From Synechococcus sp. JA-2-3B'a(2-13) (GTDB lineage: Bacteria; Cyanobacteriota; Cyanobacteriia; Thermostichales; Thermostichaceae), in contig NC_007776.1 in NCBI RefSeq assembly GCF_000013225.1, forward strand, positions 2,238,501 through 2,302,500: a stretch of DNA of 64,000 nucleotides, read 5' to 3'. This document shows positions 1 through 64,000 of the stretch, in pieces. The position numbers were made by a program, and so were the translations under genes. Under the pieces are notes generated by a model. That model made no database searches and was not told where the DNA came from. It saw only the letters and a list, made by a program, of their open reading frames with translations. Within the stretch, counting starts at the first letter, position 1. Each line of letters opens with the position of its first letter.

Positions 1-1153
1 GGATCACGATCATCAACGGCTCCAGCAGGCTGGTGAGGGCGCGTACCGCCTCCTCCACCTCCAGCTCGTAGAAATCCGCCGTCTTCATCAGCATCGCGTC
101 CAGCTCCCCTGTCTCTTCCCCCACGCTGATCATCTGAATGGCCATGACTGGGAAGACCTTGGCCTTGTCCAGAGCAGGGGCAATCTGCCCTCCCTCTGAG
201 ATGGATTGGCGGGCGGCGTCAATGGCGTTGGCCACCACCTGGTTGCCGGAGGTGTCGCGCACAATTTCCAAGGAAGTCAGCACCGGCACCCCGGAGCGGG
301 TGAGAGCGCCAAAGGTGCGGCAGAAGCGAGCCACCGCCGACTTCTGGATCAGATCCCCGAAGATAGGGAGCTTGAGGGCCAGCGCGTCGATGGTCTCCTT
401 GCCGGCAGGGGTGCGGTAAAAGCGCCGGAAAGCAAAATAGACGGCCCCTAGAAAGCCCACCAGCCCCAAGCTGTACTGGGGCGTGCGTAGGAACTTGCTG
501 ATGTTGATGAAAAACTGGGTAAAGGCGGGCAGCTCCCCACCCAAGTCGTTGTAGATGCTCTCAAACGTGGGCAAGATGAACAGCACCATGCCCAAGAAAA
601 TCAAGACAGCCAAGATCGTCACCACCACCGGGTAGGTCATGGCTGACTTGATCTGCTTCTGCAGGCGATCCATGTCCTCCAGCAGCTTGGCCAGGCGGTT
701 GAGCACTTCGTCCAGCACGCCGCCCACCTCCCCCGCCTGCACCATGCTGCAGTAGAGGCCGTCGAAGGCGTCGGGATAAGGGCGGATGGAGTCGGAGAGG
801 TTTTTCCCCGCCTCCACCTCCGCTCGGATAGCCCGCAGGTACTTTTTGAGTTTGGGGTTGCCGGTTTGCTCCTCCATGATGGTGAGAGAGCGCACCATCG
901 ACACGCCGGCGTTGATCAAGGCAGCAAATTGCCGGGAGAACACTGCCTTGTCGCGAATGTCGATGGATCCCAGCATTGAGAAATCGAAAGACGTATCCAA
1001 GGAAAAGAAGGGTTTCTCCTCCTGAATGTCTTCCTGTTTGGCAAAAATCCCGTCTCGGCGCAGCCGTGCACGAACTTCGGTCAAGCTGTTGGCCACCACC
1101 GTCAGGCGTACCGGCTGACCGGCCTTTAACCCCCGAACCTTGTAGCGCGGCAT
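1..1153 (-). CDS. pilC: Type IV pilus inner-membrane platform protein PilC (3' end outside window)
   Basis: GspF/PilC family platform protein of the type IV pilus, which couples the PilB and PilT motors to pilin assembly and removal in the inner membrane. About 384 codons are visible from an ATG at 1153, near the family's usual 400, so only a short C-terminus is missing. The start reads MPRYKVRGLKAGQPVRLTVV. Two GspF-type halves are visible, each with the family's RQFAALINAGV- or CRTFGALTRSGV-like helix, and a membrane segment (VVVTILAVLIFLGMVLFILP) lies between them. It is the last gene of the minus-strand order pilB-pilT-pilC, about 200 bp after pilT. Confidence 0.93.
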   Translation of the reverse strand, partial: MPRYKVRGLKAGQPVRLTVVANSLTEVRARLRRDGIFAKQEDIQEEKPFFSLDTSFDFSMLGSIDIRDKAVFSRQFAALINAGVSMVRSLTIMEEQTGNPKLKKYLRAIRAEVEAGKNLSDSIRPYPDAFDGLYCSMVQAGEVGGVLDEVLNRLAKLLEDMDRLQKQIKSAMTYPVVVTILAVLIFLGMVLFILPTFESIYNDLGGELPAFTQFFINISKFLRTPQYSLGLVGFLGAVYFAFRRFYRTPAGKETIDALALKLPIFGDLIQKSAVARFCRTFGALTRSGVPVLTSLEIVRDTSGNQVVANAIDAARQSISEGGQIAPALDKAKVFPVMAIQMISVGEETGELDAMLMKTADFYELEVEEAVRALTSLLEPLMIVI

Positions 1154-1350
1154 GGCTGTACCCCCGGCTAGATCGCTCTAAATAACGAAATGGCTTTAAA
1201 TGTTTCGCAGGTGCAAAAGAGAAGTCAGCCCAAACCTTGGGCAGATCAACAATCTCTCAGCTAGAGCTTAGCCACAAATCAAGTCAGCGGCTAGAGATCG
1301 GCAATGAACCCTCACCCCGGGATCCCAGCGCTGCCTGGTGGAGACGAAGT

Positions 1351-2493
1351 TTAGCGACGGGCGGCAACTGCTGCTGGCCGCTGTTGTTGGGCAGCCGCGG
1401 CTGGCGAGGGCCCGGTAACGTTGCCCAAAAGCCGCTGCAGCTCTTCAGGGCGAGAGGTCTTAGACATGGCCGTATCGAAGTCGATCTTGCCCTGTAGGTA
1501 AAGGTTAGCCAGATCTTGCTCCAGCGTTTTCATGCCCTGCTTGCCCCCCGTCTGGATAGCCGAGTAGATCTGGGCAGTTTTGCCCTCCCGAATCAGGTTG
1601 GCAATGGCCGGCGTCACCACCATGATTTCCTGCACCAGCACCCGTCCAGGCTCTCCTGGCTTGGGATTGAGGCGGCGGGCCAGAGTTTGGGAGAAGACGG
1701 CCTTGAGGGAGTTGGAGAGCTGCACGCGAATCTGCTGCTGCTGCTCGGGCGGAAACACATCCACCAAGCGATCCACCGTCTGGGCGGCAGAACTGGTGTG
1801 TACCGTGGCAAAGCAGAGGTGGCCCGTCTCGGCGGCGGTAATGGCCAACTGGATGGTCTCCAGATCCCGCATCTCCCCGATCAGGATCACATCCGGATCC
1901 TCCCGCATCGCTGCCCGCAGGGCATTGGCAAAACTCTTAGTGTCTTCCCCCAGTTGCCGCTGGTGGATGATGCTGCGAATGGGGGTGTAGATGTACTCAA
2001 TGGGATCCTCGATGGTGAGGATGTGCTCGGCCCGTTCGCGGTTGATCATGTCGATCATGGAAGCCAGCGTAGTCGATTTGCCAGATCCCGTTGGGCCGGT
2101 TACCAGCACCAAGCCCCGCGGCAGGCGAGCTGCTTCCTTACACACATCCGGCAGGCCCAGCTTGTCGATGTTGGGGATCTCAGAAGCCAGGGCCCGCATG
2201 GCGCAAGCATAGGTGCCGCGATCGCGGTAGACGTTCACGCGGAAGCGCCCGATCCCCCGCACCCCATAGGAGCAGTCCAATTCCCAGTTTTGCTCCAGCT
2301 GCTTGCGCTGGTTGTTGTTCAGCATGCTGAAGATCAACCGCTGCACCTCCTCTGCCGAGAGAGGCTCATGCTCTGTCGGCTCAAGGTGACCATTGATGCG
2401 GAAGTAGGGGGGCAAACCCGCCGAGATATGAATGTCGGAACCGCCCTTTTGGACGATTGCTTCCATGAGGTCTTCGATCATCAGTTGGGGCAT
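1351..2493 (-). CDS. pilT: Type IV pilus retraction ATPase PilT
   Basis: Hexameric ATPase that drives pilus retraction in twitching motility and DNA uptake. It is 380 aa, close to the family's 350-370, with a short Ala/Gln-rich tail (PSPAAAAQQQRPAAVAARR). It starts MPQLMIEDLMEAIVQKGGSD, the usual PilT N-terminus, and has the Walker A GPTGSGKSTT near residue 136. An Asp-box-like EDPIEY and the Walker B region DPDVILIGEMRD follow. The HTSSAAQTVDR motif is also present. It lies between pilB and pilC on the same strand, the common cyanobacterial order. Confidence 0.96.
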   Translation of the reverse strand: MPQLMIEDLMEAIVQKGGSDIHISAGLPPYFRINGHLEPTEHEPLSAEEVQRLIFSMLNNNQRKQLEQNWELDCSYGVRGIGRFRVNVYRDRGTYACAMRALASEIPNIDKLGLPDVCKEAARLPRGLVLVTGPTGSGKSTTLASMIDMINRERAEHILTIEDPIEYIYTPIRSIIHQRQLGEDTKSFANALRAAMREDPDVILIGEMRDLETIQLAITAAETGHLCFATVHTSSAAQTVDRLVDVFPPEQQQQIRVQLSNSLKAVFSQTLARRLNPKPGEPGRVLVQEIMVVTPAIANLIREGKTAQIYSAIQTGGKQGMKTLEQDLANLYLQGKIDFDTAMSKTSRPEELQRLLGNVTGPSPAAAAQQQRPAAVAARR

Positions 2494-2624
2494 AGGGTTG
2501 GGTTCTCCAAAGGCGAGTAGAACTGTCTATCAAAAGAGCCGCCGGCCAAAGCCATGTGAGAAAGGCAACTGTATAGGACTGTTATAGTCGGCACCCCAAC
2601 ATCGTCAAGTGCCAAGCCGACTTC

Positions 2625-4706
2625 CTAAAACTTCGGGGTCAGGCAATAGGGGCAGTCCATCCAGTCCACATGCAAGGCCGCGCCACAGTTGCGGCAGGTG
2701 CTGAGAGCCTTGGCACGGGCCTTCAGCTCGCTTTCCAGACCCTTGTCGGTGAGGGTCACCCGATCCACCTCCTCCAGCGTGGTGAGGCCCTGCTTCACCA
2801 GCATCAAACTGTAGGCCAGCAGGGTTTTCATGCCACTTTCCACCGCCGCTTCTTTGATCACCTCCGTGGGGGCCTCTTTGTTGATCAAGTCCGCAAGGCG
2901 GTCGTTCATGCGCATGAACTCGTACACCCCTACCCGACCTTTGTAGCCCACGCCCCCACACTTCTCGCAGATGGGCTTGCCGGTGGCCTTGCGCTGCTCC
3001 ACTTCTTTGGGGGAGAGCTTGTTGGCTTTGTAGAAGGTGAGCTGCTCGCCGTCGCCACTGAGGGTAAGGCCATAGCGGGCCAGCTCCTCCGGCGTGGGGT
3101 GGTAGGGGATCCGACATTCGGTACACACCCGGCGCATCAAGCGCTGGGCCAACACCCCCAGCAACGAGCTGGAGATCATAAATGGCTCGATCCCCATCTC
3201 CGTCAGACGGGCAATGGCGCCAGGGGCATCGTTGGTGTGCAGCGTGGTCAACACCAAGTGGCCCGTGAGGGAGGCTTCGATGGCGGTTTTGGCCGTCTCG
3301 TGGTCGCGGGTTTCCCCCACCAGGATCACATCCGGGTCTTGCCGCAAGAAGGCCCGCAGGATCATGGCAAAGTCCATGCCCTTTTCTCGGATCACCTGCA
3401 CTTGGGTGATCCCCGGCAGCGAGTATTCAATGGGATCCTCGGCAGTGCTGATGTTGATGCCCGGATCGTTCACCTCCGCCAGAGCCGAGTAGAGGGTGGT
3501 GGTTTTCCCGGATCCCGTTGGCCCGGTCACCAAGATTAGGCCAAAGGGTCGCCTGACAATCTCCTTGAAGCTTTCCAAGGTCTCTGGGTCGGTGATCAGC
3601 TTGTCCAGCCCCAGTTGGGTGGCGGAGTTGTCCAGAACCCGCAGCACGATCTTTTCCCCATAGCGGGAGGGCAGGGTGCTGACCCGAAAGTCCACCTTGC
3701 GCCCCTTGAAGACCCGCCGAATCCGCCCATCCTGGGGCATGCGCCGCTCGGCAATATTCAGGTTGGAGATGATTTTAAAGCGGGCAGTGAGGGCGGGGAC
3801 GATCTTCTTGGGAAAGTTTTCAAAAGCCTGCCGCAACACCCCATCTTTGCGGAAGCGGATGCGCAGGTATTCTTCTTGTGGCTCGATGTGGATGTCGGAC
3901 GCCCCATCCTGCAGGGCCTTGACCAGGATCTGGTTGGACAGTTTAATAATCGGGGCATCATCTGCCGATTTGACCTGCTGCTCCAGGGATCCCTCGCCGG
4001 CCTCATCGGCAGCCACATCCTCAATAGCATCCAGATCGATTTCGGCAGTGTTGACCACCACCTCTTCTTCCTGTTGGGCAGCAGCCGCCTGTTGGGCAGC
4101 AGCCGCGTCGTTGATCCCCTTGATGGCCAGCAGCTCCGCCTGCGCATCCATGTAGCGGCTGATCAGGGTCTCGAAATCCCGCTGGGTGAAGACCCGCCGC
4201 TGCAGCTTCAGCCCCTGGATGCGGAAGCGCCGTTGAATGTCGTCCAGTGCCTGCAGGTTGTCTGGCTTGACCATCGCCACCGTCACCTGATTGTCTCGAC
4301 GGCGAATGGGCAAGAATTTGTAGCGGTTGCAGATGTCGAGGGGCAAGATCGAGTCGATCAGCCCAATCATCTCGGAGATCTCCACCGGCTCCAGGTCGAC
4401 ATCCAGGGAGGGGATCCCGTAGATGATTTTCAGTTCAAAGAGCTGCTGCCGTTTGTAAGCCCGCTCCAGGTCAGGGGTGATCTCTTTGCCCACGATATCC
4501 TTGACCACCAGAGCCAGGGCCTTGCTGTTGCCCTCTCGATCCGCTTTGAGGGCGTTTTGGATGTCCTGGATCTGCTTATCGTCGGCAAAGCCCAGCTCCT
4601 TTAACTTGCGGCCAAAGGGGGTAATGCTGACGTTGGCGATGGCCAGAGCTTTGCTGGCAGCGCCGGCGCGGCGCGAGGTAAAAGGAGGGGGAGGAAGATC
4701 GTTCAT
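2625..4706 (-). CDS. pilB: Type IV pilus assembly ATPase PilB (GspE family)
   Basis: Cytoplasmic ATPase powering pilus extension. It is 693 aa, somewhat longer than the usual 560-670. The N-terminal MshEN/T2SSE_N region (about residues 40-180) is followed by an acidic, Gln/Ala-rich linker, then the ATPase core. The core has Walker A GPTGSGKTTT near residue 395, Walker B DPDVILVGETRD and HTNDAPGAIARL. A four-cysteine zinc site is visible (CTEC and CEKC). Unusually, the last 25 residues add a second CxxC...CxxC ribbon (CRNCG and CPYC). First gene of pilB-pilT-pilC; 131 bp separate it from pilT. Confidence 0.95.
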   Translation of the reverse strand: MNDLPPPPFTSRRAGAASKALAIANVSITPFGRKLKELGFADDKQIQDIQNALKADREGNSKALALVVKDIVGKEITPDLERAYKRQQLFELKIIYGIPSLDVDLEPVEISEMIGLIDSILPLDICNRYKFLPIRRRDNQVTVAMVKPDNLQALDDIQRRFRIQGLKLQRRVFTQRDFETLISRYMDAQAELLAIKGINDAAAAQQAAAAQQEEEVVVNTAEIDLDAIEDVAADEAGEGSLEQQVKSADDAPIIKLSNQILVKALQDGASDIHIEPQEEYLRIRFRKDGVLRQAFENFPKKIVPALTARFKIISNLNIAERRMPQDGRIRRVFKGRKVDFRVSTLPSRYGEKIVLRVLDNSATQLGLDKLITDPETLESFKEIVRRPFGLILVTGPTGSGKTTTLYSALAEVNDPGINISTAEDPIEYSLPGITQVQVIREKGMDFAMILRAFLRQDPDVILVGETRDHETAKTAIEASLTGHLVLTTLHTNDAPGAIARLTEMGIEPFMISSSLLGVLAQRLMRRVCTECRIPYHPTPEELARYGLTLSGDGEQLTFYKANKLSPKEVEQRKATGKPICEKCGGVGYKGRVGVYEFMRMNDRLADLINKEAPTEVIKEAAVESGMKTLLAYSLMLVKQGLTTLEEVDRVTLTDKGLESELKARAKALSTCRNCGAALHVDWMDCPYCLTPKF

Positions 4707-4862
4707 GCTAGCGGGTCACCCACAATGCCTCTATTTCACTGCACTCGGCTGCTAAGGGTCAACGGTAAAGATACATAAGTCTGGACTGCCCAGAGGCCGC
4801 CAACCCTGGGCTTACTATGCCCCAACTCGGCTCAAATCTCGCATTCACATCCATCTCGTCCC

Positions 4863-6500
4863 CTAAGCCTCGCAGACCAACGCTTGCGACCGCTGGGTTA
4901 GGTAAAGGTTTTCGCTGTAATCGACAGGGCAGTCGATGAGGGTGGGCACCGGCTGCTCGAGGGCCTGCTTCAGGATGGGGATCAGCTCGGCAGCCTTTTC
5001 GACACGGTAGCCCTTGAGGCCCATGCTCTCCGCCAGCTTAACGAAGTCTGGATTGCCGAACTTGACGAAAGCAGCCTCGTTGTATTGATTGTGTTGCTTC
5101 CACTCGATCAGCCCATAGCCGCCATCGTTGAAGATGAGAGTTACAAAGGGAGTGCCCACCCTGAGGGCAGTTTCCAGCTCTTGGCAGTTCATCATGAACC
5201 CTCCATCTCCGGTTACGGCCACGATGCGCCGGTCGGGATGCACCAATTTGGCGGCCAAGGCCCCCGGAATGGCGATGCCCATGGCGGCAAAGCCGTTGGA
5301 GATGAGACAGGTGTTGGGTTTGTCACAGTGGTAGAGGCGGGCCATCCACATTTTGTGGGCGCCGACATCGGAGATGACGATGTCTTCGGGTTCCAGGACT
5401 TGGCGCAGGTCGTAGATCAGCTTTTGGGGCTTGATCGGGTAGCTCTGATCGTGGGCATAGCAGGTGTACTCGCGGACGATGTTCTGCCGCAGGCTGAGGC
5501 CATAGGGATCCGGCTTGCCCGTGCGATCGCAGCGGCGCAGGATCTCCATCAGGGAGTCGGAAATGTCTCCCACCACCTCCACTTGCGGAATGTAGCTGCT
5601 GTCGATTTCTGCGGGCAGGGCAGCGATGTGAACGATGGGGATGGTGCCGTCGGGGTTCCATTTCTTGGGAGAGTACTCGATGAGGTCGTAGCCGACGGCG
5701 ATCAGCAGATCGGTGCGGTCGAAGCCACAACTGATCAGATCCCGCTGTTGCAGGCCAACGGCCCACAGGGACAGGGGATGGGTGTAGGGGATCACTCCTT
5801 TGCCCATGAAGGTGTTGACCACGGGGATGTTCAAGCGGGTGGCAAATTCCGTGAGGGCGCTGCTGGCTTGGGCGCGAATGGCCCCATTGCCGGCCAAAAT
5901 CAAGGGGTTGCGGGCGCGGGAGATCAGGGACGCCGCTTCGTTCAGGCTTTGATAGGAGGCGTAGGTTTTGTCCAGGCGATCTCTCCTCAAGGGAGTGCCG
6001 CTGGCTTCCATGGCGGCGATGTTTTCCGGCAAGTCGATGTGGACGGCCCCGGGCTTCTCGGTTTGGGCCAATTTGAAAGCCTTGCGCACGATCTCCGGGG
6101 TGATGCTGGGGCGCACGATCTGGGCATTCCACTTGGTGACGGGGGCAAACATGGCCACCAAATCCAGGTATTGATGGGATTCGATGTGCATGCGGTCGGT
6201 GCCCACTTGGCCGGTGATGGCCACTAGGGGTGCTCCATCCAGGTTGGCGTCGGCAACTCCGGTCATCAGGTTGGTGGCGCCCGGCCCCAAGGTGGAGAGA
6301 CACACCCCCGCTCTGCCCGTCAGCCGGCCATAGACATCGGCCATGAAGGCGGCCCCCTGTTCGTGGCGGGTGGTGATAAAGCGAATTGAGGAGCGGCGCA
6401 GGGCTTGCAGGACTTCCAGGTTTTCTTCGCCAGGAACGCCGAAGATGTACTGCACCCCCTCATTTTCCAGGCAGCGAACCAGCAGTTCGGCGGTATTCAT
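4863..6500 (-). CDS. Acetolactate synthase large-subunit-type TPP enzyme
   Basis: Thiamine-diphosphate enzyme of the acetolactate synthase family (pyruvate to 2-acetolactate, branched-chain amino acid entry). The ATG at 6500 (MNTAELLVRCLENEGVQYIF) gives 545 aa, the usual length. The frame stays open upstream to 6680, but those residues are Pro/Ser-rich and unlike the family. Visible features are the catalytic Glu in RHEQGAAFMADVYGR, the GPGATN motif and the TPP-binding GDGGFMMN followed by NDGGYG. No small regulatory subunit gene is adjacent. It resembles the second cyanobacterial ALS (IlvG type) rather than the biosynthetic IlvB, but that choice is from memory; other TPP decarboxylases are less likely. 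It diverges from the epimerase gene. Confidence 0.85.
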   Translation of the reverse strand: MNTAELLVRCLENEGVQYIFGVPGEENLEVLQALRRSSIRFITTRHEQGAAFMADVYGRLTGRAGVCLSTLGPGATNLMTGVADANLDGAPLVAITGQVGTDRMHIESHQYLDLVAMFAPVTKWNAQIVRPSITPEIVRKAFKLAQTEKPGAVHIDLPENIAAMEASGTPLRRDRLDKTYASYQSLNEAASLISRARNPLILAGNGAIRAQASSALTEFATRLNIPVVNTFMGKGVIPYTHPLSLWAVGLQQRDLISCGFDRTDLLIAVGYDLIEYSPKKWNPDGTIPIVHIAALPAEIDSSYIPQVEVVGDISDSLMEILRRCDRTGKPDPYGLSLRQNIVREYTCYAHDQSYPIKPQKLIYDLRQVLEPEDIVISDVGAHKMWMARLYHCDKPNTCLISNGFAAMGIAIPGALAAKLVHPDRRIVAVTGDGGFMMNCQELETALRVGTPFVTLIFNDGGYGLIEWKQHNQYNEAAFVKFGNPDFVKLAESMGLKGYRVEKAAELIPILKQALEQPVPTLIDCPVDYSENLYLTQRSQALVCEA

Positions 6501-6672
6501 GGTGGCAAGGGTATGGAGAACGGTGGATCTGGATCCCACCATAGACGGCGGACGGGGCAAGGGATAACTTGTTTTCTGGGCTTGGGGACGGGGGCAGGCT
6601 GGGCTGGGAACCAAGCTAAGCTCAAAGGGGCGGCCCAGGCCCAATTGCCCCTCCAAGCTTCCTCTTCTGGAG

Positions 6673-7731
6673 ATGCCCATGCGGCTCTACGTCGAACCTT
6701 TCACCGTTCACAAGCGCTACGCCTTGACCATCAGCCGAGGTACCCACAGCGATACAACCTTGGCTTGGGTGCGAATTGAGGAGGAGGGAGTTGAAGGGTG
6801 GGGAGAGGCTTGCCCTTTTTCGGTGAGCGACGACTACCACCAGTCTCTGGACGACATCCTGATGGGTCTGGAGGTGGCCAAAGGGATCCTGCGCCGCCAT
6901 TCCCCCTGGGAGCGACAGCCAATCGAGGCAGAACTGCTGCGGGCCGGGATCCCTTCGGCAGCGCGGGCAGCGGTGGATATGGCCCTGCACGATTGGATGG
7001 GCAAACGGCTGGGGAGGCCCCTGTGGCAGTTGTGGGGGCTGGATCGCTCCCGCATTCCGCCCACGACGATGACGATCGGCATCTCCACCCCGCAGGCGGC
7101 CCGCCAGCGCGCCTTGGCCTGGATGGAACAGACCCAAGCGCGGGCCTTTAAGATCAAGCTGGGCAGCGGCTCAGGACTGATGGCGGATCAGAACATGCTG
7201 ATTGCTGTACAAGAGGTGATCCCGCTGGGATCCCTGATTACAGTGGATGCCAACGGCGCTTGGACGGTGGAGCAAACCCTGAGCATGAGCAACTGGCTGG
7301 CGGGGCAAGGGGTGAGCTACCTGGAGCAGCCTTTGGAGAGGGGGCAGGAAGCGAAGCTGATCACCCTCTGGCACGAGTCGAAGCTGCCCATTTTTGTGGA
7401 TGAGAGCTGTATGGACAGCCGCGATATCCCCCCTCTGGTGGATCGCGTCCACGGGATCAACATTAAGCTGATGAAGTGCGGAGGCCTCAGCGAAGCCTGG
7501 CGCATGATCCACACCGCCAAAGCCCACGGCCTACAGGTGATGTTGGGCTGCTACAGCAACACAGCCCTGGGGAATACAGCGGCAGCCCACTTGGCTCCCC
7601 TGGTGGATTACCTGGACTTGGATAGCCACCTCAACCTCATCGACGATCCCTTTGCCGGGGCCATCCTGCAGGACGGCTGCCTGCTCCCCACCGACCGACC
7701 GGGTTTGGGGGTAGAGCTGCGGGAGGAATAA
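6673..7731 (+). CDS. Enolase-superfamily epimerase/racemase (dipeptide epimerase or N-acetyl-D-Glu racemase type)
   Basis: Member of the mandelate racemase / muconate lactonizing subgroup of the enolase superfamily, 352 aa. The barrel residues are all present: KxK with K160 and K162 (AFKIKLGSG), metal ligands D192 (VDANGAW), E218 (LEQPL) and D243 (VDESC), and the second general base K265 (NIKLMKCGG). This pattern fits L-Ala-D/L-Glu epimerases. The next gene starts one base before this stop (TAATG), so the two are probably translationally coupled. In other bacteria this pair is known as DgcA/DgcN for D-glutamate catabolism via N-acetyl-D-glutamate. That is a second possible role; dipeptide recycling from peptidoglycan remains possible. 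A GGAG lies just upstream of the ATG. Confidence 0.85.
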   Translation: MPMRLYVEPFTVHKRYALTISRGTHSDTTLAWVRIEEEGVEGWGEACPFSVSDDYHQSLDDILMGLEVAKGILRRHSPWERQPIEAELLRAGIPSAARAAVDMALHDWMGKRLGRPLWQLWGLDRSRIPPTTMTIGISTPQAARQRALAWMEQTQARAFKIKLGSGSGLMADQNMLIAVQEVIPLGSLITVDANGAWTVEQTLSMSNWLAGQGVSYLEQPLERGQEAKLITLWHESKLPIFVDESCMDSRDIPPLVDRVHGINIKLMKCGGLSEAWRMIHTAKAHGLQVMLGCYSNTALGNTAAAHLAPLVDYLDLDSHLNLIDDPFAGAILQDGCLLPTDRPGLGVELREE

Positions 7732-8792
7732 TGGGAAGGCCGGAATCCCTGTCCAGCGAAAGTCGCGTGGCCATCCTGCTCCACGGGGGATTGCTGGGGG
7801 AGCATGGGAAAACGGGGCTGGGGCTGCTGCGCTACGGCTCCTTCCCGGTGGTGGCGGTGATCGACCGGGAGCAGGCGGGGGGATCCCTGGCCCATCTGAC
7901 CGGAATTGCCAAAGACATTCCCATCGTGGCCTCGGTGGAGGAGGCGCTGGCCCACCGGCCTGAAGTTCTGGTGATTGGGATCGCCCCTTCAGGGGGGCAG
8001 TTGCCGCCAGCCTGGCGGGAGGAGTTGGGCCTGGCCCTGCGAGCTGGCCTATCTCTGGTGAATGGGCTGCACACGCCTTTGGCCGAGGATCCCCAGTTTC
8101 GGCAGTGGTTGCAGCCGGGGGCCTGGATCTGGGATATTCGCCGCGAGCCCCCCAACTTATCGGTGGGGAAAGCCCTGGCCCGCACCTTGCCCTGTAAACG
8201 GGTGTTGACGGTGGGCACCGACATGAGCGTGGGCAAAATGTCCACCAGCTTGGAGCTGCACCGGGCCAGCCTGAGACGGGGCCTGCGCTCCCGCTTTTTG
8301 GCCACCGGGCAAACTGGGATCCTGATCGGCGGCGAGGGGATCCCTTTGGATGCGGTGCGGGTGGACTATGCCAGTGGGGCGGTGGAGCAACTGATCATGC
8401 GCTATGGCTCTGACCACGACATTCTGCATCTGGAAGGCCAGGGATCCCTGCTCAACCCCGCCTCTACGGCCACCTTGCCTCTGTTGCGTGGATCCCAGCC
8501 CACCCACCTCATCCTGGTACACCGCGCCGGCCAAACCTACATCAAGGGGATGGACTACGTGCCCATCCCACCCTTGTCCAAAGTGATCGAGCTGTATGAG
8601 CAGGTGGCAGCGGCTGCCGGGGCCTTTGCCCCCGCGCCCGTGGTGGGGGTTGCCCTCAATACCTTCGGCTGGGAGGAAGAAGCAGCCCTAGAGCAGATCC
8701 GCCGGGTGGAAGCCGAGACCGGACGGCCCTGTACGGATGTGGTGCGTTTTGGGGCGGATCCCTTGTTGGAGGCAATTCTGGCGGCAGGATAA
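7731..8792 (+). CDS. DUF1611 / DgcN-like P-loop protein
   Basis: 353-aa DUF1611 family protein. The N-terminal half is a Rossmann-like domain. The C-terminal half carries a P-loop of the form VGTDMSVGKMSTS near residues 160-175, typical of this family. Members paired with an enolase-superfamily racemase have been described as D-glutamate N-acetyltransferase (DgcN). The overlap with the preceding racemase gene (TAATG) argues that the two products act in one pathway. The frame ends two bases before the left end of the tnpB element, so that element landed exactly at the operon's 3' border. Substrate is inferred from context only. Confidence 0.82.
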   Translation: MGRPESLSSESRVAILLHGGLLGEHGKTGLGLLRYGSFPVVAVIDREQAGGSLAHLTGIAKDIPIVASVEEALAHRPEVLVIGIAPSGGQLPPAWREELGLALRAGLSLVNGLHTPLAEDPQFRQWLQPGAWIWDIRREPPNLSVGKALARTLPCKRVLTVGTDMSVGKMSTSLELHRASLRRGLRSRFLATGQTGILIGGEGIPLDAVRVDYASGAVEQLIMRYGSDHDILHLEGQGSLLNPASTATLPLLRGSQPTHLILVHRAGQTYIKGMDYVPIPPLSKVIELYEQVAAAAGAFAPAPVVGVALNTFGWEEEAALEQIRRVEAETGRPCTDVVRFGADPLLEAILAAG

Positions 8793-8871
8793 CTCAGCTA
8801 GAAATCGCAGGAGCCCCGCACTGTACCCGTAGGGTCAGTGTCGGGAGGAATGCGGAAGTTATGATAGAACC

Positions 8872-10065
8872 ATGACCCAAGTCCTGACCGTCTCCTGCAA
8901 GCTCAAGGTGTCTCAGTCGCAAGCCGCAAAGTTGGATGCGACAACGGATGCCTTTGTGCAGGCGTTGAACTGGGTCAACCAAAACACACCAGAAAAAGTA
9001 GTCAACGCAGTCAAACTCCAGTCCCTTTGCTATTACCAGATTCGCGCTCGGTTTGGCTTGTCCAGTAACTTGACTCAGCAGGTCTGCAGACGGCTGGCCG
9101 GTGCCCGTAAAGTTGCCCGACAGAAAAACCGTCCGGTCAAAGCGTTCAAGAGAGGCTTTGCGACCTACGATGCACGTATCTTCTCGTTTCGCGAGAAAGA
9201 CTGGACAGTGTCGCTTGCCACGGTTGATGGAAGAGAACGCTTTGAACTAGCCATTGGCAACTACCAGCGTGGGATGCTGGCTGGTTCTAACCCCAAATCG
9301 GCCACCCTAGTCCAGCGGAAGGATGGCTCCTACTACATCCAGATTTGCGTAGAGAAAAACCCGCCCAAGCAACAAGATACCGACAAGGTGATCGGGGTGG
9401 ACTTGGGCAGGACGGATATCGCCCATACGTCAGAGGGGGACAACTGGAATGGACAGCAGTTGAACCGAATCCGAGACCACTACTCCAAGCTGAGGGCGGC
9501 ACTCCAACGCAAAGCCAGTAAGGGCACACGCAGTTCGCGGCGCAGATGCCGTCAACTGTTGCAACGGCTGTCTGGCAAGGAAAGACGCTTTCAGGCGTGG
9601 GTCAATCATCGAATCTCCAAAGCTATTGTCTCTAGGGCAAAGGCGACAAACAGCGCTCTTGCTCTGGAAGACTTGACAGGGATTCGGGAAAGGGTCAATC
9701 AACAGCCACGCAGCAAAGCCGAGCGGCGTAGGACCAACAGTTGGGCGTTCTACCAACTACGTCAGTTTCTGGAGTACAAGGCTCTGCGTGCGGGGGTTGC
9801 TCTGATTCTTGTGCCGCCTGCCTACACGTCGCAGACCTGCCACCGGTGTTTGCACATTCATCCCGACCCTGAGCAATCCTACCGCAGTGGGAAGCAGTTT
9901 AAGTGTGGACACTGTGGATGGGAAGGGGATGCGGATTTGAATGGTGCGAATGTGATTGCGCTTTTGGGGGCTGTCGTAAACCAGCCTAGAGGTTCGTGGT
10001 TGGCTTGCCAACTGCAGGGCTACCGAAAGCCCGCCCTGTACTGCGAAGCAGTCAGGGTCGGGTAG
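8872..10065 (+). CDS. tnpB: TnpB RNA-guided nuclease (IS1341-type)
   Basis: 397-aa TnpB, an RNA-guided DNA nuclease related to Cas12. RuvC residues are intact: D177 (IGVDLG), E266 (ALEDLTG) and the Asp pair D353/D355 in DADLNGAN. A zinc finger with C323, C326, C345 and C348 lies between the second and third. The protein begins MTQVLTVSCKLKVSQSQAAK; the last 30 residues are encoded by the structured right end of the element and may not be functional protein. A TATGAT -10-like box (8860-8865) precedes the ATG. It looks intact and could serve guide RNAs from the three short copies. It is only distantly similar to the tnpB at 38727-39932. Confidence 0.92.
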   Translation: MTQVLTVSCKLKVSQSQAAKLDATTDAFVQALNWVNQNTPEKVVNAVKLQSLCYYQIRARFGLSSNLTQQVCRRLAGARKVARQKNRPVKAFKRGFATYDARIFSFREKDWTVSLATVDGRERFELAIGNYQRGMLAGSNPKSATLVQRKDGSYYIQICVEKNPPKQQDTDKVIGVDLGRTDIAHTSEGDNWNGQQLNRIRDHYSKLRAALQRKASKGTRSSRRRCRQLLQRLSGKERRFQAWVNHRISKAIVSRAKATNSALALEDLTGIRERVNQQPRSKAERRRTNSWAFYQLRQFLEYKALRAGVALILVPPAYTSQTCHRCLHIHPDPEQSYRSGKQFKCGHCGWEGDADLNGANVIALLGAVVNQPRGSWLACQLQGYRKPALYCEAVRVG

Positions 10066-10070
10066 TTTAC
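9976..10070 (+). ncRNA. Candidate omega (guide) RNA scaffold, copy A
   Basis: The 3' end of the tnpB element aligns with the short copies from GTAAACC onward. It contains a GGGCT/AGCCC hairpin, then a longer stem pairing CCCTG-ACTGC with GCAGT-CAGGG around a GAA loop, and stops at GGGTAGTTTAC. In known TnpB systems the RNA continues into flanking DNA, which acts as the guide; here that would begin ATGGTTCCCGG at 10071. The 5' boundary of the RNA is not determined. Confidence 0.45.
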
Positions 10071-10277
10071 ATGGTTCCCGGTGCCGTTGTCTTCTCTGAG
10101 ATGCGATCTCCTCAGCCAGGTATTCTCGATCCAAGTCGCTCCCATTGGCCGGGGGCCAGGAACTGGGCTTGCTCCGTGTTCAGAGAAGAGGCCTTCAATC
10201 TTCGGAAAGTAAGCCGATGGGTACACCTGCACAGCCAAGATGGGATCCTAGATTCACAGTCTTCCCCAGAACTTCAG

Positions 10278-10439
10278 ATGACAACTCCCCCCGAAAGGCC
10301 TAACCCCAAAATGAAATCGGGATCCCTGCCCTCTGCCCTGCGATCCGGGCTGAACATTGCCCTGTTCCTATTCTTGGTGGTGCTGGTTTCCTACTTGGGT
10401 CTTAACTTCGTGCTGGCCTTGGTGGACAAGCTCAGGTGA
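10278..10439 (+). CDS. Small predicted membrane protein, unknown
   Basis: Open frame of 53 aa from an ATG at 10278, downstream of the tnpB element. The first 25 residues are polar and Pro-rich (MTTPPERPNPKMKSGSLPSA), followed by one strong hydrophobic helix (ALFLFLVVLVSYLGLNFVL) and a short KLR tail. No clear ribosome site is visible, and the frame is open further upstream, so the start is uncertain. No family recognised. The coherent membrane segment favours a real gene, but the support is limited. Confidence 0.4.
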   Translation: MTTPPERPNPKMKSGSLPSALRSGLNIALFLFLVVLVSYLGLNFVLALVDKLR

Positions 10440-10578
10440 CCACTCCGTAAACCGATCCCCCGGCGTCACCCCGTTGCTGCTGGCCCGGATTTGCCAATGG
10501 CCCTTTGTCGCCAAGGGCAGGAAAGATACACTGGATTTACAGGACTTAACACCTTCTCTCAGTTGCCCCCTTGCCACC

Positions 10579-11166
10579 ATGAGCCCCCTCTTTTGGTTGA
10601 GGCTGCCCTCTTTCTCCTGGCCTTCGCCGGGATCCCTTAAGCTTTATTCCAGATCCTACTCTGGATCTCAACCAGGGCCGACCCTAGCCCGCCGGGATCC
10701 TTCCTGGAAGCGTTGGCTGCGCTATCTTTATCTGCGCCTGTTGCGGCTGCAATCGTCGCCAAAAGAAATTGCCCGTGGCTTGGCGGTAGGGGTTTTTGCC
10801 GGCTGTTTCCCCATCTTCGGCTTTCAAACGTTGGCCGCTCTGGTGTTGGCTGTTCCGTTTCGGGGCAACAAGCTGGCGGCGGCGGCAGGGACCTGGGTGA
10901 GTAACCCCTTCACCTATGTGCCCATCTATGCATTCAACTACCAGGTGGGAGAATGGCTACTGGGATCCCGAACTGTCCTTCCCACCACAGAGCTGGTGGC
11001 GGCCACCTGGCAAAACTGGATGCAGTGGGGCTTGGAGATGTCGGGCACGCTGTTTGTCGGCTGTGCGTTTGTCGGTTTTTGGGGATCCCTTGTCAGCTAT
11101 TTTCTGGGGCTGTGGTTGGTGCAGCGGATTCGTCGGCGGCAGAAAATGGCCGGCAGGGGTCTGTGA
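10579..11166 (+). CDS. DUF2062 domain membrane protein
   Basis: 195 aa from the ATG at 10579. The DUF2062 signature is clear: SSPKEIARGLAVGVFAGCFP followed by FGFQTLAALVLAVPFRGNK and an NPFTYVPIYAFNYQVGEWLL stretch. Two to three membrane helices are predicted, ending with FVGFWGSLVSYFLGLWLVQR and a basic tail. The function of the family is not established. The frame stays open upstream to 10357, but that part is low-complexity. The next gene, map, follows after about 100 bp on the same strand. Confidence 0.8.
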   Translation: MSPLFWLRLPSFSWPSPGSLKLYSRSYSGSQPGPTLARRDPSWKRWLRYLYLRLLRLQSSPKEIARGLAVGVFAGCFPIFGFQTLAALVLAVPFRGNKLAAAAGTWVSNPFTYVPIYAFNYQVGEWLLGSRTVLPTTELVAATWQNWMQWGLEMSGTLFVGCAFVGFWGSLVSYFLGLWLVQRIRRRQKMAGRGL

Positions 11167-11271
11167 ATGGGCGCAAGGCGATTCAGAATCCCAACTGAGA
11201 ACCCAATCCTGGACAGTCTGCAGGTGCAGAGATCCATCCGTTTTCACAGAGCTTTTCACAGATAAGGTCTC

Positions 11272-12150
11272 ATGATGGAAGACATGCGAGCGTTGTTGAC
11301 AGACCTCAGCCGTCGCTCCCAGCGATGGGGGGAGCAGTTGGGATCCGCTTTGCAGACGGGTATGAACCAGCTCACGCAAGCCCCTCAGCCCATTGTGTTG
11401 CTCTCTTCGCGGGAACTGGAGAAAATGCGGCGGGCTTGTCGCCTGGCGGCAGATCTGCTCAAGCACTTGGAGCCGATGGTGCGACCAGGGGTCACCACCC
11501 AAGAGCTCAACGACGAGGCCGAGCGATGGACGCGGGCGCATGGGGCCAGAAGCGCCCCTTTGGGCTACCATGGCTTTCCCAAGTCCATCTGCACCAGCGT
11601 CAACCACGTGGTTTGCCACGGCATTCCCAGCCCCAAGCAGATCCTGCGAGAAGGCGACATCATCAACATCGATGTCACCCCGGTTTTGGATGGCTACCAT
11701 GGCGATACCTCCAAAACCTTCTTTGTCGGACAGCCTTCTGAGCGGGCGCGGCGCCTGGTGGAGGTGACCGAAGAATGTCTGCGGCGGGGCATTGCTGCTG
11801 TAAAGCCGGGGGGGAGAGTCGGCGACATTGGCGCTGCCATCCAAGAATATGCCGAGGCCCAGGGCTACAGCGTGGTGCGCGATTTTGTCGGGCATGGGGT
11901 GGGACGGCAATTCCACACTGCTCCCCAGATCCCCCACTACGGCGAGCGAGGAAAAGGGGAGAAACTCCGCCCCGGCATGGTGTTCACCATCGAGCCGATG
12001 ATCAACGAGGGCACCTGGGAGGTGAAGGTGCTCTCCGACGGGTGGACGGCGGTAACTTTAGATGGCAAGCTCTCGGCGCAATTTGAACATACAGTCGCCG
12101 TTACCGAAACCGGTGTAGAAATTTTAACCCTGCCTTCCCAAAGCCCTTGA
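11272..12150 (+). CDS. map: Methionine aminopeptidase, type I
   Basis: Removes the initiator methionine from nascent proteins using a dinuclear metal site. 292 aa, about 30-40 longer than E. coli Map because of an N-terminal extension (residues 1-40, MMEDMRALLTDLSRRSQRWG). The pita-bread fold motifs are present: VCHGIPS, the metal ligands in IDVTPVLDGYHGDTSKTF, FVGHGVGRQFHTAPQIPHY, FTIEPMI and QFEHTVAVTETG. Cyanobacteria often carry several Map paralogues; this extension could mark one of the variant classes. Followed after 6 bp by the ClC gene on the same strand. Confidence 0.95.
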   Translation: MMEDMRALLTDLSRRSQRWGEQLGSALQTGMNQLTQAPQPIVLLSSRELEKMRRACRLAADLLKHLEPMVRPGVTTQELNDEAERWTRAHGARSAPLGYHGFPKSICTSVNHVVCHGIPSPKQILREGDIINIDVTPVLDGYHGDTSKTFFVGQPSERARRLVEVTEECLRRGIAAVKPGGRVGDIGAAIQEYAEAQGYSVVRDFVGHGVGRQFHTAPQIPHYGERGKGEKLRPGMVFTIEPMINEGTWEVKVLSDGWTAVTLDGKLSAQFEHTVAVTETGVEILTLPSQSP

Positions 12151-12156
12151 GCCATC

Positions 12157-14028
12157 ATGAACAGCGCCCCCGCTCTCCGCCTGCGCCTCTCCTCCGAGAA
12201 CCTGCTGCTGCTGCTGGCGGCGGCAGTGGGGTTGGCCACGGGGCTGTTGGTGGTTGGATTTCGCTACTTGATTGGCTGGTGGCGCTATCTGCTGCAGGAC
12301 ACCCTCGTGGATGGCATCGGCAGGGCTGCAGAACACTATGGCCTGTGGCTGCTGGGATCCTGGACACTGGCTCTGGCGCCGGTGCTGGGGGGCCTGCTGA
12401 TCGGCGCTTTGGGGGCAGTTGTGCCCTTTCCCAACTTGAGCCTCTCCAGCTTGGTGAGTCCTGCTCGTCCTTTGGCACTTCAGCCCTGGTGGATCCCGCT
12501 CAAGCTCTTGGCGGCTGCCATCTCGTTGGGCGCGGGAGCTTCCCTTGGCCCTGAGGCCCCCAGTGTGGAAAGTGGCGCTTTGCTGGGATCCCTGCTGGGG
12601 CAAAACCTACGCCTCTCGCGGGAGCGGGTGCAACTGTTGATGGCTGCCGGAGCAGCGGCTGGCCTGGCGGCAGGGTTTAACGCGCCCATTGCCGGGGTGT
12701 TTTTGGCGCTGGAGCTGGCTTTGGCCCGCACCTTCACCACTTCTGCTGTCAGTGTGGTGGTGTTGGCGGCGGTGGTCTCCGCCTTGATCGCCCAGGTGGG
12801 GTTGGGGGCACAACCCGCTTTTCTTTTGCCCACCATCACCCAGCCGGCTTTTGTCTTGCCGGACTACGAGATCCACAGCTTGCTGGAGGTACCTCTGTAT
12901 CTCGGCTTGGGCTTTTTGGCCAGCCTGGTTTCTATGGCCTTCAGCTACACCCTGGAGTGGGGCAAGCACCTGTTCAACAGTGGCCCCCTGGCGGCCTGGC
13001 CAGCTTGGAGCAAGCCCATTTTGGGGGGCGGGATCCTGGGCTGCGCGGGCTTGGGGATCCCATTGGCGTTGGGGGTGGGCTATGAAACCATTGAGTCGAT
13101 TCTGCAGGCCGTTCCCTTTTCTCTTGGCCATCTGGGCCTGCTCCTATTGGGCAAGCTGTTGCTGAGCGCTTTGAGCCTGGGCAGCGGCTTTGTGGGGGGA
13201 ACCTTTGCCCCGGCTTTGTTCATGGGGGCAGTGCTGGGGGCAGGCTACGGTCAGGTGCTATCCCAAGCTTTGCCCCTGATTGCCTTGTCTCCCCCCGCTG
13301 CCTACGCCATGGTGGGCATGGCGGCTGTGTTGGCGGCCAGTGTGCGGGCTCCGCTAACGGCCATCTTGCTGCTGTTTGAGATGACGCGGGACTATCACAT
13401 TGCGCTGCCGGTGATGGCGGCAGTGGGTTTGAGCATCTGGCTGACGGAGCAGTTGCATTCGCCGGCCATCTACCCTTCCGCCCGTCGCTATCGCCACGCA
13501 ACGCTTGACGGAGTCCTTGGGCAGGAGCCTAGAGAGCTGACGGTGCAAGAGGTGATGGTGCCCCCATCTCTTTTGCTTCGGCAAGACACACCGCTGCGAG
13601 AAGCTCTGGAGAGTTTGCTGCAGCAAAAGTGCCATAGCGCGTTGGTGGTGGACGGACAGGAGCGGCTGCGGGGCATTCTCACCCTGGAAGACCTGGAGCG
13701 GGCCTTGGCCCACAAGGAGGCGGCGGAGTTGGCGGAGCTAACCGTACAGGAGGTCAGCCAATCCCCAGTTCTCACCACCTTCCCCGATGAGGCGGTGGCA
13801 GTGGCAGCCGAGCCGATGTACGAATACGATTTGCGCCAATTGCCGGTGGTTTCTCGGGAAGACCCAGAGCAGATCGTCGGCCTGTTGGATCGAGAGCGGG
13901 TGCTGCTCTCCCAAGAGATTCAATCGGTGCGGCAAGCCCTGGAGTTGGAAGTTCCCCCAGCAGAGAGAGACGCCGGCAGGAACGGACAAGAGGGGATCCC
14001 CGATGCTTCTACTGCGCCCGCAGAATAG
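12157..14028 (+). CDS. ClC-family chloride channel/antiporter with C-terminal CBS pair
   Basis: 623 aa. Residues 1-430 form the ClC membrane domain with the family's conserved helix ends: GAGASLGPEAPSVESGALLG (selectivity segment), GSGFVGGTFAPALFMGA and a later membrane run. Residues about 455-590 hold two CBS domains (VQEVMVPPSLLLRQDTPLRE and VQEVSQSPVLTTFPDEAVAV), which usually bind adenine nucleotides. Whether it works as a channel or as a Cl-/H+ exchanger is not decided here. It starts 6 bp after map and is probably co-transcribed with it. Confidence 0.93.
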   Translation: MNSAPALRLRLSSENLLLLLAAAVGLATGLLVVGFRYLIGWWRYLLQDTLVDGIGRAAEHYGLWLLGSWTLALAPVLGGLLIGALGAVVPFPNLSLSSLVSPARPLALQPWWIPLKLLAAAISLGAGASLGPEAPSVESGALLGSLLGQNLRLSRERVQLLMAAGAAAGLAAGFNAPIAGVFLALELALARTFTTSAVSVVVLAAVVSALIAQVGLGAQPAFLLPTITQPAFVLPDYEIHSLLEVPLYLGLGFLASLVSMAFSYTLEWGKHLFNSGPLAAWPAWSKPILGGGILGCAGLGIPLALGVGYETIESILQAVPFSLGHLGLLLLGKLLLSALSLGSGFVGGTFAPALFMGAVLGAGYGQVLSQALPLIALSPPAAYAMVGMAAVLAASVRAPLTAILLLFEMTRDYHIALPVMAAVGLSIWLTEQLHSPAIYPSARRYRHATLDGVLGQEPRELTVQEVMVPPSLLLRQDTPLREALESLLQQKCHSALVVDGQERLRGILTLEDLERALAHKEAAELAELTVQEVSQSPVLTTFPDEAVAVAAEPMYEYDLRQLPVVSREDPEQIVGLLDRERVLLSQEIQSVRQALELEVPPAERDAGRNGQEGIPDASTAPAE

Positions 14029-14044
14029 AGCCCTGCTGTCGGGA

Positions 14045-14800
14045 TCAGCGCTGCCGCCCAGAAGGGCAGGTGGGACGCAGCGGGCAGCGGCCACATTCGG
14101 GCATACGGGCCTTGCAGATGCGCTTGCCCAGCCGGACAAAGTTGACGTGCAGGGAATAGGCTTTGCCTCTGGGGATCTGAGGGGAAAGCTGAGCAAAAGT
14201 GTCGTCGGGATGTTTGGCCCGCACCAAGCCCAGACGGTTGGCCACTCGATGCACATGGGTATCCACCGGGCAGAGATCCCGACCCAGCCCGAACAACAAC
14301 ACACAGGTGGCGGTCTTCAGCCCTACCCCTTTTAACGAGAGCAGAAAGTCGAGGGCGCCGGCGTCGTCCAGGTCGCGCAGAAAGTCGAGGCTCAGGGATC
14401 CCTGTCGTTCTTGAATGGCGGCCAAGATCTCCTGAATGCGGGCTGCTTTAAGGTGGGCTAAGCCGCCGGAGCGGATCACCTGGGCCAGATCTGCCGGGTC
14501 GGCAGCCAAGACCGCTTCCCAAGAGGGAAAGGCGGCTTTGAGGGCGCGGAAGGCACGGCTGCTGTTGGCATCGGTGGTGTTCTGGGAAAGGATCGTGCCC
14601 ACCAACTCGTCCAGGAGATCGGGGTGAGGGGAAAGGCCATTGGGAGCCCGCTGGGGGATCCCGAAGCACTGCTCTAGCCGCATCAACAGCGATTCCATCC
14701 TGTCAGCGGGCGGGAGTTCTGCCAGCAGGGCAGGGGACTCCGCCGCTTTGGCGAGCACAGGCGGGCGTTGGGAAAGGCTGTCCAATCTTGGCTGTACCAC
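14045..14800 (-). CDS. nth: Endonuclease III (DNA glycosylase/AP lyase)
   Basis: Bifunctional glycosylase for oxidised pyrimidines in base-excision repair. 251 aa against 211 in E. coli, the surplus being an N-terminal tail of about 35 residues. The helix-hairpin-helix LLSLKGVGLKTATCVL carries the catalytic Lys (K162), and the catalytic Asp is D180 in CPVDTHVHR. The C-terminal 4Fe-4S motif is canonical Cx6Cx2Cx5C (C229, C236, C239, C245). It converges with the ClC gene and starts 3 bp downstream of murG on the same strand. Confidence 0.96.
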   Translation of the reverse strand: MVQPRLDSLSQRPPVLAKAAESPALLAELPPADRMESLLMRLEQCFGIPQRAPNGLSPHPDLLDELVGTILSQNTTDANSSRAFRALKAAFPSWEAVLAADPADLAQVIRSGGLAHLKAARIQEILAAIQERQGSLSLDFLRDLDDAGALDFLLSLKGVGLKTATCVLLFGLGRDLCPVDTHVHRVANRLGLVRAKHPDDTFAQLSPQIPRGKAYSLHVNFVRLGKRICKARMPECGRCPLRPTCPSGRQR

Positions 14801-14803
14801 AGC

Positions 14804-15907
14804 TTAACGGGCAGAACTCTGGCGGATCTCCTGCAACAGGCGGGCAAGAACCTTGCTGGCATTGGGAGGAGCTGCGGCCTGCAAGCGAGCGGCCATTTGG
14901 GCAACCACCTGCGGCTGGGCCAACCAGGTCAACACCGTTTGCCGCAGCAAGTCCAGATTCTCTTCGGATTCTCGCATGACCACCCCCCCACCGCGCCCCA
15001 CAAAGGCCAGAGCATTCTGATACTGATGATCTTCTGCAGCAAAGGGATAGGGGATCAAAATGGCCGGGGTGGCGGTGGTCAGCAACTCCGCCAGGCTCAT
15101 GGCTCCGGCGCGGCTAATGGCAAAGTTGGCCCGCTGCAACAAGGCAGCTACATCTCGACGGAAAGGAAAGGGCCGGTAGCGGGGATGGCTGGGGATCCTG
15201 GCTTCCGGATCTTGAGCTTCGCTGCCGCCGGTCAAATGCACAATCCAGGCCCCCGCCTCCAACCAAGCTGGGGCACAGGTGGCCACCATGCGGTTGAGGC
15301 CCCGCGCCCCTTGGCTGCCCCCCATGACCACAATGAGGGGATCCCCGTCGGGAATGGGGAGGTCGGCAGGGAAAGGCTGGGGCGTGTAGAACTCGGCCCG
15401 CACTGGCGTGCCCACCACTTGGGCGGCCACCCCTGGCAAATGCTCTGCCGTCTCCGCCATGCCCAGCGCCACCACCTGACAAAATCTCCCCAGCCAACGG
15501 GTCACTTTGCCCGGGATCCAATTGGACTCGTGCAGCAACACCGGCACCCCCAGCGAACGGGCGGCCAAAATGGCCGGAGCGGCAATGTACCCACCGGTGG
15601 TCAGGACAATATCAAACCGTCCCGACATAAGGAGTCGGCGCACTTGTAGGGTCGCACGGGCCAGTTGGGCCAAGGCCTGCAGCCTGTGGAGAGGGGATCC
15701 CTGCCAGCCCGACATGACGACCCGGTGCAAGGGATACCGCTCCCGCACCAGCTTCCCTTCCATGCGATCCGGCACCCCCAGCCATTCAATCTGCCAGTCA
15801 GGCAACTGCTCGGCAACGGCCAAGGCCGGAAAAATGTGGCCACCAGTGCCGCTGGCAGCAACCAGCAGCCGAGGGCGTGAAGCTGGATCCTTGGCGCGTG
15901 TGTCCAC
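14804..15907 (-). CDS. murG: UDP-GlcNAc:undecaprenyl-PP-MurNAc-pentapeptide GlcNAc transferase MurG
   Basis: Makes lipid II at the inner face of the cytoplasmic membrane, the last cytoplasmic step of peptidoglycan synthesis. 367 aa, family length. It has the GTGGHIFPALAVAEQL glycine loop near the N-terminus and HESNWIPG. A second loop, VVMGGSQGARGLNRMV, is also visible. The acceptor/nucleotide region SRAGAMSLAELLTTATPAIL then IPYPFAAEDHQYQNA matches GT28 enzymes. It lies 30 bp downstream of ycf48 and just upstream of nth, all on the minus strand, so it may share the rubA-ycf48 transcript. Confidence 0.96.
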   Translation of the reverse strand: MDTRAKDPASRPRLLVAASGTGGHIFPALAVAEQLPDWQIEWLGVPDRMEGKLVRERYPLHRVVMSGWQGSPLHRLQALAQLARATLQVRRLLMSGRFDIVLTTGGYIAAPAILAARSLGVPVLLHESNWIPGKVTRWLGRFCQVVALGMAETAEHLPGVAAQVVGTPVRAEFYTPQPFPADLPIPDGDPLIVVMGGSQGARGLNRMVATCAPAWLEAGAWIVHLTGGSEAQDPEARIPSHPRYRPFPFRRDVAALLQRANFAISRAGAMSLAELLTTATPAILIPYPFAAEDHQYQNALAFVGRGGGVVMRESEENLDLLRQTVLTWLAQPQVVAQMAARLQAAAPPNASKVLARLLQEIRQSSAR

Positions 15908-15937
15908 CCGTGTGCCGGTTAGGGATCCCTGAGACCT

Positions 15938-16939
15938 TCAGGAGTTGTTGGAGCTGACATAGCGCAAGAGGGTGCCCCGTTGCCCCAGAATAAACCCTTG
16001 CTCGGGGCCGAAAAACTCAATGCTGTAGAAGTTGGCGGGGATGTTGCTGAGTTTCTTGGCCTGTTCCCAGGTTTTGCCACCATCAGGGCTGTGGATCAGG
16101 GTAGCGCCACCCCCCACCACCCACAGGTCGTGGTCGTTCTGGTAGGCGGCATTGAGGTAGCCAAAGCTGAGGGCCCGCCCCGGACGCAGCGGCGACGACC
16201 ACTGGCCGGAGGTGAAGTCATCGGTAAAGGCGATCTCCGCCCCTTGGTTCAATTTCCAAGCGCTGCCGTGGGGGCCAAAGCCCATGTTTTGAATGCGGCG
16301 GGAGCTTTCCCGCGGGTAGGGCTTCCAGGTGCGACTTTCAGGAGTGTACAGAAAGTAGAAGCTGCCCCGCGACGACACCGCCAGATATTCGCCTTCAGGG
16401 CCGCGGGCAATGTTTTTGATGGCCCCAATCGGCTCATCCACTTGGGCATGCCAGGTCTGACCGCCATCTTCGGTGCGGTAGATGGCCCCCACATTGGTCA
16501 CCATTTCGGCGGCGCCAGGGCCCAGAGCCTGGATCAAGAGCGGCTCCCCTGGCAGTTGGTTGTTGAGGCGGATGGAAGTCCAGTCGGATCCCTCGTTTAG
16601 GGTGTGGAGGAGGATCTTCGGCTGCCCGGCCACCCAGCCTTCTGCCCCAGCAAAGCTAATGGAGGCCAGGTAGGCTTCCGGCTCCAGACCCGGCAGCTCC
16701 CGCACCTGCCAGTGCAGACCCCCATCGCGGGATTCCAGCAGCGTCGCCTTGTCTCCCACCAACCAGCCATGGGAAGGGGTGGTGCCGGTGAAGGCAATGT
16801 CCAGCAGAATGTTCTGGGTGGGCACTTCCACCTGCTGCCAGGGGACCACCCGCATGTTGGGCATCCGCGCCGCCATTAGCAGCACCGAGACAGCAATCAG
16901 CAGCACCAGCCTCAGGGGTTTGAACATCTTGACCCTCAC
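15938..16939 (-). CDS. ycf48: Photosystem II assembly factor Ycf48/HCF136
   Basis: Lumenal beta-propeller factor that helps assemble the D1 reaction-centre module. Up to 333 aa. The GTG at 16939 overlaps the rubA stop by four bases; an ATG at 16927 (MFKPLRLVLLIAVSVLLMAA) is the other likely start. The N-terminal hydrophobic signal is followed by repeated propeller motifs of the type SRDGGLHWQ, TEDGGQTWHAQ and SPDGGKTWEQA. It follows rubA, the conserved partner. The psbEFLJ genes that normally come next are absent and murG takes that place. Confidence 0.95.
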   Translation of the reverse strand: MRVKMFKPLRLVLLIAVSVLLMAARMPNMRVVPWQQVEVPTQNILLDIAFTGTTPSHGWLVGDKATLLESRDGGLHWQVRELPGLEPEAYLASISFAGAEGWVAGQPKILLHTLNEGSDWTSIRLNNQLPGEPLLIQALGPGAAEMVTNVGAIYRTEDGGQTWHAQVDEPIGAIKNIARGPEGEYLAVSSRGSFYFLYTPESRTWKPYPRESSRRIQNMGFGPHGSAWKLNQGAEIAFTDDFTSGQWSSPLRPGRALSFGYLNAAYQNDHDLWVVGGGATLIHSPDGGKTWEQAKKLSNIPANFYSIEFFGPEQGFILGQRGTLLRYVSSNNS

Positions 16940-17352
16940 TCGACGAAATAGAAACTCATCAAAAATAAAAATCCCAGCGCCAGTCCCAAGAAGATCAGCA
17001 GGTTCTTTTGAGCAGGGGTCATCACGTTCACCCCCAGGCCGTAGCGCAAGTTCTCTTGAAAACCGGAAGGCTTGCCCTTGGCGCCCACTGCTTGGAACGA
17101 GCGCTTACCGGCTCGGCACACCGGACATTTCCAATCGGCTGGCAATTCCTCAAACGGTACGCCCGCCGGGATCCGATTGAGCTGATCCCCCTTGGCCGGT
17201 TCGTAAACATAGCCACAAGAACGACATTCGTAGCGCTGCATCCGCAGGGGATCGCTGAGCTGCGCATCGGTTTCATCTTCCGGCAACTCAATGAGCCTCG
17301 GTGTCTTGGGAGAACGGGGTTGAACACCGGGATCCGGTTGCGAGCCATTCAT
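16936..17352 (-). CDS. rubA: Membrane-anchored rubredoxin RubA
   Basis: One-iron rubredoxin tethered to the membrane, required for photosystem assembly in oxygenic phototrophs. 138 aa. The iron site is formed by two Cys pairs: YECRSCGYVYEP and WKCPVCRAGKRSF. A single C-terminal membrane helix (LLIFLGLALGFLFLMSFYF) follows a linker. The N-terminal 45 residues are polar (MNGSQPDPGVQPRSPKTPR). Overlaps ycf48 by four bases (GTG/TGA type), so the two are co-translated. Confidence 0.95.
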   Translation of the reverse strand: MNGSQPDPGVQPRSPKTPRLIELPEDETDAQLSDPLRMQRYECRSCGYVYEPAKGDQLNRIPAGVPFEELPADWKCPVCRAGKRSFQAVGAKGKPSGFQENLRYGLGVNVMTPAQKNLLIFLGLALGFLFLMSFYFVE

Positions 17353-17564
17353 GGTCAGGGATCCATCTGCATCGTCGATCCTATTATGAGAGGAATTGTT
17401 ACAAAAATCTACTCAGACCCTTTCTTGTTGCTCAGGGGGATCCCGCACCAGCCTGGGATGCCGACCTGAAGAGACTTATCCGGTGGACACAGGGATCCAC
17501 CAGGGGGATCCTATGTTATGTTTTGGCTATCTTGCCCTCAGTGTTGTGCAAGCGGGTGCCTTTC

Positions 17565-17975
17565 ATGACCACGCCCCCTCGCCGACCGGCCCTCAATCAC
17601 GTGCTCATCGTCAAGGATCGTCACGGGCCAAAAGCCTACTGGTTGACGGCTGAGCTTTATTCGTTGGGCCGGGATCCGCGCAACAGCATTCGCATCGACT
17701 CCCAGTACGCCTCTCGCTACCACGCCATTTTGGTTAAGACAGAGTCTCCCTCTTCTCCCGATGGGTTTACCTACCAAATCATTGACGGAGACATTCAGGG
17801 CACTCCCAGCACCAACGGCCTTTACGTGGGCGGGCAACGGGTGGAATTTCGGGATCTGGAGGACGGGGACGAAATTCAGTTTGGCAACGATGCCACCGCT
17901 ACCTACTCGCTGCAGAACAAAGATCTGGATGAAATTCTGGCTACCTTTGAAAACACCCAGATCGTTGAGCTCTGA
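17565..17975 (+). CDS. FHA-domain protein
   Basis: 136 aa from the ATG at 17565 (MTTPPRRPALNHVLIVKDRH). A single forkhead-associated fold, a phosphothreonine-binding module, occupies almost the whole protein: SLGRDPRNSIRI, then YASRYHAILV, then STNGLYVGGQRV. A short acidic tail (LDEILATFENTQIVEL) follows. No catalytic domain is attached, so it is probably an adaptor reading Ser/Thr kinase output. It resembles the FHA protein at 36317-36874, including the GRDPxN core. Diverges from rubA across a 212-bp gap. Confidence 0.88.
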   Translation: MTTPPRRPALNHVLIVKDRHGPKAYWLTAELYSLGRDPRNSIRIDSQYASRYHAILVKTESPSSPDGFTYQIIDGDIQGTPSTNGLYVGGQRVEFRDLEDGDEIQFGNDATATYSLQNKDLDEILATFENTQIVEL

Positions 17976-18214
17976 GAGGCTGCTTTCCCTGTTGAGTTTT
18001 GGCCTGTGGGGGATCCCCCTGTCCCCACGTGGGTTGAGGGGTTAACCGGCGCTCGGAGAAGGGATCCCGTCGCCGTATTTCTGGGATCGCTTGCTGGTAA
18101 ACTGTGTCATACAAAAAAACGAAAGCTGGGATCCCTGCTGTTCTTCCACATATTCCTTGGGCTTTCTGCTTGCGGGATCCCTTCCTTCTGCTGTCTTTAA
18201 GGGAGGATCTCATC
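17976..18214. other. Upstream region of tpiA dense in GGGATCCC
   Basis: Short gene-free stretch between the FHA gene and tpiA. It holds four GGGATCCC-type palindromes within about 180 bp (near 18011, 18061, 18129 and 18175). A GTGGGG/CCCCAC inverted pair lies near 18007-18030. A strong ribosome site GGGAGG (18201-18206) lies just before the tpiA start. Confidence 0.5.
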
Positions 18215-18967
18215 TTGCGCCCCATCCTCATTGCCGGCAACTGGAAAATGCACAAGACTCAGGCTGAGGCTCGCGAGTTTCTGCGAGAGTTGGGCCTGGC
18301 TTTACGGTCATCGCCGTCAGGGTCAGCATCCCAGCGGCAGATTATCTTGTGTGTGCCCTTTACAGACCTGGCGGTGGTGGCAGAGCAAAGCCGCGGATCC
18401 GACATAGCCGTGGGAGCACAAAACCTACATTGGGAGGATCAGGGAGCTTTTACCGGGGAAATTTCCGGCCCCATGCTGGCGGAATTGGGGGTGCGCTATG
18501 TCATCGTCGGCCACAGCGAACGGCGGCAGTACTTCGGCGAGACGGACGAAACCGTCAATCGGCGTCTGGCAGCCGCCCAGCGGCACGGCCTTACCCCCAT
18601 CCTCTGTGTGGGAGAAAGCCAGCAGCAGCGGGAGCAAGGCTTGACCGAGTCTTGGATTGTGGGGCAGTTGGATCGCGCCTTGCAAGGGATCGATCTGGAG
18701 AACTTGGTGATTGCCTATGAGCCAATTTGGGCCATCGGCACCGGCCAGACTTGTGCAGCTCAAGAGGCCAACCGGGTCATCGGCTTGATCCGGCAACACC
18801 TGGGCAATGCCCAACTGCCCATTTTGTATGGCGGCTCGGTGAAGGCCGGCAACATCGATGAGCTGATGGCCCAGCCTGAGATCGACGGCGTGTTGGTGGG
18901 AGGGGCCAGCCTAGACCCCCAAGAGTTTGCCCGCATCGTCAACTTTCAGGCCCTAGCTCCCGCCTAG
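18215..18967 (+). CDS. tpiA: Triosephosphate isomerase
   Basis: Interconverts dihydroxyacetone phosphate and glyceraldehyde-3-phosphate in the Calvin cycle and glycolysis. The start is taken as TTG at 18215: the family N-terminus ([14 protein letters not shown]) begins there and a GGGAGG ribosome site sits 8 bp upstream. This gives 250 aa, the usual length. Catalytic residues are visible: Lys in NWKMHKT, His in [11 protein letters not shown] and Glu in [11 protein letters not shown]; the phosphate loop is YGGSVKAGN. The stop lies 4 bp from the convergent treY stop. Confidence 0.96.
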
Positions 18968-18971
18968 GCCG

Positions 18972-21773
18972 CTAGCGGGATTGTCCCCACAGCAGGGCCA
19001 CCGGGAAGGATTTCAAGACAACGCCCACCGGCAAGGTTTCGCCGGCAGGGATCCTTTCCTGGGTTAGCCCATTCACCCAGTCCAGCCGCTTCCAACGCGG
19101 CAGATGAATTTCGGTATCTGCCCAAACGGATTCTCCCAGAGGATCTTGGGTTTCGTCGATCAACTTTGTTAAAAAACGCGGCACTACCGTGAGCAATACC
19201 TGCTTACTGTGCTGACGGGCAAAAGCCACAACATGGTCAGCATGGGATCCGCTGATTTGCAGAGGAATGTAGCTGCCCTCGAGAAACAATTGGGGCTGTT
19301 CCTGGCGGGCCTTGAGCACGTGGTAAATCAGAAACAGCTTAATGCGTCCGTCGCTGCGGTGCAGGAGCAAATCCGCAATGAGTTGGAGAGGATCCTGTTT
19401 AACCCGCCGCTGAATTTCTTCCAAATAGGCGAGGCGACGGGAAAAATCCACAGGCCGACGATTGTCGGGATCCACCATGCTCAAATCCCACAGTTCCGTG
19501 CCTTGGTAAATATCCGGGATCCCAGGGCTGGTCAGTTTGATCAGCGTCTGTGAGAGAGAATTAAAAATGCCAAAGTGAGCAACTTTCCGTTGGAAAGGCA
19601 AAAAGGACTCCAAAAAGGGGTTAGGACCTTGAAGGATCCGTTCGATAAAAGCGGTAGTGGCTTCTTCGTACTCGGTATCGGGGCGAAGCCAAGCGGTGTG
19701 GACCTTAGCTTCCCGCACTGCTTTGATGGCATAATCTTTGACCCGCTGTACAAACTGGGGCACCTCTTCCGGTTGGAAGGGATAAGAGCCGAGCAATGTC
19801 TGGTAGAGCAAATACTCGTCATTGCGATCCGGCAGTTCCGAGCGCTTAGCTTGTTTGCTGCGGACTTTGTAGCCGAGGTTCAGCTCATGCCAAAGATTGA
19901 TGTGCTTTTCCCACTCGGCGGGGATTTCAGAAAGCACATTCAGCCGGGCCCGCACATCTTCGCCACGCTTGGTGTCGTGGGTGGCAGAAGCATTCATGGA
20001 CAGAGGCCACCGAGCTGACCGCTCTTGATTAAAGCGGTGAAACTCTTGCACCGAAAGGCCAAAGCGACAGGGATCCCCGCCGACTTCATTGAGAGATAAA
20101 AGGCGGTTGTACACATAAAAAGCAGTATCTTCTACCCCTTTGGCCATGAGAGGGCCGGCCAACTGCTGCAAGCGCATGGCAAAATGGATCTGCTCATTTT
20201 TCTCCTGGTCTGATAAATTTTCCAGAGACTCCAGGCAGAGAAAGCGCTGAATAAAATTCAGCTCATTCACCAAAACGGGCAGGTTCTCCTTGGCCTTCTC
20301 CACAGCTTGACGAACCACCTGTTGACCTTCTGGACTGAGGATCCCTTCGTGGATATAGACGCGGTAGACCGGAAAGCACACCAAAACTTCTACCAAAGCT
20401 CGACGTAAACTGTAGAGGGTAAAGTCATTGGCATAGCGATGGTGGCTGGTGATCTGTTTGAGCAAAAAAGCAAGGTTATCCATATCTCCTGACAGGTTGC
20501 GCTCGATGATCAGGCGTTTTTTATCTTCGATAACCTGCTCTGGGGAATGCCGTAGATTTGTGAAATTTTGATAGAGAGAGTCAAAAGCCTCCGCATTTTC
20601 TTCTTGACAAAAGATGCCGTTGAGCTTAGCCAAAAAATCGTAACCCGTTGTGCCCTGAACCGGCCAGCTTTGGGGCAGACTTTCATTGGCCTCTAGTATT
20701 TTCTCCACCACGATGTAAAGATTTGGGCAGCGTTCCCGCAGGCGATGGAGATACTCTTCGGGATTGAACAACCCATCGATATGATCGATGCGCAAACCAT
20801 TAAATCGTCCCTGTTCTGCAAGCTTAAAGATAAGCTGATGGGTTTTGCGAAACACTTCGCGATCTTCTACCCGCAGCGAGATCAGCTCGTTAATGGTAAA
20901 GAAACGACGATAATTGATCTCCTCAGCACCCACCTTCCAGAAGGAAAGGCGGAAATGTTGCCGCGCCAGAAGACTATCCAGCAGGTCAAAGCTTGACGGA
21001 TCCCCTGGCTTGCCGTTAAAAATGGCAATGTTCTCGTCAAAAAAGCTCTGGATAGGTTGGCTAGAAGTGTAGAGTTCCCACAACGAATGCTTGGCAAAGC
21101 TAATTTGATCGGTGCGCTCTAGGAGATCTTCCTTGCTGGGAATGAATTTCAGGCTGAAGAGGATCCCGAGTAACTTGACGTAGTCGGGATGGCTGCGTCC
21201 CAATTTTCGCCGCAGTTTGCTCAGGTTGTAGGTAAAAACATCCGCATAGGTGTCAATATTGAGGGGGAACCTCAAGTTGTAGTAGTTAATACTTAGGCCA
21301 TCGGCATCATAACGAAGCTGGATTTGACCCGACTCCAAACATTTGTCGTAGAAATCTCCCAAGAAAGGGGCTAAGATTCTGCCTTTGATCCCCAGGTAAG
21401 AGTGATTCCAATTCACATCAAAGTAGTCAACAAAATCTGAGTTGGGGCCACTCTCCAGAACATCCATGAGCATCTGGTTCTGGCCATCGTAGGCCATGTG
21501 ATTGGGCACAATGTCCTGGATCCAGCCTATTCCCTGCTGATTGAGGGCTTCCCACAAGAGCTCAAACTTTTCGCTTCCCCCCAGTTCCTGGTTAATCTGC
21601 CTGGGATCCACCACGTCGTAGCCGTGGGTGCTGCCTTTGCGGGCTTGGAAGATGGGAGAGGCATACAAGTCACTGATGCCCAGCAACTTCAGGTAGGGAA
21701 CAATCTGTCGTGCTGCGTCGAAGTCAAACCCAGCATGAAACTGAATGCGATAGGTGGAAGTCGGGATCCGCAT
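18972..21773 (-). CDS. treY: Maltooligosyl trehalose synthase TreY
   Basis: GH13 family isomerase that turns the reducing end of a maltodextrin into a trehalosyl unit. 933 aa, within the family's range. It begins MRIPTSTYRIQFHAGFDFDA and continues YASPIFQARKGSTHGYDVVD. Catalytic residues of the GH13 barrel are visible: Asp in FNGLRIDHIDGLFNPE, Glu in LYIVVEKILEANE and Asp in NASATHDTKRGEDVRARL. Its usual partner treZ, which releases trehalose, is not in this window. Converges with tpiA. Confidence 0.95.
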   Translation of the reverse strand: MRIPTSTYRIQFHAGFDFDAARQIVPYLKLLGISDLYASPIFQARKGSTHGYDVVDPRQINQELGGSEKFELLWEALNQQGIGWIQDIVPNHMAYDGQNQMLMDVLESGPNSDFVDYFDVNWNHSYLGIKGRILAPFLGDFYDKCLESGQIQLRYDADGLSINYYNLRFPLNIDTYADVFTYNLSKLRRKLGRSHPDYVKLLGILFSLKFIPSKEDLLERTDQISFAKHSLWELYTSSQPIQSFFDENIAIFNGKPGDPSSFDLLDSLLARQHFRLSFWKVGAEEINYRRFFTINELISLRVEDREVFRKTHQLIFKLAEQGRFNGLRIDHIDGLFNPEEYLHRLRERCPNLYIVVEKILEANESLPQSWPVQGTTGYDFLAKLNGIFCQEENAEAFDSLYQNFTNLRHSPEQVIEDKKRLIIERNLSGDMDNLAFLLKQITSHHRYANDFTLYSLRRALVEVLVCFPVYRVYIHEGILSPEGQQVVRQAVEKAKENLPVLVNELNFIQRFLCLESLENLSDQEKNEQIHFAMRLQQLAGPLMAKGVEDTAFYVYNRLLSLNEVGGDPCRFGLSVQEFHRFNQERSARWPLSMNASATHDTKRGEDVRARLNVLSEIPAEWEKHINLWHELNLGYKVRSKQAKRSELPDRNDEYLLYQTLLGSYPFQPEEVPQFVQRVKDYAIKAVREAKVHTAWLRPDTEYEEATTAFIERILQGPNPFLESFLPFQRKVAHFGIFNSLSQTLIKLTSPGIPDIYQGTELWDLSMVDPDNRRPVDFSRRLAYLEEIQRRVKQDPLQLIADLLLHRSDGRIKLFLIYHVLKARQEQPQLFLEGSYIPLQISGSHADHVVAFARQHSKQVLLTVVPRFLTKLIDETQDPLGESVWADTEIHLPRWKRLDWVNGLTQERIPAGETLPVGVVLKSFPVALLWGQSR

Positions 21774-21891
21774 GATGACCTTAGAACAATGACAAAGAAG
21801 CCGAGCTTGTCAACGGCATAGGGTCAAGAGAACAGATGTATCTAGGGTAGCGGCTAAGATCAAGGAGTCCTGCAGGGGAGAGGCGAGGTTA

Positions 21892-22617
21892 GTGAACTTG
21901 TCAAGGCCACAGAGGAGCGCTTCACCCCCGGTAAGGGGGCCGGCAAGGATGGCGAGGTGGGCAGGGATCCTGCTCGTGGGTGGGCTGATGGGGAGTTGGC
22001 GGAGTGAGGCAACCTGGGCAGAAAGCGAGTTTCGGGTGGGGAGTGAGCTGGTTTTGACCCTGCGCACCCCCGATGCCCCCGCTCGCCTCCGTCTGCTGAA
22101 GCAACGGTTGGAAGAGATTTTGCTACAGGCCAGCAGCCCTCAGGTGCAGGTCAGTCTGGATATCCCCAGTCCCAATCCCTCGACGACCGGCAGCGGGGAT
22201 CCCCCAGCTCAAGCCGCTCGGATTCTTTTGAACCAGCAACTGCTGTTGGAGGTAACTCCAGCCGATGCAGAGGCTCATGCTGCTCCCCAACCGGCAGATC
22301 TGGCAAGGATCTGGGCGGATCGCCTGCAAACGGTGTTCAACCAGGAATCCAGTCGGCAGCAACTGTTTTTGGGATTGGGGCTGCCCCCGCACTTGACCTG
22401 GCAAGGGCGACTCTATCGCCGCGCTGAGCGTGCTGCCGCCGATACTGGGCGCTTTGTTACCGATGGCACTCGCATTCAAGATCATGTGGTCTATTGGGAG
22501 ATCCCCTCTGGAGAAAACCCGTTTGATTTTACTGACAAGCCGACCCTGTCGGATCCGCCGCCGGAGCGGCTATTTTTGTTGAATCGCCACCGCCAGTTTG
22601 TGCCCTACGAGTTGTAA
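21892..22617 (+). CDS. Secreted or anchored protein of unknown function
   Basis: Up to 241 aa from a GTG at 21892; an ATG at 21949 (MARWAGILLVGGLMGSWRSE) would place a signal peptide right at the N-terminus and is a plausible alternative. The mature part contains VGSELVLTLRTPDAPARLRL, a Pro/Gly-rich stretch, and ends FLLNRHRQFVPYEL. No domain was recognised. It precedes the M48 peptidase gene by about 35 bp on the same strand, which suggests a shared transcript. Confidence 0.65.
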   Translation: MNLSRPQRSASPPVRGPARMARWAGILLVGGLMGSWRSEATWAESEFRVGSELVLTLRTPDAPARLRLLKQRLEEILLQASSPQVQVSLDIPSPNPSTTGSGDPPAQAARILLNQQLLLEVTPADAEAHAAPQPADLARIWADRLQTVFNQESSRQQLFLGLGLPPHLTWQGRLYRRAERAAADTGRFVTDGTRIQDHVVYWEIPSGENPFDFTDKPTLSDPPPERLFLLNRHRQFVPYEL

Positions 22618-22651
22618 CCGAAGTCCTTTCTCCCTCTGTTGTCTATTGTCT

Positions 22652-23521
22652 ATGTCGTCCATTCAACGAGAACCTCGCATTCTGTTGGGCCTGCGGGCCG
22701 ACCAATTTCGTCATCCCGTGGATCTGCAAGCCACCCGCTCTCTGCAGCAAGTGCCGGGGCTGGGCCTGCTGATTCAAAATTGGCTTGGCTCAACGGCAGG
22801 ACAGATATTTTATCTGGACAACATTGCTTCCAGTATCCAAATTAACGAGCATCAGTTGCCGGAAATTCATCAGCTTTTGGTGCAGGCCTGTCGCATCTTG
22901 GATCTGGAGGTGCCCCAGCTCTACGTGCGGCAGAACCCCACGCCCAATGCTTACACCTTTGCCATGCAGGGGAAAAAGCCCTTCATTGTCTTGCACAGCT
23001 CTCTGCTGGATCTGTTGGAGCCGCCGGAAATTCAGGCCGTGATCGCTCATGAGTTGGGCCACTTGAAGTGCAATCACGGGGTCTACTTGACGATGGCCAA
23101 CATTCTCATGCTCTCCACCAGCTTGCTCCCCTTCGGGGGGTTGTTTTATCAGGCGTTGCAGGATCAACTGATGCACTGGCTGCGGTGTGCCGAGTTTACC
23201 TGTGACCGGGCGGCGCTGTTGGTAGCCCAAGATGCCAAGACGGTGATCTCGGTGTTGATGAAATTGTGTGGGGGATCCCCGCAGTTGGCCTCCAAGCTGA
23301 ACGTGGACGCCTTTTTGGAGCAGGCCCGTACTTACGACGAGCTGGACGGGGATCTGTGGCAGATGGAGCTGAAGCAGATGCAAACGGTGGGGCGCACCCA
23401 TCCGCTGCCGGTGCTACGGGCCAGAGAAATCGAGCGTTGGTTCCGCAGCAACACCTATCAGCAGATCCTGGAGCTCCAGGGATTGGGCTCCGCACCGCGG
23501 ACGTCAACGGCTGCTTCGTAA
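22652..23521 (+). CDS. M48-family zinc metallopeptidase
   Basis: 289 aa from the ATG at 22652 (MSSIQREPRILLGLRADQFR). The zinc site HELGH (VIAHELGHLKCNHG) and the downstream Glu ligand (EFTCDRAALL) define an M48/Ste24-HtpX-type peptidase. A hydrophobic stretch (MANILMLSTSLLPFGGLFY) lies between them. The family cuts membrane or misfolded proteins. The last codons run into a 235-bp mobile element, and the stop codon TAA (23519-23521) is made by that element's right end, so the original C-terminus may have been slightly different. Confidence 0.88.
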   Translation: MSSIQREPRILLGLRADQFRHPVDLQATRSLQQVPGLGLLIQNWLGSTAGQIFYLDNIASSIQINEHQLPEIHQLLVQACRILDLEVPQLYVRQNPTPNAYTFAMQGKKPFIVLHSSLLDLLEPPEIQAVIAHELGHLKCNHGVYLTMANILMLSTSLLPFGGLFYQALQDQLMHWLRCAEFTCDRAALLVAQDAKTVISVLMKLCGGSPQLASKLNVDAFLEQARTYDELDGDLWQMELKQMQTVGRTHPLPVLRAREIERWFRSNTYQQILELQGLGSAPRTSTAAS

Positions 23522-23667
23522 ACTACCCGACTCCGACCGCTAAAGCAGTACAGAGCGGGCTTTTAGTAGCCCTGCAGTTGGCAAGCCAACCACGAGCCTC
23601 TGGGGTGGTTTACAGCACCCCCAATCGACCGTTACCAGTGCCTTAAACAACCGTTTCTGGTGTCCGC
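23518..23667 (-). ncRNA. Candidate omega (guide) RNA, copy B
   Basis: A TATAAT box on the minus strand (23674-23679) would start a transcript near 23667 that runs 150 nt to the right end. The terminal stem pairs CTCTG-ACTGC with GCGGT-CGGAG, with changes relative to copy A that keep the pairing. The guide would begin GAAGCAGCCGT, antisense to the end of the peptidase gene. Confidence 0.4.
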
Positions 23668-23752
23668 AGTACAATTATAACCATGGAGGCGGACTTTCCT
23701 CTCGACACTGATCCTACCGGTACAGCACGGGGCTCCTGCGATTTCTAGCTGA
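23518..23752 (-). mobile_element. Short tnpB-less element (family copy B)
   Basis: 235-bp relative of the tnpB element, reversed. The right end GTAAACTACCCGAC lies at 23518 and the left end (TTTCTAGCTGA) at 23752. It is the most diverged of the three short copies, with changes in the left end. It sits between the M48 peptidase gene, whose stop it supplies, and the PfkB kinase gene, whose ATG is 9 bp beyond it. Confidence 0.82.
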
Positions 23753-23761
23753 GTGCTCAAG

Positions 23762-24700
23762 ATGGATCCCTCTCATGTGCCCCTGGGTTTGCCGCTCATC
23801 TTGGGGGAGGTGCTTTTCGACTGCTTCCCCACCGAGGTTGTGCTGGGTGGGGCGGCTTTGAATGTGGCTTGGAACCTCAAGGGGCTGGGATCCGATCCCC
23901 TCTTGCTCAGTCGTGTTGGCCAAGACGAGGCCGCCAGAGAGCTGCTGGGGGCCTTGCGACGGCAGGGGCTGCGCCTGGAGGGTCTGCAGCAGGATTCTGT
24001 TCACCCCACCGGCAAGGTTCAAGTAACCCTGGATGAGCAAGGGATCCCCACCTTCGCCATCTTGCCCGACCAAGCCTACGACTACATCCAGTTGGATATC
24101 GGGGCTCTGCAAGCTCTCCAGCCCAGCCTGCTCTACCGGGGCAGCTTGGCAGCCCGCCGGGAGGCAGCCCATCGCCATTTTCAAGAGGGGATCCCCGCTT
24201 TGGGCTGTCCCGTGTTTCTGGATCTCAACCTGCGGGATCCCTGGTGGCATCCAGACGCCATCCGGGAGATGCTGCGCACCTGCACTTGGCTGAAGCTGAA
24301 CCAGGCAGAGCTGGAGCAAGTGGCCCAACTGGAAGGGATCCCTCCTGGAGACCTGCTGGAGCAAGGACAGATCCTCCAGGCTCATCTGAACCTGAAAGGT
24401 CTATTTCTGACCTTGGGAGCGGCAGGCGCGCTGCTGATCACCCCTACTCAGATCCATCGGGCCGACCCAGTGCCCGCGCCTCAGCTGGTGGATACAGTGG
24501 GGGCGGGAGATGCATTTAGCGCCGTGGCCATCCTGGGGCTGTTGCGGGGATGGCCGGAGGCGATTCTGGTGCAACGGGCCGTGCAATTTGCGGCGGCCAT
24601 CTGCGGGATCCCGGGGGGAGCGCCTGCGGATCCGGAGTTTTACCGGCCCTTCTGGCAGGCATGGGAGATCCAGGAGATCCAGAGGCCAAGGGTTCAATGA
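23762..24700 (+). CDS. PfkB-family sugar kinase (fructokinase-like)
   Basis: 312 aa from the ATG at 23762. Ribokinase/PfkB fold: an N-terminal VLGGAALNVAWNLKGLG glycine-rich signature and the C-terminal DTVGAGDAFSAVAILGLL anion hole with the catalytic Asp. The order and the VGQDEAARELL segment fit fructokinases, but the sugar is not certain. A mobile element ends 9 bp before the ATG and has replaced whatever promoter and ribosome site stood there. A GTG at 23753 abutting the element is an alternative start. The 3' end overlaps the convergent ABC transporter gene by 7 bp. Confidence 0.87.
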   Translation: MDPSHVPLGLPLILGEVLFDCFPTEVVLGGAALNVAWNLKGLGSDPLLLSRVGQDEAARELLGALRRQGLRLEGLQQDSVHPTGKVQVTLDEQGIPTFAILPDQAYDYIQLDIGALQALQPSLLYRGSLAARREAAHRHFQEGIPALGCPVFLDLNLRDPWWHPDAIREMLRTCTWLKLNQAELEQVAQLEGIPPGDLLEQGQILQAHLNLKGLFLTLGAAGALLITPTQIHRADPVPAPQLVDTVGAGDAFSAVAILGLLRGWPEAILVQRAVQFAAAICGIPGGAPADPEFYRPFWQAWEIQEIQRPRVQ

Positions 24701-26418
24701 AACTGGCGCAGGTGAAACTGGGCGTAGCGACCCCCTTTGCCCAGCAATTCTCGGTGATTTCCCTGCTCCAGCAATTGCCCCTGCTCCAAGACGAAAATGC
24801 GGTGGGCGGTGCGTACCGTCGAGAGGCGGTGGGCAATCACAAAAACGGTGCAGCGTTGCATCAGCCGTTGCAGCGCTTCCTGCACCAACGCTTCCGACTC
24901 GTTGTCCAAAGCAGAGGTAGCCTCGTCCAGGATCAAGATCTTGGGGTTGAGCAACACGGCGCGGGCAATGGCCAGCCGTTGCCGTTGTCCACCGGAGAGG
25001 GTGACCCCCCGTTCTCCCACGCGGGTGGCGTAGCCATCGGGCAAGCTCTCGATAAAGGTGTCGATGTTGGCCACCTGGGCCGCCTGGCGCACCGCTTCCA
25101 GGTCAAAATGCTCTTGTCCGTAGGCGATGTTGCTGGCAATGGTTCCCGAAAACAGGGTGATCTCCTGCGGCACAATGCCGATCTGCCGGCGCAGGCTCTT
25201 GAGGGTGACGGTGCGGATGTCGATGCCGTCGATGCGGATGCAGCCCTGCTGGGGATCGTAAAAGCGGGGAATCAGGCTCACCAGGGTGGATTTGCCGGCG
25301 CCGGAGGATCCCACCAGGGCCACAATCTCGCCGGGAGACACCTGAAAGCTGATCTGTTTGAGCACCGGCTGATCCGGTTTGTAGGCAAAGGAAACTTGGT
25401 CGAACTCCACCCAACCCTGAATGGGAGGCATGGGGCGGGCCCCGGGCAGCTCCCGGATTTGGGAGCGGGTGTTTAGCAGCTCGAAAATCCGCTCCACCGA
25501 AGCCTCACCCTGTTTCAGCTCGCTGTAGTTGTTGGTGATGTGAACAATAGGGTCGATCAACATCGCAACACCGGCGATAAAGCCGAGAAACTGGCTGCCG
25601 GTCAGGTTGCCCTGGCTAATTTGCCAGCCGCCCACCCAAAACACCCCCAACACGCTCATGGCGTACAGAAAACCCACCACCGGGTCTTGAATGGCTTTCA
25701 CCTGTTCGGTCTGAAACCGGGCCAGGCGGTTGCTTTCGGCAATGGCACTGAAGCGGCGAATTTCGTAGTCCTCAGCCGCAAAGGCGCGAGTGAGGCTGAT
25801 CCCGGCAAACACCTCTGTCAAGAGGGCGGCCAAATCCGACATCTTCTCTTGGTTGAGGCGGGAGCGAAACAAAAGGCGATCCCCAAACCAACTGATCAAG
25901 GCTCCCATCAGGGGGGCTATCAGCAAGGTGGTCAAGGTGAGAATGCCGTTGAGATAGAACAGGTAGGCCACCACCGCCAAGATGGTGAGCACGCTGGGGA
26001 TGAAGCGATGGAAAAATCGTTGCACCACCTCTCCCACCCGATCCAGATCCCCCGTGAGGCGATAGACCAGATCGCCGGTGCGGCTGCCGGAAAAATAGTC
26101 CACATCCAGTGCCTGCAGGTGGGCATAAATCTGTTGGCGCAATTCCAAAACCATTTGCAAGGAGGCCCTCGCCATCAGGGTGTCTTGGCCATACTGAAAA
26201 GCGCCGCGCACCAAGAAAAACACCACCCCAATCAAGGCCAGCATCCGCAATTGCCCCAGATCCCCGGCACCAATGGAGCGGGCCACCCACTCGATCAAGT
26301 AGGCGAGGGCGGGCATGGTTAGCACAAAGCCAAGGGTACAGGTTAGCCCCAGCAACAACATCCACAGATGGGGCCGAATGAAGGGAATGAGACGGCGATA
26401 GCTACGACCCGGATGCAC
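24694..26418 (-). CDS. ABC exporter, fused permease and ATPase (MsbA/LmrA type)
   Basis: 574-aa half-transporter. Residues 1-310 form the six-helix type IV exporter domain (LWMLLLGLTCTLGFVLTMPA near the start). The ATPase follows with Walker A VGSSGAGKSTLVSL, signature LSGGQRQRLAIARA, Walker B ILILDEATSALD and the switch His in FVIAHRLSTVRT. Such proteins work as homodimers; lipid or lipid-linked substrates are common in this group, but nothing here fixes the substrate. It converges with the sugar kinase. Confidence 0.93.
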   Translation of the reverse strand: MHPGRSYRRLIPFIRPHLWMLLLGLTCTLGFVLTMPALAYLIEWVARSIGAGDLGQLRMLALIGVVFFLVRGAFQYGQDTLMARASLQMVLELRQQIYAHLQALDVDYFSGSRTGDLVYRLTGDLDRVGEVVQRFFHRFIPSVLTILAVVAYLFYLNGILTLTTLLIAPLMGALISWFGDRLLFRSRLNQEKMSDLAALLTEVFAGISLTRAFAAEDYEIRRFSAIAESNRLARFQTEQVKAIQDPVVGFLYAMSVLGVFWVGGWQISQGNLTGSQFLGFIAGVAMLIDPIVHITNNYSELKQGEASVERIFELLNTRSQIRELPGARPMPPIQGWVEFDQVSFAYKPDQPVLKQISFQVSPGEIVALVGSSGAGKSTLVSLIPRFYDPQQGCIRIDGIDIRTVTLKSLRRQIGIVPQEITLFSGTIASNIAYGQEHFDLEAVRQAAQVANIDTFIESLPDGYATRVGERGVTLSGGQRQRLAIARAVLLNPKILILDEATSALDNESEALVQEALQRLMQRCTVFVIAHRLSTVRTAHRIFVLEQGQLLEQGNHRELLGKGGRYAQFHLRQFH

Positions 26419-26454
26419 AAATCACAAACCAGAAGGGCCTCTGACCCAACCAGC

Positions 26455-28470
26455 TTACAGGATAGTGTTGCGGACTGCTGCCGGGATCCCTGAAACTGGC
26501 CGATAGAGTCGAAAGCCGCTGCGGCCATTTTCCTTGACCTGGTAGAGGGCCAAGTCGGCATGGTGCAAAAGGGTGGACACTTCTACGCCGTCTTGGGGGT
26601 AGAGGGCGACGCCGATGCTGCAGGTCACGGAAAGGGAATGGCCCTCGCAGGAGAAGGGAGTTTGGAAGACATCGACAATCCGCTGAGCCAGACGCGCTGC
26701 CACTGTGGAGCTGCCAATTCGGGGCAGCAGCAGGGTAAACTCATCCCCTCCCCAGCGGGCGACGATATCTCCAGGTCGAACGCACTTGGTTAGCCGTTCG
26801 GCTACCCCCTGCAACAGGGCATCGCCGACACTGTGGCCGAAGGTATCGTTAATGTCTTTGAAGTGATCCAAATCCACAAAGAAGAGGGCCAGGCATTCAC
26901 TGTAGTATTGCTGCAGGGTCTGCTGCAGCCGCTCCCGAAAGGATTCGCGGTTCACCAAACCTGTCAGGGCATCATGATGAGCGCGAAACTCCATGTAGGC
27001 TAAGCTCTGCTTTTGGGCGGTGATGTCTTCGCAGATGCCTTCATAGCCGAGGAGATTTCCGGCTTTATCTTTAACCAAACGGGCCTTTTCTCGGACCCAG
27101 ATGATCGAGCCATCCCGCCGCCGCAGCCGGTACTCAAAGCCGCGTACGGATCCCTGCTCCTGCAATAGCCGCACAAATTCCTCCCACTGGCTGGGATCCA
27201 CATAGAGCTGCCGCTTGCCCGCCTCTTTCGCTTCGCGCATCAATTCTTCGGGGGAGCTGTAGCCGCAGATCTGGGCCAGCATCGGGTTGGCGGAGAGATA
27301 CCGACCTGCCGCATCGGTGAAAAAAATGCCCTCTACCGCATTCTCGAAAAAATTGCGATAGCGCTCCTCAGCCTGGCGCAGCTCCTCTTCCACTTGCCGG
27401 CGCTCCGAGATCTCGAGGGCCAGAGACACCAAATCCGCCAGGGATCCGGCGAAGTTTTGCTCTTCCAAGGTCCAGTGGCGAGGGGATCCAATGTGCTCGT
27501 GGCAGAGAACACCCACCATCCGTCCTTCCAGTCGAATGGGGGCATCCAGCATCGAGATCACTCCCATTGCTGTCAGGTAGGAATTGCCGAACTCGGCGGT
27601 GCGGGGATCCGCCACCACTTGGTCGGCAGCAATGGTGCGCTCTTGCTCCAGGGCTTGAAAATAACGGGGATAGTCTTTGGCCCAGATCTCCGCCCCTTGA
27701 GTATGGGATCCCTCGGGGTTGTCTGGGGTGATCTCGAATTGATTGATGCAGCGAATGCTGGAGCGCTCCGACGTGTAGAGCCAGACCCCCACCCGTGCCA
27801 CCCCCAGGGTATGGGCGGCTGTAGTACAAATCTGTTGCAGAGCAGCTTGTAAGTCTCCTTGGCTGAGGGCTTTGTGCCGGGTGAGCTCCATCAGAGCCCG
27901 GTTGTGCTCCAACAGTTGCTTTTGGCTGCGCTGTAGCTGCCACTCCACTTGCTTGCGTGCTGTGATGTCCTGACAGGAGCCGACAATTCGGCTGATTGGC
28001 TTGTTCTCCTCAACTACTGGAGAAAGGGTAACGATTAGAACATGGGTCGACTCTGGGTCGGGAGCGGCAGAGGCCGTTAGGCTCAGCTCAAAGCTCACTT
28101 GCCGGCCATGGCTGAGGCAGTGTTCGGTGTGCAGTTGAATCTGCGCAGCCAGAGAAGGCGGTAGACAACTCTGGAGCTCTTCTCCCTCGATAGGTCGAGA
28201 GGAGAGAAAAAACATCCTGCGAAAGGCCGGGTTACCCACCAAAAACCGACAGCGCGGTTGAGGTGAGCCTCTTTCTGGCTCCGGGGGCAGACACTCAAGG
28301 ACAAACAACCCATCGCTGACGCTCTCGAACATGGTGCGCAGCACAGCCCGTCCCCGAGCCTGTACCGGGCGCCCACGGTACATGACCTGGGGATTCCACA
28401 GATCGGCCCGCGTCAGCGCATCGTAAACGCTGCCAGCCTGGTCTGGCCCAGCAGTCCCCCTTTCAACCAT
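26455..28470 (-). CDS. PAS-GAF-PAS diguanylate cyclase (GGDEF)
   Basis: Sensor that makes cyclic di-GMP. 671 aa. An N-terminal PAS-like region (about 45-170) is followed by a GAF-type domain (about 200-350; CINQFEITPDNPEG and VGVLCHEHIGSPRHW). Next come a PAS/PAC unit (about 365-490; RYRNFFENAVEGIFFTDAAG) and the cyclase domain from about 505. The active site is intact (ARWGGDEFTLLLP). The inhibitory I-site RPGD stands five residues before GGDEF, so product feedback is expected. No EAL domain. The sensed signal is unknown. Confidence 0.94.
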   Translation of the reverse strand: MVERGTAGPDQAGSVYDALTRADLWNPQVMYRGRPVQARGRAVLRTMFESVSDGLFVLECLPPEPERGSPQPRCRFLVGNPAFRRMFFLSSRPIEGEELQSCLPPSLAAQIQLHTEHCLSHGRQVSFELSLTASAAPDPESTHVLIVTLSPVVEENKPISRIVGSCQDITARKQVEWQLQRSQKQLLEHNRALMELTRHKALSQGDLQAALQQICTTAAHTLGVARVGVWLYTSERSSIRCINQFEITPDNPEGSHTQGAEIWAKDYPRYFQALEQERTIAADQVVADPRTAEFGNSYLTAMGVISMLDAPIRLEGRMVGVLCHEHIGSPRHWTLEEQNFAGSLADLVSLALEISERRQVEEELRQAEERYRNFFENAVEGIFFTDAAGRYLSANPMLAQICGYSSPEELMREAKEAGKRQLYVDPSQWEEFVRLLQEQGSVRGFEYRLRRRDGSIIWVREKARLVKDKAGNLLGYEGICEDITAQKQSLAYMEFRAHHDALTGLVNRESFRERLQQTLQQYYSECLALFFVDLDHFKDINDTFGHSVGDALLQGVAERLTKCVRPGDIVARWGGDEFTLLLPRIGSSTVAARLAQRIVDVFQTPFSCEGHSLSVTCSIGVALYPQDGVEVSTLLHHADLALYQVKENGRSGFRLYRPVSGIPAAVRNTIL

Positions 28471-29145
28471 AGGCTAGGAACACCCAGTAGACGCTCGGGC
28501 AACGGGGAGGGCAAGCCGAAAAAAACAGCTATGAATTCACGCTGTCTCTGCCATTCTACGGTCATCCTATGGAATTGTTGGGGGAGTTTGTGTGTCTCTC
28601 GATACAAAAGATCCCCGGGCTGGCACGGGCTTTCGGGTGCTCCGGAGGGGATATTCTTTGAAGCAACTCTTGAGGTTAATTAAAAGAATTATTAAAAAGC
28701 CTGTCCTGCCGACGTGAAGGGCTATGCGTCGCCGTTTTCAAGGTTAAACCGCTTCTGGCTCCCGAACTTGTTCTACCCGTACATCGACACGCTTGGGAAG
28801 GAACCAGGCTCCTATTAGTTAGAACTGCTCTCATTAGAAAGAACCTCAGCTAGCCCTGGAAAAGGGATCCCTGCCAGACCCAGGATGGCTAATTCCGCGG
28901 GCGTGGGATCCCCGATGCATCCAAGGCAAGAGAGGAAGACTGATGGATACAACTCCACCACTCAACCGAGTAACAGCATAGCTCTATTGAGATTAGCTTT
29001 CAATAGCGTGCCGGTAAAGTAGGGATCCTCTTTGATAAAGACTTGCATTAAGCTTGAGGAGTCTGGTAGAGTGCTTACCCAAGTAGCAATTGCTAAAGAT
29101 TTGCAGTTAAGTCTTCTCAGGAGAACAAGCTGCGGAGTGGCAAGC
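28471..29145. other. 675-bp region without a recognised gene
   Basis: Gap between the GGDEF gene and a small hypothetical gene. It contains an A+T-rich patch (about 28670-28705), two GGGATCCC-type palindromes near 28866 and 28908, and no convincing coding frame or tRNA on either strand. It probably holds the promoters of the two divergent genes. Confidence 0.4.
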
Positions 29146-29505
29146 ATGGCATGGCAACAGGTTCAGGCGGGGGTGTGGTGTAGGCAGTTGGGGCAATTGG
29201 CGCCTCAGTGGTGGTTGGGCTGGAGTCTGGAGCAGGGCTTTCGGCTCTACCGCAAAGAAGTTTCCTCTGCTCTGCCTTCTCTCTCTGCTTTGAGGATTCG
29301 CTACCAAGAGCGAGATGGCTGGCTGGACGTGTTTCTGGGAGAAGCGGAGCAATGTAACCGACGACGGCGCAGCCTTTTGGATCCGGCAGCGCGGGTAGCC
29401 TTGCACTACATGCCGGAAGATTTAGCTCAGATTCAGTCCCTAAAGTGTCCTCACGAGCGCATTCCTCCGCAGCTTTGGCAGCGGCTAACCCAGCAGCCGG
29501 GTTGA
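29146..29505 (+). CDS. Hypothetical protein
   Basis: 119 aa from the ATG at 29146 (MAWQQVQAGVWCRQLGQLAP), with GGAG nine bases upstream. Trp- and Arg-rich, no signal peptide or membrane segment. The middle reads RIRYQERDGWLDVFLGEAEQ and the end contains LHYMPEDLAQIQSLKCPHER. No family recognised. The frame extends upstream to 29032 without a better start. Followed 174 bp later by the lactate dehydrogenase gene on the same strand. Confidence 0.6.
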   Translation: MAWQQVQAGVWCRQLGQLAPQWWLGWSLEQGFRLYRKEVSSALPSLSALRIRYQERDGWLDVFLGEAEQCNRRRRSLLDPAARVALHYMPEDLAQIQSLKCPHERIPPQLWQRLTQQPG

Positions 29506-29679
29506 GGACTGTTGAAGGTTAGAGGGCTATTTATTGTTATTGTTTCAGATGGATCCAGTCCGCTGCGGCAACCGATCCTGCCTCTTCTCGCCTTTCCAGT
29601 TCTTCTGGAGAGCGGTAGCCTGTTTTTTTCTTCCTCTAGGCAGGCTTAAGCTGGAGAACGAAGAGTAGCGGCTGCAGCC

Positions 29680-30672
29680 ATGACTGTTTCTAAGCACCAA
29701 CCCAAGCAGCGCTCCCAGCAGCAGGTCGAGGGGCTGACTTCTCGCCGCCTTTTGAAGGGATCCATCATCGGCGCCGGCCAGGTAGGCATGGCCTGTGCCT
29801 ACTCGATGGTAATCCAGAACACTCTGGATGAGCTGGTCCTTCACGACATCGACCGCAACAAGCTGGAAGGGGAAGTGATGGATCTGGTGCACGGGATCCC
29901 CTTTGTGGAGCCGACGCGGATACGGGCAGGGGAACTGGCGGATTGCGCCGGGTCAGATGTAGTGATTTTAACGGCAGGAGCCAAGCAGCGGCCTGGAGAA
30001 ACCCGTTTGGATTTGGTGCAGCGCAACGTCGAGATCTTCAAAGGCTTGATCCCGGCCTTGATGGCGCATTGCCCTGACACACTCCTTTTGGTGGTGAGCA
30101 ATCCCGTTGACATCATGACTTACGTTTCCCTGAAGTTGTCGGGGTTGCCGGCAGGGCAGGTAATTGGGTCGGGGACGGTTTTGGACACAGCCCGCTTTCG
30201 CTATCTTTTGGCGGAGCGCCTGGGGGTGGATCCGCGTAGCCTGCACGCCTACATCATCGGCGAACATGGAGATAGCGAGGTGGCCGTTTGGAGCAAGGTG
30301 AACATCGCCGGCACCCCGATTGGGGAACTCTCGCCGGACTGGGATCCCGCCTATTTGGGGGATATCTTCGAGCAGGTGCGCAACGCTGCCTACGAGATCA
30401 TCCGTCGCAAAGGGGCCACCAGCTACGCCATCGGGTTAGGGGTGACGCAAATTGTCCAAGCCCTGCTGCGGGATCAACACCGCGTTTTAACCGTGAGCAG
30501 CCTCACCCAAGGGGAGTACGATCTGCCAGAGGTCTGTCTCAGCTTGCCCAGAGTGGTCGGGCGGCAGGGGGTGGAACGCACGCTGGCCATGTCCCTCACC
30601 GAGAGCGAGCGCAAGCAGCTGCACCGCTCGGCCCAGATCTTGCGGCAAGTCATCGACAGCATCCGGTGGTAG
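29680..30672 (+). CDS. ldh: L-lactate dehydrogenase
   Basis: NAD-dependent reduction of pyruvate to L-lactate, the last step of lactate fermentation. 330 aa with a short N-terminal extension. The NAD loop is [14 protein letters not shown]. Substrate specificity points to lactate rather than malate: Q103 in [13 protein letters not shown] is the LDH residue where malate enzymes carry Arg. The catalytic His is in IIGEHGDSE (H196). Fermentation of storage sugar in the dark would suit a cyanobacterium in a mat, but that is inference. Confidence 0.93.
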
Positions 30673-30764
30673 CCTAGATCTCCTGGACTTTTGTCGCTCC
30701 CCTCCAAGCTGGGGGATCCCTTGGTCAGTGGGCGAGGGCCGCAGCTGGCGGCAGGAGGTGGTCT

Positions 30765-31484
30765 ATGGAAGCAGAGGTGCAACAGGGGCAGCAATCGCCT
30801 GAGGGCCAACTGGAGAAGCGCCCCCCTTCTCCGCCTTGGGCCGGGATCCCCTTACAGAGGGGCCTCGGTCACCGGGTACGGCAGCACGTCAATCCCCTGC
30901 AGGCACAGTATCAGCAGCCCGCCCCCCCACCCCATTGGGAACGGGTATACCGGCGGCTGGGGCAGCCCTTTCATCTGGATATCGGCACAGGGAGCGGACG
31001 ATTTCTGCTGCGCATTGCTCAGGAGCAGCCCGACTGGAACTTCCTGGGGGTAGAGATTCGGCAGGCGCTGGTGGAACGGGCCAATGCCTGGCGGGACGAG
31101 CTGGGGCTGGATAACGTCCATTTTCTGTTTGCCAACATCAATGTCTCTTTGCGGCATCTGTTTGCGCCGGGGGATCTCAGCCGGGTGACCATCCTATTTC
31201 CGGATCCCTGGTTCAAAAAGCGCCATCACAAACGGCGGATTGTCCAACCCCAACTGGTGGCAGATCTGGCTCTGCTGCTGCGACCGGGCAGCCCTGTCTT
31301 CCTGCAATCGGATATCCAAGAGGTGGCCGAAGAAATGGCAGCTCGATTTTTAGAGCATCCGCAGTTTTGGGATCCGCACCAGGGGCCTTTGGACTCCAAT
31401 CCCCTCGGCATCCCCACGGAGCGGGAGTGGCAGTGTCTGCAATTGGATCTGCCCATCTATCGCTATTGGCTGGAGCGACGGTGA
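30765..31484 (+). CDS. trmB: tRNA (guanine-N7-)-methyltransferase
   Basis: Methylates G46 of tRNAs. 239 aa, with an N-terminal Gln/Pro-rich tail of about 55 residues. The SAM motif is HLDIGTGSGRFLLRIAQEQ, followed by the family signature FPDPWFKKRHHKRRIVQPQL and a C-terminal EREWQCLQLDLPIYRYWLE. It starts about 90 bp after ldh and ends about 100 bp before the CPBP protease gene on the same strand. Confidence 0.95.
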   Translation: MEAEVQQGQQSPEGQLEKRPPSPPWAGIPLQRGLGHRVRQHVNPLQAQYQQPAPPPHWERVYRRLGQPFHLDIGTGSGRFLLRIAQEQPDWNFLGVEIRQALVERANAWRDELGLDNVHFLFANINVSLRHLFAPGDLSRVTILFPDPWFKKRHHKRRIVQPQLVADLALLLRPGSPVFLQSDIQEVAEEMAARFLEHPQFWDPHQGPLDSNPLGIPTEREWQCLQLDLPIYRYWLERR

Positions 31485-31582
31485 CAACAGGACAAATCCG
31501 TAATGCAGTAATAACAACTCCATTCCGCCAAGACAATACAGAAGATAGGATATAACCCGCTTGAGTTGGATCCGTTGCCGCA

Positions 31583-33166
31583 ATGTCTCACCCTGAAGCC
31601 ACGGCCTTTGCCGACCCCTCCTCTGCTTGGTTTTCTGTTCGCCGTGGGATCCTCAACCTGCTGAGCCTACTGGCCATTTTGATTGTCGGGCTTTCTCTTT
31701 CCAGCAGTTGGTTTCAGCCGCCGCCCCAAACGCAGTTGGATTTGTTGCAAACCGATCTCGCCCTGCAGGCTTCCCGCACCCTCGATGATCCCCGCTATCA
31801 GGATCTGGCACGGGCACTTTTGGGCCAGGATGTGTTCAAGGTGGCCCAAAATCGCTATCAGCAGACTGCCGATAACTACACCGAACGCCTGAAACGTTTA
31901 AAACGGCTGGCCCGTTTAACTCCTGCTGGCGAATCTGAGGCGGCCAGCCCAGAACTGGCCCAATCTCCAGAGGTGGATCCTGCCCTTCTGGCCTCCATGC
32001 AAGATTTGCAGACGGAGCTGGATGCACTGTGGCTGCGCCTTGGCTTGCTCTATGCCTACCAAGAAGATCTGGAGGCCGCTCAGCAGCAATGGCAGCAGAT
32101 CATCGACCTGGAACGTCCCGTGGAGCTGGAATCGAGTCAAAAGAGAGCAGCCCAGGTTCTACAGGGACTGTGGGGAACACCGCGGCGCATCTGGCCAGAA
32201 GCGGAAGTGCAGATCCGCAATCATCTGGATGGCTGGTTTGAGGCGGTGGCCCTGCAACAGCTTTACCGACTGCAGCAGCGCAGCGATAGCCTAAATGCCC
32301 TCAACCAACAGCAGGAAAAATTGGCCTTGGCGGCTCTGTTTCGACTGGCGGTGGTGGGTGGGATTCCCGTGCTGGGGGCGCTGCTGGGGTTGATGCTCTT
32401 GTTGGGCTGGCTGGGCTGGAGCCTTTGGCGCAAACGTCCGCTCCTGGGCCCTGCTTGGGAAGTGCCTTGGCCGGGGATCGGGGCGCAAGCGGTGTTGACC
32501 GGCTGGTTTTTGGGGTTTATTGCCCTCAACGCTTTGGTGCCTCGACTTTACATCATCATCCTCGGCCTGGGGGCACGGCAGCTCAGCCCTTGGCAGCAGG
32601 CGGTAGCCCTGTTTCTCACCTACAATTCCGGCGCTGTGCTGGGGGCAGGGTTATTGTACCGTCTCTTGCACACCTACCCCGGCTGGCAGAGGGTGCTGCA
32701 GGTGCGGTTGTGGGACCCTTGGCTGCTGTGGGGCCTGTGTGGCTACTGGGTGGCCTTGCCTTTGGTGGTGCTGGCAGCGGCACTCTCGCAATTGCTGCTG
32801 CCGCAGGCAGGGGGTGGGAATCCCATTTTGCCCCTGCTGCTGGATAGCCATGGTTGGGGGGCGCGGTTGGTGTTTTTGGCCGTGGTGTCTGTCTGTGCCC
32901 CTGTTTTTGAGGAGGTGCTGTTCCGGGGCTTTTGGCTGCCTACTCTAAGCCGCTACCTGCCTATGGGGGCCGCCATTGTGCTCGGCGCCTTTACCTTTGC
33001 CCTTGCCCACCTCAACCTCTCTGATCTGCTGCCTCTGACCATGCTGGGGGTGGTGCTGGGGGTGGTGTACAGCCACAGCCGCAACCTGCTGGCTCCCATC
33101 CTGCTGCACAGCCTCTGGAATACGGGATCCCTGGTGACGCTGCTGGTGCTAGGGGGTGCGCGTTAA
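31583..33166 (+). CDS. CPBP-family intramembrane glutamic endopeptidase
   Basis: 527 aa, long for the family because of an N-terminal region (1-240) with one membrane helix and a coiled-coil-like, Gln/Leu-rich segment containing DLEAAQQQWQQIIDLERPVE. The C-terminal half holds about seven membrane helices. The active site is VFEEVLFRGFWLP (EExxxR), then FALAHLNLSDLLPL and LLHSLWNTGS, the three conserved CPBP/Abi motifs. Such proteases process membrane-anchored substrates; the soluble N-terminal part may select them. Confidence 0.9.
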   Translation: MSHPEATAFADPSSAWFSVRRGILNLLSLLAILIVGLSLSSSWFQPPPQTQLDLLQTDLALQASRTLDDPRYQDLARALLGQDVFKVAQNRYQQTADNYTERLKRLKRLARLTPAGESEAASPELAQSPEVDPALLASMQDLQTELDALWLRLGLLYAYQEDLEAAQQQWQQIIDLERPVELESSQKRAAQVLQGLWGTPRRIWPEAEVQIRNHLDGWFEAVALQQLYRLQQRSDSLNALNQQQEKLALAALFRLAVVGGIPVLGALLGLMLLLGWLGWSLWRKRPLLGPAWEVPWPGIGAQAVLTGWFLGFIALNALVPRLYIIILGLGARQLSPWQQAVALFLTYNSGAVLGAGLLYRLLHTYPGWQRVLQVRLWDPWLLWGLCGYWVALPLVVLAAALSQLLLPQAGGGNPILPLLLDSHGWGARLVFLAVVSVCAPVFEEVLFRGFWLPTLSRYLPMGAAIVLGAFTFALAHLNLSDLLPLTMLGVVLGVVYSHSRNLLAPILLHSLWNTGSLVTLLVLGGAR

Positions 33167-33178
33167 GGGGGGCTCTGC

Positions 33179-34210
33179 CTACTTTTTCCTGCCGAAGAGG
33201 CGGCTCAAGAACCCGCCGTTGTCCTCCTTACGGGGAGGCGGCACCACTTTCTGAGCCTGTGACGTTTGACGGCTGGCCACTCGCGTTGGCGGGACGGAGT
33301 CCTTGGGGACGGGAACGGGCTGTTGAGTGGTGACTTGCTGCATCCAACGGCGCACTTCTGCCATCAACTCGGCGTTGGCAGGTTCTAGGCGACTGGCTTG
33401 CATAAAGTCTGCTTTGGCCATGCCAGCATTCCCCTGCTTCAGGTGAGCAATGCCCCGGTGCAGGTAGTAGCGGGCCACGTTGGGCTCAGCGCTGATGGCA
33501 AAGTTCAGATACTGCACCGCATCCCGGTATTGCTTGCGCTCGATCATGTCCAAGGCTTGGATAAAGCGGGTTTCCGCAGGGCTGAGCTTGGGAGCCGGAG
33601 GTGGGGTGGGAACGGGCTGAACAGGGGGACGGCTGGGCGGAGCAACGATGGGGGAGGCTGGGATCCCACCCACAGTGGTACGGCTGGGGGAAGGGGTTGG
33701 GATCCCTTGGTAGCCGGCCTTGAGCAACAAATAGGCCAGGTTCAGCTCGCTCAACTGCTCGGTTTTCTCGAGCAGGGTTTCCATGGAGCTGTATTGCTCT
33801 TTGGCCAGCTTCTCCACCCGTCTGACATACTCTTCCTGCCAATGGGGGTGCTCGGCCAAGCCCTTGACGGCTTCCCCAGAGGGCCAAAGATCCGGGGGGG
33901 GCGTCTCCAAAAGGCGTTTGATCCGCATTTTGAGCACAGTTTCGTATTCCCCTCGCTCCCGCTCTTTGGTCAGCACTTCGTTGGCCGGGTTGACCAGCTT
34001 GGCAAAGAGGATGTTGGCGCGCTCTGCACCTTCGGGATCCCCCACAAACCGATCCGGGTGGAGGGCCTTGGCCGCCTGCAGGTAGCCGCGCCGGATCCCC
34101 TTGGAGTCGGCGGTAAGGGGCACGCCTAAGATGGCGAAATGGTCAGTCTCGTAGCGGGCTAGTCCTCGGTTGAGGCGGGGGACATTAGAGTTGGATCCCA
34201 TAGTTGCCAC
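33179..34210 (-). CDS. J-domain protein with TPR repeats
   Basis: 343 aa. Residues about 15-90 form a J domain (DHFAILGVPLTADSKGIRRG, with HPD in ALHPDRFVGDPEG), which normally stimulates Hsp70/DnaK. A Pro-rich linker (PPSRPPVQPVPTPPPAPKLS) separates it from two to three TPR units at residues about 215-300 (YRDAVQYLNFAISAEPNVAR, LHRGIAHLKQGNAGMAKADF). The C-terminus is basic. The 5' end overlaps the 3' end of the upstream solute-binding protein gene by about 50 bp, which suggests coupled expression. ATGs at 34210 and 34201 are both possible starts. Confidence 0.85.
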   Translation of the reverse strand: MATMGSNSNVPRLNRGLARYETDHFAILGVPLTADSKGIRRGYLQAAKALHPDRFVGDPEGAERANILFAKLVNPANEVLTKERERGEYETVLKMRIKRLLETPPPDLWPSGEAVKGLAEHPHWQEEYVRRVEKLAKEQYSSMETLLEKTEQLSELNLAYLLLKAGYQGIPTPSPSRTTVGGIPASPIVAPPSRPPVQPVPTPPPAPKLSPAETRFIQALDMIERKQYRDAVQYLNFAISAEPNVARYYLHRGIAHLKQGNAGMAKADFMQASRLEPANAELMAEVRRWMQQVTTQQPVPVPKDSVPPTRVASRQTSQAQKVVPPPRKEDNGGFLSRLFGRKK

Positions 34211-35151
34211 TTCTCTAAAATCTGCTGCAAGGTTCCGTTTTCGATCAGGCTGGAAATCGCCCCATCCACAGCTTCCTTCAGGGAAGGATGCTGAGAGGAT
34301 ACTACTCCCACCAGAGGCATGGGGAACAGGGGCGGCCCCACCAGGCGCAGCCGGGATCCAGCTTGGCGCAGGTTTAGGGCGGCAACGGGCTGATCGACCA
34401 GCACAGCATCCAACTGGCCAGCCTGTAGCTGAGCAAACAAGCGCTCAGGGTTACTGGTGGCAAAGAGACGAATGGCGTTGCCTCTCCTCTCGTTGTACGC
34501 CTCCAGCAGGGCTGCCCCCGTACTGTTAACTACAATGCCCACTTTGCGGCCAAATAATTGCGACAGTGCTTCAATGGCCGGTTCCTCTGGCCCAGAGGTG
34601 GGGAAGGGATCCCGTACCACCAAGCGCTGCGGGCTGAGATAGTAGGGCCGGGTGGCCAGAAACTGCTCCGGATCCAAGCCCAAAGCTTCCCGCGCTCCCC
34701 AGATCAAGTCCACCTCATCCGCTTGCAAGGCCGCCAACTGCTCGCTCCAGGCCACGTAGATGGGATCCACCTGCACCTGAAGGGTTTGGGCAAGCGCCTC
34801 CAGGATATCCCACTCGAAGCCGGCGTAGGTTTGTCGCTCCAAGTCGGTATAGAGATAGGCCGGCCCCAAACTGGGATCCAAGCCAACTCGAATGCGCCCC
34901 CGGGCCTGGATCTCGGCCCAACGGGAATCGAGGGGCTGTGCCCGCTCGGTGGGGGCGACTTTCCCTTGTGCCGGCTGAGGGTAACCGGGGCCAGCAGTGG
35001 CGACCCCAAGGGCCATTGCTCCCAAGAGGAGAGCCAGGCCGAACTGTGCCGCCCGGCAGCAATGTCGCTGTTTTCTGTGGAGCTTGCTAACCAATCTTCT
35101 ACCTACCCTGCCCGACACGGATGTTTTGTAGTCTTCTTGATTATTCTTCAA
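34159..35151 (-). CDS. Periplasmic solute-binding protein, family 3 (polar amino acid type)
   Basis: 330 aa. A positively charged N-terminus and a hydrophobic segment (FGLALLLGAMALGVATAGPG) form a signal peptide. The mature protein has the SBP_bac_3 pattern: RIRVGLDPSLGPAYLYTD, GFEWDILEALAQTL, LIWGAREALGLDPEQ and GIVVNSTGAALLEAYN. No ABC permease or ATPase gene lies nearby, so it either serves a transporter elsewhere or is a sensor-type domain. Overlaps the J-domain gene at its 3' end. Confidence 0.87.
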   Translation of the reverse strand: MKNNQEDYKTSVSGRVGRRLVSKLHRKQRHCCRAAQFGLALLLGAMALGVATAGPGYPQPAQGKVAPTERAQPLDSRWAEIQARGRIRVGLDPSLGPAYLYTDLERQTYAGFEWDILEALAQTLQVQVDPIYVAWSEQLAALQADEVDLIWGAREALGLDPEQFLATRPYYLSPQRLVVRDPFPTSGPEEPAIEALSQLFGRKVGIVVNSTGAALLEAYNERRGNAIRLFATSNPERLFAQLQAGQLDAVLVDQPVAALNLRQAGSRLRLVGPPLFPMPLVGVVSSQHPSLKEAVDGAISSLIENGTLQQILEKWQLWDPTLMSPASTED

Positions 35152-35203
35152 CTACTTCTGTCTCGAATTCAACTCTTTCAACCGGCAAGCTTTCCCGGTT
35201 TTT

Positions 35204-36040
35204 CTAGGTTGGGTGGGGATCCCGCCGCATGGGAAAGGAGACCGGCAAAGGCTGTACTTGGGCCAATTCTTCTTGCAGAGCAGCGTGTAACCAGCCATTG
35301 CTGGCCAACAGTCGGCCACTGTAAACGTCCACCGGGCTGCCATCATAAGCGGTCACCTTGCCGCCTGCCTCCCGCACCAGAACGATCCCTGCGGCAATGT
35401 CCCAAGGGGAGAGGCCCCGCTCCCAATAGCCATCCAACTGGCCGGTGGCCACATAGGCCAAATCCAGAGCTGCAGATCCGCCGCGCCGCACTCCTTGGGT
35501 GAGATGGGTAAAGTGGCAAAACTCGGCGTAGTTGTTGTCGGGGGTTTCGCGACGATCGTAGGCAAAGCCGGTAACCAGCAGGCTCCGAGACAATTCAGCC
35601 GTTGTGGAGACTCGAATGGGTTGACGGTTGCGGGTGGCCCCCATTCCTTGGACGGCGCGAAACAGATCCCCGCGAAAAACATCACAAACAACCCCCAAAA
35701 CCGGCTCCCGCCCCTGCAGCAAACCAATGGAGACGGCGGCAAAAGGGTAGCCATGGGCAAAGTTGGTGGTGCCATCTAGGGGATCGATCATCCAAGCGTA
35801 GGCACCCTCCGGGGATCCCTGCTGGCCTGATTCCTCGGTCAAGATGACATCTTCGGGGAAGTGCCGCCTCAAGATTTTTAAGATGAGATCCTCGGAAGCG
35901 CGATCCGCCGCCGTCACCAAGTCGCCCGGACGTTTCTCCTCAATGGCAAGGGTGCCTCCCACATAACTGCGCAGCAAAGCCCCTGCCTCCAGGGCAGCTT
36001 CTGTGGCCACATCCAACCGACGCAGCAGGGCCTCTGTCAC
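35204..36040 (-). CDS. Inositol monophosphatase family phosphatase
   Basis: 278 aa. Metal-dependent phosphatase of the IMPase family. The conserved metal sites are present: LTEESG, IDPLDGTTNFAHGYPFAAVS and the distal SPWDIAAGIVLVREAGG. In cyanobacteria this family covers inositol monophosphatase, histidinol phosphatase and related activities, so the substrate is left open. It lies on the minus strand, 52 bp upstream of the solute-binding protein gene. Confidence 0.9.
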   Translation of the reverse strand: MTEALLRRLDVATEAALEAGALLRSYVGGTLAIEEKRPGDLVTAADRASEDLILKILRRHFPEDVILTEESGQQGSPEGAYAWMIDPLDGTTNFAHGYPFAAVSIGLLQGREPVLGVVCDVFRGDLFRAVQGMGATRNRQPIRVSTTAELSRSLLVTGFAYDRRETPDNNYAEFCHFTHLTQGVRRGGSAALDLAYVATGQLDGYWERGLSPWDIAAGIVLVREAGGKVTAYDGSPVDVYSGRLLASNGWLHAALQEELAQVQPLPVSFPMRRDPHPT

Positions 36041-36316
36041 ACCCTCACCTCAAGGTTAAAAACCTGCTACTCAGAATAGCCCGCCTGAGGCTGTGGCTCC
36101 CAAGGGATCCCTGAAAACCAAAATGGGCCCAACCTGAGCCCAAGCCCAGTTTCCGGGGAAAGGGGGTATCTCCAAGGCTGCCTATGGTGTATAGTACAGT
36201 ACACTGGGGCTTGTGGGTTTTCCGGCAGCCCGCCAAGACCAGAGTTCCTTTGAAAGCAGTAGGGTTTTGGGGAACTATAGGTAAGACTTTGAATTTGGAA
36301 AGCCAAGCTGCTGTAG

Positions 36317-36874
36317 ATGGCGTTGAGCGTTGAGGGGGGAAGGCCGTTGTCACATAGCTACGACGATTTTTTCACCTCCATCACAGAGGTTGGCGGGAAA
36401 AGTCCTCTTCCCAGCCAGGGCTTTGATCTGCCGGCGGATTTGTTCGATCAAGTCCCTGAACGGCCGGTGTCCCATCCGGAGTTCACCCTGTCCATCTGCC
36501 ATCCTGTCCGGCCCTGCAGCTACATCCTGCGGGAGAGTATCTACACGGTTGGACGGGATCCCTCCAACGCCATCCAGATCGTCAATCGGTTTGTCTCGCG
36601 TCACCACGCTTACCTGGTGCGGGTGCCCACCAAGTCCAACCGGACAGGGTTTACCTATTGCCTGATCGACGGCAACCGCAAGGGCCAGTCCAGTACCAAT
36701 GGGGTGTTTGTCAACGGCACGCGGGTGGCTACTCACTACCTGAGGAGCGGAGATGTCATCTATTTCGGGCCAGAGATCCGCGCCTATTTCTTCGAGGTGG
36801 CCCGCATTCTCCCTGTGAACCCCTTTGACATCGGCCCTGGCCTTGGCGAAGAGCTTCAGCTTCCCCACGCATAG
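36317..36874 (+). CDS. FHA-domain protein
   Basis: 185 aa. The forkhead-associated domain spans about residues 60-165: YTVGRDPSNAIQIVNRFVSR, then HHAYLVRVPTKSNRTGFTYC, then SSTNGVFVNGTRV. The first 55 residues are Ser/Asp-rich without a known fold. It is a longer relative of the FHA protein at 17565-17975. No kinase gene is adjacent. The start codon at 36317 is likely; no strong ribosome site was seen. Confidence 0.85.
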   Translation: MALSVEGGRPLSHSYDDFFTSITEVGGKSPLPSQGFDLPADLFDQVPERPVSHPEFTLSICHPVRPCSYILRESIYTVGRDPSNAIQIVNRFVSRHHAYLVRVPTKSNRTGFTYCLIDGNRKGQSSTNGVFVNGTRVATHYLRSGDVIYFGPEIRAYFFEVARILPVNPFDIGPGLGEELQLPHA

Positions 36875-36946
36875 GAGCTCACTGCAACTGTTGACAGACC
36901 CGAAGCTGCATCGCTAGATTAATTAAGCTGGTTAAGCAATGTGAAT

Positions 36947-37018
36947 TGGGGCATCGCCAAGCGGTAAGGCAGCGGGTTTTGGTCCCGCCATTCGGTGGTT
37001 CGAATCCATCTGCCCCAG
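36947..37018 (+). tRNA. tRNA-Gln (anticodon TTG)
   Basis: 72-nt cloverleaf. The acceptor stem pairs TGGGGCA with TGCCCCA (37011-37017), discriminator G. The anticodon stem GCGGG/CCCGC encloses the loop TTTTGGT, with anticodon TTG at 36979-36981, reading CAA and CAG. The T arm carries GGTTCGAATCC. The 3' CCA is not encoded. Confidence 0.95.
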
Positions 37019-37236
37019 CTTAAAATCCAACCGAGAGCACAAAGGCGCAAGCCCCTGGGATCCCGTGCAGACCTGGGGTTTCGGCTCTTGGCATCAGCAG
37101 GGCGGTTAACTAGGGGATTGCAGAGTCGCTTTTGCCAACGGAGGCCCTGGCTTGGCAGGACTGGCCGCGGGGAGAATGGCAACAACCAGAAACCAAGGGC
37201 GAGGGATCCGGGGTGAGCTGTTCAGGTCGATCCTTG

Positions 37237-38712
37237 ATGGTGGTGGGAACTTCTTCCCATGTGGGCAAAACCCTTTTGGTGACAGCCCTTTGTCGCATTC
37301 TCAAGAAAGCGGGAAAAAGGGTTGCCCCTTTCAAAGCTCAGAACATGTCCCTCAACGCCTATGTCACCCCAGACGGCAAAGAGATCGCCTACGCGCAGGC
37401 TCTGCAAGCTTGGGCTGCCGGGATCCCCCCTGCGGTGGAAATGAACCCGATTCTTCTGAAGCCCCAGGGCAACCTGACTTCCCAGATCGTCTTGAACGGA
37501 GTGGCGGTGGGCACCTACCGCGCCGGAGAGTATTACGAGCGCTGGTTTGCGCCGGCCTGGCAAGCGGTCAAAGAAGCCCTTGCTCGCCTGCAAAAGCAGT
37601 ACGACTGGATCCTTTGCGAGGGGGCAGGTAGCCCAGCAGAGGTGAACCTCAAACATCGGGACTTGGCAAATATGCGGGTTGCCTTGCATTTGGGATCCCC
37701 CACTTGGCTGGTGGCGGACATCGACCGAGGTGGGGCGCTGGCCCATGTGGTGGGCACACTCCAACTGCTGGAACCCGAAGAACGGGCCCTGATCCGGGGC
37801 ATTGTCATCAACAAGTTTCGGGGCTCGCGGGAACTGTTGCAGCCCGGCCTGGATTGGCTGGAAAACTACACCGGGATCCCAGTTGTCGGGGTCTTGCCTT
37901 GGGTGGACTGGGTTCTGCCCCAAGAGGATTCGATGGGAATTGCAGCCAACCCCCTGCTTTGGGAAGATCGCCGCGACCGAGCCGGTGGCCAAGCCCTGAG
38001 GGAAGGGCGCCTGGAGATTGCTGTGGTGCGTTTGCCCCAGGTGGCCAATTTCTCGGATTTTGACCCCTTGTTGGCGGAGCCCACCGTCCATCTGCGCTGG
38101 GTTCACCCCGGCCAAAGTTTGGGATCCCCGGATGTGGTCATCCTGCCCGGCAGCAAAACCACCCTCAACGATCTGTTCGCGTTGCAAAAGACCGGCTTGG
38201 CCGAGCAACTGCGCCAATACTCTGGCCATATCGTCGGCATTTGCGGCGGACTGCAAATGTTGGGAGAAACCATCGCCGATCCCGAAGGCTGGGAGGGGAT
38301 CGCCGGCACCTACTCGGGGTTGGGCTTTCTCCCTTTGACCACCGTTTTACAGCCCACCAAGGTCACCCAGCAGGTACAGACCCAAAGCCGATGGCCTGCC
38401 CTGGCCCCCATCCAGGGGTACGAAATTCATCAGGGATCCACCCAGGCGGATCCCTCTGGCTGCCTGCCGCTGTTCGACCGGGAGAACCTGGGCTGGCGGG
38501 ATCCCACGGGTCGGATTTGGGGCAGCTATCTGCATGGCCTGTTTGACAACCACCTGTGGCGGCGACAATGGCTGAACTGGCTGCGCCGACAAAAAGGCTG
38601 GGATCCCTTGCCGGAGCTGGAGGGCCACTATGCTCAGCAGCGGGAGCAATTGCTGGAGCGCCTGGCCGATCTGTGGCAGCCTCACCTGGACTTGGGCCTG
38701 TTGATGGAATAG
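37237..38712 (+). CDS. cobQ: Cobyric acid synthase CobQ
   Basis: Glutamine-dependent amidation of four side chains of adenosylcobyrinic diamide in vitamin B12 synthesis. The ATG at 37237 gives 491 aa, the usual length, and begins at the P-loop (MVVGTSSHVGKTLLVTALCR). An open stretch back to 37132 is not family-like. Further motifs are PFKAQNMSLNAYVTPDGKEI, ICEGAGSPAEVNL, VADIDRGGALAHVVG and the glutaminase Cys in IVGICGGLQMLGETI with the His in YEIHQGS. Another B12 gene, cobI, is at 55.3 kb. Confidence 0.94.
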   Translation: MVVGTSSHVGKTLLVTALCRILKKAGKRVAPFKAQNMSLNAYVTPDGKEIAYAQALQAWAAGIPPAVEMNPILLKPQGNLTSQIVLNGVAVGTYRAGEYYERWFAPAWQAVKEALARLQKQYDWILCEGAGSPAEVNLKHRDLANMRVALHLGSPTWLVADIDRGGALAHVVGTLQLLEPEERALIRGIVINKFRGSRELLQPGLDWLENYTGIPVVGVLPWVDWVLPQEDSMGIAANPLLWEDRRDRAGGQALREGRLEIAVVRLPQVANFSDFDPLLAEPTVHLRWVHPGQSLGSPDVVILPGSKTTLNDLFALQKTGLAEQLRQYSGHIVGICGGLQMLGETIADPEGWEGIAGTYSGLGFLPLTTVLQPTKVTQQVQTQSRWPALAPIQGYEIHQGSTQADPSGCLPLFDRENLGWRDPTGRIWGSYLHGLFDNHLWRRQWLNWLRRQKGWDPLPELEGHYAQQREQLLERLADLWQPHLDLGLLME

Positions 38713-38726
38713 CCGCTCCGAAAGAC

Positions 38727-39932
38727 TTATGCAACGCTGAACAAAACAGAACTTTGCCCAGCATCGCTGCTTTCTTCCTGCTTCAGCGACCCATGACTGG
38801 CGGCAGAGTTCACCTCCACCGCCCCGCCAGAGGGATCTCCACAGGCGTTACTTCCCCGCGAGCTGCAGGTAGTTAGATACCACTGGGCTAGGTTGATGGC
38901 TGCATTCAAGTCGCGGTCTAGCTCCAGACCACAACACGGGCAGCGAAATACCCGCTCGCTGAGTGGCATCTTCTGTTTGTGGCCACACCCTGAACACAGT
39001 TGGCTGGACGGATAAAACCTATCCGCCACCACCACCTGACAGCCGTAGAGTTGGGCCTTGTACTCTAGCTGTCGCCGAAACTCGTAGAACCCACAGTCTG
39101 ACAGCGCTCCTGCCAACTTGCGGTTCTTAAGCAGGTTCTTCACCTGCAAGCCCTCAATCACCACCACCCGATACTTCTTGGCCAGGTAAGTCGTTAGCTT
39201 GTGCAGATTGTCTTGCCGAATGTCTGCCACCCGCTTGTGGGCCCTGCCTAACTGCACCACCGCCTTCTTACGGTTAGCGGATCCCTTCTGCTTGCGACTC
39301 AGCCGCCGTTGCAGTTTGGTCAGACGCCTCCTCGCCTTACGGTAGGGCTTTGGATTCTCGAATACTTCCCCGTCGGAGCAGGTGGCCAAGTGATGGATCC
39401 CTAAGTCCACTCCCACAACTTCCCCGGTCTTCTCCACTTGAGGCGCTGGAGCTTCATATTTGAAGGAGATGTACCAGTGTCCGGCGCGAAGACTGATGAC
39501 CACGTTCTTGGGTGTGGTCGCCGGAAGTAACTCTGCACAGCGCAGCCAACCGAAGATAGGCACCTTGATGCGGTCGCCAGAAATGCGGATGCTGCCTTCT
39601 AGGTAAAAGCTGTCTCGCACTCCCTTGCGTTTGAAGCGGGGGAACTTCCCCAACCCACCCCGCCAGCGCTTAAAGGCTTGCTCCAAGTTGCGTAATGCCT
39701 GCTGAGGAGCGCATTTGGAGACCTGGTAGTACCAGGGGTTTTCCTTCTTAACCTCGGCTACCAGGCGCTTGTGCAGGTCAATGGCGGTGGGGAGTTTCTG
39801 CCGGTTCTCCAGGGCTTGCCGACAGATGGCCAGGCCCCAGTTGTAGGCGTGACGGGCTACCCCAGCGTGCTGAGCGGCTAGGGTCTTCTGCCGGTTATTC
39901 AGCTCTAAGCGGGTGCGGAATCCAAGCAGCAT
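38727..39932 (-). CDS. tnpB: TnpB RNA-guided nuclease (second lineage)
   Basis: 401-aa TnpB with intact RuvC residues: D176 (VGVDLGIHHLA), E260 (VVVIEGLQVKNL) and the Asp pair in DRDLNAAINLA; zinc-finger Cys at 313, 316, 331 and 334. The C-terminal tail after residue 352 (NACGDPSGGAVEVNSAASHG) is typical where the gene runs into its element's right end, 15 bp from the cobQ stop. Its ATG (39932) touches the left end of a short element of the other family, inserted at 39933. No ribosome site remains upstream, so expression is doubtful. No tnpA nearby. Two GGATCC sites occur inside. Confidence 0.88.
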   Translation of the reverse strand: MLLGFRTRLELNNRQKTLAAQHAGVARHAYNWGLAICRQALENRQKLPTAIDLHKRLVAEVKKENPWYYQVSKCAPQQALRNLEQAFKRWRGGLGKFPRFKRKGVRDSFYLEGSIRISGDRIKVPIFGWLRCAELLPATTPKNVVISLRAGHWYISFKYEAPAPQVEKTGEVVGVDLGIHHLATCSDGEVFENPKPYRKARRRLTKLQRRLSRKQKGSANRKKAVVQLGRAHKRVADIRQDNLHKLTTYLAKKYRVVVIEGLQVKNLLKNRKLAGALSDCGFYEFRRQLEYKAQLYGCQVVVADRFYPSSQLCSGCGHKQKMPLSERVFRCPCCGLELDRDLNAAINLAQWYLTTCSSRGSNACGDPSGGAVEVNSAASHGSLKQEESSDAGQSSVLFSVA

Positions 39933-39992
39933 TCAGATAGAAATTGCAGGAGCCCCGTACGGTACCCGTAGGGTCAGTGTCGGGAGGAATGC

Positions 39993-39998
39993 TATAAT
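39993..39998 (+). promoter_or_regulatory. Extended -10 promoter element in short copy C
   Basis: TGCTATAAT: a perfect TATAAT with the extended TGn motif. The same sequence occurs in copy D. There is no good -35 hexamer 16-18 bp upstream. It would start a transcript near 40005 that runs to the right end of the element. Confidence 0.5.
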
Positions 39999-40004
39999 GG
40001 TACT

Positions 40005-40152
40005 GCGGGCACCAGAAACAGCTTTTAGGGCACTGGTAACGGTCGATTGGGGGTGCAGTAAACCACCCCAGAGGCTCGTGGTTGGCTTGCTAACTGCAGG
40101 GCTACTAAAAGCCCGCTCCGTACCGCCTAGCGGTTGGTGTCGGGTAGTTTAC
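40005..40152 (+). ncRNA. Candidate omega (guide) RNA, copy C
   Basis: About 148 nt from the predicted start to the right end. Hairpins visible: GGGCT/AGCCC around TACTAAA, and ACCGC/GCGGT around CTA. The guide would begin ATAGCCGCGGCC at 40153. Size and placement fit known TnpB guide RNAs; transcription is not shown by sequence. Confidence 0.42.
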
Positions 40153-40263
40153 ATAGCCGCGGCCAACATGCTTAGTTTAATGGCTATTTCGGTTCCGCAA
40201 AGTAACCAATTGTTCAGCAGATCGGGGACTAGAGGCAGCCCCTGTAGCTTGTTCGCGAAAGCG

Positions 40264-41574
40264 TCACGCAGCGGTAAGGGCGCGATCCAACAATTCCATC
40301 GGGTGATAGATGGGGATCCCGGCTTTGCCCTGTAGGCGCAGATGTTTCTGGATTTGTAGGCGGCAGCCGATATTGGCGGAGACGATCCCCTGGGCGCCAG
40401 TGTTGAGCAAGTTCGTCACCTTCTGGGATCCCAGCTCATCCGCCACCTGGGGTTGCAACAGGTTATAGACGCCGGAGCTACCACAGCAGAGGGCGGCATC
40501 GACGGGATCCCGCAGCTCCAGCCCTGGGATTTGCCGCAGCAGGTGTCGGGGTTCCTGGCTGAGCCGCTGCCCATGCAGCATGTGACAGGCATCCTGGTAG
40601 ACCAGCACCAGGGGTTCCGGCTGTAGCGGATGTAGAGGAGCCGTTAACCCCACCTGAGCGAGAAACTCCTGAATGTCCTTGACCTGGGCGGCAAATCGGG
40701 CTGCCTTCTCTTTGTAGTCGGGATCCCTGGCCAATAGGTGGCCATAGTCTTTCAGGGTATGTCCGCAGCCGGAAGCGGTGATCAGAATGGCATCCAACTC
40801 GTAATCGGCAAAGGCATCGATCATCTGGCGGGCCAGGGTTTCCGCCTGCTGCAGTTGCCCTTGATGGTGGGGCAAGGCCGCACAACAGCCCTGGACAGGC
40901 GGGATCACCACCTCACAGCCGTTGTGGGTCAAGACGCGAATGCTGGCCTCATTTACCTGTGGGGCAAACAGGCGCTGCACGCAGCCCAAAATGAGTCCCA
41001 CCCGAAAACGGCGTTCTCCCACCGCCGGGATCCGCTCAGGGTAACGCTTGGGCAGCAGTTGCTCCACCTCCAGGGGGGGCATCAGGGATTCCATGGCCGC
41101 CAAACGCGGGGAGACCTTTTCCAGACCCTTTCGGATCCAAGCGCCGATCCCCATTTTTTGGTACAGCCAGAGAGGCCACAGCAGCGGTTGCAGCCGCTCC
41201 GGGTAAGGAAACACCGAGAAGATGAACTGGCGGTAAAGCCGATCCCAAAAACTGCGGGAGTAGTTGCGCTCAATCTGCGGGCGGGTGGCGGCAATTAAGC
41301 GGTCATATTGCACCCCCGATGGACAGGCCGTAACACAGGCCAAACAGCCCAAGCAACTGTCGAAGTGGGAAACCACTGCCGCTGAGAGAGAGATTTGGCC
41401 CTGATTGAGGGCGTCCATCTGGTAGATGCGGCCCCGCGGCGAGTCCGTCTCTTTGCCGATTACACGGTAGCTGGGGCAGGTGGTCAGGCAAAACCCACAA
41501 TGCACACAGGCATCGATCAGCTTCGGATCCGGGGGATCCACCCCATCAAAACCCGGCCCTTGCGATAAACTCAT
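40264..41574 (-). CDS. glcF: Glycolate oxidase iron-sulfur subunit
   Basis: Electron-transfer subunit of glycolate dehydrogenase, which oxidises photorespiratory glycolate to glyoxylate. 436 aa. Two 4Fe-4S motifs lie at the N-terminus: CVHCGFCLTTCPSY and CLGCLACVTACPSG. Two CCG-domain motifs follow (VQGCCAALPHHQGQ and ALCCGSSGVYNLLQPQ). The catalytic glcD/glcE subunits are not in this window. The related LutA-type subunits are shorter, so GlcF is preferred. Confidence 0.92.
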   Translation of the reverse strand: MSLSQGPGFDGVDPPDPKLIDACVHCGFCLTTCPSYRVIGKETDSPRGRIYQMDALNQGQISLSAAVVSHFDSCLGCLACVTACPSGVQYDRLIAATRPQIERNYSRSFWDRLYRQFIFSVFPYPERLQPLLWPLWLYQKMGIGAWIRKGLEKVSPRLAAMESLMPPLEVEQLLPKRYPERIPAVGERRFRVGLILGCVQRLFAPQVNEASIRVLTHNGCEVVIPPVQGCCAALPHHQGQLQQAETLARQMIDAFADYELDAILITASGCGHTLKDYGHLLARDPDYKEKAARFAAQVKDIQEFLAQVGLTAPLHPLQPEPLVLVYQDACHMLHGQRLSQEPRHLLRQIPGLELRDPVDAALCCGSSGVYNLLQPQVADELGSQKVTNLLNTGAQGIVSANIGCRLQIQKHLRLQGKAGIPIYHPMELLDRALTAA

Positions 41575-41742
41575 TGGCTTCGACCTATCGCGCTCTCAGC
41601 TCTACATGGCCATGCAGGGAGACAATTGGCAGCTTGCCATCCTGCCTGCAGTTTTTCTGCATCTTAATCCCAGAGTGAGGGGGTTGATTACATCCCACGG
41701 CAGAGCAAAGCTGCCAGGCCTGGCCAGAGCCTCCCAAAAAGG

Positions 41743-44433
41743 TCAGCTCCCGCCCTTGGGAGGCGGCACCCGGAAGCCACTTGGCAGCTTCTCGCCCTGG
41801 GCAGCCGCTTCCAGCGCCGCTAGGAGGAAGGCTTCGAATTGACGCACCGCCCCTAGGTCGAAGTACAGGTGCGTTTTGGCTGCTGCTACAGCCTTGCTGG
41901 CAAAAGCGAGGCAGCGTTCTTGGTCACGAGCAAAAGCAAGGGCTGTGGGCGCATAGTCCTCGATGGAGGGGGCAATAGGCGCAATCTCGGCGATCCCCAT
42001 CTGCTCGTAGGCTGCTGCCACAAAACGCCCACGGGCAAAGCGCCCAGGCCAGGTGACAATTGGTTTGCCGTAAGCCATGGACTCGTAGAGAGTGTTGCCT
42101 GAGCCGAAATGAATGGGATCCAGCAAAACATTACAGTGGGCCACCAAAGCCATGAAGCGATCAAGCGGCTGGCGCGGCAGGAAGCAGACCCGTTCGTTGA
42201 GGATAGGGGCACTCTTTGCCCAGCGCGCCCTGAGCTGCTCGCTCCAAGCCTTGGCGGGGATCTCAAGCATGACAATGTGGCCCTCGGGGTCGCCCTCAGC
42301 AATGGCTGCTAGCACCGCGTCGAAGTCAGGGTGCAGCTTAAACAAAGCTTGAGGGCAGCCGTAGAGCCGGCCGTGCTCTGGCAGGCCCAGTTCTGTGCGG
42401 GAGGGAATTGACGTTGGCAAGCTGAAAAGTTGGTAGCAAAAGGGGAGGCGGGTAAAACGCACCAAGCACTCACTGTAGTAGGCTTCTGCTCCTTCCGGTT
42501 CCATCGGCGCATCTCCCCCTAGGAAGTAATCAACTGTATCGATGCCGGTGGTATCCGGATGGCCGTAACTAACCATCTGCACAGGCGCAAGCCGCGCATA
42601 GGCCAGAAAGTAGGTGGATGGCCACATGCCAATGTCGGGGTAGAAGAGGGCATCGAGTTCAAGGGCTGCAACTTGTGCTTGCCACTGGGGAAGTCGACCG
42701 CTGAGGGTCACCGTTCGGTCGCAAGCAGCTTCCAACCTAGCTCGCAGTTGGTCACGCTTGGCTTGTGGTGGGTAGATGAGGATGACCTCAAAGCGGGAAC
42801 GGTCAAGCTGAACCAGAAGGCCCTGGTAGAGCTTGCCGATGGTGTGGTTGACAAGCAACTGGGAGCAAAAGCCAACCCGGATGCGCCGACCTGTAGGGAA
42901 CTGCCAGCGGGCAACATGCGGCGCTTCAAAGTTCAACTGCGGCGCCTTAGCCCGAAAGAGCCGACAGAGACCTTCCATGAGCGCTCGGTCGTCGGCGTTG
43001 TGGTAGGCAAGGTAGAAGGAACGAGGGTCGCTGAAGTATTGGGTTGGGTCGGTCAAGGTTCCAGGCAGGTCCAGCAGAGCGTTAAGGCCCTCCCGATAGC
43101 GAGCTCGCCAGTGGGCAATGGCCGCTTGGGACTCGGGGATGGCTGGTAAGCGAAGCCGACCCGCAATCTGGGTGGCAAGGATCCGCTCGGCCGCATCGGA
43201 GGGCTGGGGTCTACATTGGCGGGCCGCCTGTAACACTTCCTCAGCTTCCCCATCCTTTCCTTGAGCTGCCAAAGCAAAGGCCAAAGCTAGATGGGCGTCG
43301 AAGTGGTGCGGCTTTTTCTGCAGGGCAAGGCGCGCACAGCTTTCTGCTTCTTGGAGTTGGTCAGAAAACCCGTAGACTTCTGCCTTTGCCAGGAGGCTCT
43401 CAACAAAGTGGGGACAAAGGGTTAGGGCTTTGTCAAAGTAATCCAGCGCCTTGGGAAAGTCATAGTTAGCTACGGCCAATCGTCCAAGGCAGTAGAGTGC
43501 TTCTACCCGCTGTGGGTTGAACTGCAGTGCCGCTTGGTAGGCGCTTGCAGCTCGCTCCCTTTCGCCACTTCCCAACAGCGCACTTCCATAGTTGACCCAA
43601 GCGTCGGCATAGGTTGGGTTAAGCTCAATTGCCCGCAAGGCAACCGCTTGCGCTTCAGGCCATTTGCCAATCTCTTGCAACAGAGCTGAAAAATTGCTGT
43701 ATATCTCGGCATCCTCGGGATAAGCCAGCAGTGCCTGCCGGAAGAGAGCTTCATTTTCCTCATAGCGCTCTTGGGCATGAAGAGATAGGGCCAGGGCAAG
43801 CAGGGCCTCGCGCTGATTGGGCTCAATGGCAAGAGCCCGCCGAGCTGCCTCTTCCGCTGCCACTGCCTCCCCCTGTTTCCAGCGCACCTGGGCAATAATG
43901 GCCCAGGCCAGGGCAAGACCTGGGTTTTTGGCAAGTAGCCGCTGGGCTTTTTCCAAAACAAGGGCTAGGTTGCCACTGTTGTAGGCAGCTGCTGCTTCCT
44001 GTAGCTCGCTGGCTTCTTCCTCGGTGGGGGGCTGCGTTGCTGGCAGAGGGTCAGGAGAGGGAGCTTCTCCCTTCAGGGTGGCGGCCGCTAGCCGCGCAGT
44101 TAGCTCGACAACAGCGGGCCCTTCCAAACCGTGGGCGCACGCTTCGGCAAGAACCCGCTCGGCCTCCCCGTATTCACCACACTCCAGCAGGGCTTCAACC
44201 AAAGCTAGCCAATATTGACCAACCGTTGGATTGGCGCTGACTGCCGTCACCAAATGGGACAGTGCCGACCGGGGCTGCCCCCGCTGACGGGCAAGTTGGC
44301 CCAGAAGGTGGTGGGCGTAGTGGTGGCGGGGGGCAACCTGCAGGATGGCCCGATAGAGCCGCTCTGCTTCTTCCAGGTGCCCCTGCTGGTGGTGGTCAAT
44401 AGCTTGCTGCAGAAGGTTGCTTAGCTCCATCAT
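41743..44433 (-). CDS. TPR / O-GlcNAc-transferase-like glycosyltransferase (GT41)
   Basis: 896 aa. Residues about 1-420 are tetratricopeptide repeats (for example AIDHHQQGHLEEAERLYRAI and AVALRAIELNPTYADAWVNY). Residues about 500-870 form the GT41/SPINDLY-type catalytic region: RRIRVGFCSQLLVNHTIGKL, SYGHPDTTGIDTVDYFLGGD, then FLPRQPLDRFMALVAHCNVL and DPIHFGSGNTLYESMAYGKP. The first base of its ATG lies within the preceding methyltransferase's stop (4-bp overlap), so the two are coupled. Probably glycosylates a protein or an extracellular glycan; the acceptor is unknown. Only two GGATCC sites were seen in 2.7 kb, low for this genome. Confidence 0.88.
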   Translation of the reverse strand: MMELSNLLQQAIDHHQQGHLEEAERLYRAILQVAPRHHYAHHLLGQLARQRGQPRSALSHLVTAVSANPTVGQYWLALVEALLECGEYGEAERVLAEACAHGLEGPAVVELTARLAAATLKGEAPSPDPLPATQPPTEEEASELQEAAAAYNSGNLALVLEKAQRLLAKNPGLALAWAIIAQVRWKQGEAVAAEEAARRALAIEPNQREALLALALSLHAQERYEENEALFRQALLAYPEDAEIYSNFSALLQEIGKWPEAQAVALRAIELNPTYADAWVNYGSALLGSGERERAASAYQAALQFNPQRVEALYCLGRLAVANYDFPKALDYFDKALTLCPHFVESLLAKAEVYGFSDQLQEAESCARLALQKKPHHFDAHLALAFALAAQGKDGEAEEVLQAARQCRPQPSDAAERILATQIAGRLRLPAIPESQAAIAHWRARYREGLNALLDLPGTLTDPTQYFSDPRSFYLAYHNADDRALMEGLCRLFRAKAPQLNFEAPHVARWQFPTGRRIRVGFCSQLLVNHTIGKLYQGLLVQLDRSRFEVILIYPPQAKRDQLRARLEAACDRTVTLSGRLPQWQAQVAALELDALFYPDIGMWPSTYFLAYARLAPVQMVSYGHPDTTGIDTVDYFLGGDAPMEPEGAEAYYSECLVRFTRLPFCYQLFSLPTSIPSRTELGLPEHGRLYGCPQALFKLHPDFDAVLAAIAEGDPEGHIVMLEIPAKAWSEQLRARWAKSAPILNERVCFLPRQPLDRFMALVAHCNVLLDPIHFGSGNTLYESMAYGKPIVTWPGRFARGRFVAAAYEQMGIAEIAPIAPSIEDYAPTALAFARDQERCLAFASKAVAAAKTHLYFDLGAVRQFEAFLLAALEAAAQGEKLPSGFRVPPPKGGS

Positions 44434-45653
44434 CGGCCCTCTAGTTTGGGCAAGGCATAGGGATGAGCAGAATGCCAGTAGTCGACTAGTTGCCCTTGGT
44501 GCTCGATAAGCACCTGCTTTGGCTCTATCCCAAGCCTAGCCATCTCGGCAACAATGTCAGCGGCGCGCCATTGGGTTGGGATGATGACCACGTCTGGGGT
44601 CTGCGTTTTCAGCTCCTCTGGGCTGACAATTTGCTGGCCAACGCCGGCAACATAGGTGCCAACTTTGTTTGGATCGGAATCGACAACCCAGGTAAGCCAA
44701 TTGGTCTTAACCCCAAAGTGGTGCATGAAGGCTGCCCCTTTCCCCGTGCCTCCCCAGAGGGCAACTCGCAGGCCACTGTTAGCCAGCTCTTGAAGCTGGG
44801 CAGCAATTTTGCGGCGAGCCTTTTGGCTGCCTTGCTCAAATTTGGCTGCTGCTTCAGCCCGGAGCCGCCAGGCTAGCGGTAGCTGCAGCTCAACGATGGC
44901 CAACACCACTTCCCCATCGTAGGCGTGCCACAAGCTCACAATTGCACCGACGCGCTGTAGCAGGGCACGCAGCGACTCAGTGCTAAACTGCTGGGGGTGT
45001 TCGTAGTAAAAATCCACCAGTCGCCCTGTGGCAAAGACCCGGTCGATACAGGGCACTTCAGCAAGCAGGCGCACAGTCTTTTTACAGCAACCTGCAGCCC
45101 ATGCCAACTGCTGTAGGAAGGCTGCTGGTTGGCTAAAGTGCTCCAGGACATGACGCATCACCACCAGATCCGGCTGGAGGTGCAGCAGATCTTCAACAGG
45201 GTCAAAAAGCCGCGCCTCAAATTGAAACTCACTGGGGAAGTCGTCCGGTTGGTGAGGGTCAAATCCAATGTACCGCCCTTGCCGGCGAGCAGCTAAAGAC
45301 CGCAGAAAGTGACCACAACCGCAGCCAATCTCAACCACGGTTGGGTTCTCAGGTAGGCGGGTCAGCACCTCATCGACCAGTTGCGCCAGATGCCGGTTCC
45401 ACAAGACCCCGGCGTTGAACATGAGGTTCGGCTGACTGCCGTACGGGACATCCTCATAGCGGAAGGCGCGATTCCAGACATGGCCACAGGCGAGGCACTG
45501 CACAAAGTCAAGCCGATAGGGGGGCATGGCCCGTGCCTCCTCTTCAGTACGTGGCCAGCCCAATGTGGCAAGTGGCGCAGCCCCTCCGTCAAAAAAAGGG
45601 TGAGCCACTGATTCGCCACAGGCAGGACAGGGATCCGTATAAAGAGGAGTCAT
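44430..45653 (-). CDS. Sugar C-methyltransferase-like SAM enzyme
   Basis: 407 aa. An N-terminal zinc-binding region has two Cys pairs (CPACGES and CLACGHVW). A class I SAM domain follows (TVVEIGCGCGHFLRSLA and VMRHVLEHFSQPAAFL). A C-terminal C-methyltransferase region has GLRVALWGGTGKGAAF and WVVDSDPNKVGTYVAG. This three-part layout is that of NDP-sugar C-methyltransferases. Overlaps the GT41 gene by 4 bp at its 3' end; the sugar is not known. Confidence 0.87.
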   Translation of the reverse strand: MTPLYTDPCPACGESVAHPFFDGGAAPLATLGWPRTEEEARAMPPYRLDFVQCLACGHVWNRAFRYEDVPYGSQPNLMFNAGVLWNRHLAQLVDEVLTRLPENPTVVEIGCGCGHFLRSLAARRQGRYIGFDPHQPDDFPSEFQFEARLFDPVEDLLHLQPDLVVMRHVLEHFSQPAAFLQQLAWAAGCCKKTVRLLAEVPCIDRVFATGRLVDFYYEHPQQFSTESLRALLQRVGAIVSLWHAYDGEVVLAIVELQLPLAWRLRAEAAAKFEQGSQKARRKIAAQLQELANSGLRVALWGGTGKGAAFMHHFGVKTNWLTWVVDSDPNKVGTYVAGVGQQIVSPEELKTQTPDVVIIPTQWRAADIVAEMARLGIEPKQVLIEHQGQLVDYWHSAHPYALPKLEGR

Positions 45654-45662
45654 GCTCTACAC

Positions 45663-45854
45663 TTACTCGAGCACAGTATAAGACATGCTCGTCGCGTAAG
45701 GGAAGCGAAAGAGACGGAGATTGCGGAGGCCCAGCATCTCGATCGTTGCCAGTGTTTCACCCGGAAACTGACGCATGTTGAGCTCATCGAACAAGATCAC
45801 AGCTCCCTTTGGCATGCGTGGCACAAGCAACTCCAGCGCTAGCTTTGTCTGCAA
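45663..45854 (-). pseudogene. C-terminal remnant of a TylF/MycF-like O-methyltransferase
   Basis: A 63-codon frame whose product (LALELLVPRMPKGAVILFDE, then LNMRQFPGETLATIEMLG, ending SMSYTVLE) matches the C-terminal third of sugar O-methyltransferases of the macrocin/TylF type. There is no room for the N-terminal SAM domain, because the next gene ends 34 bp upstream. It is most likely the leftover of a gene trimmed when the cluster was rearranged. Confidence 0.6.
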
Positions 45855-45888
45855 ATTGCTCCTTGAGTCGCTTCATTTTCACCCTCGC

Positions 45889-46662
45889 TTATCGTAAAGT
45901 CTTCCAAGCCTCTGCTGCCTCCTGGGAGAGAGTGCCGGCATAGTAGCCCTGAATCGGAAAGCAAAACGGTTGATCTTCAGCAGGCTTGCGCAGAACACAG
46001 TAAAGCAAGGCGTTTTGGCCAATCTGGTTTTTAGTGACCAGTTCGAGGATATCCTCGCGTTTCCATAGCTGTACGAACTTCAGTGGATTATACTCGACGT
46101 AGAGATAGGCCATTATCGTGTAGCTGTTTGCCTGGGCTAGATCCCAGAAAAAGGTCGGCTGCACGTTGTAAAAACCGTGATCGAGCCAGCCGGTAAATGG
46201 CAGACCGTGGATCATTAGGCCACCAGGCAGCGTGTAGTCGTGTATGGTTTTCATCACCTGGGCAATATTGAAGATGTGCTCGGCTGTGCCAAGGTTAAAA
46301 ACAGCATGGTAACGCTGAGGCAACTCGATAGGGAAATTGAGATCCAGCTTGAGAGCTGCCTCCGTGCCATGAAGATCCACCGCTGTCATCGAACGTGGCT
46401 GCCAGAAGGTGCGCCAAAAGACCTTGGCGATCTCGAACAGCATTCCAGGGCGCTTAGCCTGAGTAATTTCATCAAGTTGACGGAAGAGGGCAGTACGTTC
46501 TTCCTCTTTGGCAAAGCGATAAATGTCTTGGCCAAGCTGCTCGACAGCCACGTCGCCGTACCAGTTGGCCTCGCCCAGTTCCAAACAGTCGCCTCCAAGC
46601 GGAATAGCGTTTTGTTGCCGCATTTGGCTAAATAGAACGTATTCGATGGCAGTGATAGCCAT
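45889..46662 (-). CDS. Class I SAM methyltransferase-like protein
   Basis: 257 aa from the ATG at 46662, chosen because an AAGGAGAG ribosome site precedes it; the frame is open further upstream but looks non-coding. The core reads FNLGTAEHIFNIAQVMKTIH then DYTLPGGLMIHGLPFTGWLD, similar to methyltransferase folds in which the glycine loop has diverged. The N-terminus (MAITAIEYVLFSQMRQQNAI) and the ELGEANWYGDVAV segment suggest a SAM or nucleotide pocket. No GGATCC site inside. Neighbour of a radical SAM gene and sugar enzymes; substrate unknown. Confidence 0.65.
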   Translation of the reverse strand: MAITAIEYVLFSQMRQQNAIPLGGDCLELGEANWYGDVAVEQLGQDIYRFAKEEERTALFRQLDEITQAKRPGMLFEIAKVFWRTFWQPRSMTAVDLHGTEAALKLDLNFPIELPQRYHAVFNLGTAEHIFNIAQVMKTIHDYTLPGGLMIHGLPFTGWLDHGFYNVQPTFFWDLAQANSYTIMAYLYVEYNPLKFVQLWKREDILELVTKNQIGQNALLYCVLRKPAEDQPFCFPIQGYYAGTLSQEAAEAWKTLR

Positions 46663-46676
46663 GGATCTCTCCTTGT

Positions 46677-47570
46677 TTAAAGGAAGTTGCAGCGGCGGCA
46701 TGGCTCTACCTGCAGACGGTTGTCCACCGTCGCGCGCAGTCGGCGATAGCTTGGGCTGTTGTAGATGTCGAGGACATGCTGCTCCCGAACGTTGCCTATG
46801 GGGTAGCGTGCCTGGCCATCGGCGCAACAGTGGGCTACCACACCCGTTGCCGTGATTGATATGTCAAACCAGCGAGTGCAGGCTATGGGCGGTGCCGTGG
46901 GAGGCGACACATCGACCTGGCCAAGCCAGTTCATGCGCGGAAAAATGCTAACTTCGAACAATGGATACGTTGTCCTTACCCAGGTAATGAAATCCTCATC
47001 AGCTGCTGTGCCGTCTCCAACACGGGATAGCACAATGCGCATTGGCAAGCGTCCCTCAGCTTTTGCTTTGTGAAGTCTGTCCAGGCTTTCGCGAGTCCGT
47101 CTGTAGGGCAACTTCATCGTTGCCTCGTATTCGTCTGGGCGGTGATCGTTGAAGCTAACCCACAAGTAACCAAGATTGGGAAACTGTGTTAATCGTTCCA
47201 CAATCCGCTCGTTGATGAGGGAGCCATTGGTAGTCAAGGTGATGGTAGCGTGCGGTAGCTCAGACTGAAGATATGTAAGCAAATCGAAGATCCGTGTATC
47301 CAAAAATGGCTCATTAACCTTAAAAGGACTTAATTGAAAGCGATGAAGACGCGGAATGTCTTTGAGGTCATTGACAATTTTTTCTATTAGAGAATCATCC
47401 ATCTTTGCTCCCTTTCTTTCCAGTGAAGAATAGGGACAAAAGTTGCAGGCAGCGTTGCAACGTGCCATCGTTTCCAGATGGACATGAGCTGGAAAGTCAA
47501 TGTATGAACTCTCCCGCATCGCCAGAGCTCTGCGCTGATAGTCCAGCAAGTTCGGCGGAATTGTGCTCAT
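46677..47570 (-). CDS. Radical SAM / SPASM-domain protein
   Basis: 297 aa from the ATG at 47570; an AGGAGG lies 9 bp upstream, so this start is preferred over 47591. The radical SAM cluster motif is CNAACNFC (C38, C42, C45), followed by ITLTTNGSLINERIVERL. The C-terminal half carries a SPASM-like set of cysteines: ACTRWFDI, HCCADG and CRRCNF. SPASM enzymes modify peptides, proteins or sugars through auxiliary iron-sulfur clusters. No precursor-peptide gene was recognised next to it; given the neighbours, glycan modification is the simplest guess. Confidence 0.87.
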   Translation of the reverse strand: MSTIPPNLLDYQRRALAMRESSYIDFPAHVHLETMARCNAACNFCPYSSLERKGAKMDDSLIEKIVNDLKDIPRLHRFQLSPFKVNEPFLDTRIFDLLTYLQSELPHATITLTTNGSLINERIVERLTQFPNLGYLWVSFNDHRPDEYEATMKLPYRRTRESLDRLHKAKAEGRLPMRIVLSRVGDGTAADEDFITWVRTTYPLFEVSIFPRMNWLGQVDVSPPTAPPIACTRWFDISITATGVVAHCCADGQARYPIGNVREQHVLDIYNSPSYRRLRATVDNRLQVEPCRRCNFL

Positions 47571-47591
47571 CTCACTGTCCTCCTGCAGCAT

Positions 47592-47996
47592 GCAATTGTC
47601 TACTCATTAAAACATTGCAACAGGCTCCCCCGTGTGGGCGCTTCGCACCCCTAGCAGGAACGCTGCTGCCTGCGGTAACTCTAACCTAGAGCATGACTCT
47701 AGTCAGTAATAAGCTCAACTATACTGAAAATAATGTATAATATGTTCAGTACGGATTACTACCAGTTGATCTTTCTGTTTACTTTCGAGTCTGCCAACAT
47801 GGTAGCCAAAGCAAAGCAGAAAATTGGTAGTAAGACGACACGGAAACTGCGCTTTGGGTATTCTACTCAAAGCTTTGCGGGATACCGCCATTCTGTTTGG
47901 ACTCCGTCCCGCTAACGCGAATGGAAACAAACAGAATGCTATCGCTGCATAGTTGAACAGTGATGTTCAGCAGTGTTCAGCGTAAATGTATCAGCC
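47592..47996. other. A+T-rich 405-bp gap with interlocked inverted repeats
   Basis: Gap between the radical SAM gene and a small secreted protein gene. It is richer in A+T than its surroundings. A GCGGGA/TCCCGC pair (47877-47882 with 47907-47912) interlocks with an 11-bp pair CATTCTGTTTG/CAAACAGAATG (47889-47899 with 47928-47938), a pseudoknot-like arrangement. A 60-codon open frame at 47733-47915 has no recognisable product. It could be the decayed end of a mobile element or a structured RNA. Confidence 0.4.
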
Positions 47997-48317
47997 ATGA
48001 ACTGGCAACACCTCTTCACTCGCGCTTTTTGGGCGGCGACCCTCGCCAGCTTGTGCCTGCCGGGAGCGGTTCTGGCCCAGGCTAACCTGCGGGAACTCCC
48101 TCCAGACCTGGCAGAACAGCTAACCACAGAGCAAATTTTGCAAGCCTGCGCCGCCAACCAAGCCGATACCCTGCCCAGCCCCTTCCCGGACGTGGTGCCG
48201 ACCGACTGGGCCTACAAGGCAGTGCTGACGCTCTACTACTGTGGGGCCTACCGGGGGGCTATCCCACCGGAGACCTTCCGGCGCTACCTGGAGCAACAAC
48301 GGGGATCCCAAACCTAG
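47997..48317 (+). CDS. Small secreted protein with a single SLH-like motif
   Basis: 106 aa from the ATG at 47997 (MNWQHLFTRAFWAATLASLC), a signal peptide ending near AVLAQA. The mature protein carries one S-layer-homology-like motif (FPDVVPTDWAYKAVLTLYYC, then GAYRG). It then ends PPETFRRYLEQQRGSQT. A single SLH unit is short for cell-wall anchoring, since these usually come in threes. In cyanobacteria this motif is common in envelope proteins. It could bind peptidoglycan or a pyruvylated polymer; function unknown. Confidence 0.7.
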   Translation: MNWQHLFTRAFWAATLASLCLPGAVLAQANLRELPPDLAEQLTTEQILQACAANQADTLPSPFPDVVPTDWAYKAVLTLYYCGAYRGAIPPETFRRYLEQQRGSQT

Positions 48318-48327
48318 AAGGCTGGCT

Positions 48328-50214
48328 CTACTTCAAAGATCGGTACATCTCCTCGATGAGGTGAGCGTAGCGCTCCGCCACAGGGTTGCGCTTAATTTTC
48401 AGCGTCTGGGTCATGAGGCCGTTTTCCACACTCAAGGGCTCCGGCAAGAAGCGAAAGTCGCTGACCTGCTCGTCGGGCCGGTAGCCAGGGCGTTCTTGGA
48501 TGCGGCGGCGCACCTCCTGCAAAATCAAGGTGCGGGTCTGGGGCTGGGCCAGCAGCTCGGCATCCTCAGCCGGGATCCCTTGCTCAGCAGCCCAGGCTTT
48601 GAGGGCATCGAGGTTGGGGTAGATGAGGGCAGCCAATTTCTTTTGGTCTTGCCCGACGATCACGATTTGGCTGATGTAAGGAGACTGCAGACAAGCATCT
48701 TCCAGCGGCTGGGGCTCAATATTCTCCCCGTTGAGTAGGACGATGACATCCTTGGCTCTGCCGGTGATCACCAGTTGCCCATCGGGGGTGAGCCAGCCCA
48801 GATCCCCGGTTTCAAACCAGCCGTCGGAGCTGAGCACCTTGGCAGTGGCTTCCGGGTTGTTGTAGTAGCCCATCATCACCTGCGGGCCACGGGCCAGGAT
48901 TAGTCCTTTTTCTCTAGGGGGCAGCGGCTGTCGAGTTTCAGGATCCACAATGCGAAACTCCGTCCCCGGCAGAGGGGGGCCAGCCGTACCGCGCACATTG
49001 TTGTCTGGACGCCGCGCGCACAACACCGGCGAAGTTTCGGTGAGGCCGTAGCCATTCAAGATGGAAATGCCCACCACCTCGTAGAACAGATCCAAGTAGG
49101 CAGGCAGGGATCCACCGCCGCTGATGGCATGTTGAAAATTGGGGCCCAACGCCTGTCGCACCTTGCGGTAGATGAGCGCATCGGCCAATCGGTGCAGGGG
49201 CCAGAGCAGCCAATGTTGCAGGCGAGCCTGCAGACGCACCCAGGGGCTGACTCCGTAATGCAAAATCGACTGGTTGCGAGCTATCCGTCCAGAGAGCACA
49301 TGGCTCTCACTCACGGCCATCAGAGCGCGGATCAGCCGCTGCATCAGGGGGCTTTTCTCTTTGAATTGCCGTTGGATCCCTTCATAAACGGTTTCCCAAA
49401 TCCGCGGCACTGCCACCAGAAAATGGGGGTGCTCCTGTTGGAAATCTTGTTTGATAAAGCGAGGGCTGGTATAGACCAGCATGCAGGCACGGCTGAGGAG
49501 AAAATACTCGCAAGCCCGCTCATAAGAGTGCCAAGTGGGCAGAATGGTCAACACCTTATTCCCCGGTTGTGGCTGTACGACCACGCCCAAGTTCTCCACC
49601 TGGTGCATCAGGTTGCCGTGGCTGAGCATCACCCCCTTGGGCCGACCGGAGGTGCCGGAGGTGTAGATGATGGTGGCCAGTTGGGATCGCTCCAGCTTTG
49701 GGGGTTGGTAGGTGTGTTCCCGACCCTTTTGCAGCCATTGGGAAAAGTTCAGCACCCCTGCTTCCTGCTCATCGGAAAGCAACAGCAGCCGTTCCAGGCC
49801 CAGCTCCTGCACATCCGGCCGGATCCGCCTCAGGGTCTTCAGATCCTGAGCAATCAGGGCCGTGCTACCGGAGTGGCGCAAGATGTAGCCCAGCTCACTG
49901 GGATCCGCCACAGCGCTGCGGGGCACATTCACAGCTCCCGTGAACATCGTGGCCAGATCGGCCATCAGCCAGCGGGGGGAGTTATCGGCAAAAATGGCCA
50001 CCCGATCCCCCGGGCAAATGCCCAAAGCCTGCAGGCCAGCCGCCAGGGTTTGAATGCGGCGAAACAGCTCTCCATAAGACATCTCGAAAACTGGCTGCGC
50101 GTGGGGATCCCGTAGGGCAACTTGACCGGCAAACTCTTCCGCCAGCACTTGCCAAACGTTCAGCAGCGTCATCTCAGGGGCAGTGGGAGTAGCAGAAGCG
50201 GCAGCAGTTGTCAT
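48328..50214 (-). CDS. Long-chain acyl-CoA/acyl-ACP synthetase (AMP-forming)
   Basis: 628 aa, the length of cyanobacterial acyl-ACP synthetase (Aas), which reactivates free fatty acids. The adenylate-forming motifs are clear: the P-loop TIIYTSGTSGRPKGVMLSHG, the A5 motif NGYGLTETSPVLCA, then GWFETGDLGWLTPDGQLVIT and the hinge/Lys region ITGRAKDVIVLLNGENIEPQ. Whether CoA or ACP is the acceptor cannot be read from sequence. It starts MTTAAASATPTAPEMTLLNV; its stop faces the small SLH-like gene. Confidence 0.92.
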   Translation of the reverse strand: MTTAAASATPTAPEMTLLNVWQVLAEEFAGQVALRDPHAQPVFEMSYGELFRRIQTLAAGLQALGICPGDRVAIFADNSPRWLMADLATMFTGAVNVPRSAVADPSELGYILRHSGSTALIAQDLKTLRRIRPDVQELGLERLLLLSDEQEAGVLNFSQWLQKGREHTYQPPKLERSQLATIIYTSGTSGRPKGVMLSHGNLMHQVENLGVVVQPQPGNKVLTILPTWHSYERACEYFLLSRACMLVYTSPRFIKQDFQQEHPHFLVAVPRIWETVYEGIQRQFKEKSPLMQRLIRALMAVSESHVLSGRIARNQSILHYGVSPWVRLQARLQHWLLWPLHRLADALIYRKVRQALGPNFQHAISGGGSLPAYLDLFYEVVGISILNGYGLTETSPVLCARRPDNNVRGTAGPPLPGTEFRIVDPETRQPLPPREKGLILARGPQVMMGYYNNPEATAKVLSSDGWFETGDLGWLTPDGQLVITGRAKDVIVLLNGENIEPQPLEDACLQSPYISQIVIVGQDQKKLAALIYPNLDALKAWAAEQGIPAEDAELLAQPQTRTLILQEVRRRIQERPGYRPDEQVSDFRFLPEPLSVENGLMTQTLKIKRNPVAERYAHLIEEMYRSLK

Positions 50215-50832
50215 AGATCTGTACCGTAAATTACGTTTACAGTCTATTAAACCCAGCCTCTCTCCCCACGTGTCGCTAGGACAGTTCCCAGCCTGTCACC
50301 CCATTCACCATCTTCCCCTTGCGGGGAAAAGGTAAGGATCAACACTATAAAATCTTGCGCTGGCAGAACCAGGGTGGTGATTGCTCGCCCCGGCAGATTG
50401 CGCACAAAACTTTACAATTTTGATCAAACCGGATCCCATATCTCCCATGGGGATCCCGGCTGTAAGCTTCATCTGAAGTTCCAGAAGGCCACGCAGGATC
50501 AGGACAAAGGCTCCTAGGGATTTTGTTTCACTTTTTCCATCTTCCCATTCGGCAACAATCTCTTCATCAAGTGGTGAAGTCTTGCCAAAAGTAAGCCAGG
50601 ATCAGCGTAGGGCTCCACAGGCATCTTTTCCCTCACCCTTAACCTCTCTTCCGATGAAAGAAATGGGGTCACGCCATCCTCGCAATAGGCAGCCATTGTC
50701 TTCGGCCCTGCCGACAAGGAGAAAAAGCAGGCGGGGATCCATAAGCCCATAAAGCAAACAGCTGCGGTGTTATCCACAGCTTGAGCAGAGTCCAGATCTG
50801 AGCAGCTCATCGTTTCTGGAGGTTGTGTATCG
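50215..50832. other. 618-bp gap without a recognised gene
   Basis: Region between the divergent acyl-activating enzyme and pcm genes. It contains a TTCCCC/GGGGAA hairpin near 50312-50328, GGATCC palindromes near 50431, 50452 and 50737, and A+T-rich patches that could hold promoters. No coding frame looked convincing. Confidence 0.4.
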
Positions 50833-51567
50833 GTGATCAACCCATTCTCATCCTTCCGGTGGAGACATTCTTCTCGCTCTCCAGCTGGGATCCCAGAAGT
50901 TGAACCTCAGCCCCCAGACGCTTCCGATCCTTTTGCTTCCCAACGGGAGCAGATGGTCAAGAAACAGCTCATCAAACGAGGGATCCGAGATCCACGGGTA
51001 CTGGAAGCCATGGGAAAAGTGCCGCGTCACCTTTTTGTCCCCTCTGATCTGCGGGATCGGGCCTACAGGGATTGCCCTCTGCCCATCGGCTATGGCCAGA
51101 CCATTTCTCAGCCCTATATTGTTGCTTTTATGACAGAAGCTGCTCGCCTCACGCCTGAATCGGTGGTGTTGGAAATCGGCACCGGCTCCGGCTATCAGGC
51201 GGCTGTTTTGGCAGAGCTGGCCCGGCAAGTGTATAGCCTGGAGCGTCTGTCCCCATTGGCTGCTCAAGCTCAACAAACCCTCGCTGCCCTGGGCTATCGC
51301 AACGTGGAAGTGCGTCAGGGGGATGGCTACCAAGGTTGGCCAGAGCATGCTCCCTACGATGCCATTCTGGTGACGGCAGCGCCCCCAACTGTGCCCATGG
51401 TGCTGCTGGATCAACTGGCGGTGGGGGGCACCTTGGTGGTGCCGGTGGGAGAAAGCCCTTCGGACTCCGGTGCCCAGGGATCCCAGTCCTTGCTGATCCT
51501 CTGCAAAACAGCCCAAGGATGGGTTCAAAAAGGGGCTTTTCCAGTGCAGTTTGTGCCCATGGTCTAG
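50833..51567 (+). CDS. pcm: Protein-L-isoaspartate O-methyltransferase
   Basis: Repairs damaged Asp/Asn residues in proteins. Up to 244 aa from a GTG at 50833; the first 30 residues are not conserved, so a start closer to KKQLIKRGIRDPRVLEAMGK is possible. The family motifs follow: PRHLFVPSDLRDRAYRD, LPIGYGQTISQPYIVAFMTE, then VLEIGTGSGYQAAVLAELA and DAILVTAAPPTVP. The stop overlaps the convergent GDPD stop (shared CTAG at 51564-51567). Confidence 0.93.
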   Translation: MINPFSSFRWRHSSRSPAGIPEVEPQPPDASDPFASQREQMVKKQLIKRGIRDPRVLEAMGKVPRHLFVPSDLRDRAYRDCPLPIGYGQTISQPYIVAFMTEAARLTPESVVLEIGTGSGYQAAVLAELARQVYSLERLSPLAAQAQQTLAALGYRNVEVRQGDGYQGWPEHAPYDAILVTAAPPTVPMVLLDQLAVGGTLVVPVGESPSDSGAQGSQSLLILCKTAQGWVQKGAFPVQFVPMV

Positions 51568-52304
51568 GGTTTTGCCCCCTCTATTTCTGCCAAAAGGTGG
51601 GCGCGAATTTGCAAAGCCAATTGGGGACGGTCGGTAATCAACCCTTGAACAACGGGATTTTGTCCTACTGAGCCGGCAAATGGCTGCAAGCACAACTTCA
51701 TCACTTCAGGATCGTTCACCGTCCAAACGTACAGAGGGATCCCGGCCTGTTCAGCTTCAGCCAAGAACTGCAAGTTCACCCAACTGTAGTGGGAGGCCAG
51801 AAAATCCGCTCCCAACTCCCGGCAACGGGTAAGTAAAGATCCCTTGGCTTGCTCCTCAGCCTTTGCCTCGATCAACAGGCCAACCTTGGGTTGCGGGGAC
51901 AAAAGCGTTTTAACCCGCTGCACCACCTGAGGCAAAAAAGAGGTGATCACAAATTCTTCGGGGGTCAAAATATCGCTAACGAGGGCAAGGACTTGTTCCT
52001 CATAGCCTGCTTCTTTGAGTTCGATATCGAGGGTGATCTTGCCCTTGATATGTGACAGGGTCTCTTCAAGAGTGGGAATCGTGGGTTTGCGGGCCCGAAT
52101 CTCGGCCCAAGTTAATGCGGCCAAAGGCTGTCCATCCAAATCGGCATCGTGAACAACCAGTGGGATCCCATCTCGGCTACAGCGCACATCCAGCTCAATT
52201 TGCTCGGCCCCCACTTCAACAGCAGCAGCAAAAGCGGCCAACGTGTTTTCCTCGGCGTGGGTGTGCTCCCCACGGTGGGCGACAATCTGGGTGTAGGGGA
52301 GCAT
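51564..52304 (-). CDS. Glycerophosphodiester phosphodiesterase (GDPD)
   Basis: 246 aa. Splits glycerophosphodiesters into glycerol-3-phosphate and an alcohol. Active-site motifs are visible: VAHRGEHTHAEENTLAAFAA (His, Glu), QIELDVRCSRDGIPLVVHDA (metal ligands and His), and a closing LYVWTVNDPEVMK. No signal peptide, so cytosolic. A 221-bp mobile element sits 10 bp upstream of the ATG and replaces the native promoter; that element's own promoter points into this gene. Converges with pcm. Confidence 0.93.
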   Translation of the reverse strand: MLPYTQIVAHRGEHTHAEENTLAAFAAAVEVGAEQIELDVRCSRDGIPLVVHDADLDGQPLAALTWAEIRARKPTIPTLEETLSHIKGKITLDIELKEAGYEEQVLALVSDILTPEEFVITSFLPQVVQRVKTLLSPQPKVGLLIEAKAEEQAKGSLLTRCRELGADFLASHYSWVNLQFLAEAEQAGIPLYVWTVNDPEVMKLCLQPFAGSVGQNPVVQGLITDRPQLALQIRAHLLAEIEGAKP

Positions 52305-52314
52305 GTCAGCACCT

Positions 52315-52463
52315 GTAAACTACCCGACACCAACCGCTAGGCGGTACGGAGCGGGCTTTTAGTAGCCCTGCAGTTAGCAAGCCAACCACGAGCCTCTGGG
52401 GTGGTTTACTGCACCCCCAATCGACCGTTACCAGTGCCCTAAACAACCGTTTCTGGTGTCCGC
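52315..52463 (-). ncRNA. Candidate omega (guide) RNA, copy D
   Basis: About 149 nt from a predicted start near 52463 to the right end. Same hairpins as copy C. The guide would begin AGGTGCTGACATG, which covers the GDPD start codon. If the transcript continues it becomes the 5' leader of the GDPD mRNA. Confidence 0.42.
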
Positions 52464-52535
52464 AGTATTATTATAGCATTCCTCCCGACACCGAACCTAC
52501 GGGTACAGTGCGGGGCTCCTGCAATTTCTAGCTGA
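52315..52535 (-). mobile_element. Short tnpB-less element (family copy D)
   Basis: 221-bp element, reversed: right end GTAAACTACCCGAC at 52315, left end (TTTCTAGCTGA) at 52535. Nearly identical in the body to copy C. On the minus strand it carries TGCTATAAT (-10 at 52470-52475) and transcribes toward the GDPD gene, whose ATG is 10 bp past the right end. Confidence 0.87.
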
Positions 52536-52665
52536 AGCGGGGTTGAGTGCCAGGTTGCGCAGCTCTATTATGATTGGCTCTCGGTGGTTCAGAAAGGGAT
52601 CCCAGCAGGCGACACTCCCCCAGCGGAAGCGATAAGCTAGGAGAGTCAATTAGGTCTCTGAAGCT

Positions 52666-52851
52666 ATGGACGCCGCCGAAATTGCCGCCTTGAAAGAGCG
52701 CATCAAGCTAATCCGCGAACGCCGGCCAGCGGTAGCCAAGCTGTTGGAAAAGCCAGACTTGGGCAGCTTGCGCGTGGATGTCAACCAAGCGCTGGAGGAG
52801 ATCGACGAGTTGCTCCACGAGTTTGAGCAGACTTTTGGCCCGGAAAGCTAG
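52666..52851 (+). CDS. Small conserved-looking helical protein, unknown
   Basis: 61 aa from the ATG at 52666. Charged, heptad-like helices (AEIAALKERIKLIRERRPAV then VDVNQALEEIDELLHEFEQT), so a coiled coil is likely. No signal, no Cys. It is complete and ends 4 bp before the convergent peroxiredoxin stop. No family recognised. Confidence 0.6.
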   Translation: MDAAEIAALKERIKLIRERRPAVAKLLEKPDLGSLRVDVNQALEEIDELLHEFEQTFGPES

Positions 52852-52855
52852 AGGG

Positions 52856-53401
52856 CTAGTTCCTGATAAGCTGCTGCAACTGGGCCAGAACCTCAGCGCT
52901 GTGGCGGCTGGGGTTCACGATTGGGTCGATTTCTCGCAAAATCCCCTCCGGGTCGATCAAGAACGTATTGCGCAGGGCAACATCGCCCATCCAGGATCCG
53001 TAGGCTCGACTGACCGTGCCGTCGGGATCCGACAGCAAAGGAAACTGTAGCCCCTCTGCCGAGCAAAAGCGCCTGTGAGAGTCCACCGAGTCAGCGCTCA
53101 CGCCCACAACCTGTGCCCCCATGGCCCGGAACTTGGGCAAATCTTGCTGAAAGCGGCGGGCCTCAATCGTACAGCCGGAAGTGAAGTCGCGGGGGTAAAA
53201 ATACAACACCACCCACTCCCCCCGAAAATCCGCCAGCCGCCGTATTTGCCCGGATTGATCCGGCAATGCGAACTCCGGTGCCGGAGAACCTATTGGCGGG
53301 AGAGGAGTAGTTCCCCACTGGGCCCAGGCAGGCTGAGTCATCCCAAAGCCCACAAGCAGGCCCACAACCAATCCCATGAAAACCCTGCCCAATTCCCTCA
53401 C
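52856..53401 (-). CDS. Secreted or lumenal peroxiredoxin (PrxQ/BCP type)
   Basis: 181 aa. A hydrophobic signal peptide (MGLVVGLLVGFGMTQPAWAQ) precedes the thioredoxin fold. The fold has FALPDQSGQIRRLADFRGEW, FYPRDFTSGCTIEARRFQQD and VVGVSADSVDSHRRFCSAEG. The peroxidatic Cys is in TSGC. The usual PrxQ resolving Cys, five residues after it, is Arg here, so it may work as a one-Cys enzyme or use the later Cys in RRFCSAE. The export signal suggests a periplasmic or thylakoid-lumen site. Confidence 0.9.
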   Translation of the reverse strand: MRELGRVFMGLVVGLLVGFGMTQPAWAQWGTTPLPPIGSPAPEFALPDQSGQIRRLADFRGEWVVLYFYPRDFTSGCTIEARRFQQDLPKFRAMGAQVVGVSADSVDSHRRFCSAEGLQFPLLSDPDGTVSRAYGSWMGDVALRNTFLIDPEGILREIDPIVNPSRHSAEVLAQLQQLIRN

Positions 53402-53556
53402 TGCCCCTCCGAGACCTCTCTAGAACCCATCTCTAGTTTACATAACTTTATATGAGTCCAGGAACTCGCCTCACTGCGCAGAAGCAAGCCAGCGGGGTGG
53501 GAAGCATCTCCACTCTGCCAGCTCAATGTTGCCGCTTTGCCAATTCCTTTGCCAAT

Positions 53557-54093
53557 TCAAGGTAACCACTTGCAGAGCAAAAGCTGCGGAGGGATCCCCA
53601 ACCATCGCCAGAGTTGAGAGGTGCGTTCGATGGGGGTATAGCGCAGTTGAGCGTACAGTTGCCGCGCGGGGAGATTGTCTTCCAACACGTGCAGATGCAA
53701 ACAGCGGTAGCCCCACCCTTTCGCCACCCCTTCAGCACTGAGCAAAAGCAGACGAGCAATTCCTCGCCGCCGCCAGCCGGGCAGCACCGCCAAGTTGGAG
53801 AGGTAGGGATACTTCCCGTAGGCTGTGACCCGCAAAGAGATCTCGGCAGTGCCCACCACTTCGGATCCCACCGCAGCTGCCAGACAGCAGTAGTGGGGAT
53901 CCCTTGCGGCCAGCCTGAGGCGCAACTCTTCGCGAATGCCCAGCTTGCGAATTGGGTAGATCCAGCGTTGCAGGCCTGAGGGGGGATGAAAAACCTGGGC
54001 TAGAACTTCGGCCAAGGGATCCAGATCATTCGATGTAGCTGGGTAAACTACGGGGGAAGGCAACACAGGTTGAGATAGGGCAACCGCAAGCAT
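53557..54093 (-). CDS. GNAT-family N-acetyltransferase
   Basis: 178 aa from the ATG at 54093 (MLAVALSQPVLPSPVVYPAT). The acetyl-CoA site is visible: LSNLAVLPGWRRRGIARLLL, then LHLHVLEDNLPARQLYAQLR, matching GNAT motifs A and B. An AAGGAG lies unusually close to this ATG, so the exact start is uncertain; the frame is open to 54225. Substrate unknown. Confidence 0.82.
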   Translation of the reverse strand: MLAVALSQPVLPSPVVYPATSNDLDPLAEVLAQVFHPPSGLQRWIYPIRKLGIREELRLRLAARDPHYCCLAAAVGSEVVGTAEISLRVTAYGKYPYLSNLAVLPGWRRRGIARLLLLSAEGVAKGWGYRCLHLHVLEDNLPARQLYAQLRYTPIERTSQLWRWLGIPPQLLLCKWLP

Positions 54094-54323
54094 TCTCCTT
54101 ATTTTCCCAAACAACTTGCAAACAACAAAACAATAAGTGGTGACCCCCACGGGGAGCCACCACTGAACCGGTAGAACTTGGCCACAGGGAGGAAAACCAC
54201 CCCTGCCGACGCGGACTAACCGCATCCAAGACTTAACTAAGACTTATTCAGTTGTCTTAACTTGTTTCCAATTTCTAGGCCAGCGCCAGTGGCCGCTCCG
54301 ACACCAGAATCCGACTCTGAGGT

Positions 54324-54482
54324 TTACGATGAGATCTCCAGATCGCTAAAACGGCAGGCTGAGCCGTTGATGCGATAGATATCATCCGTGATGGGCTGGT
54401 AACCCACTTCCACCAGATCGGACTTGGCAGGAGCAAATATGCGGATAATTGCTCTAGCAATCTTTGAGAGAAAGGTAAACAT
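54324..54482 (-). CDS. Small peptide of unknown function with a strong ribosome site
   Basis: A 52-aa frame, ATG at 54482, TAA at 54324-54326. A perfect AGGAGG stands 5 bp before the ATG, stronger than at most genes here. The N-terminal half is an amphipathic cationic helix (MFTFLSKIARAIIRIFAPAK). The C-terminal half is acidic and polar (ITDDIYRINGSACRFSDLEI) with a single Cys. No family recognised and no partner enzyme adjacent. Candidates are a membrane-active or regulatory small protein; a leader-type peptide cannot be excluded. Confidence 0.55.
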   Translation of the reverse strand: MFTFLSKIARAIIRIFAPAKSDLVEVGYQPITDDIYRINGSACRFSDLEISS

Positions 54483-54493
54483 AGCAACCTCCT
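54477..54493 (-). promoter_or_regulatory. Shine-Dalgarno AGGAGG before small peptide gene
   Basis: On the minus strand the sequence CAGGAGGTTGCTATG gives a full anti-16S match with ideal spacing. It is the main argument that the 52-codon frame is translated. Confidence 0.6.
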
Positions 54494-55307
54494 GAAAGTG
54501 AGAGTGAAACTATGAACTGAGAGAACCTCGAATTGCTAAAGCCCGCAGTCCTTGTCCCACTGAGCGCTGGTTCCGACTCGCAGAGCTTGCAGGTTGAGAG
54601 CACCTGAACCTGATCACCGATTTTCCCACCCTGACTCGCTCATGAATGGAGACTCAAAATAGCCGGCTGAGCTTGTTGATCTGGCAAAACCACTTTTATT
54701 TGAGAATTATTTGAGGAACACCTAGAGCGCTCTCTCACTTTCCCAGTGGCTTGTGCAGCAAGCCCAACTGCTATCTGCTTAACTCCCTTGTTCTGCTTTG
54801 AGGAAAACCTGTCGTAGGTACCAGGTGCTCTGCTGAGCGAGACAACCACTTCTCAGGAGAGTCTGCCGAAGCAACGGATCGGAAGCTTGGATCAAAGCGT
54901 TGACCGACAGAGAATTTTGGACTTGAATTTTGGATTTGATTCAATCGAGAAGCGGTGCCTCGCGTTTGGGATGGGGATGAGATATTATCCTCCTCGCCTG
55001 AATCACCACATCCATAATCTAACCTATAGCCGATCTCTCCACCAAGGGCGGCAACCATTCTTAACAGGCTGGATCATTCCTTTAACTTGGTCTTTTCATC
55101 TCTTTTTGGTTCAGGTCAATGAGGGATCCCAGCATTCTGGATTCGGATTCCTCAGCCTCTTTCCGTCACAGGACACCTGATTTTTTGGGGAAACAAGCTG
55201 GCTCGGCGCGAGCCTTGAGCTAAACAGAAATAAACGCAAAAAAACAACGACCAACCCCTGCTTCGGGCTTAATCGCCGGAAGGAACTCATTCCCTATCCT
55301 AGAAAAC
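54483..55307. other. 825-bp region without a recognised gene
   Basis: Between the small peptide gene and cobI. Two open frames of 69-97 codons lack family features and ribosome sites. A GGCTCG/CGAGCC hairpin (55200-55214, GCG loop) stands before the cobI end; it is not followed by a T-run, so it is not a classical terminator. Poor in GGATCC apart from one near 55127. Confidence 0.4.
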
Positions 55308-56063
55308 TCATTCCAGCTGTAGCTCGTTTTCCAGGTTAAGAGAATCTTGATTTCGGGGCCGAGAACGCAGGATCAGCAGGGAAAAGTAGGGGGGCCGGTA
55401 GTCGGCCAGTCCTTCCAGGGTGGGGAAGAGGGTTTGCTGAGGCCAGCCGGCCCAGACCACCAAGCTGGCCTGTTGCAGCCAACCTCTTTCGGCCAGCCAC
55501 TGCCAAACCTGAGGGTAGACAGAGGCCACTTTCATGAGGACGACTACCTCAGCCCAGGCACAAGCCTGCTCCAGTTCCGAGAGGGCAAACAGAGCCGGTA
55601 AAATCGCCAATTTCTCGGAGCCGAGCACCAAGGGGGATCCCAGGGCAGCAGCAGCGGCTAAGGGAGAGCACACCCCCGGTATGGCCTGGATGGGCAAGGC
55701 GGGGATCCGCTGCCGCAGGGCTTGGGCCACGTAGGCAAAGGTGCTGTAGAGGCCCACGTCTCCCTCACAGATGAAGGCGACATCTTCTCCCCTTTCTAGG
55801 AGTGGGGCCAGTTGCTGGGCAGCCGCTTGCCAGGCAGCTTGCAGGACTTCCGACCGGGTGACAAAGGGCAGGCGAAGCGGCAAGAGGGTTTGTTCCGGTC
55901 GCAGCCAAGGGCGCACAATCTGATAGGCCAGGCCCGGCTGGCCGGCGGCATTTTGGGGACAGGCCACCCAGTTGACCGTGCTGAGGATGCGGGCTGCTTT
56001 GACCGTGATCCAGTCGGGATCCCCTGCTCCAGCACTGATCCCCCAAAAGGTTCCCAGACCCAT
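55308..56063 (-). CDS. cobI: Precorrin-2 C20-methyltransferase
   Basis: SAM-dependent methylation at C20 in the corrin pathway (CobI, also called CbiL). 251 aa. The TP-methylase N-terminus is TFWGISAGAGDPDWITVKAA. FICEGDVGLYSTFAYVAQAL, with IQAIPGVCSPLAAAAALGSP after it, is the C20 signature region. Ends NLENELQLE. Its upstream neighbour on the same strand, 12 bp away, is a STAS protein. With cobQ at 37 kb it shows that this organism makes a corrinoid. Confidence 0.92.
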   Translation of the reverse strand: MGLGTFWGISAGAGDPDWITVKAARILSTVNWVACPQNAAGQPGLAYQIVRPWLRPEQTLLPLRLPFVTRSEVLQAAWQAAAQQLAPLLERGEDVAFICEGDVGLYSTFAYVAQALRQRIPALPIQAIPGVCSPLAAAAALGSPLVLGSEKLAILPALFALSELEQACAWAEVVVLMKVASVYPQVWQWLAERGWLQQASLVVWAGWPQQTLFPTLEGLADYRPPYFSLLILRSRPRNQDSLNLENELQLE

Positions 56064-56075
56064 ACTTATTACGTA

Positions 56076-56486
56076 TCAGGCGGTCTCTGTACTGCCCGTA
56101 CTTCCTTCCTTCAGGCGATCCAAGGCTTCCTGCAAGGAGTTGCGCAAAGATAGGAACTTCTCCAGGCGCACCAGTTTCACCGTTTGGGTAATGCGGGGGT
56201 TGCTCACCACCTGAAAGATACCTGCGCGGCCCTGCACCAGCTTGGCCAATTGCACCAGGGCGCCGACGCCAGAGCTGTCGATGAAGTCGATCCCTGTCAA
56301 ATCCAGGATCAGGTTAGGGGATCCCTCTTCCAGGTATTTGGTGACCACCTTAACAAAGACCGGCTCGGAAAAGGCATCCAGAAGGCCAGTCAGGTGAAAG
56401 ACCTGGCAGTTTTCCAGCGCCTCGCGGCTGCCGCGCAAGCTGACCGTCAGAGATAGGGGTTCCGGAATGGCTCTTCTCCTTTCAAC
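56076..56486 (-). CDS. STAS-domain anti-sigma-factor antagonist-like protein
   Basis: 136 aa from the ATG at 56486 (MVERRRAIPEPLSLTVSLRG). The STAS core is LILDLTGIDFIDSSGVGALV, with the Ser pair that is phosphorylated in SpoIIAA-like proteins. It probably takes part in a partner-switching circuit with a kinase of the RsbW type located elsewhere. The frame is open to 56534 but that part is not STAS-like. It is 12 bp upstream of cobI. Confidence 0.87.
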   Translation of the reverse strand, partial: VERRRAIPEPLSLTVSLRGSREALENCQVFHLTGLLDAFSEPVFVKVVTKYLEEGSPNLILDLTGIDFIDSSGVGALVQLAKLVQGRAGIFQVVSNPRITQTVKLVRLEKFLSLRNSLQEALDRLKEGSTGSTETA

Positions 56487-56758
56487 CATCTCGACAGAAG
56501 GGAACACCTGAGAGAGGCCCCAGGGTGGGTTCAATCTCGGGTGTGGAGATAGCTTAGCATCCCCGTTCTCCGCGGGAGACGGTATTTTTCCGCGGGGTCT
56601 TCGGGGGAATTACGCCTGGGAGCAGGGATCTCTTCTTTCTGTTCCCTCGTGGCAAGCCAGGAGTCCTTGGGTAGGATGGGGGCAACTGTGCCGGCAAGGT
56701 CGGCCCGCAGTGCACGAATGGCTTTTGGGAGCCTGTCAGGTTTTTAAGGGGTAGGCGG

Positions 56759-59700
56759 TTGGGAGAGGATCACCGAGATCCAAAGATGCAGCAGCAACGA
56801 TTCAACCTTTCCCCCATCACTCTAGCTGGGGTGGGTTTGGGCTTGACGGCTGCCGCCTTTGGTGCCGCCTGGGGAACAGGGATCTACCTTCAAGATCACG
56901 TGCTGCCGCAGGTGGAAGCAACCCTCTCGCAAGCGATGCGCCGGCGCGTGGAATTGGGGGAGGTGAGGTTTCTGGCCCCCTGGCAGGTGAGCTTGGGAGA
57001 AAGCCGCGTTGAACATCTGGCCAGTATCGGCTCCATCGACCTCAGCCCTGATTTCTGGACTTGGCTGCAGACGGGTCAGTGGGTGCTGAATGTTACCCTA
57101 AACCAGCCGCAACTGCTGCTGATGGAAACGCTGGATCGCGGCTGGGCGGATGTGCAGTTTCAACTGCCCGAAGGGGAGGGATCCCTGCCCTTGCATGGGC
57201 TGAACATCCGTTTGCGCCAGGGATCCCTGACGGCCATCCCTTTGGTGGGGGAGCGACGCCAGTTTGATCGGCTGCAGGGCCAGGTGCAGGTGTGGCTGAC
57301 TCACAATGCCCCGCCAGGAGAGGAGGATCTTTTCGGGGGGCGGGCCAGTTTCCAGGCGACGGCACGGTTGCTCCCTCGGGAGGGGGAGGGGGGGTACCCC
57401 CTGCAGCTCAGGGGGGTGGCGGATTTTGCCCAGGCTTCCGGTTCGGTGACGCTTTCTGCAGCTCGTCTGCCTTTGGATCTCTTGCCCAGTGTGGTGCCGG
57501 CGGCCCCTTTTGCGGAGGTGCAGGGGGAAACTGGCTTGGATCTCCAGGTGCTCTGGCGGCGGGATCAACCGCTGGAGTTGACGGGGCAGGCCCAGGTTCA
57601 ACAGGCTCGGCTGGATCTGGAGAGGTTGCCCCATCCTTTTGAAGAGGTGAAGGGCTCCGTTCGCTTTACCTTGCAGGGGTTGGAGCTGGAGGGGGTGAGC
57701 GGTCGCTTTGGTCAGCTTTCCTTTGCCGAGCTAAAAGGCCCGGTGGTCTGGGAGCAAGGACAGGGGTTTGGTTTGCAGGCGGAAGTAGCGCCGGCCCGCC
57801 TGCAGCAGATCCAAGAGACGTTTGCCTTTGGCCTGCCGGTGGCGGTGGAGGGGGTGGTAGGGGGATCCGTAGCGGTCACCGGAGCCTTGGATCAGCCGCA
57901 GATCCGGGGACAGTTGCGGGGGCTTTCGCCGGGGCAGGTGGATCGCCTGCCGGTGTCGGAGTATGCCTTTGGCTTCCGCTTTGCGGATCAAACCTTGGCC
58001 TTGGAAGCAATTGACCTCAAGACTGCAGGGGGTCGCATCCAAGGCTCCGGCCAGCTGCAATGGGCTGCCGGCTTGGCAGGCCAGTTCGATCTTCAAGTCA
58101 GCGGAGCCGACGTGGAGCAGGTGCTGGCCCTTTACGGCCTCAACCTGCCCCGCCGGGGCGCTCTTCCTTGGGTGGGGCCGGTTTCCGCTCAAGTGCAGGT
58201 GGCGCTGACGGGATCCCAACCGCGGGCGGAGGCCACCTGGGCAACCCAAGGGGGAGAGATCGCCGGAAGAGGGCAGCTCCAGCTCTTGCCAGAGGCTGAC
58301 GGTTGGGTGGTGGAGGTGCCTCAGGCAGTCTTGGCTGTAGAAGGAGGGCAGGCGCAGGTGGCGGGGCGGTGGGCAGGAGGGCAAGTGCAAGCCCAGGTGA
58401 GCCCCCAGAATGTGCCGCTGGCTTTCTTTAACCCCCAATGGACGGGATCCCTCTCTGGCGAGCTGACGGCGCAGCTGGACAGGGCGGCGGCAGCAGAAGT
58501 GGGCTTCCTGGGGGCGTTGCGGGCGCAAGGGTCGCTGGCTTTGTTGCAGCCTTTGGGAGCGAGGGGACGGCAGTGGGTTGAGGGCATCCGCGGCCAGGTG
58601 ACTTGGGAGGGATCCGGACTGCATATCCAGGAGGCGGAGGTGTTGGCAGGTGGCACTCGCCTGGCCAGGGTCGAAGGGCAGATCCCCTTGGATCCCCAGA
58701 CGCTGCAGGTGGGATCCCTGGATCTGAGCTTTACCACCGATGGGATTGCGCTGGCAGAAGTACCCGGCCTGCCGCCGCTGGTGAAAGGAGTGCTGCAGGG
58801 ATCCGGCCAGATCCGCGGACCTCTGGACACCTTGCAGGTGACTGGCAAGGCGCAGTTGCGGGGCTTGCAGGTGGGAGATGTGGCCTTTGAAGACTTGGCC
58901 GGGCCCTTTCAGGGGTCTGTTCAGGGGACGGAAGTGGATCTGCGGGGGAAGCGGGATCGACTGGCGCTGCAGTTGGATCCCCAGTTTCAGCCTTTGCAGT
59001 TTCAGGTGCAGCGGGGCGAGGCGGAAATTCGCGGCCAACGCCGGCAAGAGGAGCTCCAGGTGGCAGTGAACCAGTTGCCTCTGGCTTTGCTGGGGGGGGT
59101 GGCTGCCGGGCCGTGGGCCAGTCTGCAGGGAACCCTCGAGGGGGAGGTGGCAGTTGACCTGGCAAGCGGCGCCGCCCAAGGACGGGCTGCGGTGGCGGAT
59201 CTGCAGTTGGGAGGGATCGAAGTACGGGGCTTTTCGGTGGATTTCGACTACCAGACTGCGGGCGACTCCGGCTCTCCCCGGCTGACCATTGCTCAAGCCC
59301 AACTGGATTTGTTTGAGAGCACCTACACCGCTAGCGGCACCCTGGAGCTGCCGGCGGATCCCCTCCAGGGCGGTTTGGAGTCTACTCCAGAGGTTTCCGT
59401 TCCTCAAATTAACCTAGAGATCAGCACCCGCCAGGGCCGCCTGGAAGACATCGTCTCTGCCTTTAAGTGGCGGCAGTGGCAAGACATCACCACTCGCGGC
59501 TTCCGGCGGCCCCCCTTGGGCCCTGCCTCGGCGTTAAAGACCGACCCGGTTGGTTTGCCCAACCATCCTCTCCTGGAGCAGCTGGAGTACTATGCCCAGA
59601 TCTTGGCCGTCCACCTGGAGACCTTGGCCAGCCGCATGGATCCGCTGTTCGCGTCAGCGGTGCGGAGCACTTTCCCGCCGCCCACAAGTCTGCGAGGGGA

Positions 59701-61624
59701 ATTCCAAGCCAGCGTTAGCCTGGTCGGCAGCCTCAACCGGCCTAGCGTCAGCTTTTACCTTGAGGGCCAGAATTGGCAGGCAGAGGAGTTTGGCATCGAA
59801 AGCCTTACTGCCAGGGGCAGCCTGGCTGGAGATGCAGTGGTGTTGGAGCCGCTGCGGTTGCGCAGTGGCGAACGTCAAGCCCTTTTTGTGGGCAAGCTGG
59901 GCCTAGAGGAACAGTCGGGATCCTTGCAAATCCAAGGATTGCCTCTGGCTTTGCTGGACCGCTTCCTGCCAGAGGAGCTGGAGCTGCAGGGGGATCTCAA
60001 CCTGGACGTGGAGCTGGCCGGCAACCTGCGGGATCCCCATGCCCGCGGATCCCTGACAGTGGTCAACGCCCAGATCAACCAGGTGCCGCTGCGGGAGGTG
60101 GGAGGACAATTTGACTACCAGCGGGGGCAGCTGCGCCTGGACGGTGCCCTGCTGGCCAATGGTGACGAACCCATTCGCCTCTTTGGCCTAGTGCCCTACA
60201 CCCTGCCCTTTGCCGAGGTGCGGGCCGAATCCGACCAGATCGACCTCACCCTGCAAGCCAAGCATGGCGGTCTGCGCCTGATCAACCTCTTCACCGACCA
60301 GGTGCGCTGGGAAGGCGGCCAAAGCCAACTGGAGCTGGCCATCCGCGGCACCTTGCGAGAGCCCAGCCTGCAGGGGAACTTGAGCGTCAACTCGGGGATC
60401 CTCAAGCTGGCAGCCCTGCCGGAGCCCATTACCGACCTCACAGGCCAGATCGCCTTTAACCTCAATCAGCTGCAAGTCCAGGAGCTGCGGGGACAGTTGG
60501 GGGGTGGATCCCTTTTGGCTGAAGGCTTTTTGCCCGTCAACTCTCGCGGTGCCCTGCAGATGGACGAAACCTCGCCACCCTTAACTCTGCAACTCCAAGG
60601 GATCCAGCTCAACCTGCCCAACCTCTACACTGGCCATCTGGACGGCGAGGTGGCTGTCAGAGGGCTGCTTCTGCAACCTTTGCTCGAGGGGCGGCTGGAG
60701 GTTTCTCAAGGGATCGTGGATGTCAGCCCCCGCCGGGCAGAACCTGAGGCCGCAACAGCTGCCGCCGGCTCGACTTCGCCGGATCCCTTCTGGCAGCCGC
60801 GGCTCAACGGACTGGAGCTGGTCTTGGGGCCAGGGATCCGCGTGCAGCGTCCCAATCTGTTTGAATTCAATGCTGCCGGCACCTTGCGCCTGTTTGGCAC
60901 TCCCCAGGATCTGCGCCCAGCGGGCACCATTGCCCTAGAGCGAGGCCGCGTCAACCTGCCCCTTGCCAACTTTCGCCTGGATCGCTCCCGCTCCAATACC
61001 GCCACTTTTGACCTAGACAACCCCTTCGATCCCTTCCTGAACCTGCGCTTGATGACCCAGGCCATCGAGGTCTATCGCTTTCCCCAAGAGCTCTCCCCCT
61101 TTGACACCAACCGCAACCTGCCGGGATCCCAGCAGAGCATCGAGATTTTCGCCACGGTCAACGGGCGGGCCAGCCAGCTGGCTGAGGCGGATCCCCGCAA
61201 CGGGGTTCTGGCCCTTTCCAGCAGCCCCAGCCGCTCCCCCGAAGAGATCGTCGCCCTCCTGGGAGGCACAGCTCTGGCCCGCCTCAACCCCGAAGCGGGA
61301 GTGGCCGGCCTGGCCGGAACTGCCTTGCTCAACGATGTGCTGGACACGCTGCGGGACACCCTGGGCCTAGACGAGGTGCGCATTAGCCCCGTCCCCCAGG
61401 TCGATACCCGCGCTGCCAACCGCTCCTCGATAGGGCTAGCGCTGGAGGTGGCCCGCGATCTGGGGCCAGCCACTTCCATCTCGGTGCAGCGCAACCTAAC
61501 GGATCCCTTTCAGCCCACCCGCTACAGCGCCCGCTACCGCCTCAACAAGCAAACCCTCACCCGCGCCAGCACCGACCTCGAGGGCAACAATGTCATTTCC
61601 ATCGAGTTTGAGACCCGCTTCTAA
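56759..61624 (+). CDS. TamB/DUF490-domain translocation and assembly protein
   Basis: 1,621 aa. A single N-terminal membrane anchor (TLAGVGLGLTAAAFGAAWGT) is followed by about 1,200 residues of repetitive beta-strand sequence with AsmA-like character. The C-terminal TamB domain (about 1,200-1,621) contains GRASQLAEADPRNGVLALSS, EEIVALLGGTALARLNPEAG and LGLDEVRISP. It ends NVISIEFETRF with a terminal aromatic, as outer-membrane-associated proteins do. The family bridges inner and outer membrane and is linked to lipid transport and outer-membrane protein assembly. The start may be TTG at 56759 or ATG at 56786. Rich in GGATCC. Confidence 0.92.
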   Translation: MGEDHRDPKMQQQRFNLSPITLAGVGLGLTAAAFGAAWGTGIYLQDHVLPQVEATLSQAMRRRVELGEVRFLAPWQVSLGESRVEHLASIGSIDLSPDFWTWLQTGQWVLNVTLNQPQLLLMETLDRGWADVQFQLPEGEGSLPLHGLNIRLRQGSLTAIPLVGERRQFDRLQGQVQVWLTHNAPPGEEDLFGGRASFQATARLLPREGEGGYPLQLRGVADFAQASGSVTLSAARLPLDLLPSVVPAAPFAEVQGETGLDLQVLWRRDQPLELTGQAQVQQARLDLERLPHPFEEVKGSVRFTLQGLELEGVSGRFGQLSFAELKGPVVWEQGQGFGLQAEVAPARLQQIQETFAFGLPVAVEGVVGGSVAVTGALDQPQIRGQLRGLSPGQVDRLPVSEYAFGFRFADQTLALEAIDLKTAGGRIQGSGQLQWAAGLAGQFDLQVSGADVEQVLALYGLNLPRRGALPWVGPVSAQVQVALTGSQPRAEATWATQGGEIAGRGQLQLLPEADGWVVEVPQAVLAVEGGQAQVAGRWAGGQVQAQVSPQNVPLAFFNPQWTGSLSGELTAQLDRAAAAEVGFLGALRAQGSLALLQPLGARGRQWVEGIRGQVTWEGSGLHIQEAEVLAGGTRLARVEGQIPLDPQTLQVGSLDLSFTTDGIALAEVPGLPPLVKGVLQGSGQIRGPLDTLQVTGKAQLRGLQVGDVAFEDLAGPFQGSVQGTEVDLRGKRDRLALQLDPQFQPLQFQVQRGEAEIRGQRRQEELQVAVNQLPLALLGGVAAGPWASLQGTLEGEVAVDLASGAAQGRAAVADLQLGGIEVRGFSVDFDYQTAGDSGSPRLTIAQAQLDLFESTYTASGTLELPADPLQGGLESTPEVSVPQINLEISTRQGRLEDIVSAFKWRQWQDITTRGFRRPPLGPASALKTDPVGLPNHPLLEQLEYYAQILAVHLETLASRMDPLFASAVRSTFPPPTSLRGEFQASVSLVGSLNRPSVSFYLEGQNWQAEEFGIESLTARGSLAGDAVVLEPLRLRSGERQALFVGKLGLEEQSGSLQIQGLPLALLDRFLPEELELQGDLNLDVELAGNLRDPHARGSLTVVNAQINQVPLREVGGQFDYQRGQLRLDGALLANGDEPIRLFGLVPYTLPFAEVRAESDQIDLTLQAKHGGLRLINLFTDQVRWEGGQSQLELAIRGTLREPSLQGNLSVNSGILKLAALPEPITDLTGQIAFNLNQLQVQELRGQLGGGSLLAEGFLPVNSRGALQMDETSPPLTLQLQGIQLNLPNLYTGHLDGEVAVRGLLLQPLLEGRLEVSQGIVDVSPRRAEPEAATAAAGSTSPDPFWQPRLNGLELVLGPGIRVQRPNLFEFNAAGTLRLFGTPQDLRPAGTIALERGRVNLPLANFRLDRSRSNTATFDLDNPFDPFLNLRLMTQAIEVYRFPQELSPFDTNRNLPGSQQSIEIFATVNGRASQLAEADPRNGVLALSSSPSRSPEEIVALLGGTALARLNPEAGVAGLAGTALLNDVLDTLRDTLGLDEVRISPVPQVDTRAANRSSIGLALEVARDLGPATSISVQRNLTDPFQPTRYSARYRLNKQTLTRASTDLEGNNVISIEFETRF

Positions 61625-61704
61625 TGGGATCCGCTCCGGAGTTTGGCAGCAGGCTTTGGATGGCCAGGGATCCCTTGAAAAAAGATTTAGTGGAAAAAGC
61701 TGCC

Positions 61705-62070
61705 TTACAGGTAACGGCTAATGTCTTCTCCTCGCTCCGCCAAAAACGACAAGGCCCGGAAGCGCAGCCCTGCCACCTGGTCGTAGAGGGGGTTGAGCTT
61801 ACACATGGGCGGAATGTGCATCACCTTATGGCCAAACAGCACCACATCTCGCTCAAAGGGGCAGCGGGCCGGGATCCACTGGCAAAGGAAATGGGCCAAG
61901 CGTGGATCGCGGATGCTAAAGTTATCCATAGCCGATTGAATGGGACGCAACGGAGCCTGCAACCAGTCGCGCAGGCGACCCGTGGACTTGAAAAGCACAG
62001 AAGTCATGGAACCAGGCAGCTCCTGAGGAGCTTTGCGAGCACGTTGCCAAGAAATCGTTGTGGAACCCAT
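61705..62070 (-). CDS. Mo-dependent nitrogenase C-terminal-domain protein (Mo-nitro_C)
   Basis: 121 aa. Matches the small family named after the Mo-nitrogenase C-terminal region: PLRPIQSAMDNFSIRDPRLA, then CQWIPARCPFERDVVLFGHK, then HIPPMCKLNPLYDQVAGLRF. Such stand-alone proteins occur in cyanobacteria that do and do not fix nitrogen. No nif genes are in this window. The ATG at 62070 is preceded by a GAGG. Function unknown. Confidence 0.85.
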   Translation of the reverse strand: MGSTTISWQRARKAPQELPGSMTSVLFKSTGRLRDWLQAPLRPIQSAMDNFSIRDPRLAHFLCQWIPARCPFERDVVLFGHKVMHIPPMCKLNPLYDQVAGLRFRALSFLAERGEDISRYL

Positions 62071-62667
62071 AAGCTTTCACCTCAACCTTTGAAGAAGCAG
62101 CAGCCTTTGGTCGGTTACGGCGCGCAAAATTACTAGCCATCGACAATTCTCTGTGTCGAGCTTGTATTCAGGGAAACATTAGCCATCTCTCTTCCCTCTG
62201 TTAGTCTGCCTTCTCCAACGGAAAGCTTGCTTCTGTAAACAAGAATCTCTGCTCAACGTTGTAGAGCTACATGTTTTGTCTCCAAAAGTTAACATGTAAC
62301 GAAAAATACAAAAACTCCTCTGCTCTTGTCTGCTAGCCGATTCACCTGTCAGGATCCCTGAGGTTCCTCAGCTTGAACTTTGGGGCCAGATGGGTATCCA
62401 TCGCTCCTATTTCTAGGATGGAACAAGCCCTTTGGGCGGAGTAGGGGGATCCCCGTAATCACACTTGCCTTGGCAGGGTTGTTTTTCTTTTGATCGAGTT
62501 TGGCTTGGGAGCGTCTCGGTTGGGAGTTACGGAGGATAACAGCCAAGGGATGCCGGCTGCTGGGCGTTCTACAATGCCAGGAGAGATTCCCAGCGGGTGC
62601 ACATCCGGCGGTGGGTTGGGATCACCGATCTTGTCCTTGTCTTTTTTTATTTGATGAGAGGCTGCCC
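62071..62667. other. 597-bp gap upstream of chlB
   Basis: Contains A+T-rich segments (about 62270-62325) suited to promoters for the divergent neighbours. A possible Rho-independent terminator on the plus strand is a CTTGC/GCAGG stem with a T-rich tail at 62464-62489. No coding frame was convincing. Confidence 0.35.
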
Positions 62668-64000
62668 ATGAAATTGGCCTATTGGATGTACGCTGGCCCT
62701 GCCCATATCGGCACGCTGCGGGTGGCCAGCTCCTTCAAAAACGTTCACAGCATCATGCACGCTCCTCTGGGAGACGACTATTTCAACGTGATGCGTTCCA
62801 TGTTGGAGCGAGAGCGGGATTTTACTCCGGTAACCACCAGCGTCGTTGACCGGCAGGTGTTGGCGCGGGGATCCGACGAAAAGGTGATTCGCAACATCGT
62901 CCGCAAAGACGGCGAGGAGCAGCCGGATCTGATCGTCGTCACCCCCACCTGCACCTCTAGCATTTTGCAGGAAGATCTGCATCACTTTGTCCGGCAGGCC
63001 CAGTTGGCCAGTCGCTGCGATGTGGTGCTGGCAGATGTCAACCACTACCGGGTTAACGAATTGCAGGCAGCGGATCGCACCCTGCAGCAGATTGTGGAGT
63101 TCTATATCACCAAAGCTCGCAAAAGCGGTGAGTTAGACGGCCTGCCCCAAAAGACGGAGCGGCCTTCCTGTAACATCCTTGGCATTTCCAGCCTAGGGTT
63201 TCACAATGCCCATGATCTGCGGGAGCTGAAGGCGCTGCTGCGAGATCTGGATATCGATCTCAATCTGGTGATCCCCCAGGGAGCCAGCGTCCACGATCTC
63301 AAACACCTGGGGCGGGCTTGGTTTAATGTGGTGCCCTACCGGGAGCTGGGGCCGATGACAGCTCGCTATCTGCAGCAGGAATTCGGCATGCCTTACATTG
63401 AGATCACCCCGATGGGGGTGGTGGAAACGGCTCGCTTCATCCGCCAGATCCAGCAGATCCTAAACGAGCAAGGGATCCCTGTCGATTATGAAGCCTACAT
63501 CCAGGAGCAAACGCTGCACATTTCCCAAGCGGCCTGGTTTTCCCGCTCCATCGACTGCCAAAACCTAACCGGCAAAAAAGCGGTGGTCTTCGGGGATTCC
63601 ACCCACGCGGCGGCCATCACCAAAATCCTGGCCCGCGAGATGGGGATCCACGTGGTGTGGGCGGGCAGCTATTGCACCTACGATGGAGAGTGGTTCCAGG
63701 CAGAGGTGGGGGAATATTGCGATCAGATCTTGATGACGGAGGATCACACCCGCGTGGCGGACGCCATTGCCCAGGCGGAACCTGCCGCGATTTTCGGCAC
63801 CCAGATGGAGCGGCATGTGGGCAAACGGCTGCGGATCCCTTGTGGGGTCATCTCGGCCCCCATCCACGTGCAGGATTTCCCTATCGGCTACCGGCCCTTT
63901 TTGGGCTACGAGGGCGCCAACCAAATTGTGGACTTGATCTACAACTCCTTTACCCTGGGCATGGAAGATCACCTGTTGGAGATCTTCGGTGGCCACGACA
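62668..64000 (+). CDS. chlB: Light-independent protochlorophyllide reductase subunit B (3' end outside window)
   Basis: Subunit of the nitrogenase-like DPOR complex (ChlL/ChlN/ChlB), which reduces protochlorophyllide in the dark. 444 codons are visible of about 510. It begins [20 protein letters not shown], with GAGAGG upstream. The cluster- and substrate-binding parts show [33 protein letters not shown] and [20 protein letters not shown]. ChlL and ChlN are not visible; in many cyanobacteria ChlB stands apart from them. Confidence 0.96.

Follow-up and report, generated by a model that had tools for sequence, protein, structure and literature searches.

The window analyzed here, a 64,000-nt stretch of Synechococcus sp. 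JA-2-3B'a(2-13) (GCF_000013225.1, NC_007776.1, positions 2,238,501-2,302,500, forward strand), contains one long element carrying tnpB (copy A) and three short elements without it (B, C and D). A first-pass annotation read the short elements as stand-alone TnpB guide-RNA genes, raising the question whether they encode an RNA of their own or are left-over transposon sequence. Genome searches recover all four copies where that annotation had placed them (Table 1). The termini it described as shared are indeed so: the final 11 bases of the right end are identical in A, B, C and D, and at the left tip A, B and D read TCAGCTAGAAAT and C reads TCAGATAGAAAT. The TATAAT box is present in all three short copies, and the stretch that opens with the first conserved G and closes at the right tip, given as 148-150 nt, measures 150 nt in B, 148 nt in C and 149 nt in D. 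The likeness of the short copies is not due to chance, because among the matches listed in the genome search (the best 40 of 122 candidates) C matches D with an E value of 4.7e-96 and B with 9.0e-71. The further claim, that copy A lacks their body, is only half correct: A lacks just the first ~46 nt of the RNA, and the genome search aligns C positions 115-220 with A at 83%.

Table 1. Coordinates of the elements and their predicted parts in the window
Feature	Position	Strand	Remark
Copy A with TCAG	8794-10070	+	Same coordinates in genome searches
Copy A, long tnpB-carrying element	8798-10070	+	Without TCAG target
TCAG target (presumed TAM), copy A	8794-8797	+	TCAG before long copies; empty sites
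-10-like box TATGAT, copy A	8860-8865	+	6 nt 5' of tnpB ATG
tnpB, copy A, 397 aa	8872-10065	+	PF07282, PF01385 (Pfam); guided_TnpB (NCBIfam); motifs
Copy B with TCAG	23518-23752	-	Same coordinates in genome searches
Short element B	23518-23748	-	TCAG target 23749-23752; empty site in G004
-10 box TATAAT, B (L069)	23674-23679	-	
Predicted guide-RNA scaffold, B, 150 nt	23518-23667	-	5' GCGG to UUUAC
Presumed guide, B, 16 nt	23502-23517	-	Length by analogy with ISDra2; empty-site match in L154
Second TnpB gene, different from that of copy A	38727-39932		
Copy C with TCAG	39933-40152	+	Same coordinates in genome searches
Short element C	39937-40152	+	TCAG target 39933-39936
-10 box TATAAT, C (L061)	39993-39998	+	TGC before box (extended -10)
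Predicted guide-RNA scaffold, C, 148 nt	40005-40152	+	5' domain 40005-40049; stem 1 onward 40050-40152
Presumed guide, C	40153-40168	+	Flank adjoining UUUAC
GDPD gene	51564-52304	-	Start codon overlapped by presumed guide of D
Copy D with TCAG	52315-52535	-	Same coordinates in genome searches
Short element D	52315-52531	-	TCAG target 52532-52535; empty site TCAA in G004
-10 box TATAAT, D (L062)	52470-52475	-	TGC before box
Predicted guide-RNA scaffold, D, 149 nt	52315-52463	-	
Presumed guide, D	52299-52314	-	Covers start codon of GDPD gene

Short and long elements inserted at TCAG

The whole-genome search with the element ends, which the first-pass annotation had asked for, returns at least 14 short copies, none with tnpB and B, C and D among them (best 40 of 122 candidates scored), and at least 38 long tnpB copies including A (40 of 90 candidates scored; the R1 search agrees). 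Short and long copies have the same ends. The TnpB of copy A has the RuvC D-E-D motifs and a zinc finger, and 30 of the 38 long copies pass length and motif checks. The statement that there is one intact TnpB is therefore correct for copy A's family within the window, where a second, different TnpB is also encoded, but not for the genome, in which these 30 copies are apparently intact. The genome contains one open Y1 transposase gene and one broken partial match. The open gene sits in a different element, and the left hairpin there resembles, by eye, that of some long copies.

TCAG lies directly 5' of all 38 long copies and of 13 of the 14 short ones. Six sites were compared with G004, a genome of the same genus, and three of them are cleanly empty there: CAC-TCAG-GAAGC for B, GGA-TCAG-TTCTC for the short copy L071 and GCT-TCAA-AGGT for D. 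Of the other three, L066 has a deletion in the flank, L067 has other sequence at the junction and L068 has no spanning match. In the more distant G005-G007 the L071 site is not TCAG. An empty site also exists for the Limnothrix-type element discussed below, reading TTCAA or TTCAAT, with the exact base ambiguous. Judged by the G004 sites, TCAG is the target of insertion and not part of the terminus, to which the annotation had assigned it, and the short elements have been mobile in the past. Insertion 3' of a fixed short target without target duplication is the behavior of IS200/IS605 elements. Their subterminal hairpins, in place of terminal inverted repeats, are found as well: on the right this is stem 4, which shows compensatory changes, and on the left a hairpin recognized by eye only.

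A predicted guide RNA behind a promoter-like box

In every short copy, a conserved block runs from 6 nt past a -10-like box to the right tip. The hexamer stands exactly 6 nt before GCGG; it is TATAAT in 11 of 14 copies and TATAAC, TATGAT and AATAAT once each. The same hexamer spacing precedes the tnpB ATG in 36 of the 37 long copies given to the test (L090 has no start-pattern match), so that one promoter could serve either product. From this spacing, the tnpB mRNA of copy A would be leaderless. The -10 match is poor in four short copies from G003 and G004. At L062, a promoter scan found no -35/-10 pair at the element, its two matches both lying outside it on the opposite strand, and a terminator scan found none.

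The RNA predicted downstream has the plan of a TnpB guide RNA. In all 57 elements, two of them through a wobble change, the stem-1 loop GUAAAC pairs with GUUUAC, the 6 nt adjoining the guide, as in the ISDra2 pseudoknot. Since these pairs are invariant in the alignment, they are supported by conservation and not by covariation. Stems 2-4 follow in order before the guide. Alignment A3, made of 10 of 19 sequences, omits the near-identical L063-L067, as well as L071, L074 with a different stem 3, and L128 and L143 with insertions. In stems 1, 3 and 4 it has six pairs with both bases changed, a number equaled by none of 500 shuffles; slid versions give 0-2. Alignment A2, with 15 of 18 short RNAs (L074, L128 and L143 included; the near-identical L064-L066 left out), contains three, reached by 2 of 500 shuffles. 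Compensatory changes are thus present in the predicted stems, whose numbering after ISDra2 is our reading. The Limnothrix-type element does not keep a second long-range pairing, that of CUAC with GUAG.

Minimum-free-energy z-scores are ordinary, at -0.90, 0.00, -1.86 and -2.02. Among six near-identical copies, the share of variable positions in the RNA core (3 of 109) is not clearly lower than in the ends (3 of 56 on the left, 1 of 40 on the right); the -10 region has 2 of 12. Rfam gives no match at E up to 1 for L062, L081 or L121, and within the window its only matches are a tRNA and one isolated CRISPR repeat.

In passages of two papers, the omegaRNA (reRNA) of ISDra2 from Deinococcus radiodurans derives from the right end, its last 16 nt being flanking DNA (PMC8612924), and its stem-1 loop pairs just before the guide and is followed by stems 2-4 (PMC10097598). 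From stem 1 onward the short RNAs share this plan, with the pseudoknot beside the guide. They differ in what precedes it, since the resolved ISDra2 scaffold, as presented there, begins at stem 1, whereas the short RNAs carry an added 5' domain of ~46 nt. The short copies differ also in having their own -10 box and no tnpB. The guide RNA of ISDra2 overlaps tnpB.

A 5' domain that recurs with other ends

The first ~46 nt of the short RNA form a separate domain ahead of stem 1. It is among the best conserved parts and is found in none of the 38 long copies. Elements that lack tnpB and have other ends carry a near-identical 5' domain in G003 and G004 (same genus) and in Limnothrix-type genomes. 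Similarity of the G003/G004 short copies to D is limited to positions 66-181 (73-92% identity; two pieces for L143), and they keep the final bases TAGTTTA. The Limnothrix-type element matches R1 over its whole length, and the single whole-genome R1 matches in G040 and G052 are each a short element. R1 scores fall into two groups, 18 matches at or above 100.8 bits and 59 at or below 71.1. A pattern search of genome contigs hits one contig of Limnothrix and three belonging to Synechococcus sp. M44_DOE_062, in a collection that may lack the window's own or near records. The module recurs with different ends and without tnpB, which indicates that an RNA module is conserved and not merely the transposon ends.

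Among the classed loci, a crude motif and longest-ORF test finds no element with both the 5' domain and TnpB, R1 finds no tnpB-linked scaffold in Limnothrix-type genomes, and among the TnpB loci compared (20, taken from five genomes; 12 of these loci are Limnothrix-type) it gives one match at chance level (E 0.65). An origin in tnpB coding sequence was considered by scoring 35 distinct upstream stretches, 4 of them short copies; among the 31 others there is no clear link, the lowest shuffle fractions being 0.02 and 0.05 (L042 and L199). The suggestion that B, C and D descend from a different tnpB relative gains no support here: the domain is in none of the 38 long copies and shows no clear likeness to the tnpB 3' regions examined.

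Within the domain, a mini hairpin with a GNRA cap (ACUG-GUAA/GGAA-CGGU) fits all 10 aligned sequences, its pairs never varying. A 5-bp ACCAG/CUGGU pairing was rejected, having no covariation and being broken in L122, as was antisense pairing with the copy A tnpB mRNA (-35.5 kcal/mol against a shuffle mean of -35.7, with 45 of 100 shuffles as good).

How the short elements may persist

We suggest, with a probability of about 0.7, that B, C and D are selfish, non-autonomous elements of the IS200/IS605 type, each with a complete TnpB guide-RNA gene that uses TnpB in trans against its own loss. The annotation's idea of stand-alone guide-RNA genes is thus the best reading: it agrees with the plan of the RNA, the place of the promoter and the long-range pairing next to the guide. 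The left-end promoter would start the RNA at GCGG, and transcription would run through the 46-nt 5' domain, stem 1 and stems 2-4 to the right tip and into the flank, whose first bases would be the guide. TnpB from the many long copies would bind this RNA in trans. Excision of the short element by a transposase would join TCAG to the flank, and the TnpB-RNA complex would cut the resulting empty site; repair templated by the sister chromosome would then copy the element back. The 5' domain may have some role in this. That the domain marks a distinct class of trans-acting guide RNA is a tentative idea, and we hold it to be somewhat doubtful: a mobile RNA-only gene would have reached distant cyanobacteria (the hot-spring Synechococcus genus and Limnothrix-type genomes), swapping ends, keeping the 5' domain and stem 1, and exploiting any resident TnpB that accepts it.

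The simplest history would make the short copies ordinary MITEs: a transposase would move them, only their ends would matter, and the RNA-like middle would be an unselected remnant of a tnpB element now deleted. The ends shared with the tnpB copies, the unremarkable fold energies and the variability of the core in six recent copies agree with it. We consider it unlikely, because the middle is kept where most of the ends have been replaced (the G003/G004 copies and the Limnothrix-type element), the 5' domain is missing from all tnpB copies, and compensatory changes and a fixed promoter register are unexpected of debris. The short RNAs might instead be decoys or regulators that bind TnpB, with the 5' domain blocking or redirecting it, so as to tame the nuclease or control a neighboring gene. 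The strong conservation of a domain extra to the ISDra2 scaffold, as that is resolved in passages of PMC10097598, and the position of the D guide over a start codon speak for such a role; we regard it as improbable, given that complementarity to the copy A tnpB mRNA is no better than in shuffles and that the right flanks are all different and not shared targets.

The presumed guides differ in their first 12 nt in 52 of 52 cases. This diversity and the many TnpB genes might suggest a dispersed array that supplies TnpB with many foreign targets for defense, but we find this hardly credible. Spacers of a CRISPR-like array come from foreign DNA, and the guides here are the host flanks of their own insertions. 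TCAG and the first 12 nt of the B guide recur at a relative's empty chromosomal site (L154); the same comparison for A, C and D gave no match among the sequences compared. Guides of this origin fit self-preservation rather than stored targets, which weakens the scattered array proposed in the annotation. The exact 5'-domain pattern is also absent from viral contigs, an observation on the domain and not on guide targets.

Copy A is a tnpB-only member of IS200/IS605, of the IS1341 type. The short copies resemble such elements in ends, TCAG target, stem 1, pseudoknot and promoter spacing, and differ in that +1 falls on GCGG and not on the tnpB ATG. MITEs and PATEs of IS200/IS605 are short, dispersed, devoid of ORFs and presumably mobilized in trans. 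B, C and D are likewise, and the 14 short copies, dispersed and with no transposition gene, bear the ends of a longer element. They differ in keeping a -10 box and a complete guide-RNA scaffold, although PATEs may keep these too. Stand-alone omegaRNAs were reportedly found in Ktedonobacter by Altae-Tran in 2021; they too would lie apart from the nuclease gene, which is IscB and not TnpB. Miniature elements derived from ISSoc2 in thermophilic Synechococcus (Nelson, Bhaya, Heidelberg 2012) are cited in a passage of PMC10969869; they are possibly from the same strain and may overlap B, C and D. The literature titles and abstract openings listed contained nothing on tnpB-less TnpB guide-RNA elements, which is a statement about these listings and not about print as a whole, and passages of PMC11870625, PMC9956272, PMC11061315 and PMC12477157 contained none either.

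These elements would offer a natural case of a guide RNA, apparently with its own promoter, that moves apart from its nuclease. TnpB is related to the ancestor of Cas12, and how guide RNA and nuclease came to be split into separate genes (crRNA/tracrRNA and effector) is an open question. Because 30 nuclease genes of the matching family look intact in this genome, use in trans is directly testable. The prediction is that an RNA-only element can be kept in a genome by a nuclease encoded elsewhere.

Long and short copies in the genome

The genome of Synechococcus sp. JA-2-3B'a(2-13) (G000) is a single contig of 3,046,682 bases. The long copy A, which carries tnpB, and the short copies B, C and D, which do not, were confirmed in the sequence at the places first assigned to them. 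Searching the genome with C gave at least 14 short copies among the 40 matches listed (40 of 122 candidates scored), and searching with A gave at least 38 long copies of 75–100% identity plus four fragments (40 of 90 candidates scored). A separate search with R1, an RNA model of the short RNA, returned 53 matches: the 14 short copies, the 38 long copies and one tnpB fragment. Thirty of the 38 long copies have at least 385 residues and three RuvC motifs, a rough count because the motif patterns are simple; among the other eight, L083 is one residue under the length cut-off and seven lack one motif by the simple pattern. With 38 long copies, 30 of them passing these criteria, the single intact TnpB of the first-pass annotation was set aside, as was its picture of a scattered array. 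Its finding of a dispersed family of short elements is sound, and the short copies are likely to be stand-alone TnpB guide-RNA genes.

Features at and around the copies (window coordinates unless marked G000)
Feature	Coordinates	Strand	Remark
Long copy A	8798-10070	+	carries tnpB
M48 peptidase reading frame	22598-23521		
Its stop codon	23519-23521	+	given by right tip of B
Second, different TnpB gene	38727-39932	-	adjoins C
Its start codon	39930-39932		
12-nt motifs of 5' domain in C	40011-40043		
Match to RF01370	50307-50343	+	CRISPR direct-repeat family
GDPD gene	51564-52304		
Presumed guide of D	52299-52314	-	covers GDPD start codon
L080, L118, L119	G000 near 96351, 270772, 560888		further tnpB family
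Open Y1 gene	G000 544340-544702		
Short copy L066	G000:C1:679391-679611		
Short copies L061-L074			L073, left end diverged; L074, most divergent

The TCAG target of C (from 39933) abuts the start codon of the second TnpB gene, and C is oriented away from it. L080, L118 and L119 end in the same right tip as the present family, GGGTAGTTTAC, with a GTAAAC stretch at a comparable position.

In the short copies, a hexamer lies exactly 6 nt upstream of the first conserved base of GCGG. It reads TATAAT in 11 of 14 and TATAAC, TATGAT or AATAAT in one each, although many copies are near-identical and are not independent cases; TGC or TGT precedes the hexamer in 11 of 14. The hexamer is TACAAT in the Limnothrix-type element and weak in the four short copies of the same-genus genomes G003 and G004 (CATTGT, TATCCT, TATTAC, TATTGT). 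Among long copies, a -10-like hexamer and 6 nt precede the tnpB ATG in 36 of 37 scored (L077 was left out; L090 is the one without a start-pattern match). Since the arrangement is the same in both kinds, the left end looks like one promoter, with its +1 at either tnpB or the RNA. When D (L062) was scanned, neither a -35/-10 promoter nor a terminator was detected at the element. The putative promoter of D faces the GDPD gene, which it might also drive.

The 5' domain and the predicted RNA fold

Upstream of stem 1, the short RNA has a domain of ~46 nt beginning GCGGACACCAGAAACGG. The domain is present in none of the 38 long copies and has no clear similarity to the tnpB 3' coding regions compared with it. 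By a crude test of motif and longest ORF, 5' domain and TnpB are mutually exclusive among the classed loci; two elements, L209 and L227, have neither. The domain contains two similar 12-nt motifs, ACCAGAAACGGT and ACTGGTAACGGT in consensus (9/12 identical), the second with a GUAA loop, or GGAA in L122. In L128 and L143 of G004, a near-identical GC-rich insert of ~24 nt separates the 5' domain from stem 1; it looks like a small repeat that entered without disrupting the scaffold.

Alignment A3 (10 of 19 sequences), modeled with stem 1, a loop pairing, stems 2–4 and a mini hairpin, has 98.0% paired cells and six pairs changed on both sides, a number reached by 0 of 500 shuffles; slid versions gave 0–2. 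In A2 (15 of 18 sequences, including the awkward L074, L128 and L143), three pairs changed on both sides and 2 of 500 shuffles equaled this. Two pairings are nearly invariant: GUAAAC/GUUUAC is kept in all 57 elements, and CUAC/GUAG in 56 of them, failing only in the Limnothrix-type element. In L074, as in many long copies, stem 3 is swapped for a different long hairpin. Fold energies by themselves were nothing out of the ordinary. The ISDra2 cryo-EM report describes a 116-nt scaffold with stems 1–4, in which the stem-1 loop forms a pseudoknot with bases -6 to -2, next to the guide (PMC10097598). From stem 1 onward (about 103 nt), the short RNAs follow the same order as the scaffold described there; in our reading, their hairpins would correspond to ISDra2 stems 1, 3 and 4.

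Insertion sites and a proposed mechanism

Six insertion sites, with flanks joined, were searched against the six genomes of the genus. For three of them G004 has a clean, unoccupied counterpart: B (CAC-TCAG-GAAGC), L071 (GGA-TCAG-TTCTC, with TCAG in G003 too) and D (GCT-TCAA-AGGT), indicating insertion 3' of TCAG without duplication. At the L071 site, the more distant G005–G007 carry tetranucleotides other than TCAG. All 38 long copies and 13 of the 14 short ones follow a TCAG, and no two of the 52 right flanks share their first 12 nt. For AmaTnpB, one report gives a TCAC TAM (PMC10278001), which makes TCAG plausible as the TAM here; we infer that TnpB would use it. Immediately to the right of L066, recorded together with L173, 174 bp present in G004 are absent from G000. 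The first missing base adjoins the right tip, which gives L066 a new presumed guide; the gene struck looks like glutamate dehydrogenase.

In the proposed mechanism, a Y1 transposase would move long and short copies alike, the long copies would provide TnpB, and TnpB loaded with the short RNA would cut the excised site. G000 carries a single open Y1 gene, which sits inside another element, and one broken partial match to Y1; a left hairpin similar to that of some long copies, judged by eye, suggests that the open gene may act on both kinds of copy. TCAG joined to the first 12 nt of the presumed guide of B recurs at the empty site of the relative, while the same test with A, C and D found no recurrence in the sequences searched. 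The case for a site-specific guide is thus limited.

Spread across genomes

R1 had 77 matches in four of eight genomes. The 18 at or above 100.8 bits are short copies of G000 (14), G003 (1) and G004 (3); the other 59 score 71.1 bits or less. Among 291 genomes of the phylum, searched with stricter filters that also lost the known tnpB-linked copies of G000, 18 had a match, exceeding 50 bits only in G000, G040 and G052. The G040/G052 locus is all but identical to a contig of Limnothrix sp. CACIAM 69d, hence the label Limnothrix-type. Each of the two genomes has one copy, with nearly the same 5' domain and stem 1, next to a gene whose translation reads as a probable accD. G298, a third genome of that genus, has the empty site, which identifies this element as a mobile insertion, about 185 bp long, at TTCAA or TTCAAT; within the order, R1 found it in two of six genomes. 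The exact 5'-domain pattern occurs in four contigs of the contig database (three of Synechococcus sp. M44_DOE_062, one of Limnothrix) and in none of the viral contigs. In the short copies of G003/G004, both ends differ from the G000 ones apart from a final TAGTTTA(C/T); thus the module retains its middle while most of the ends are replaced. Elsewhere in the window, the RF01370 match stands alone, with no CRISPR array visible in the surrounding sequence.

The elements may already have been described as plain miniature transposons by Nelson et al. in 2012. A TnpB guide RNA on IS200/IS605 elements is of a known kind; new here are probable RNA-only mobile genes that have a putative promoter of their own and an additional, conserved 5' domain.

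Follow-up and report, generated by a model that had tools for sequence, protein, structure and literature searches.

In IS608, the transposase TnpA recognizes subterminal palindromes, and each cleavage site goes with a short guide sequence, the left site C_L TTAC with the guide G_L AAAG and the right site C_R TCAA with the guide G_R GAAT (PMC5934647), while an unpaired T of the palindrome, T17, is held by the protein (PMC8266576). The elements studied here resemble IS608 and ISDra2 in having a hairpin near each end, with an unpaired T in the stem and a foot guide that matches the cleavage site, and in being inserted 3' of a fixed tetranucleotide without duplication of the target. They differ in their sites, the left one being TCAG or TCAC and the right one TTAC, and in that most copies have tnpB only or neither gene.

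A second reader of such hairpins acts on RNA. In the omegaRNA of ISDra2, base pairing joins the loop of stem 1 to the 3' end, and the 3' stem, stem 4, which has a UUUA loop, contacts the WED domain of TnpB (PMC10097598). Among diverse TnpB omegaRNAs (also called reRNAs), a subterminal 3' hairpin is the single common feature, for which TnpA and TnpB were both named as readers (Nety et al., 2023, PMC10278001). The right ends examined here are like these RNAs, in that the stem-1 loop pairs to the 3' end, the subterminal 3' hairpin adjoins the guide, and the scaffold of a full copy overlaps the 3' end of tnpB. By contrast, the RNA predicted for the short copies is unattached to tnpB and has a promoter box and a 5' module of its own. 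Because the subterminal 3' hairpin had already been described (PMC10278001), the core point of a first-pass annotation of this DNA, that the terminal stem is a selected structure, is known in kind.

Miniature or palindrome-associated IS605-type elements (MITE/PATE) are short, gene-less and repeated, with both transposase-recognized ends, and ISSoc2-derived miniature elements were reported in Synechococcus (Nelson et al., 2012, as cited in PMC10969869). The short copies are of this kind, being dispersed as similar copies, without a transposase gene and with both ends present, but unlike such elements they carry a complete and conserved guide-RNA scaffold. Guide RNAs encoded apart from their nuclease are reportedly also known for IscB, whose trans-encoded omegaRNAs Altae-Tran and colleagues are said to have described in 2021; here, however, the nuclease is of the TnpB type and the candidate guide-RNA gene lies inside a mobile element.

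From the comparisons below, we consider it quite likely that the terminal hairpin serves an IS200/IS605-type element as its right imperfect palindrome (IP_R) and, in transcribed form, a TnpB guide RNA as its 3' stem, and that the short copies constitute mobile genes for such RNAs.

Copies of the element and their boundaries

The window analyzed is a 64-kb stretch of the source genome, which is a single contig of 3,046,682 bases and was compared with a congener of 2,932,766 bases. The flagged stretch has three further matches within the window. Copy A (8798–10070, + strand) is a full-length element with tnpB (8872–10065), a guide-RNA scaffold (9964–10070) that overlaps the tnpB 3' end, and a terminal hairpin (10030–10062). 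The flagged copy C (39937–40152, + strand) is a tnpB-less IS200/IS605-type element of 216 bp that carries the putative guide-RNA gene, and copies B (23518–23748, − strand) and D (52315–52531, − strand) are likewise short and without tnpB. In the whole source genome the stretch matches at least 40 places (40 of 122 candidates were scored), and 13 copies are tnpB-less; genome G476 has ten or more of a related type. A protein search found tnpB in 38 copies at 84–100% identity and in seven at 54%, plus traces in short copies. The TnpB of copy A matches the Pfam families Cas12f1-like TNB and OrfB_IS605, and its nearest solved chains are annotated as OrfB/transposase or Cas12f. Plasmids and viral contigs gave no match to the element.

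A second, unrelated type of tnpB, also with an OrfB_IS605 match, lies at 38727–39932 on the − strand of the window, and its start codon ends exactly where the TCAG target of copy C begins. A link between copy C and this gene was rejected, as its product is only about 29% identical to the family TnpB and copy C stands beside its start codon. Elsewhere in the window, positions 50307–50343 match the Rfam direct repeat CRISPR-DR57.

The boundaries follow one layout, TCAG, then the element, then GTTTAC, with variable flanks outside. In copy C, TCAG (39933–39936, + strand), the target and left cleavage site C_L, is retained in the flank outside the element; it precedes the left end in family copies, and TCAC precedes all ten G476 copies listed. 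Empty sites in the congener define the insertion. The joined flanks of copy B correspond to an uninterrupted site there (220/220 positions, 93%, TCAG kept), and those of copy D to one matched across the joint at 84%. Congener copies of the tnpB adjacent to copy C have the site without the insertion, with a loose alignment at the joint, and the site of copy A is occupied by a different sequence of roughly 290 bp. Because the empty sites are continuous in the congener, insertion took place 3' of TCAG without target duplication, and insertion 3' of a fixed short site with an unduplicated target (empty sites of B and D) is as in IS200/IS605 elements.

The predicted guide-RNA scaffold and the short copies

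The scaffold consists of stem 1 (H1, GGGGTG/CACCCC, 40050–40069, + strand) with the loop GTAAAC (40058–40063), stem H2 (40073–40103, + strand) and H3, the terminal one. The H1 loop is complementary to GTTTAC (40147–40152, + strand), which is the 3' end of the element, contains the right cleavage site TTAC and would form the pseudoknot with the loop. Both H1 and H2 show covariation, and the GTAAAC/GTTTAC pseudoknot covaries across cyanobacteria with four perfect letter sets, 104 of 20,000 shuffles of the nine distinct combinations being as good. Stem 1, the pseudoknot between its loop and the 3' end, and the 3' stem are all found when the scaffold is compared with the ISDra2 omegaRNA (PMC10097598), and in copy A and the family right ends the scaffold at the tnpB 3' end stops at the element boundary, so that the flank would serve as the guide. 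Across an alignment of 13 copies that lack tnpB, pairing is 100% in H1 and H2, where both partners have changed at three pairs, as against 88% in the terminal helix. Selection at the RNA level is better shown by H1, H2 and the pseudoknot than by the terminal stem.

What sets the short copies apart lies upstream. A TATAAT −10 box (39993–39998, + strand, within TGCTATAAT) stands at a fixed spacing before a conserved 5' RNA module, GCGG..ACCAG..CTGGT..GGTCGA (40005–40046, + strand), at the predicted transcript start. In 13/13 short copies TATAAT (TATAAC in one) is found about 6 nt upstream of GCGG[AG]CACCAG, in several different upstream contexts, and box plus module occur three times in the window vs. 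0 expected. The module was not found in the tnpB elements examined, and Rfam, at gathering and at permissive thresholds, returned nothing for the short-copy RNA.

A covariance model of the short-copy RNA was searched in 291 genomes of the class, and the copy numbers are lower bounds because the ten best candidates per genome were scored. Genome G476, from another family, has at least 10 near-identical copies, whose box and core are those of the source genome but whose end hairpins are not. Between a copy from the source genome and those of G476, the RNA core is identical at 102–103 of 104 positions (98–99%), as against 52–62% for the left part and 60–65% for the terminal hairpin part, and the TnpBs of G476 are 58–63% identical to that of copy A. 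Two related genomes (G026 and G078) have one copy each beside accD (L181 1375–1731 and the matching part of L182), with no difference over about 350 bp although the flanking intergenic DNA just downstream differs widely, and neither has a TnpB of the copy A family at E 1e-40. It is possible that this copy is a settled or domesticated guide RNA. A Limnothrix record shows the same accD-side pattern.

The alternative that survives best is that the short copies are nothing more than miniature elements, retained as substrates of TnpA, with the guide-RNA part a relic. Both of their ends are indeed complete and the family would move by TnpA-type ends, and recent spread from one ancestor could explain part of the conservation of core, box and module. 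However, a relic is not expected to have H1 and H2 better kept than the terminal stem in copies without tnpB, to have the promoter box and 5' module fixed, or to have a core that is 98–99% conserved between families whose ends differ, and we regard this explanation as unlikely, though one to be taken seriously. To judge from these sequence patterns, a mobile guide-RNA gene with its own promoter and no nuclease would seem to be a novel variant, whereas the hairpin itself is known in kind.

Hairpins at the two ends and their paired changes

Subterminal imperfect palindromes, as known from IS200/IS605 elements, are present at both ends. In copy C, the left guide G_L GAGC (39950–39953, + strand) is followed by the left palindrome IP_L (39954–39984, + strand), which has the architecture of the right one and is mismatched in this copy. 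On the right, the guide G_R AAAG (40108–40111, + strand) is followed by the terminal hairpin (40112–40144, + strand), both IP_R and H3, with bulged Ts at 40121 and 40140 and a mismatch T40117·T40138. Three left-end hairpins of the source genome, CCCG-CACTG-T-ACCC-GTA-GGGT-CAGTG-T-CGGG, CCCG-CCCTC-T-GTCC-GTA-GGAC-GAGGG-T-CGGG and CCCG-CACCA-T-AGCC-GCA-GGCT-TGGTG-T-CGGG, have one common dot-bracket structure, bulged Ts included, with different letters. When distant genera were searched automatically for hairpins at the left end, most of those returned were unrelated, and only genome G449 gave a usable one (CCCG-CACTC-T-GGC-AAG-GCC-GAGTG).

The foot guides correspond to the cleavage sites by a rule that we derived from the two IS608 pairs (guide 1 to site 2, guide 2 to site 1, guide 4 to site 4), by which GAGC pairs with TCAG and AAAG with TTAC in copy C. 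The rule holds 3/3 at left ends of four types (TCAG/GAGC, TCAC/GAGG, TCAC/GAAG) and 3/3 for TTAC/AAAG at 63 right-end scaffolds; as exceptions, 11 right-end scaffolds had no detected foot with G·T pairs disallowed, and in about 12 the guide fitted its site only in part or failed to, in several cases because the foot was misplaced. By eye it also fits the tnpA-bearing element L080 (TTAG/AAGC and TCAC/GAAG), whose ends are not independently fixed, and L109 (TGAC/CAAG). At the right end of L109, in genome G072, the site TGAC, the foot guide CAAG and the pseudoknot loop GTCAAT have changed together, so that one base is matched by the DNA guide and the RNA pseudoknot alike.

The source genome has one intact Y1 tnpA, and the left hairpin of its element starts exactly like the left end of two tnpB copies; both hairpins of this only intact tnpA element are interrupted by inserted sequence, which leaves its activity here in doubt. 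The hairpins of this tnpA-bearing element (L080 844–912 and 2591–2645), and those of some tnpB elements (L070, L098), contain insertions of short palindromic repeats.

Since the left end has the same fold and lies outside the guide RNA, TnpA is the reader that the two ends would have in common, and the shared architecture, together with the code between cleavage site and guide, is primarily a sign of a DNA hairpin that TnpA recognizes. This bears on the possibility that the stem is kept for guide-RNA folding only, the DNA hairpin having no role. The covariation of H1, H2 and the pseudoknot is what RNA folding would give, and the 3' stem of ISDra2 does contact TnpB (PMC10097598), but RNA folding accounts neither for the same architecture with bulged Ts at the left end nor for a foot-guide code that is meaningful solely for single-strand DNA chemistry, and we hold this reading to be improbable. 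The first-pass annotation took the terminal stem as evidence of a conserved RNA fold; that a structure is selected is borne out, whereas the terminal stem by itself is no proof of RNA, given the left end.

The letters of the right stem are as that annotation gave them, except that its dash conceals the bulged T. Copy A has CCCTG-T-ACTGC/GCAGT-CAGGG, perfect apart from the bulge, and copy B has CTCTG-T-ACTGC/GCGGT-CGGAG, which pairs with two T·G wobbles. In copies C and D, whose terminal hairpins are identical, the upper stem ACCGC/GCGGT is perfect, whereas the lower stem CTCCG/TGGTG has a T·T mismatch and a G·T wobble, and pairing in every copy, as had been claimed, applies to A, B and the upper 5 bp of C and D but not to the lower stem of the latter two. 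The changes named, C-G to T-A and T-A to C-G, are real, with a T·G intermediate in copy B.

For the family as a whole, 61 distinct right ends from the genus were aligned with MAFFT, seven rearranged or differently ended rows being left out, and pairing was compared with a null in which changes were redistributed, in 2000 simulations, on a tree built without the hairpin columns. The lower stem is 95.7% paired vs. 66.7 ± 7.7% expected (0/2000), with 6 concerted double changes vs. 1.7 expected (4/2000), and the upper stem is 91.2% paired vs. 59.8% expected (0/2000). All helices together have 12 double changes vs. 3.3 expected (0/2000), and the signal is gone, with zero double changes, when the partner is slid by 1–3 columns (n = 61 throughout). 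The second pair of the lower stem shows all four Watson-Crick types (C-G 15, T-A 27, A-T 9, G-C 4). The significant single covarying pairs for which the first-pass annotation had looked to an R-scape-type check did not appear: in an R-scape-like test of all pairs (APC-corrected G, about 5,300 column pairs), no pair reached E < 0.05, the best two stem pairs having E of about 5 and 9. Too few independent lineages are available for single-pair calls, and therefore the helix- and branch-level tests, which were passed, were used. Across the family the terminal stem stays paired through genuine compensatory changes, and in this the annotation was largely right. Among short copies alone, H1 (10/2000) and H2b (25/2000) are significantly maintained whereas pairing of the lower stem is not (400/2000); in the short subfamily to which copy C belongs, no helix is maintained less well than the terminal lower stem.

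Paired changes may also arise without selection, if replication copies one arm of a quasi-palindrome onto the other. Hairpin tips are found in both orientations, on the left as TACTTCAGTG and CACTGAAGTA (L213 vs. L207) and on the right as CTTCAG and CTGAAG (L246 vs. L242), which indicates that tip inversion or template switching occurs at these palindromes, and it may be the source of some paired changes. However, such copying would erase mismatches and bulges, yet the bulged Ts persist, wobble intermediates are present, and covariation extends to the foot guides and to the pseudoknot, whose partners are not arms of one hairpin; as an account of the pattern it is very improbable. Constraint from the tnpB reading frame was rejected as next to impossible, since, although the hairpin of copy A lies inside that frame, the TnpB match ends ahead of the hairpin at residue 382 in many full copies, the matching frame of the short copies has stops, non-coding copies contradict it, complementary changes are not predicted by it, and the C-terminal domain of ISDra2 TnpB is dispensable for cleavage (PMC10097598). 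Simple decay of a dead repeat, which the first-pass annotation had already doubted, was rejected by the family-wide pairing above the tree-based null.

A proposed role for the hairpin and the short copies

Our preferred reading is that one hairpin is read twice, as single-stranded DNA by TnpA and as RNA by TnpB, either of which would leave compensatory changes in it. Copy C would belong to a tnpB-less group which, with its own promoter box and fixed 5' RNA module, acts as a mobile guide-RNA gene. RNA would be made from the short copies, which the TnpA of another element would move in trans. This RNA would load in trans into the TnpB of full-length copies, and the loaded TnpB might cut the emptied site, TCAG plus the 3' flank, favoring retention of the short element.

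More tentatively, the short elements could be selfish, promoter-driven omegaRNA genes, which borrow TnpA for movement and TnpB for cleavage of the sites they have vacated, so that they are kept or copied, and which are exchanged between cyanobacterial families with their transposase-specific ends swapped, while the accD-side copy in the two related genomes may have become a host guide RNA. We think this extension somewhat less than even in its chances.

The hairpin is a clear example from nature of a single sequence apparently meeting the structural demands of both DNA (TnpA) and RNA (TnpB), in an element whose 3' letters also belong both to the cleavage site and to the pseudoknot. Should the copies without a nuclease gene produce functional guide RNAs, a guide RNA would suffice as the selfish unit, which is a possible step towards Cas12-type systems whose guides are encoded in trans. 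Given the dozens of tnpB copies in the genome, the action of TnpB in trans for non-autonomous copies would then become directly testable.
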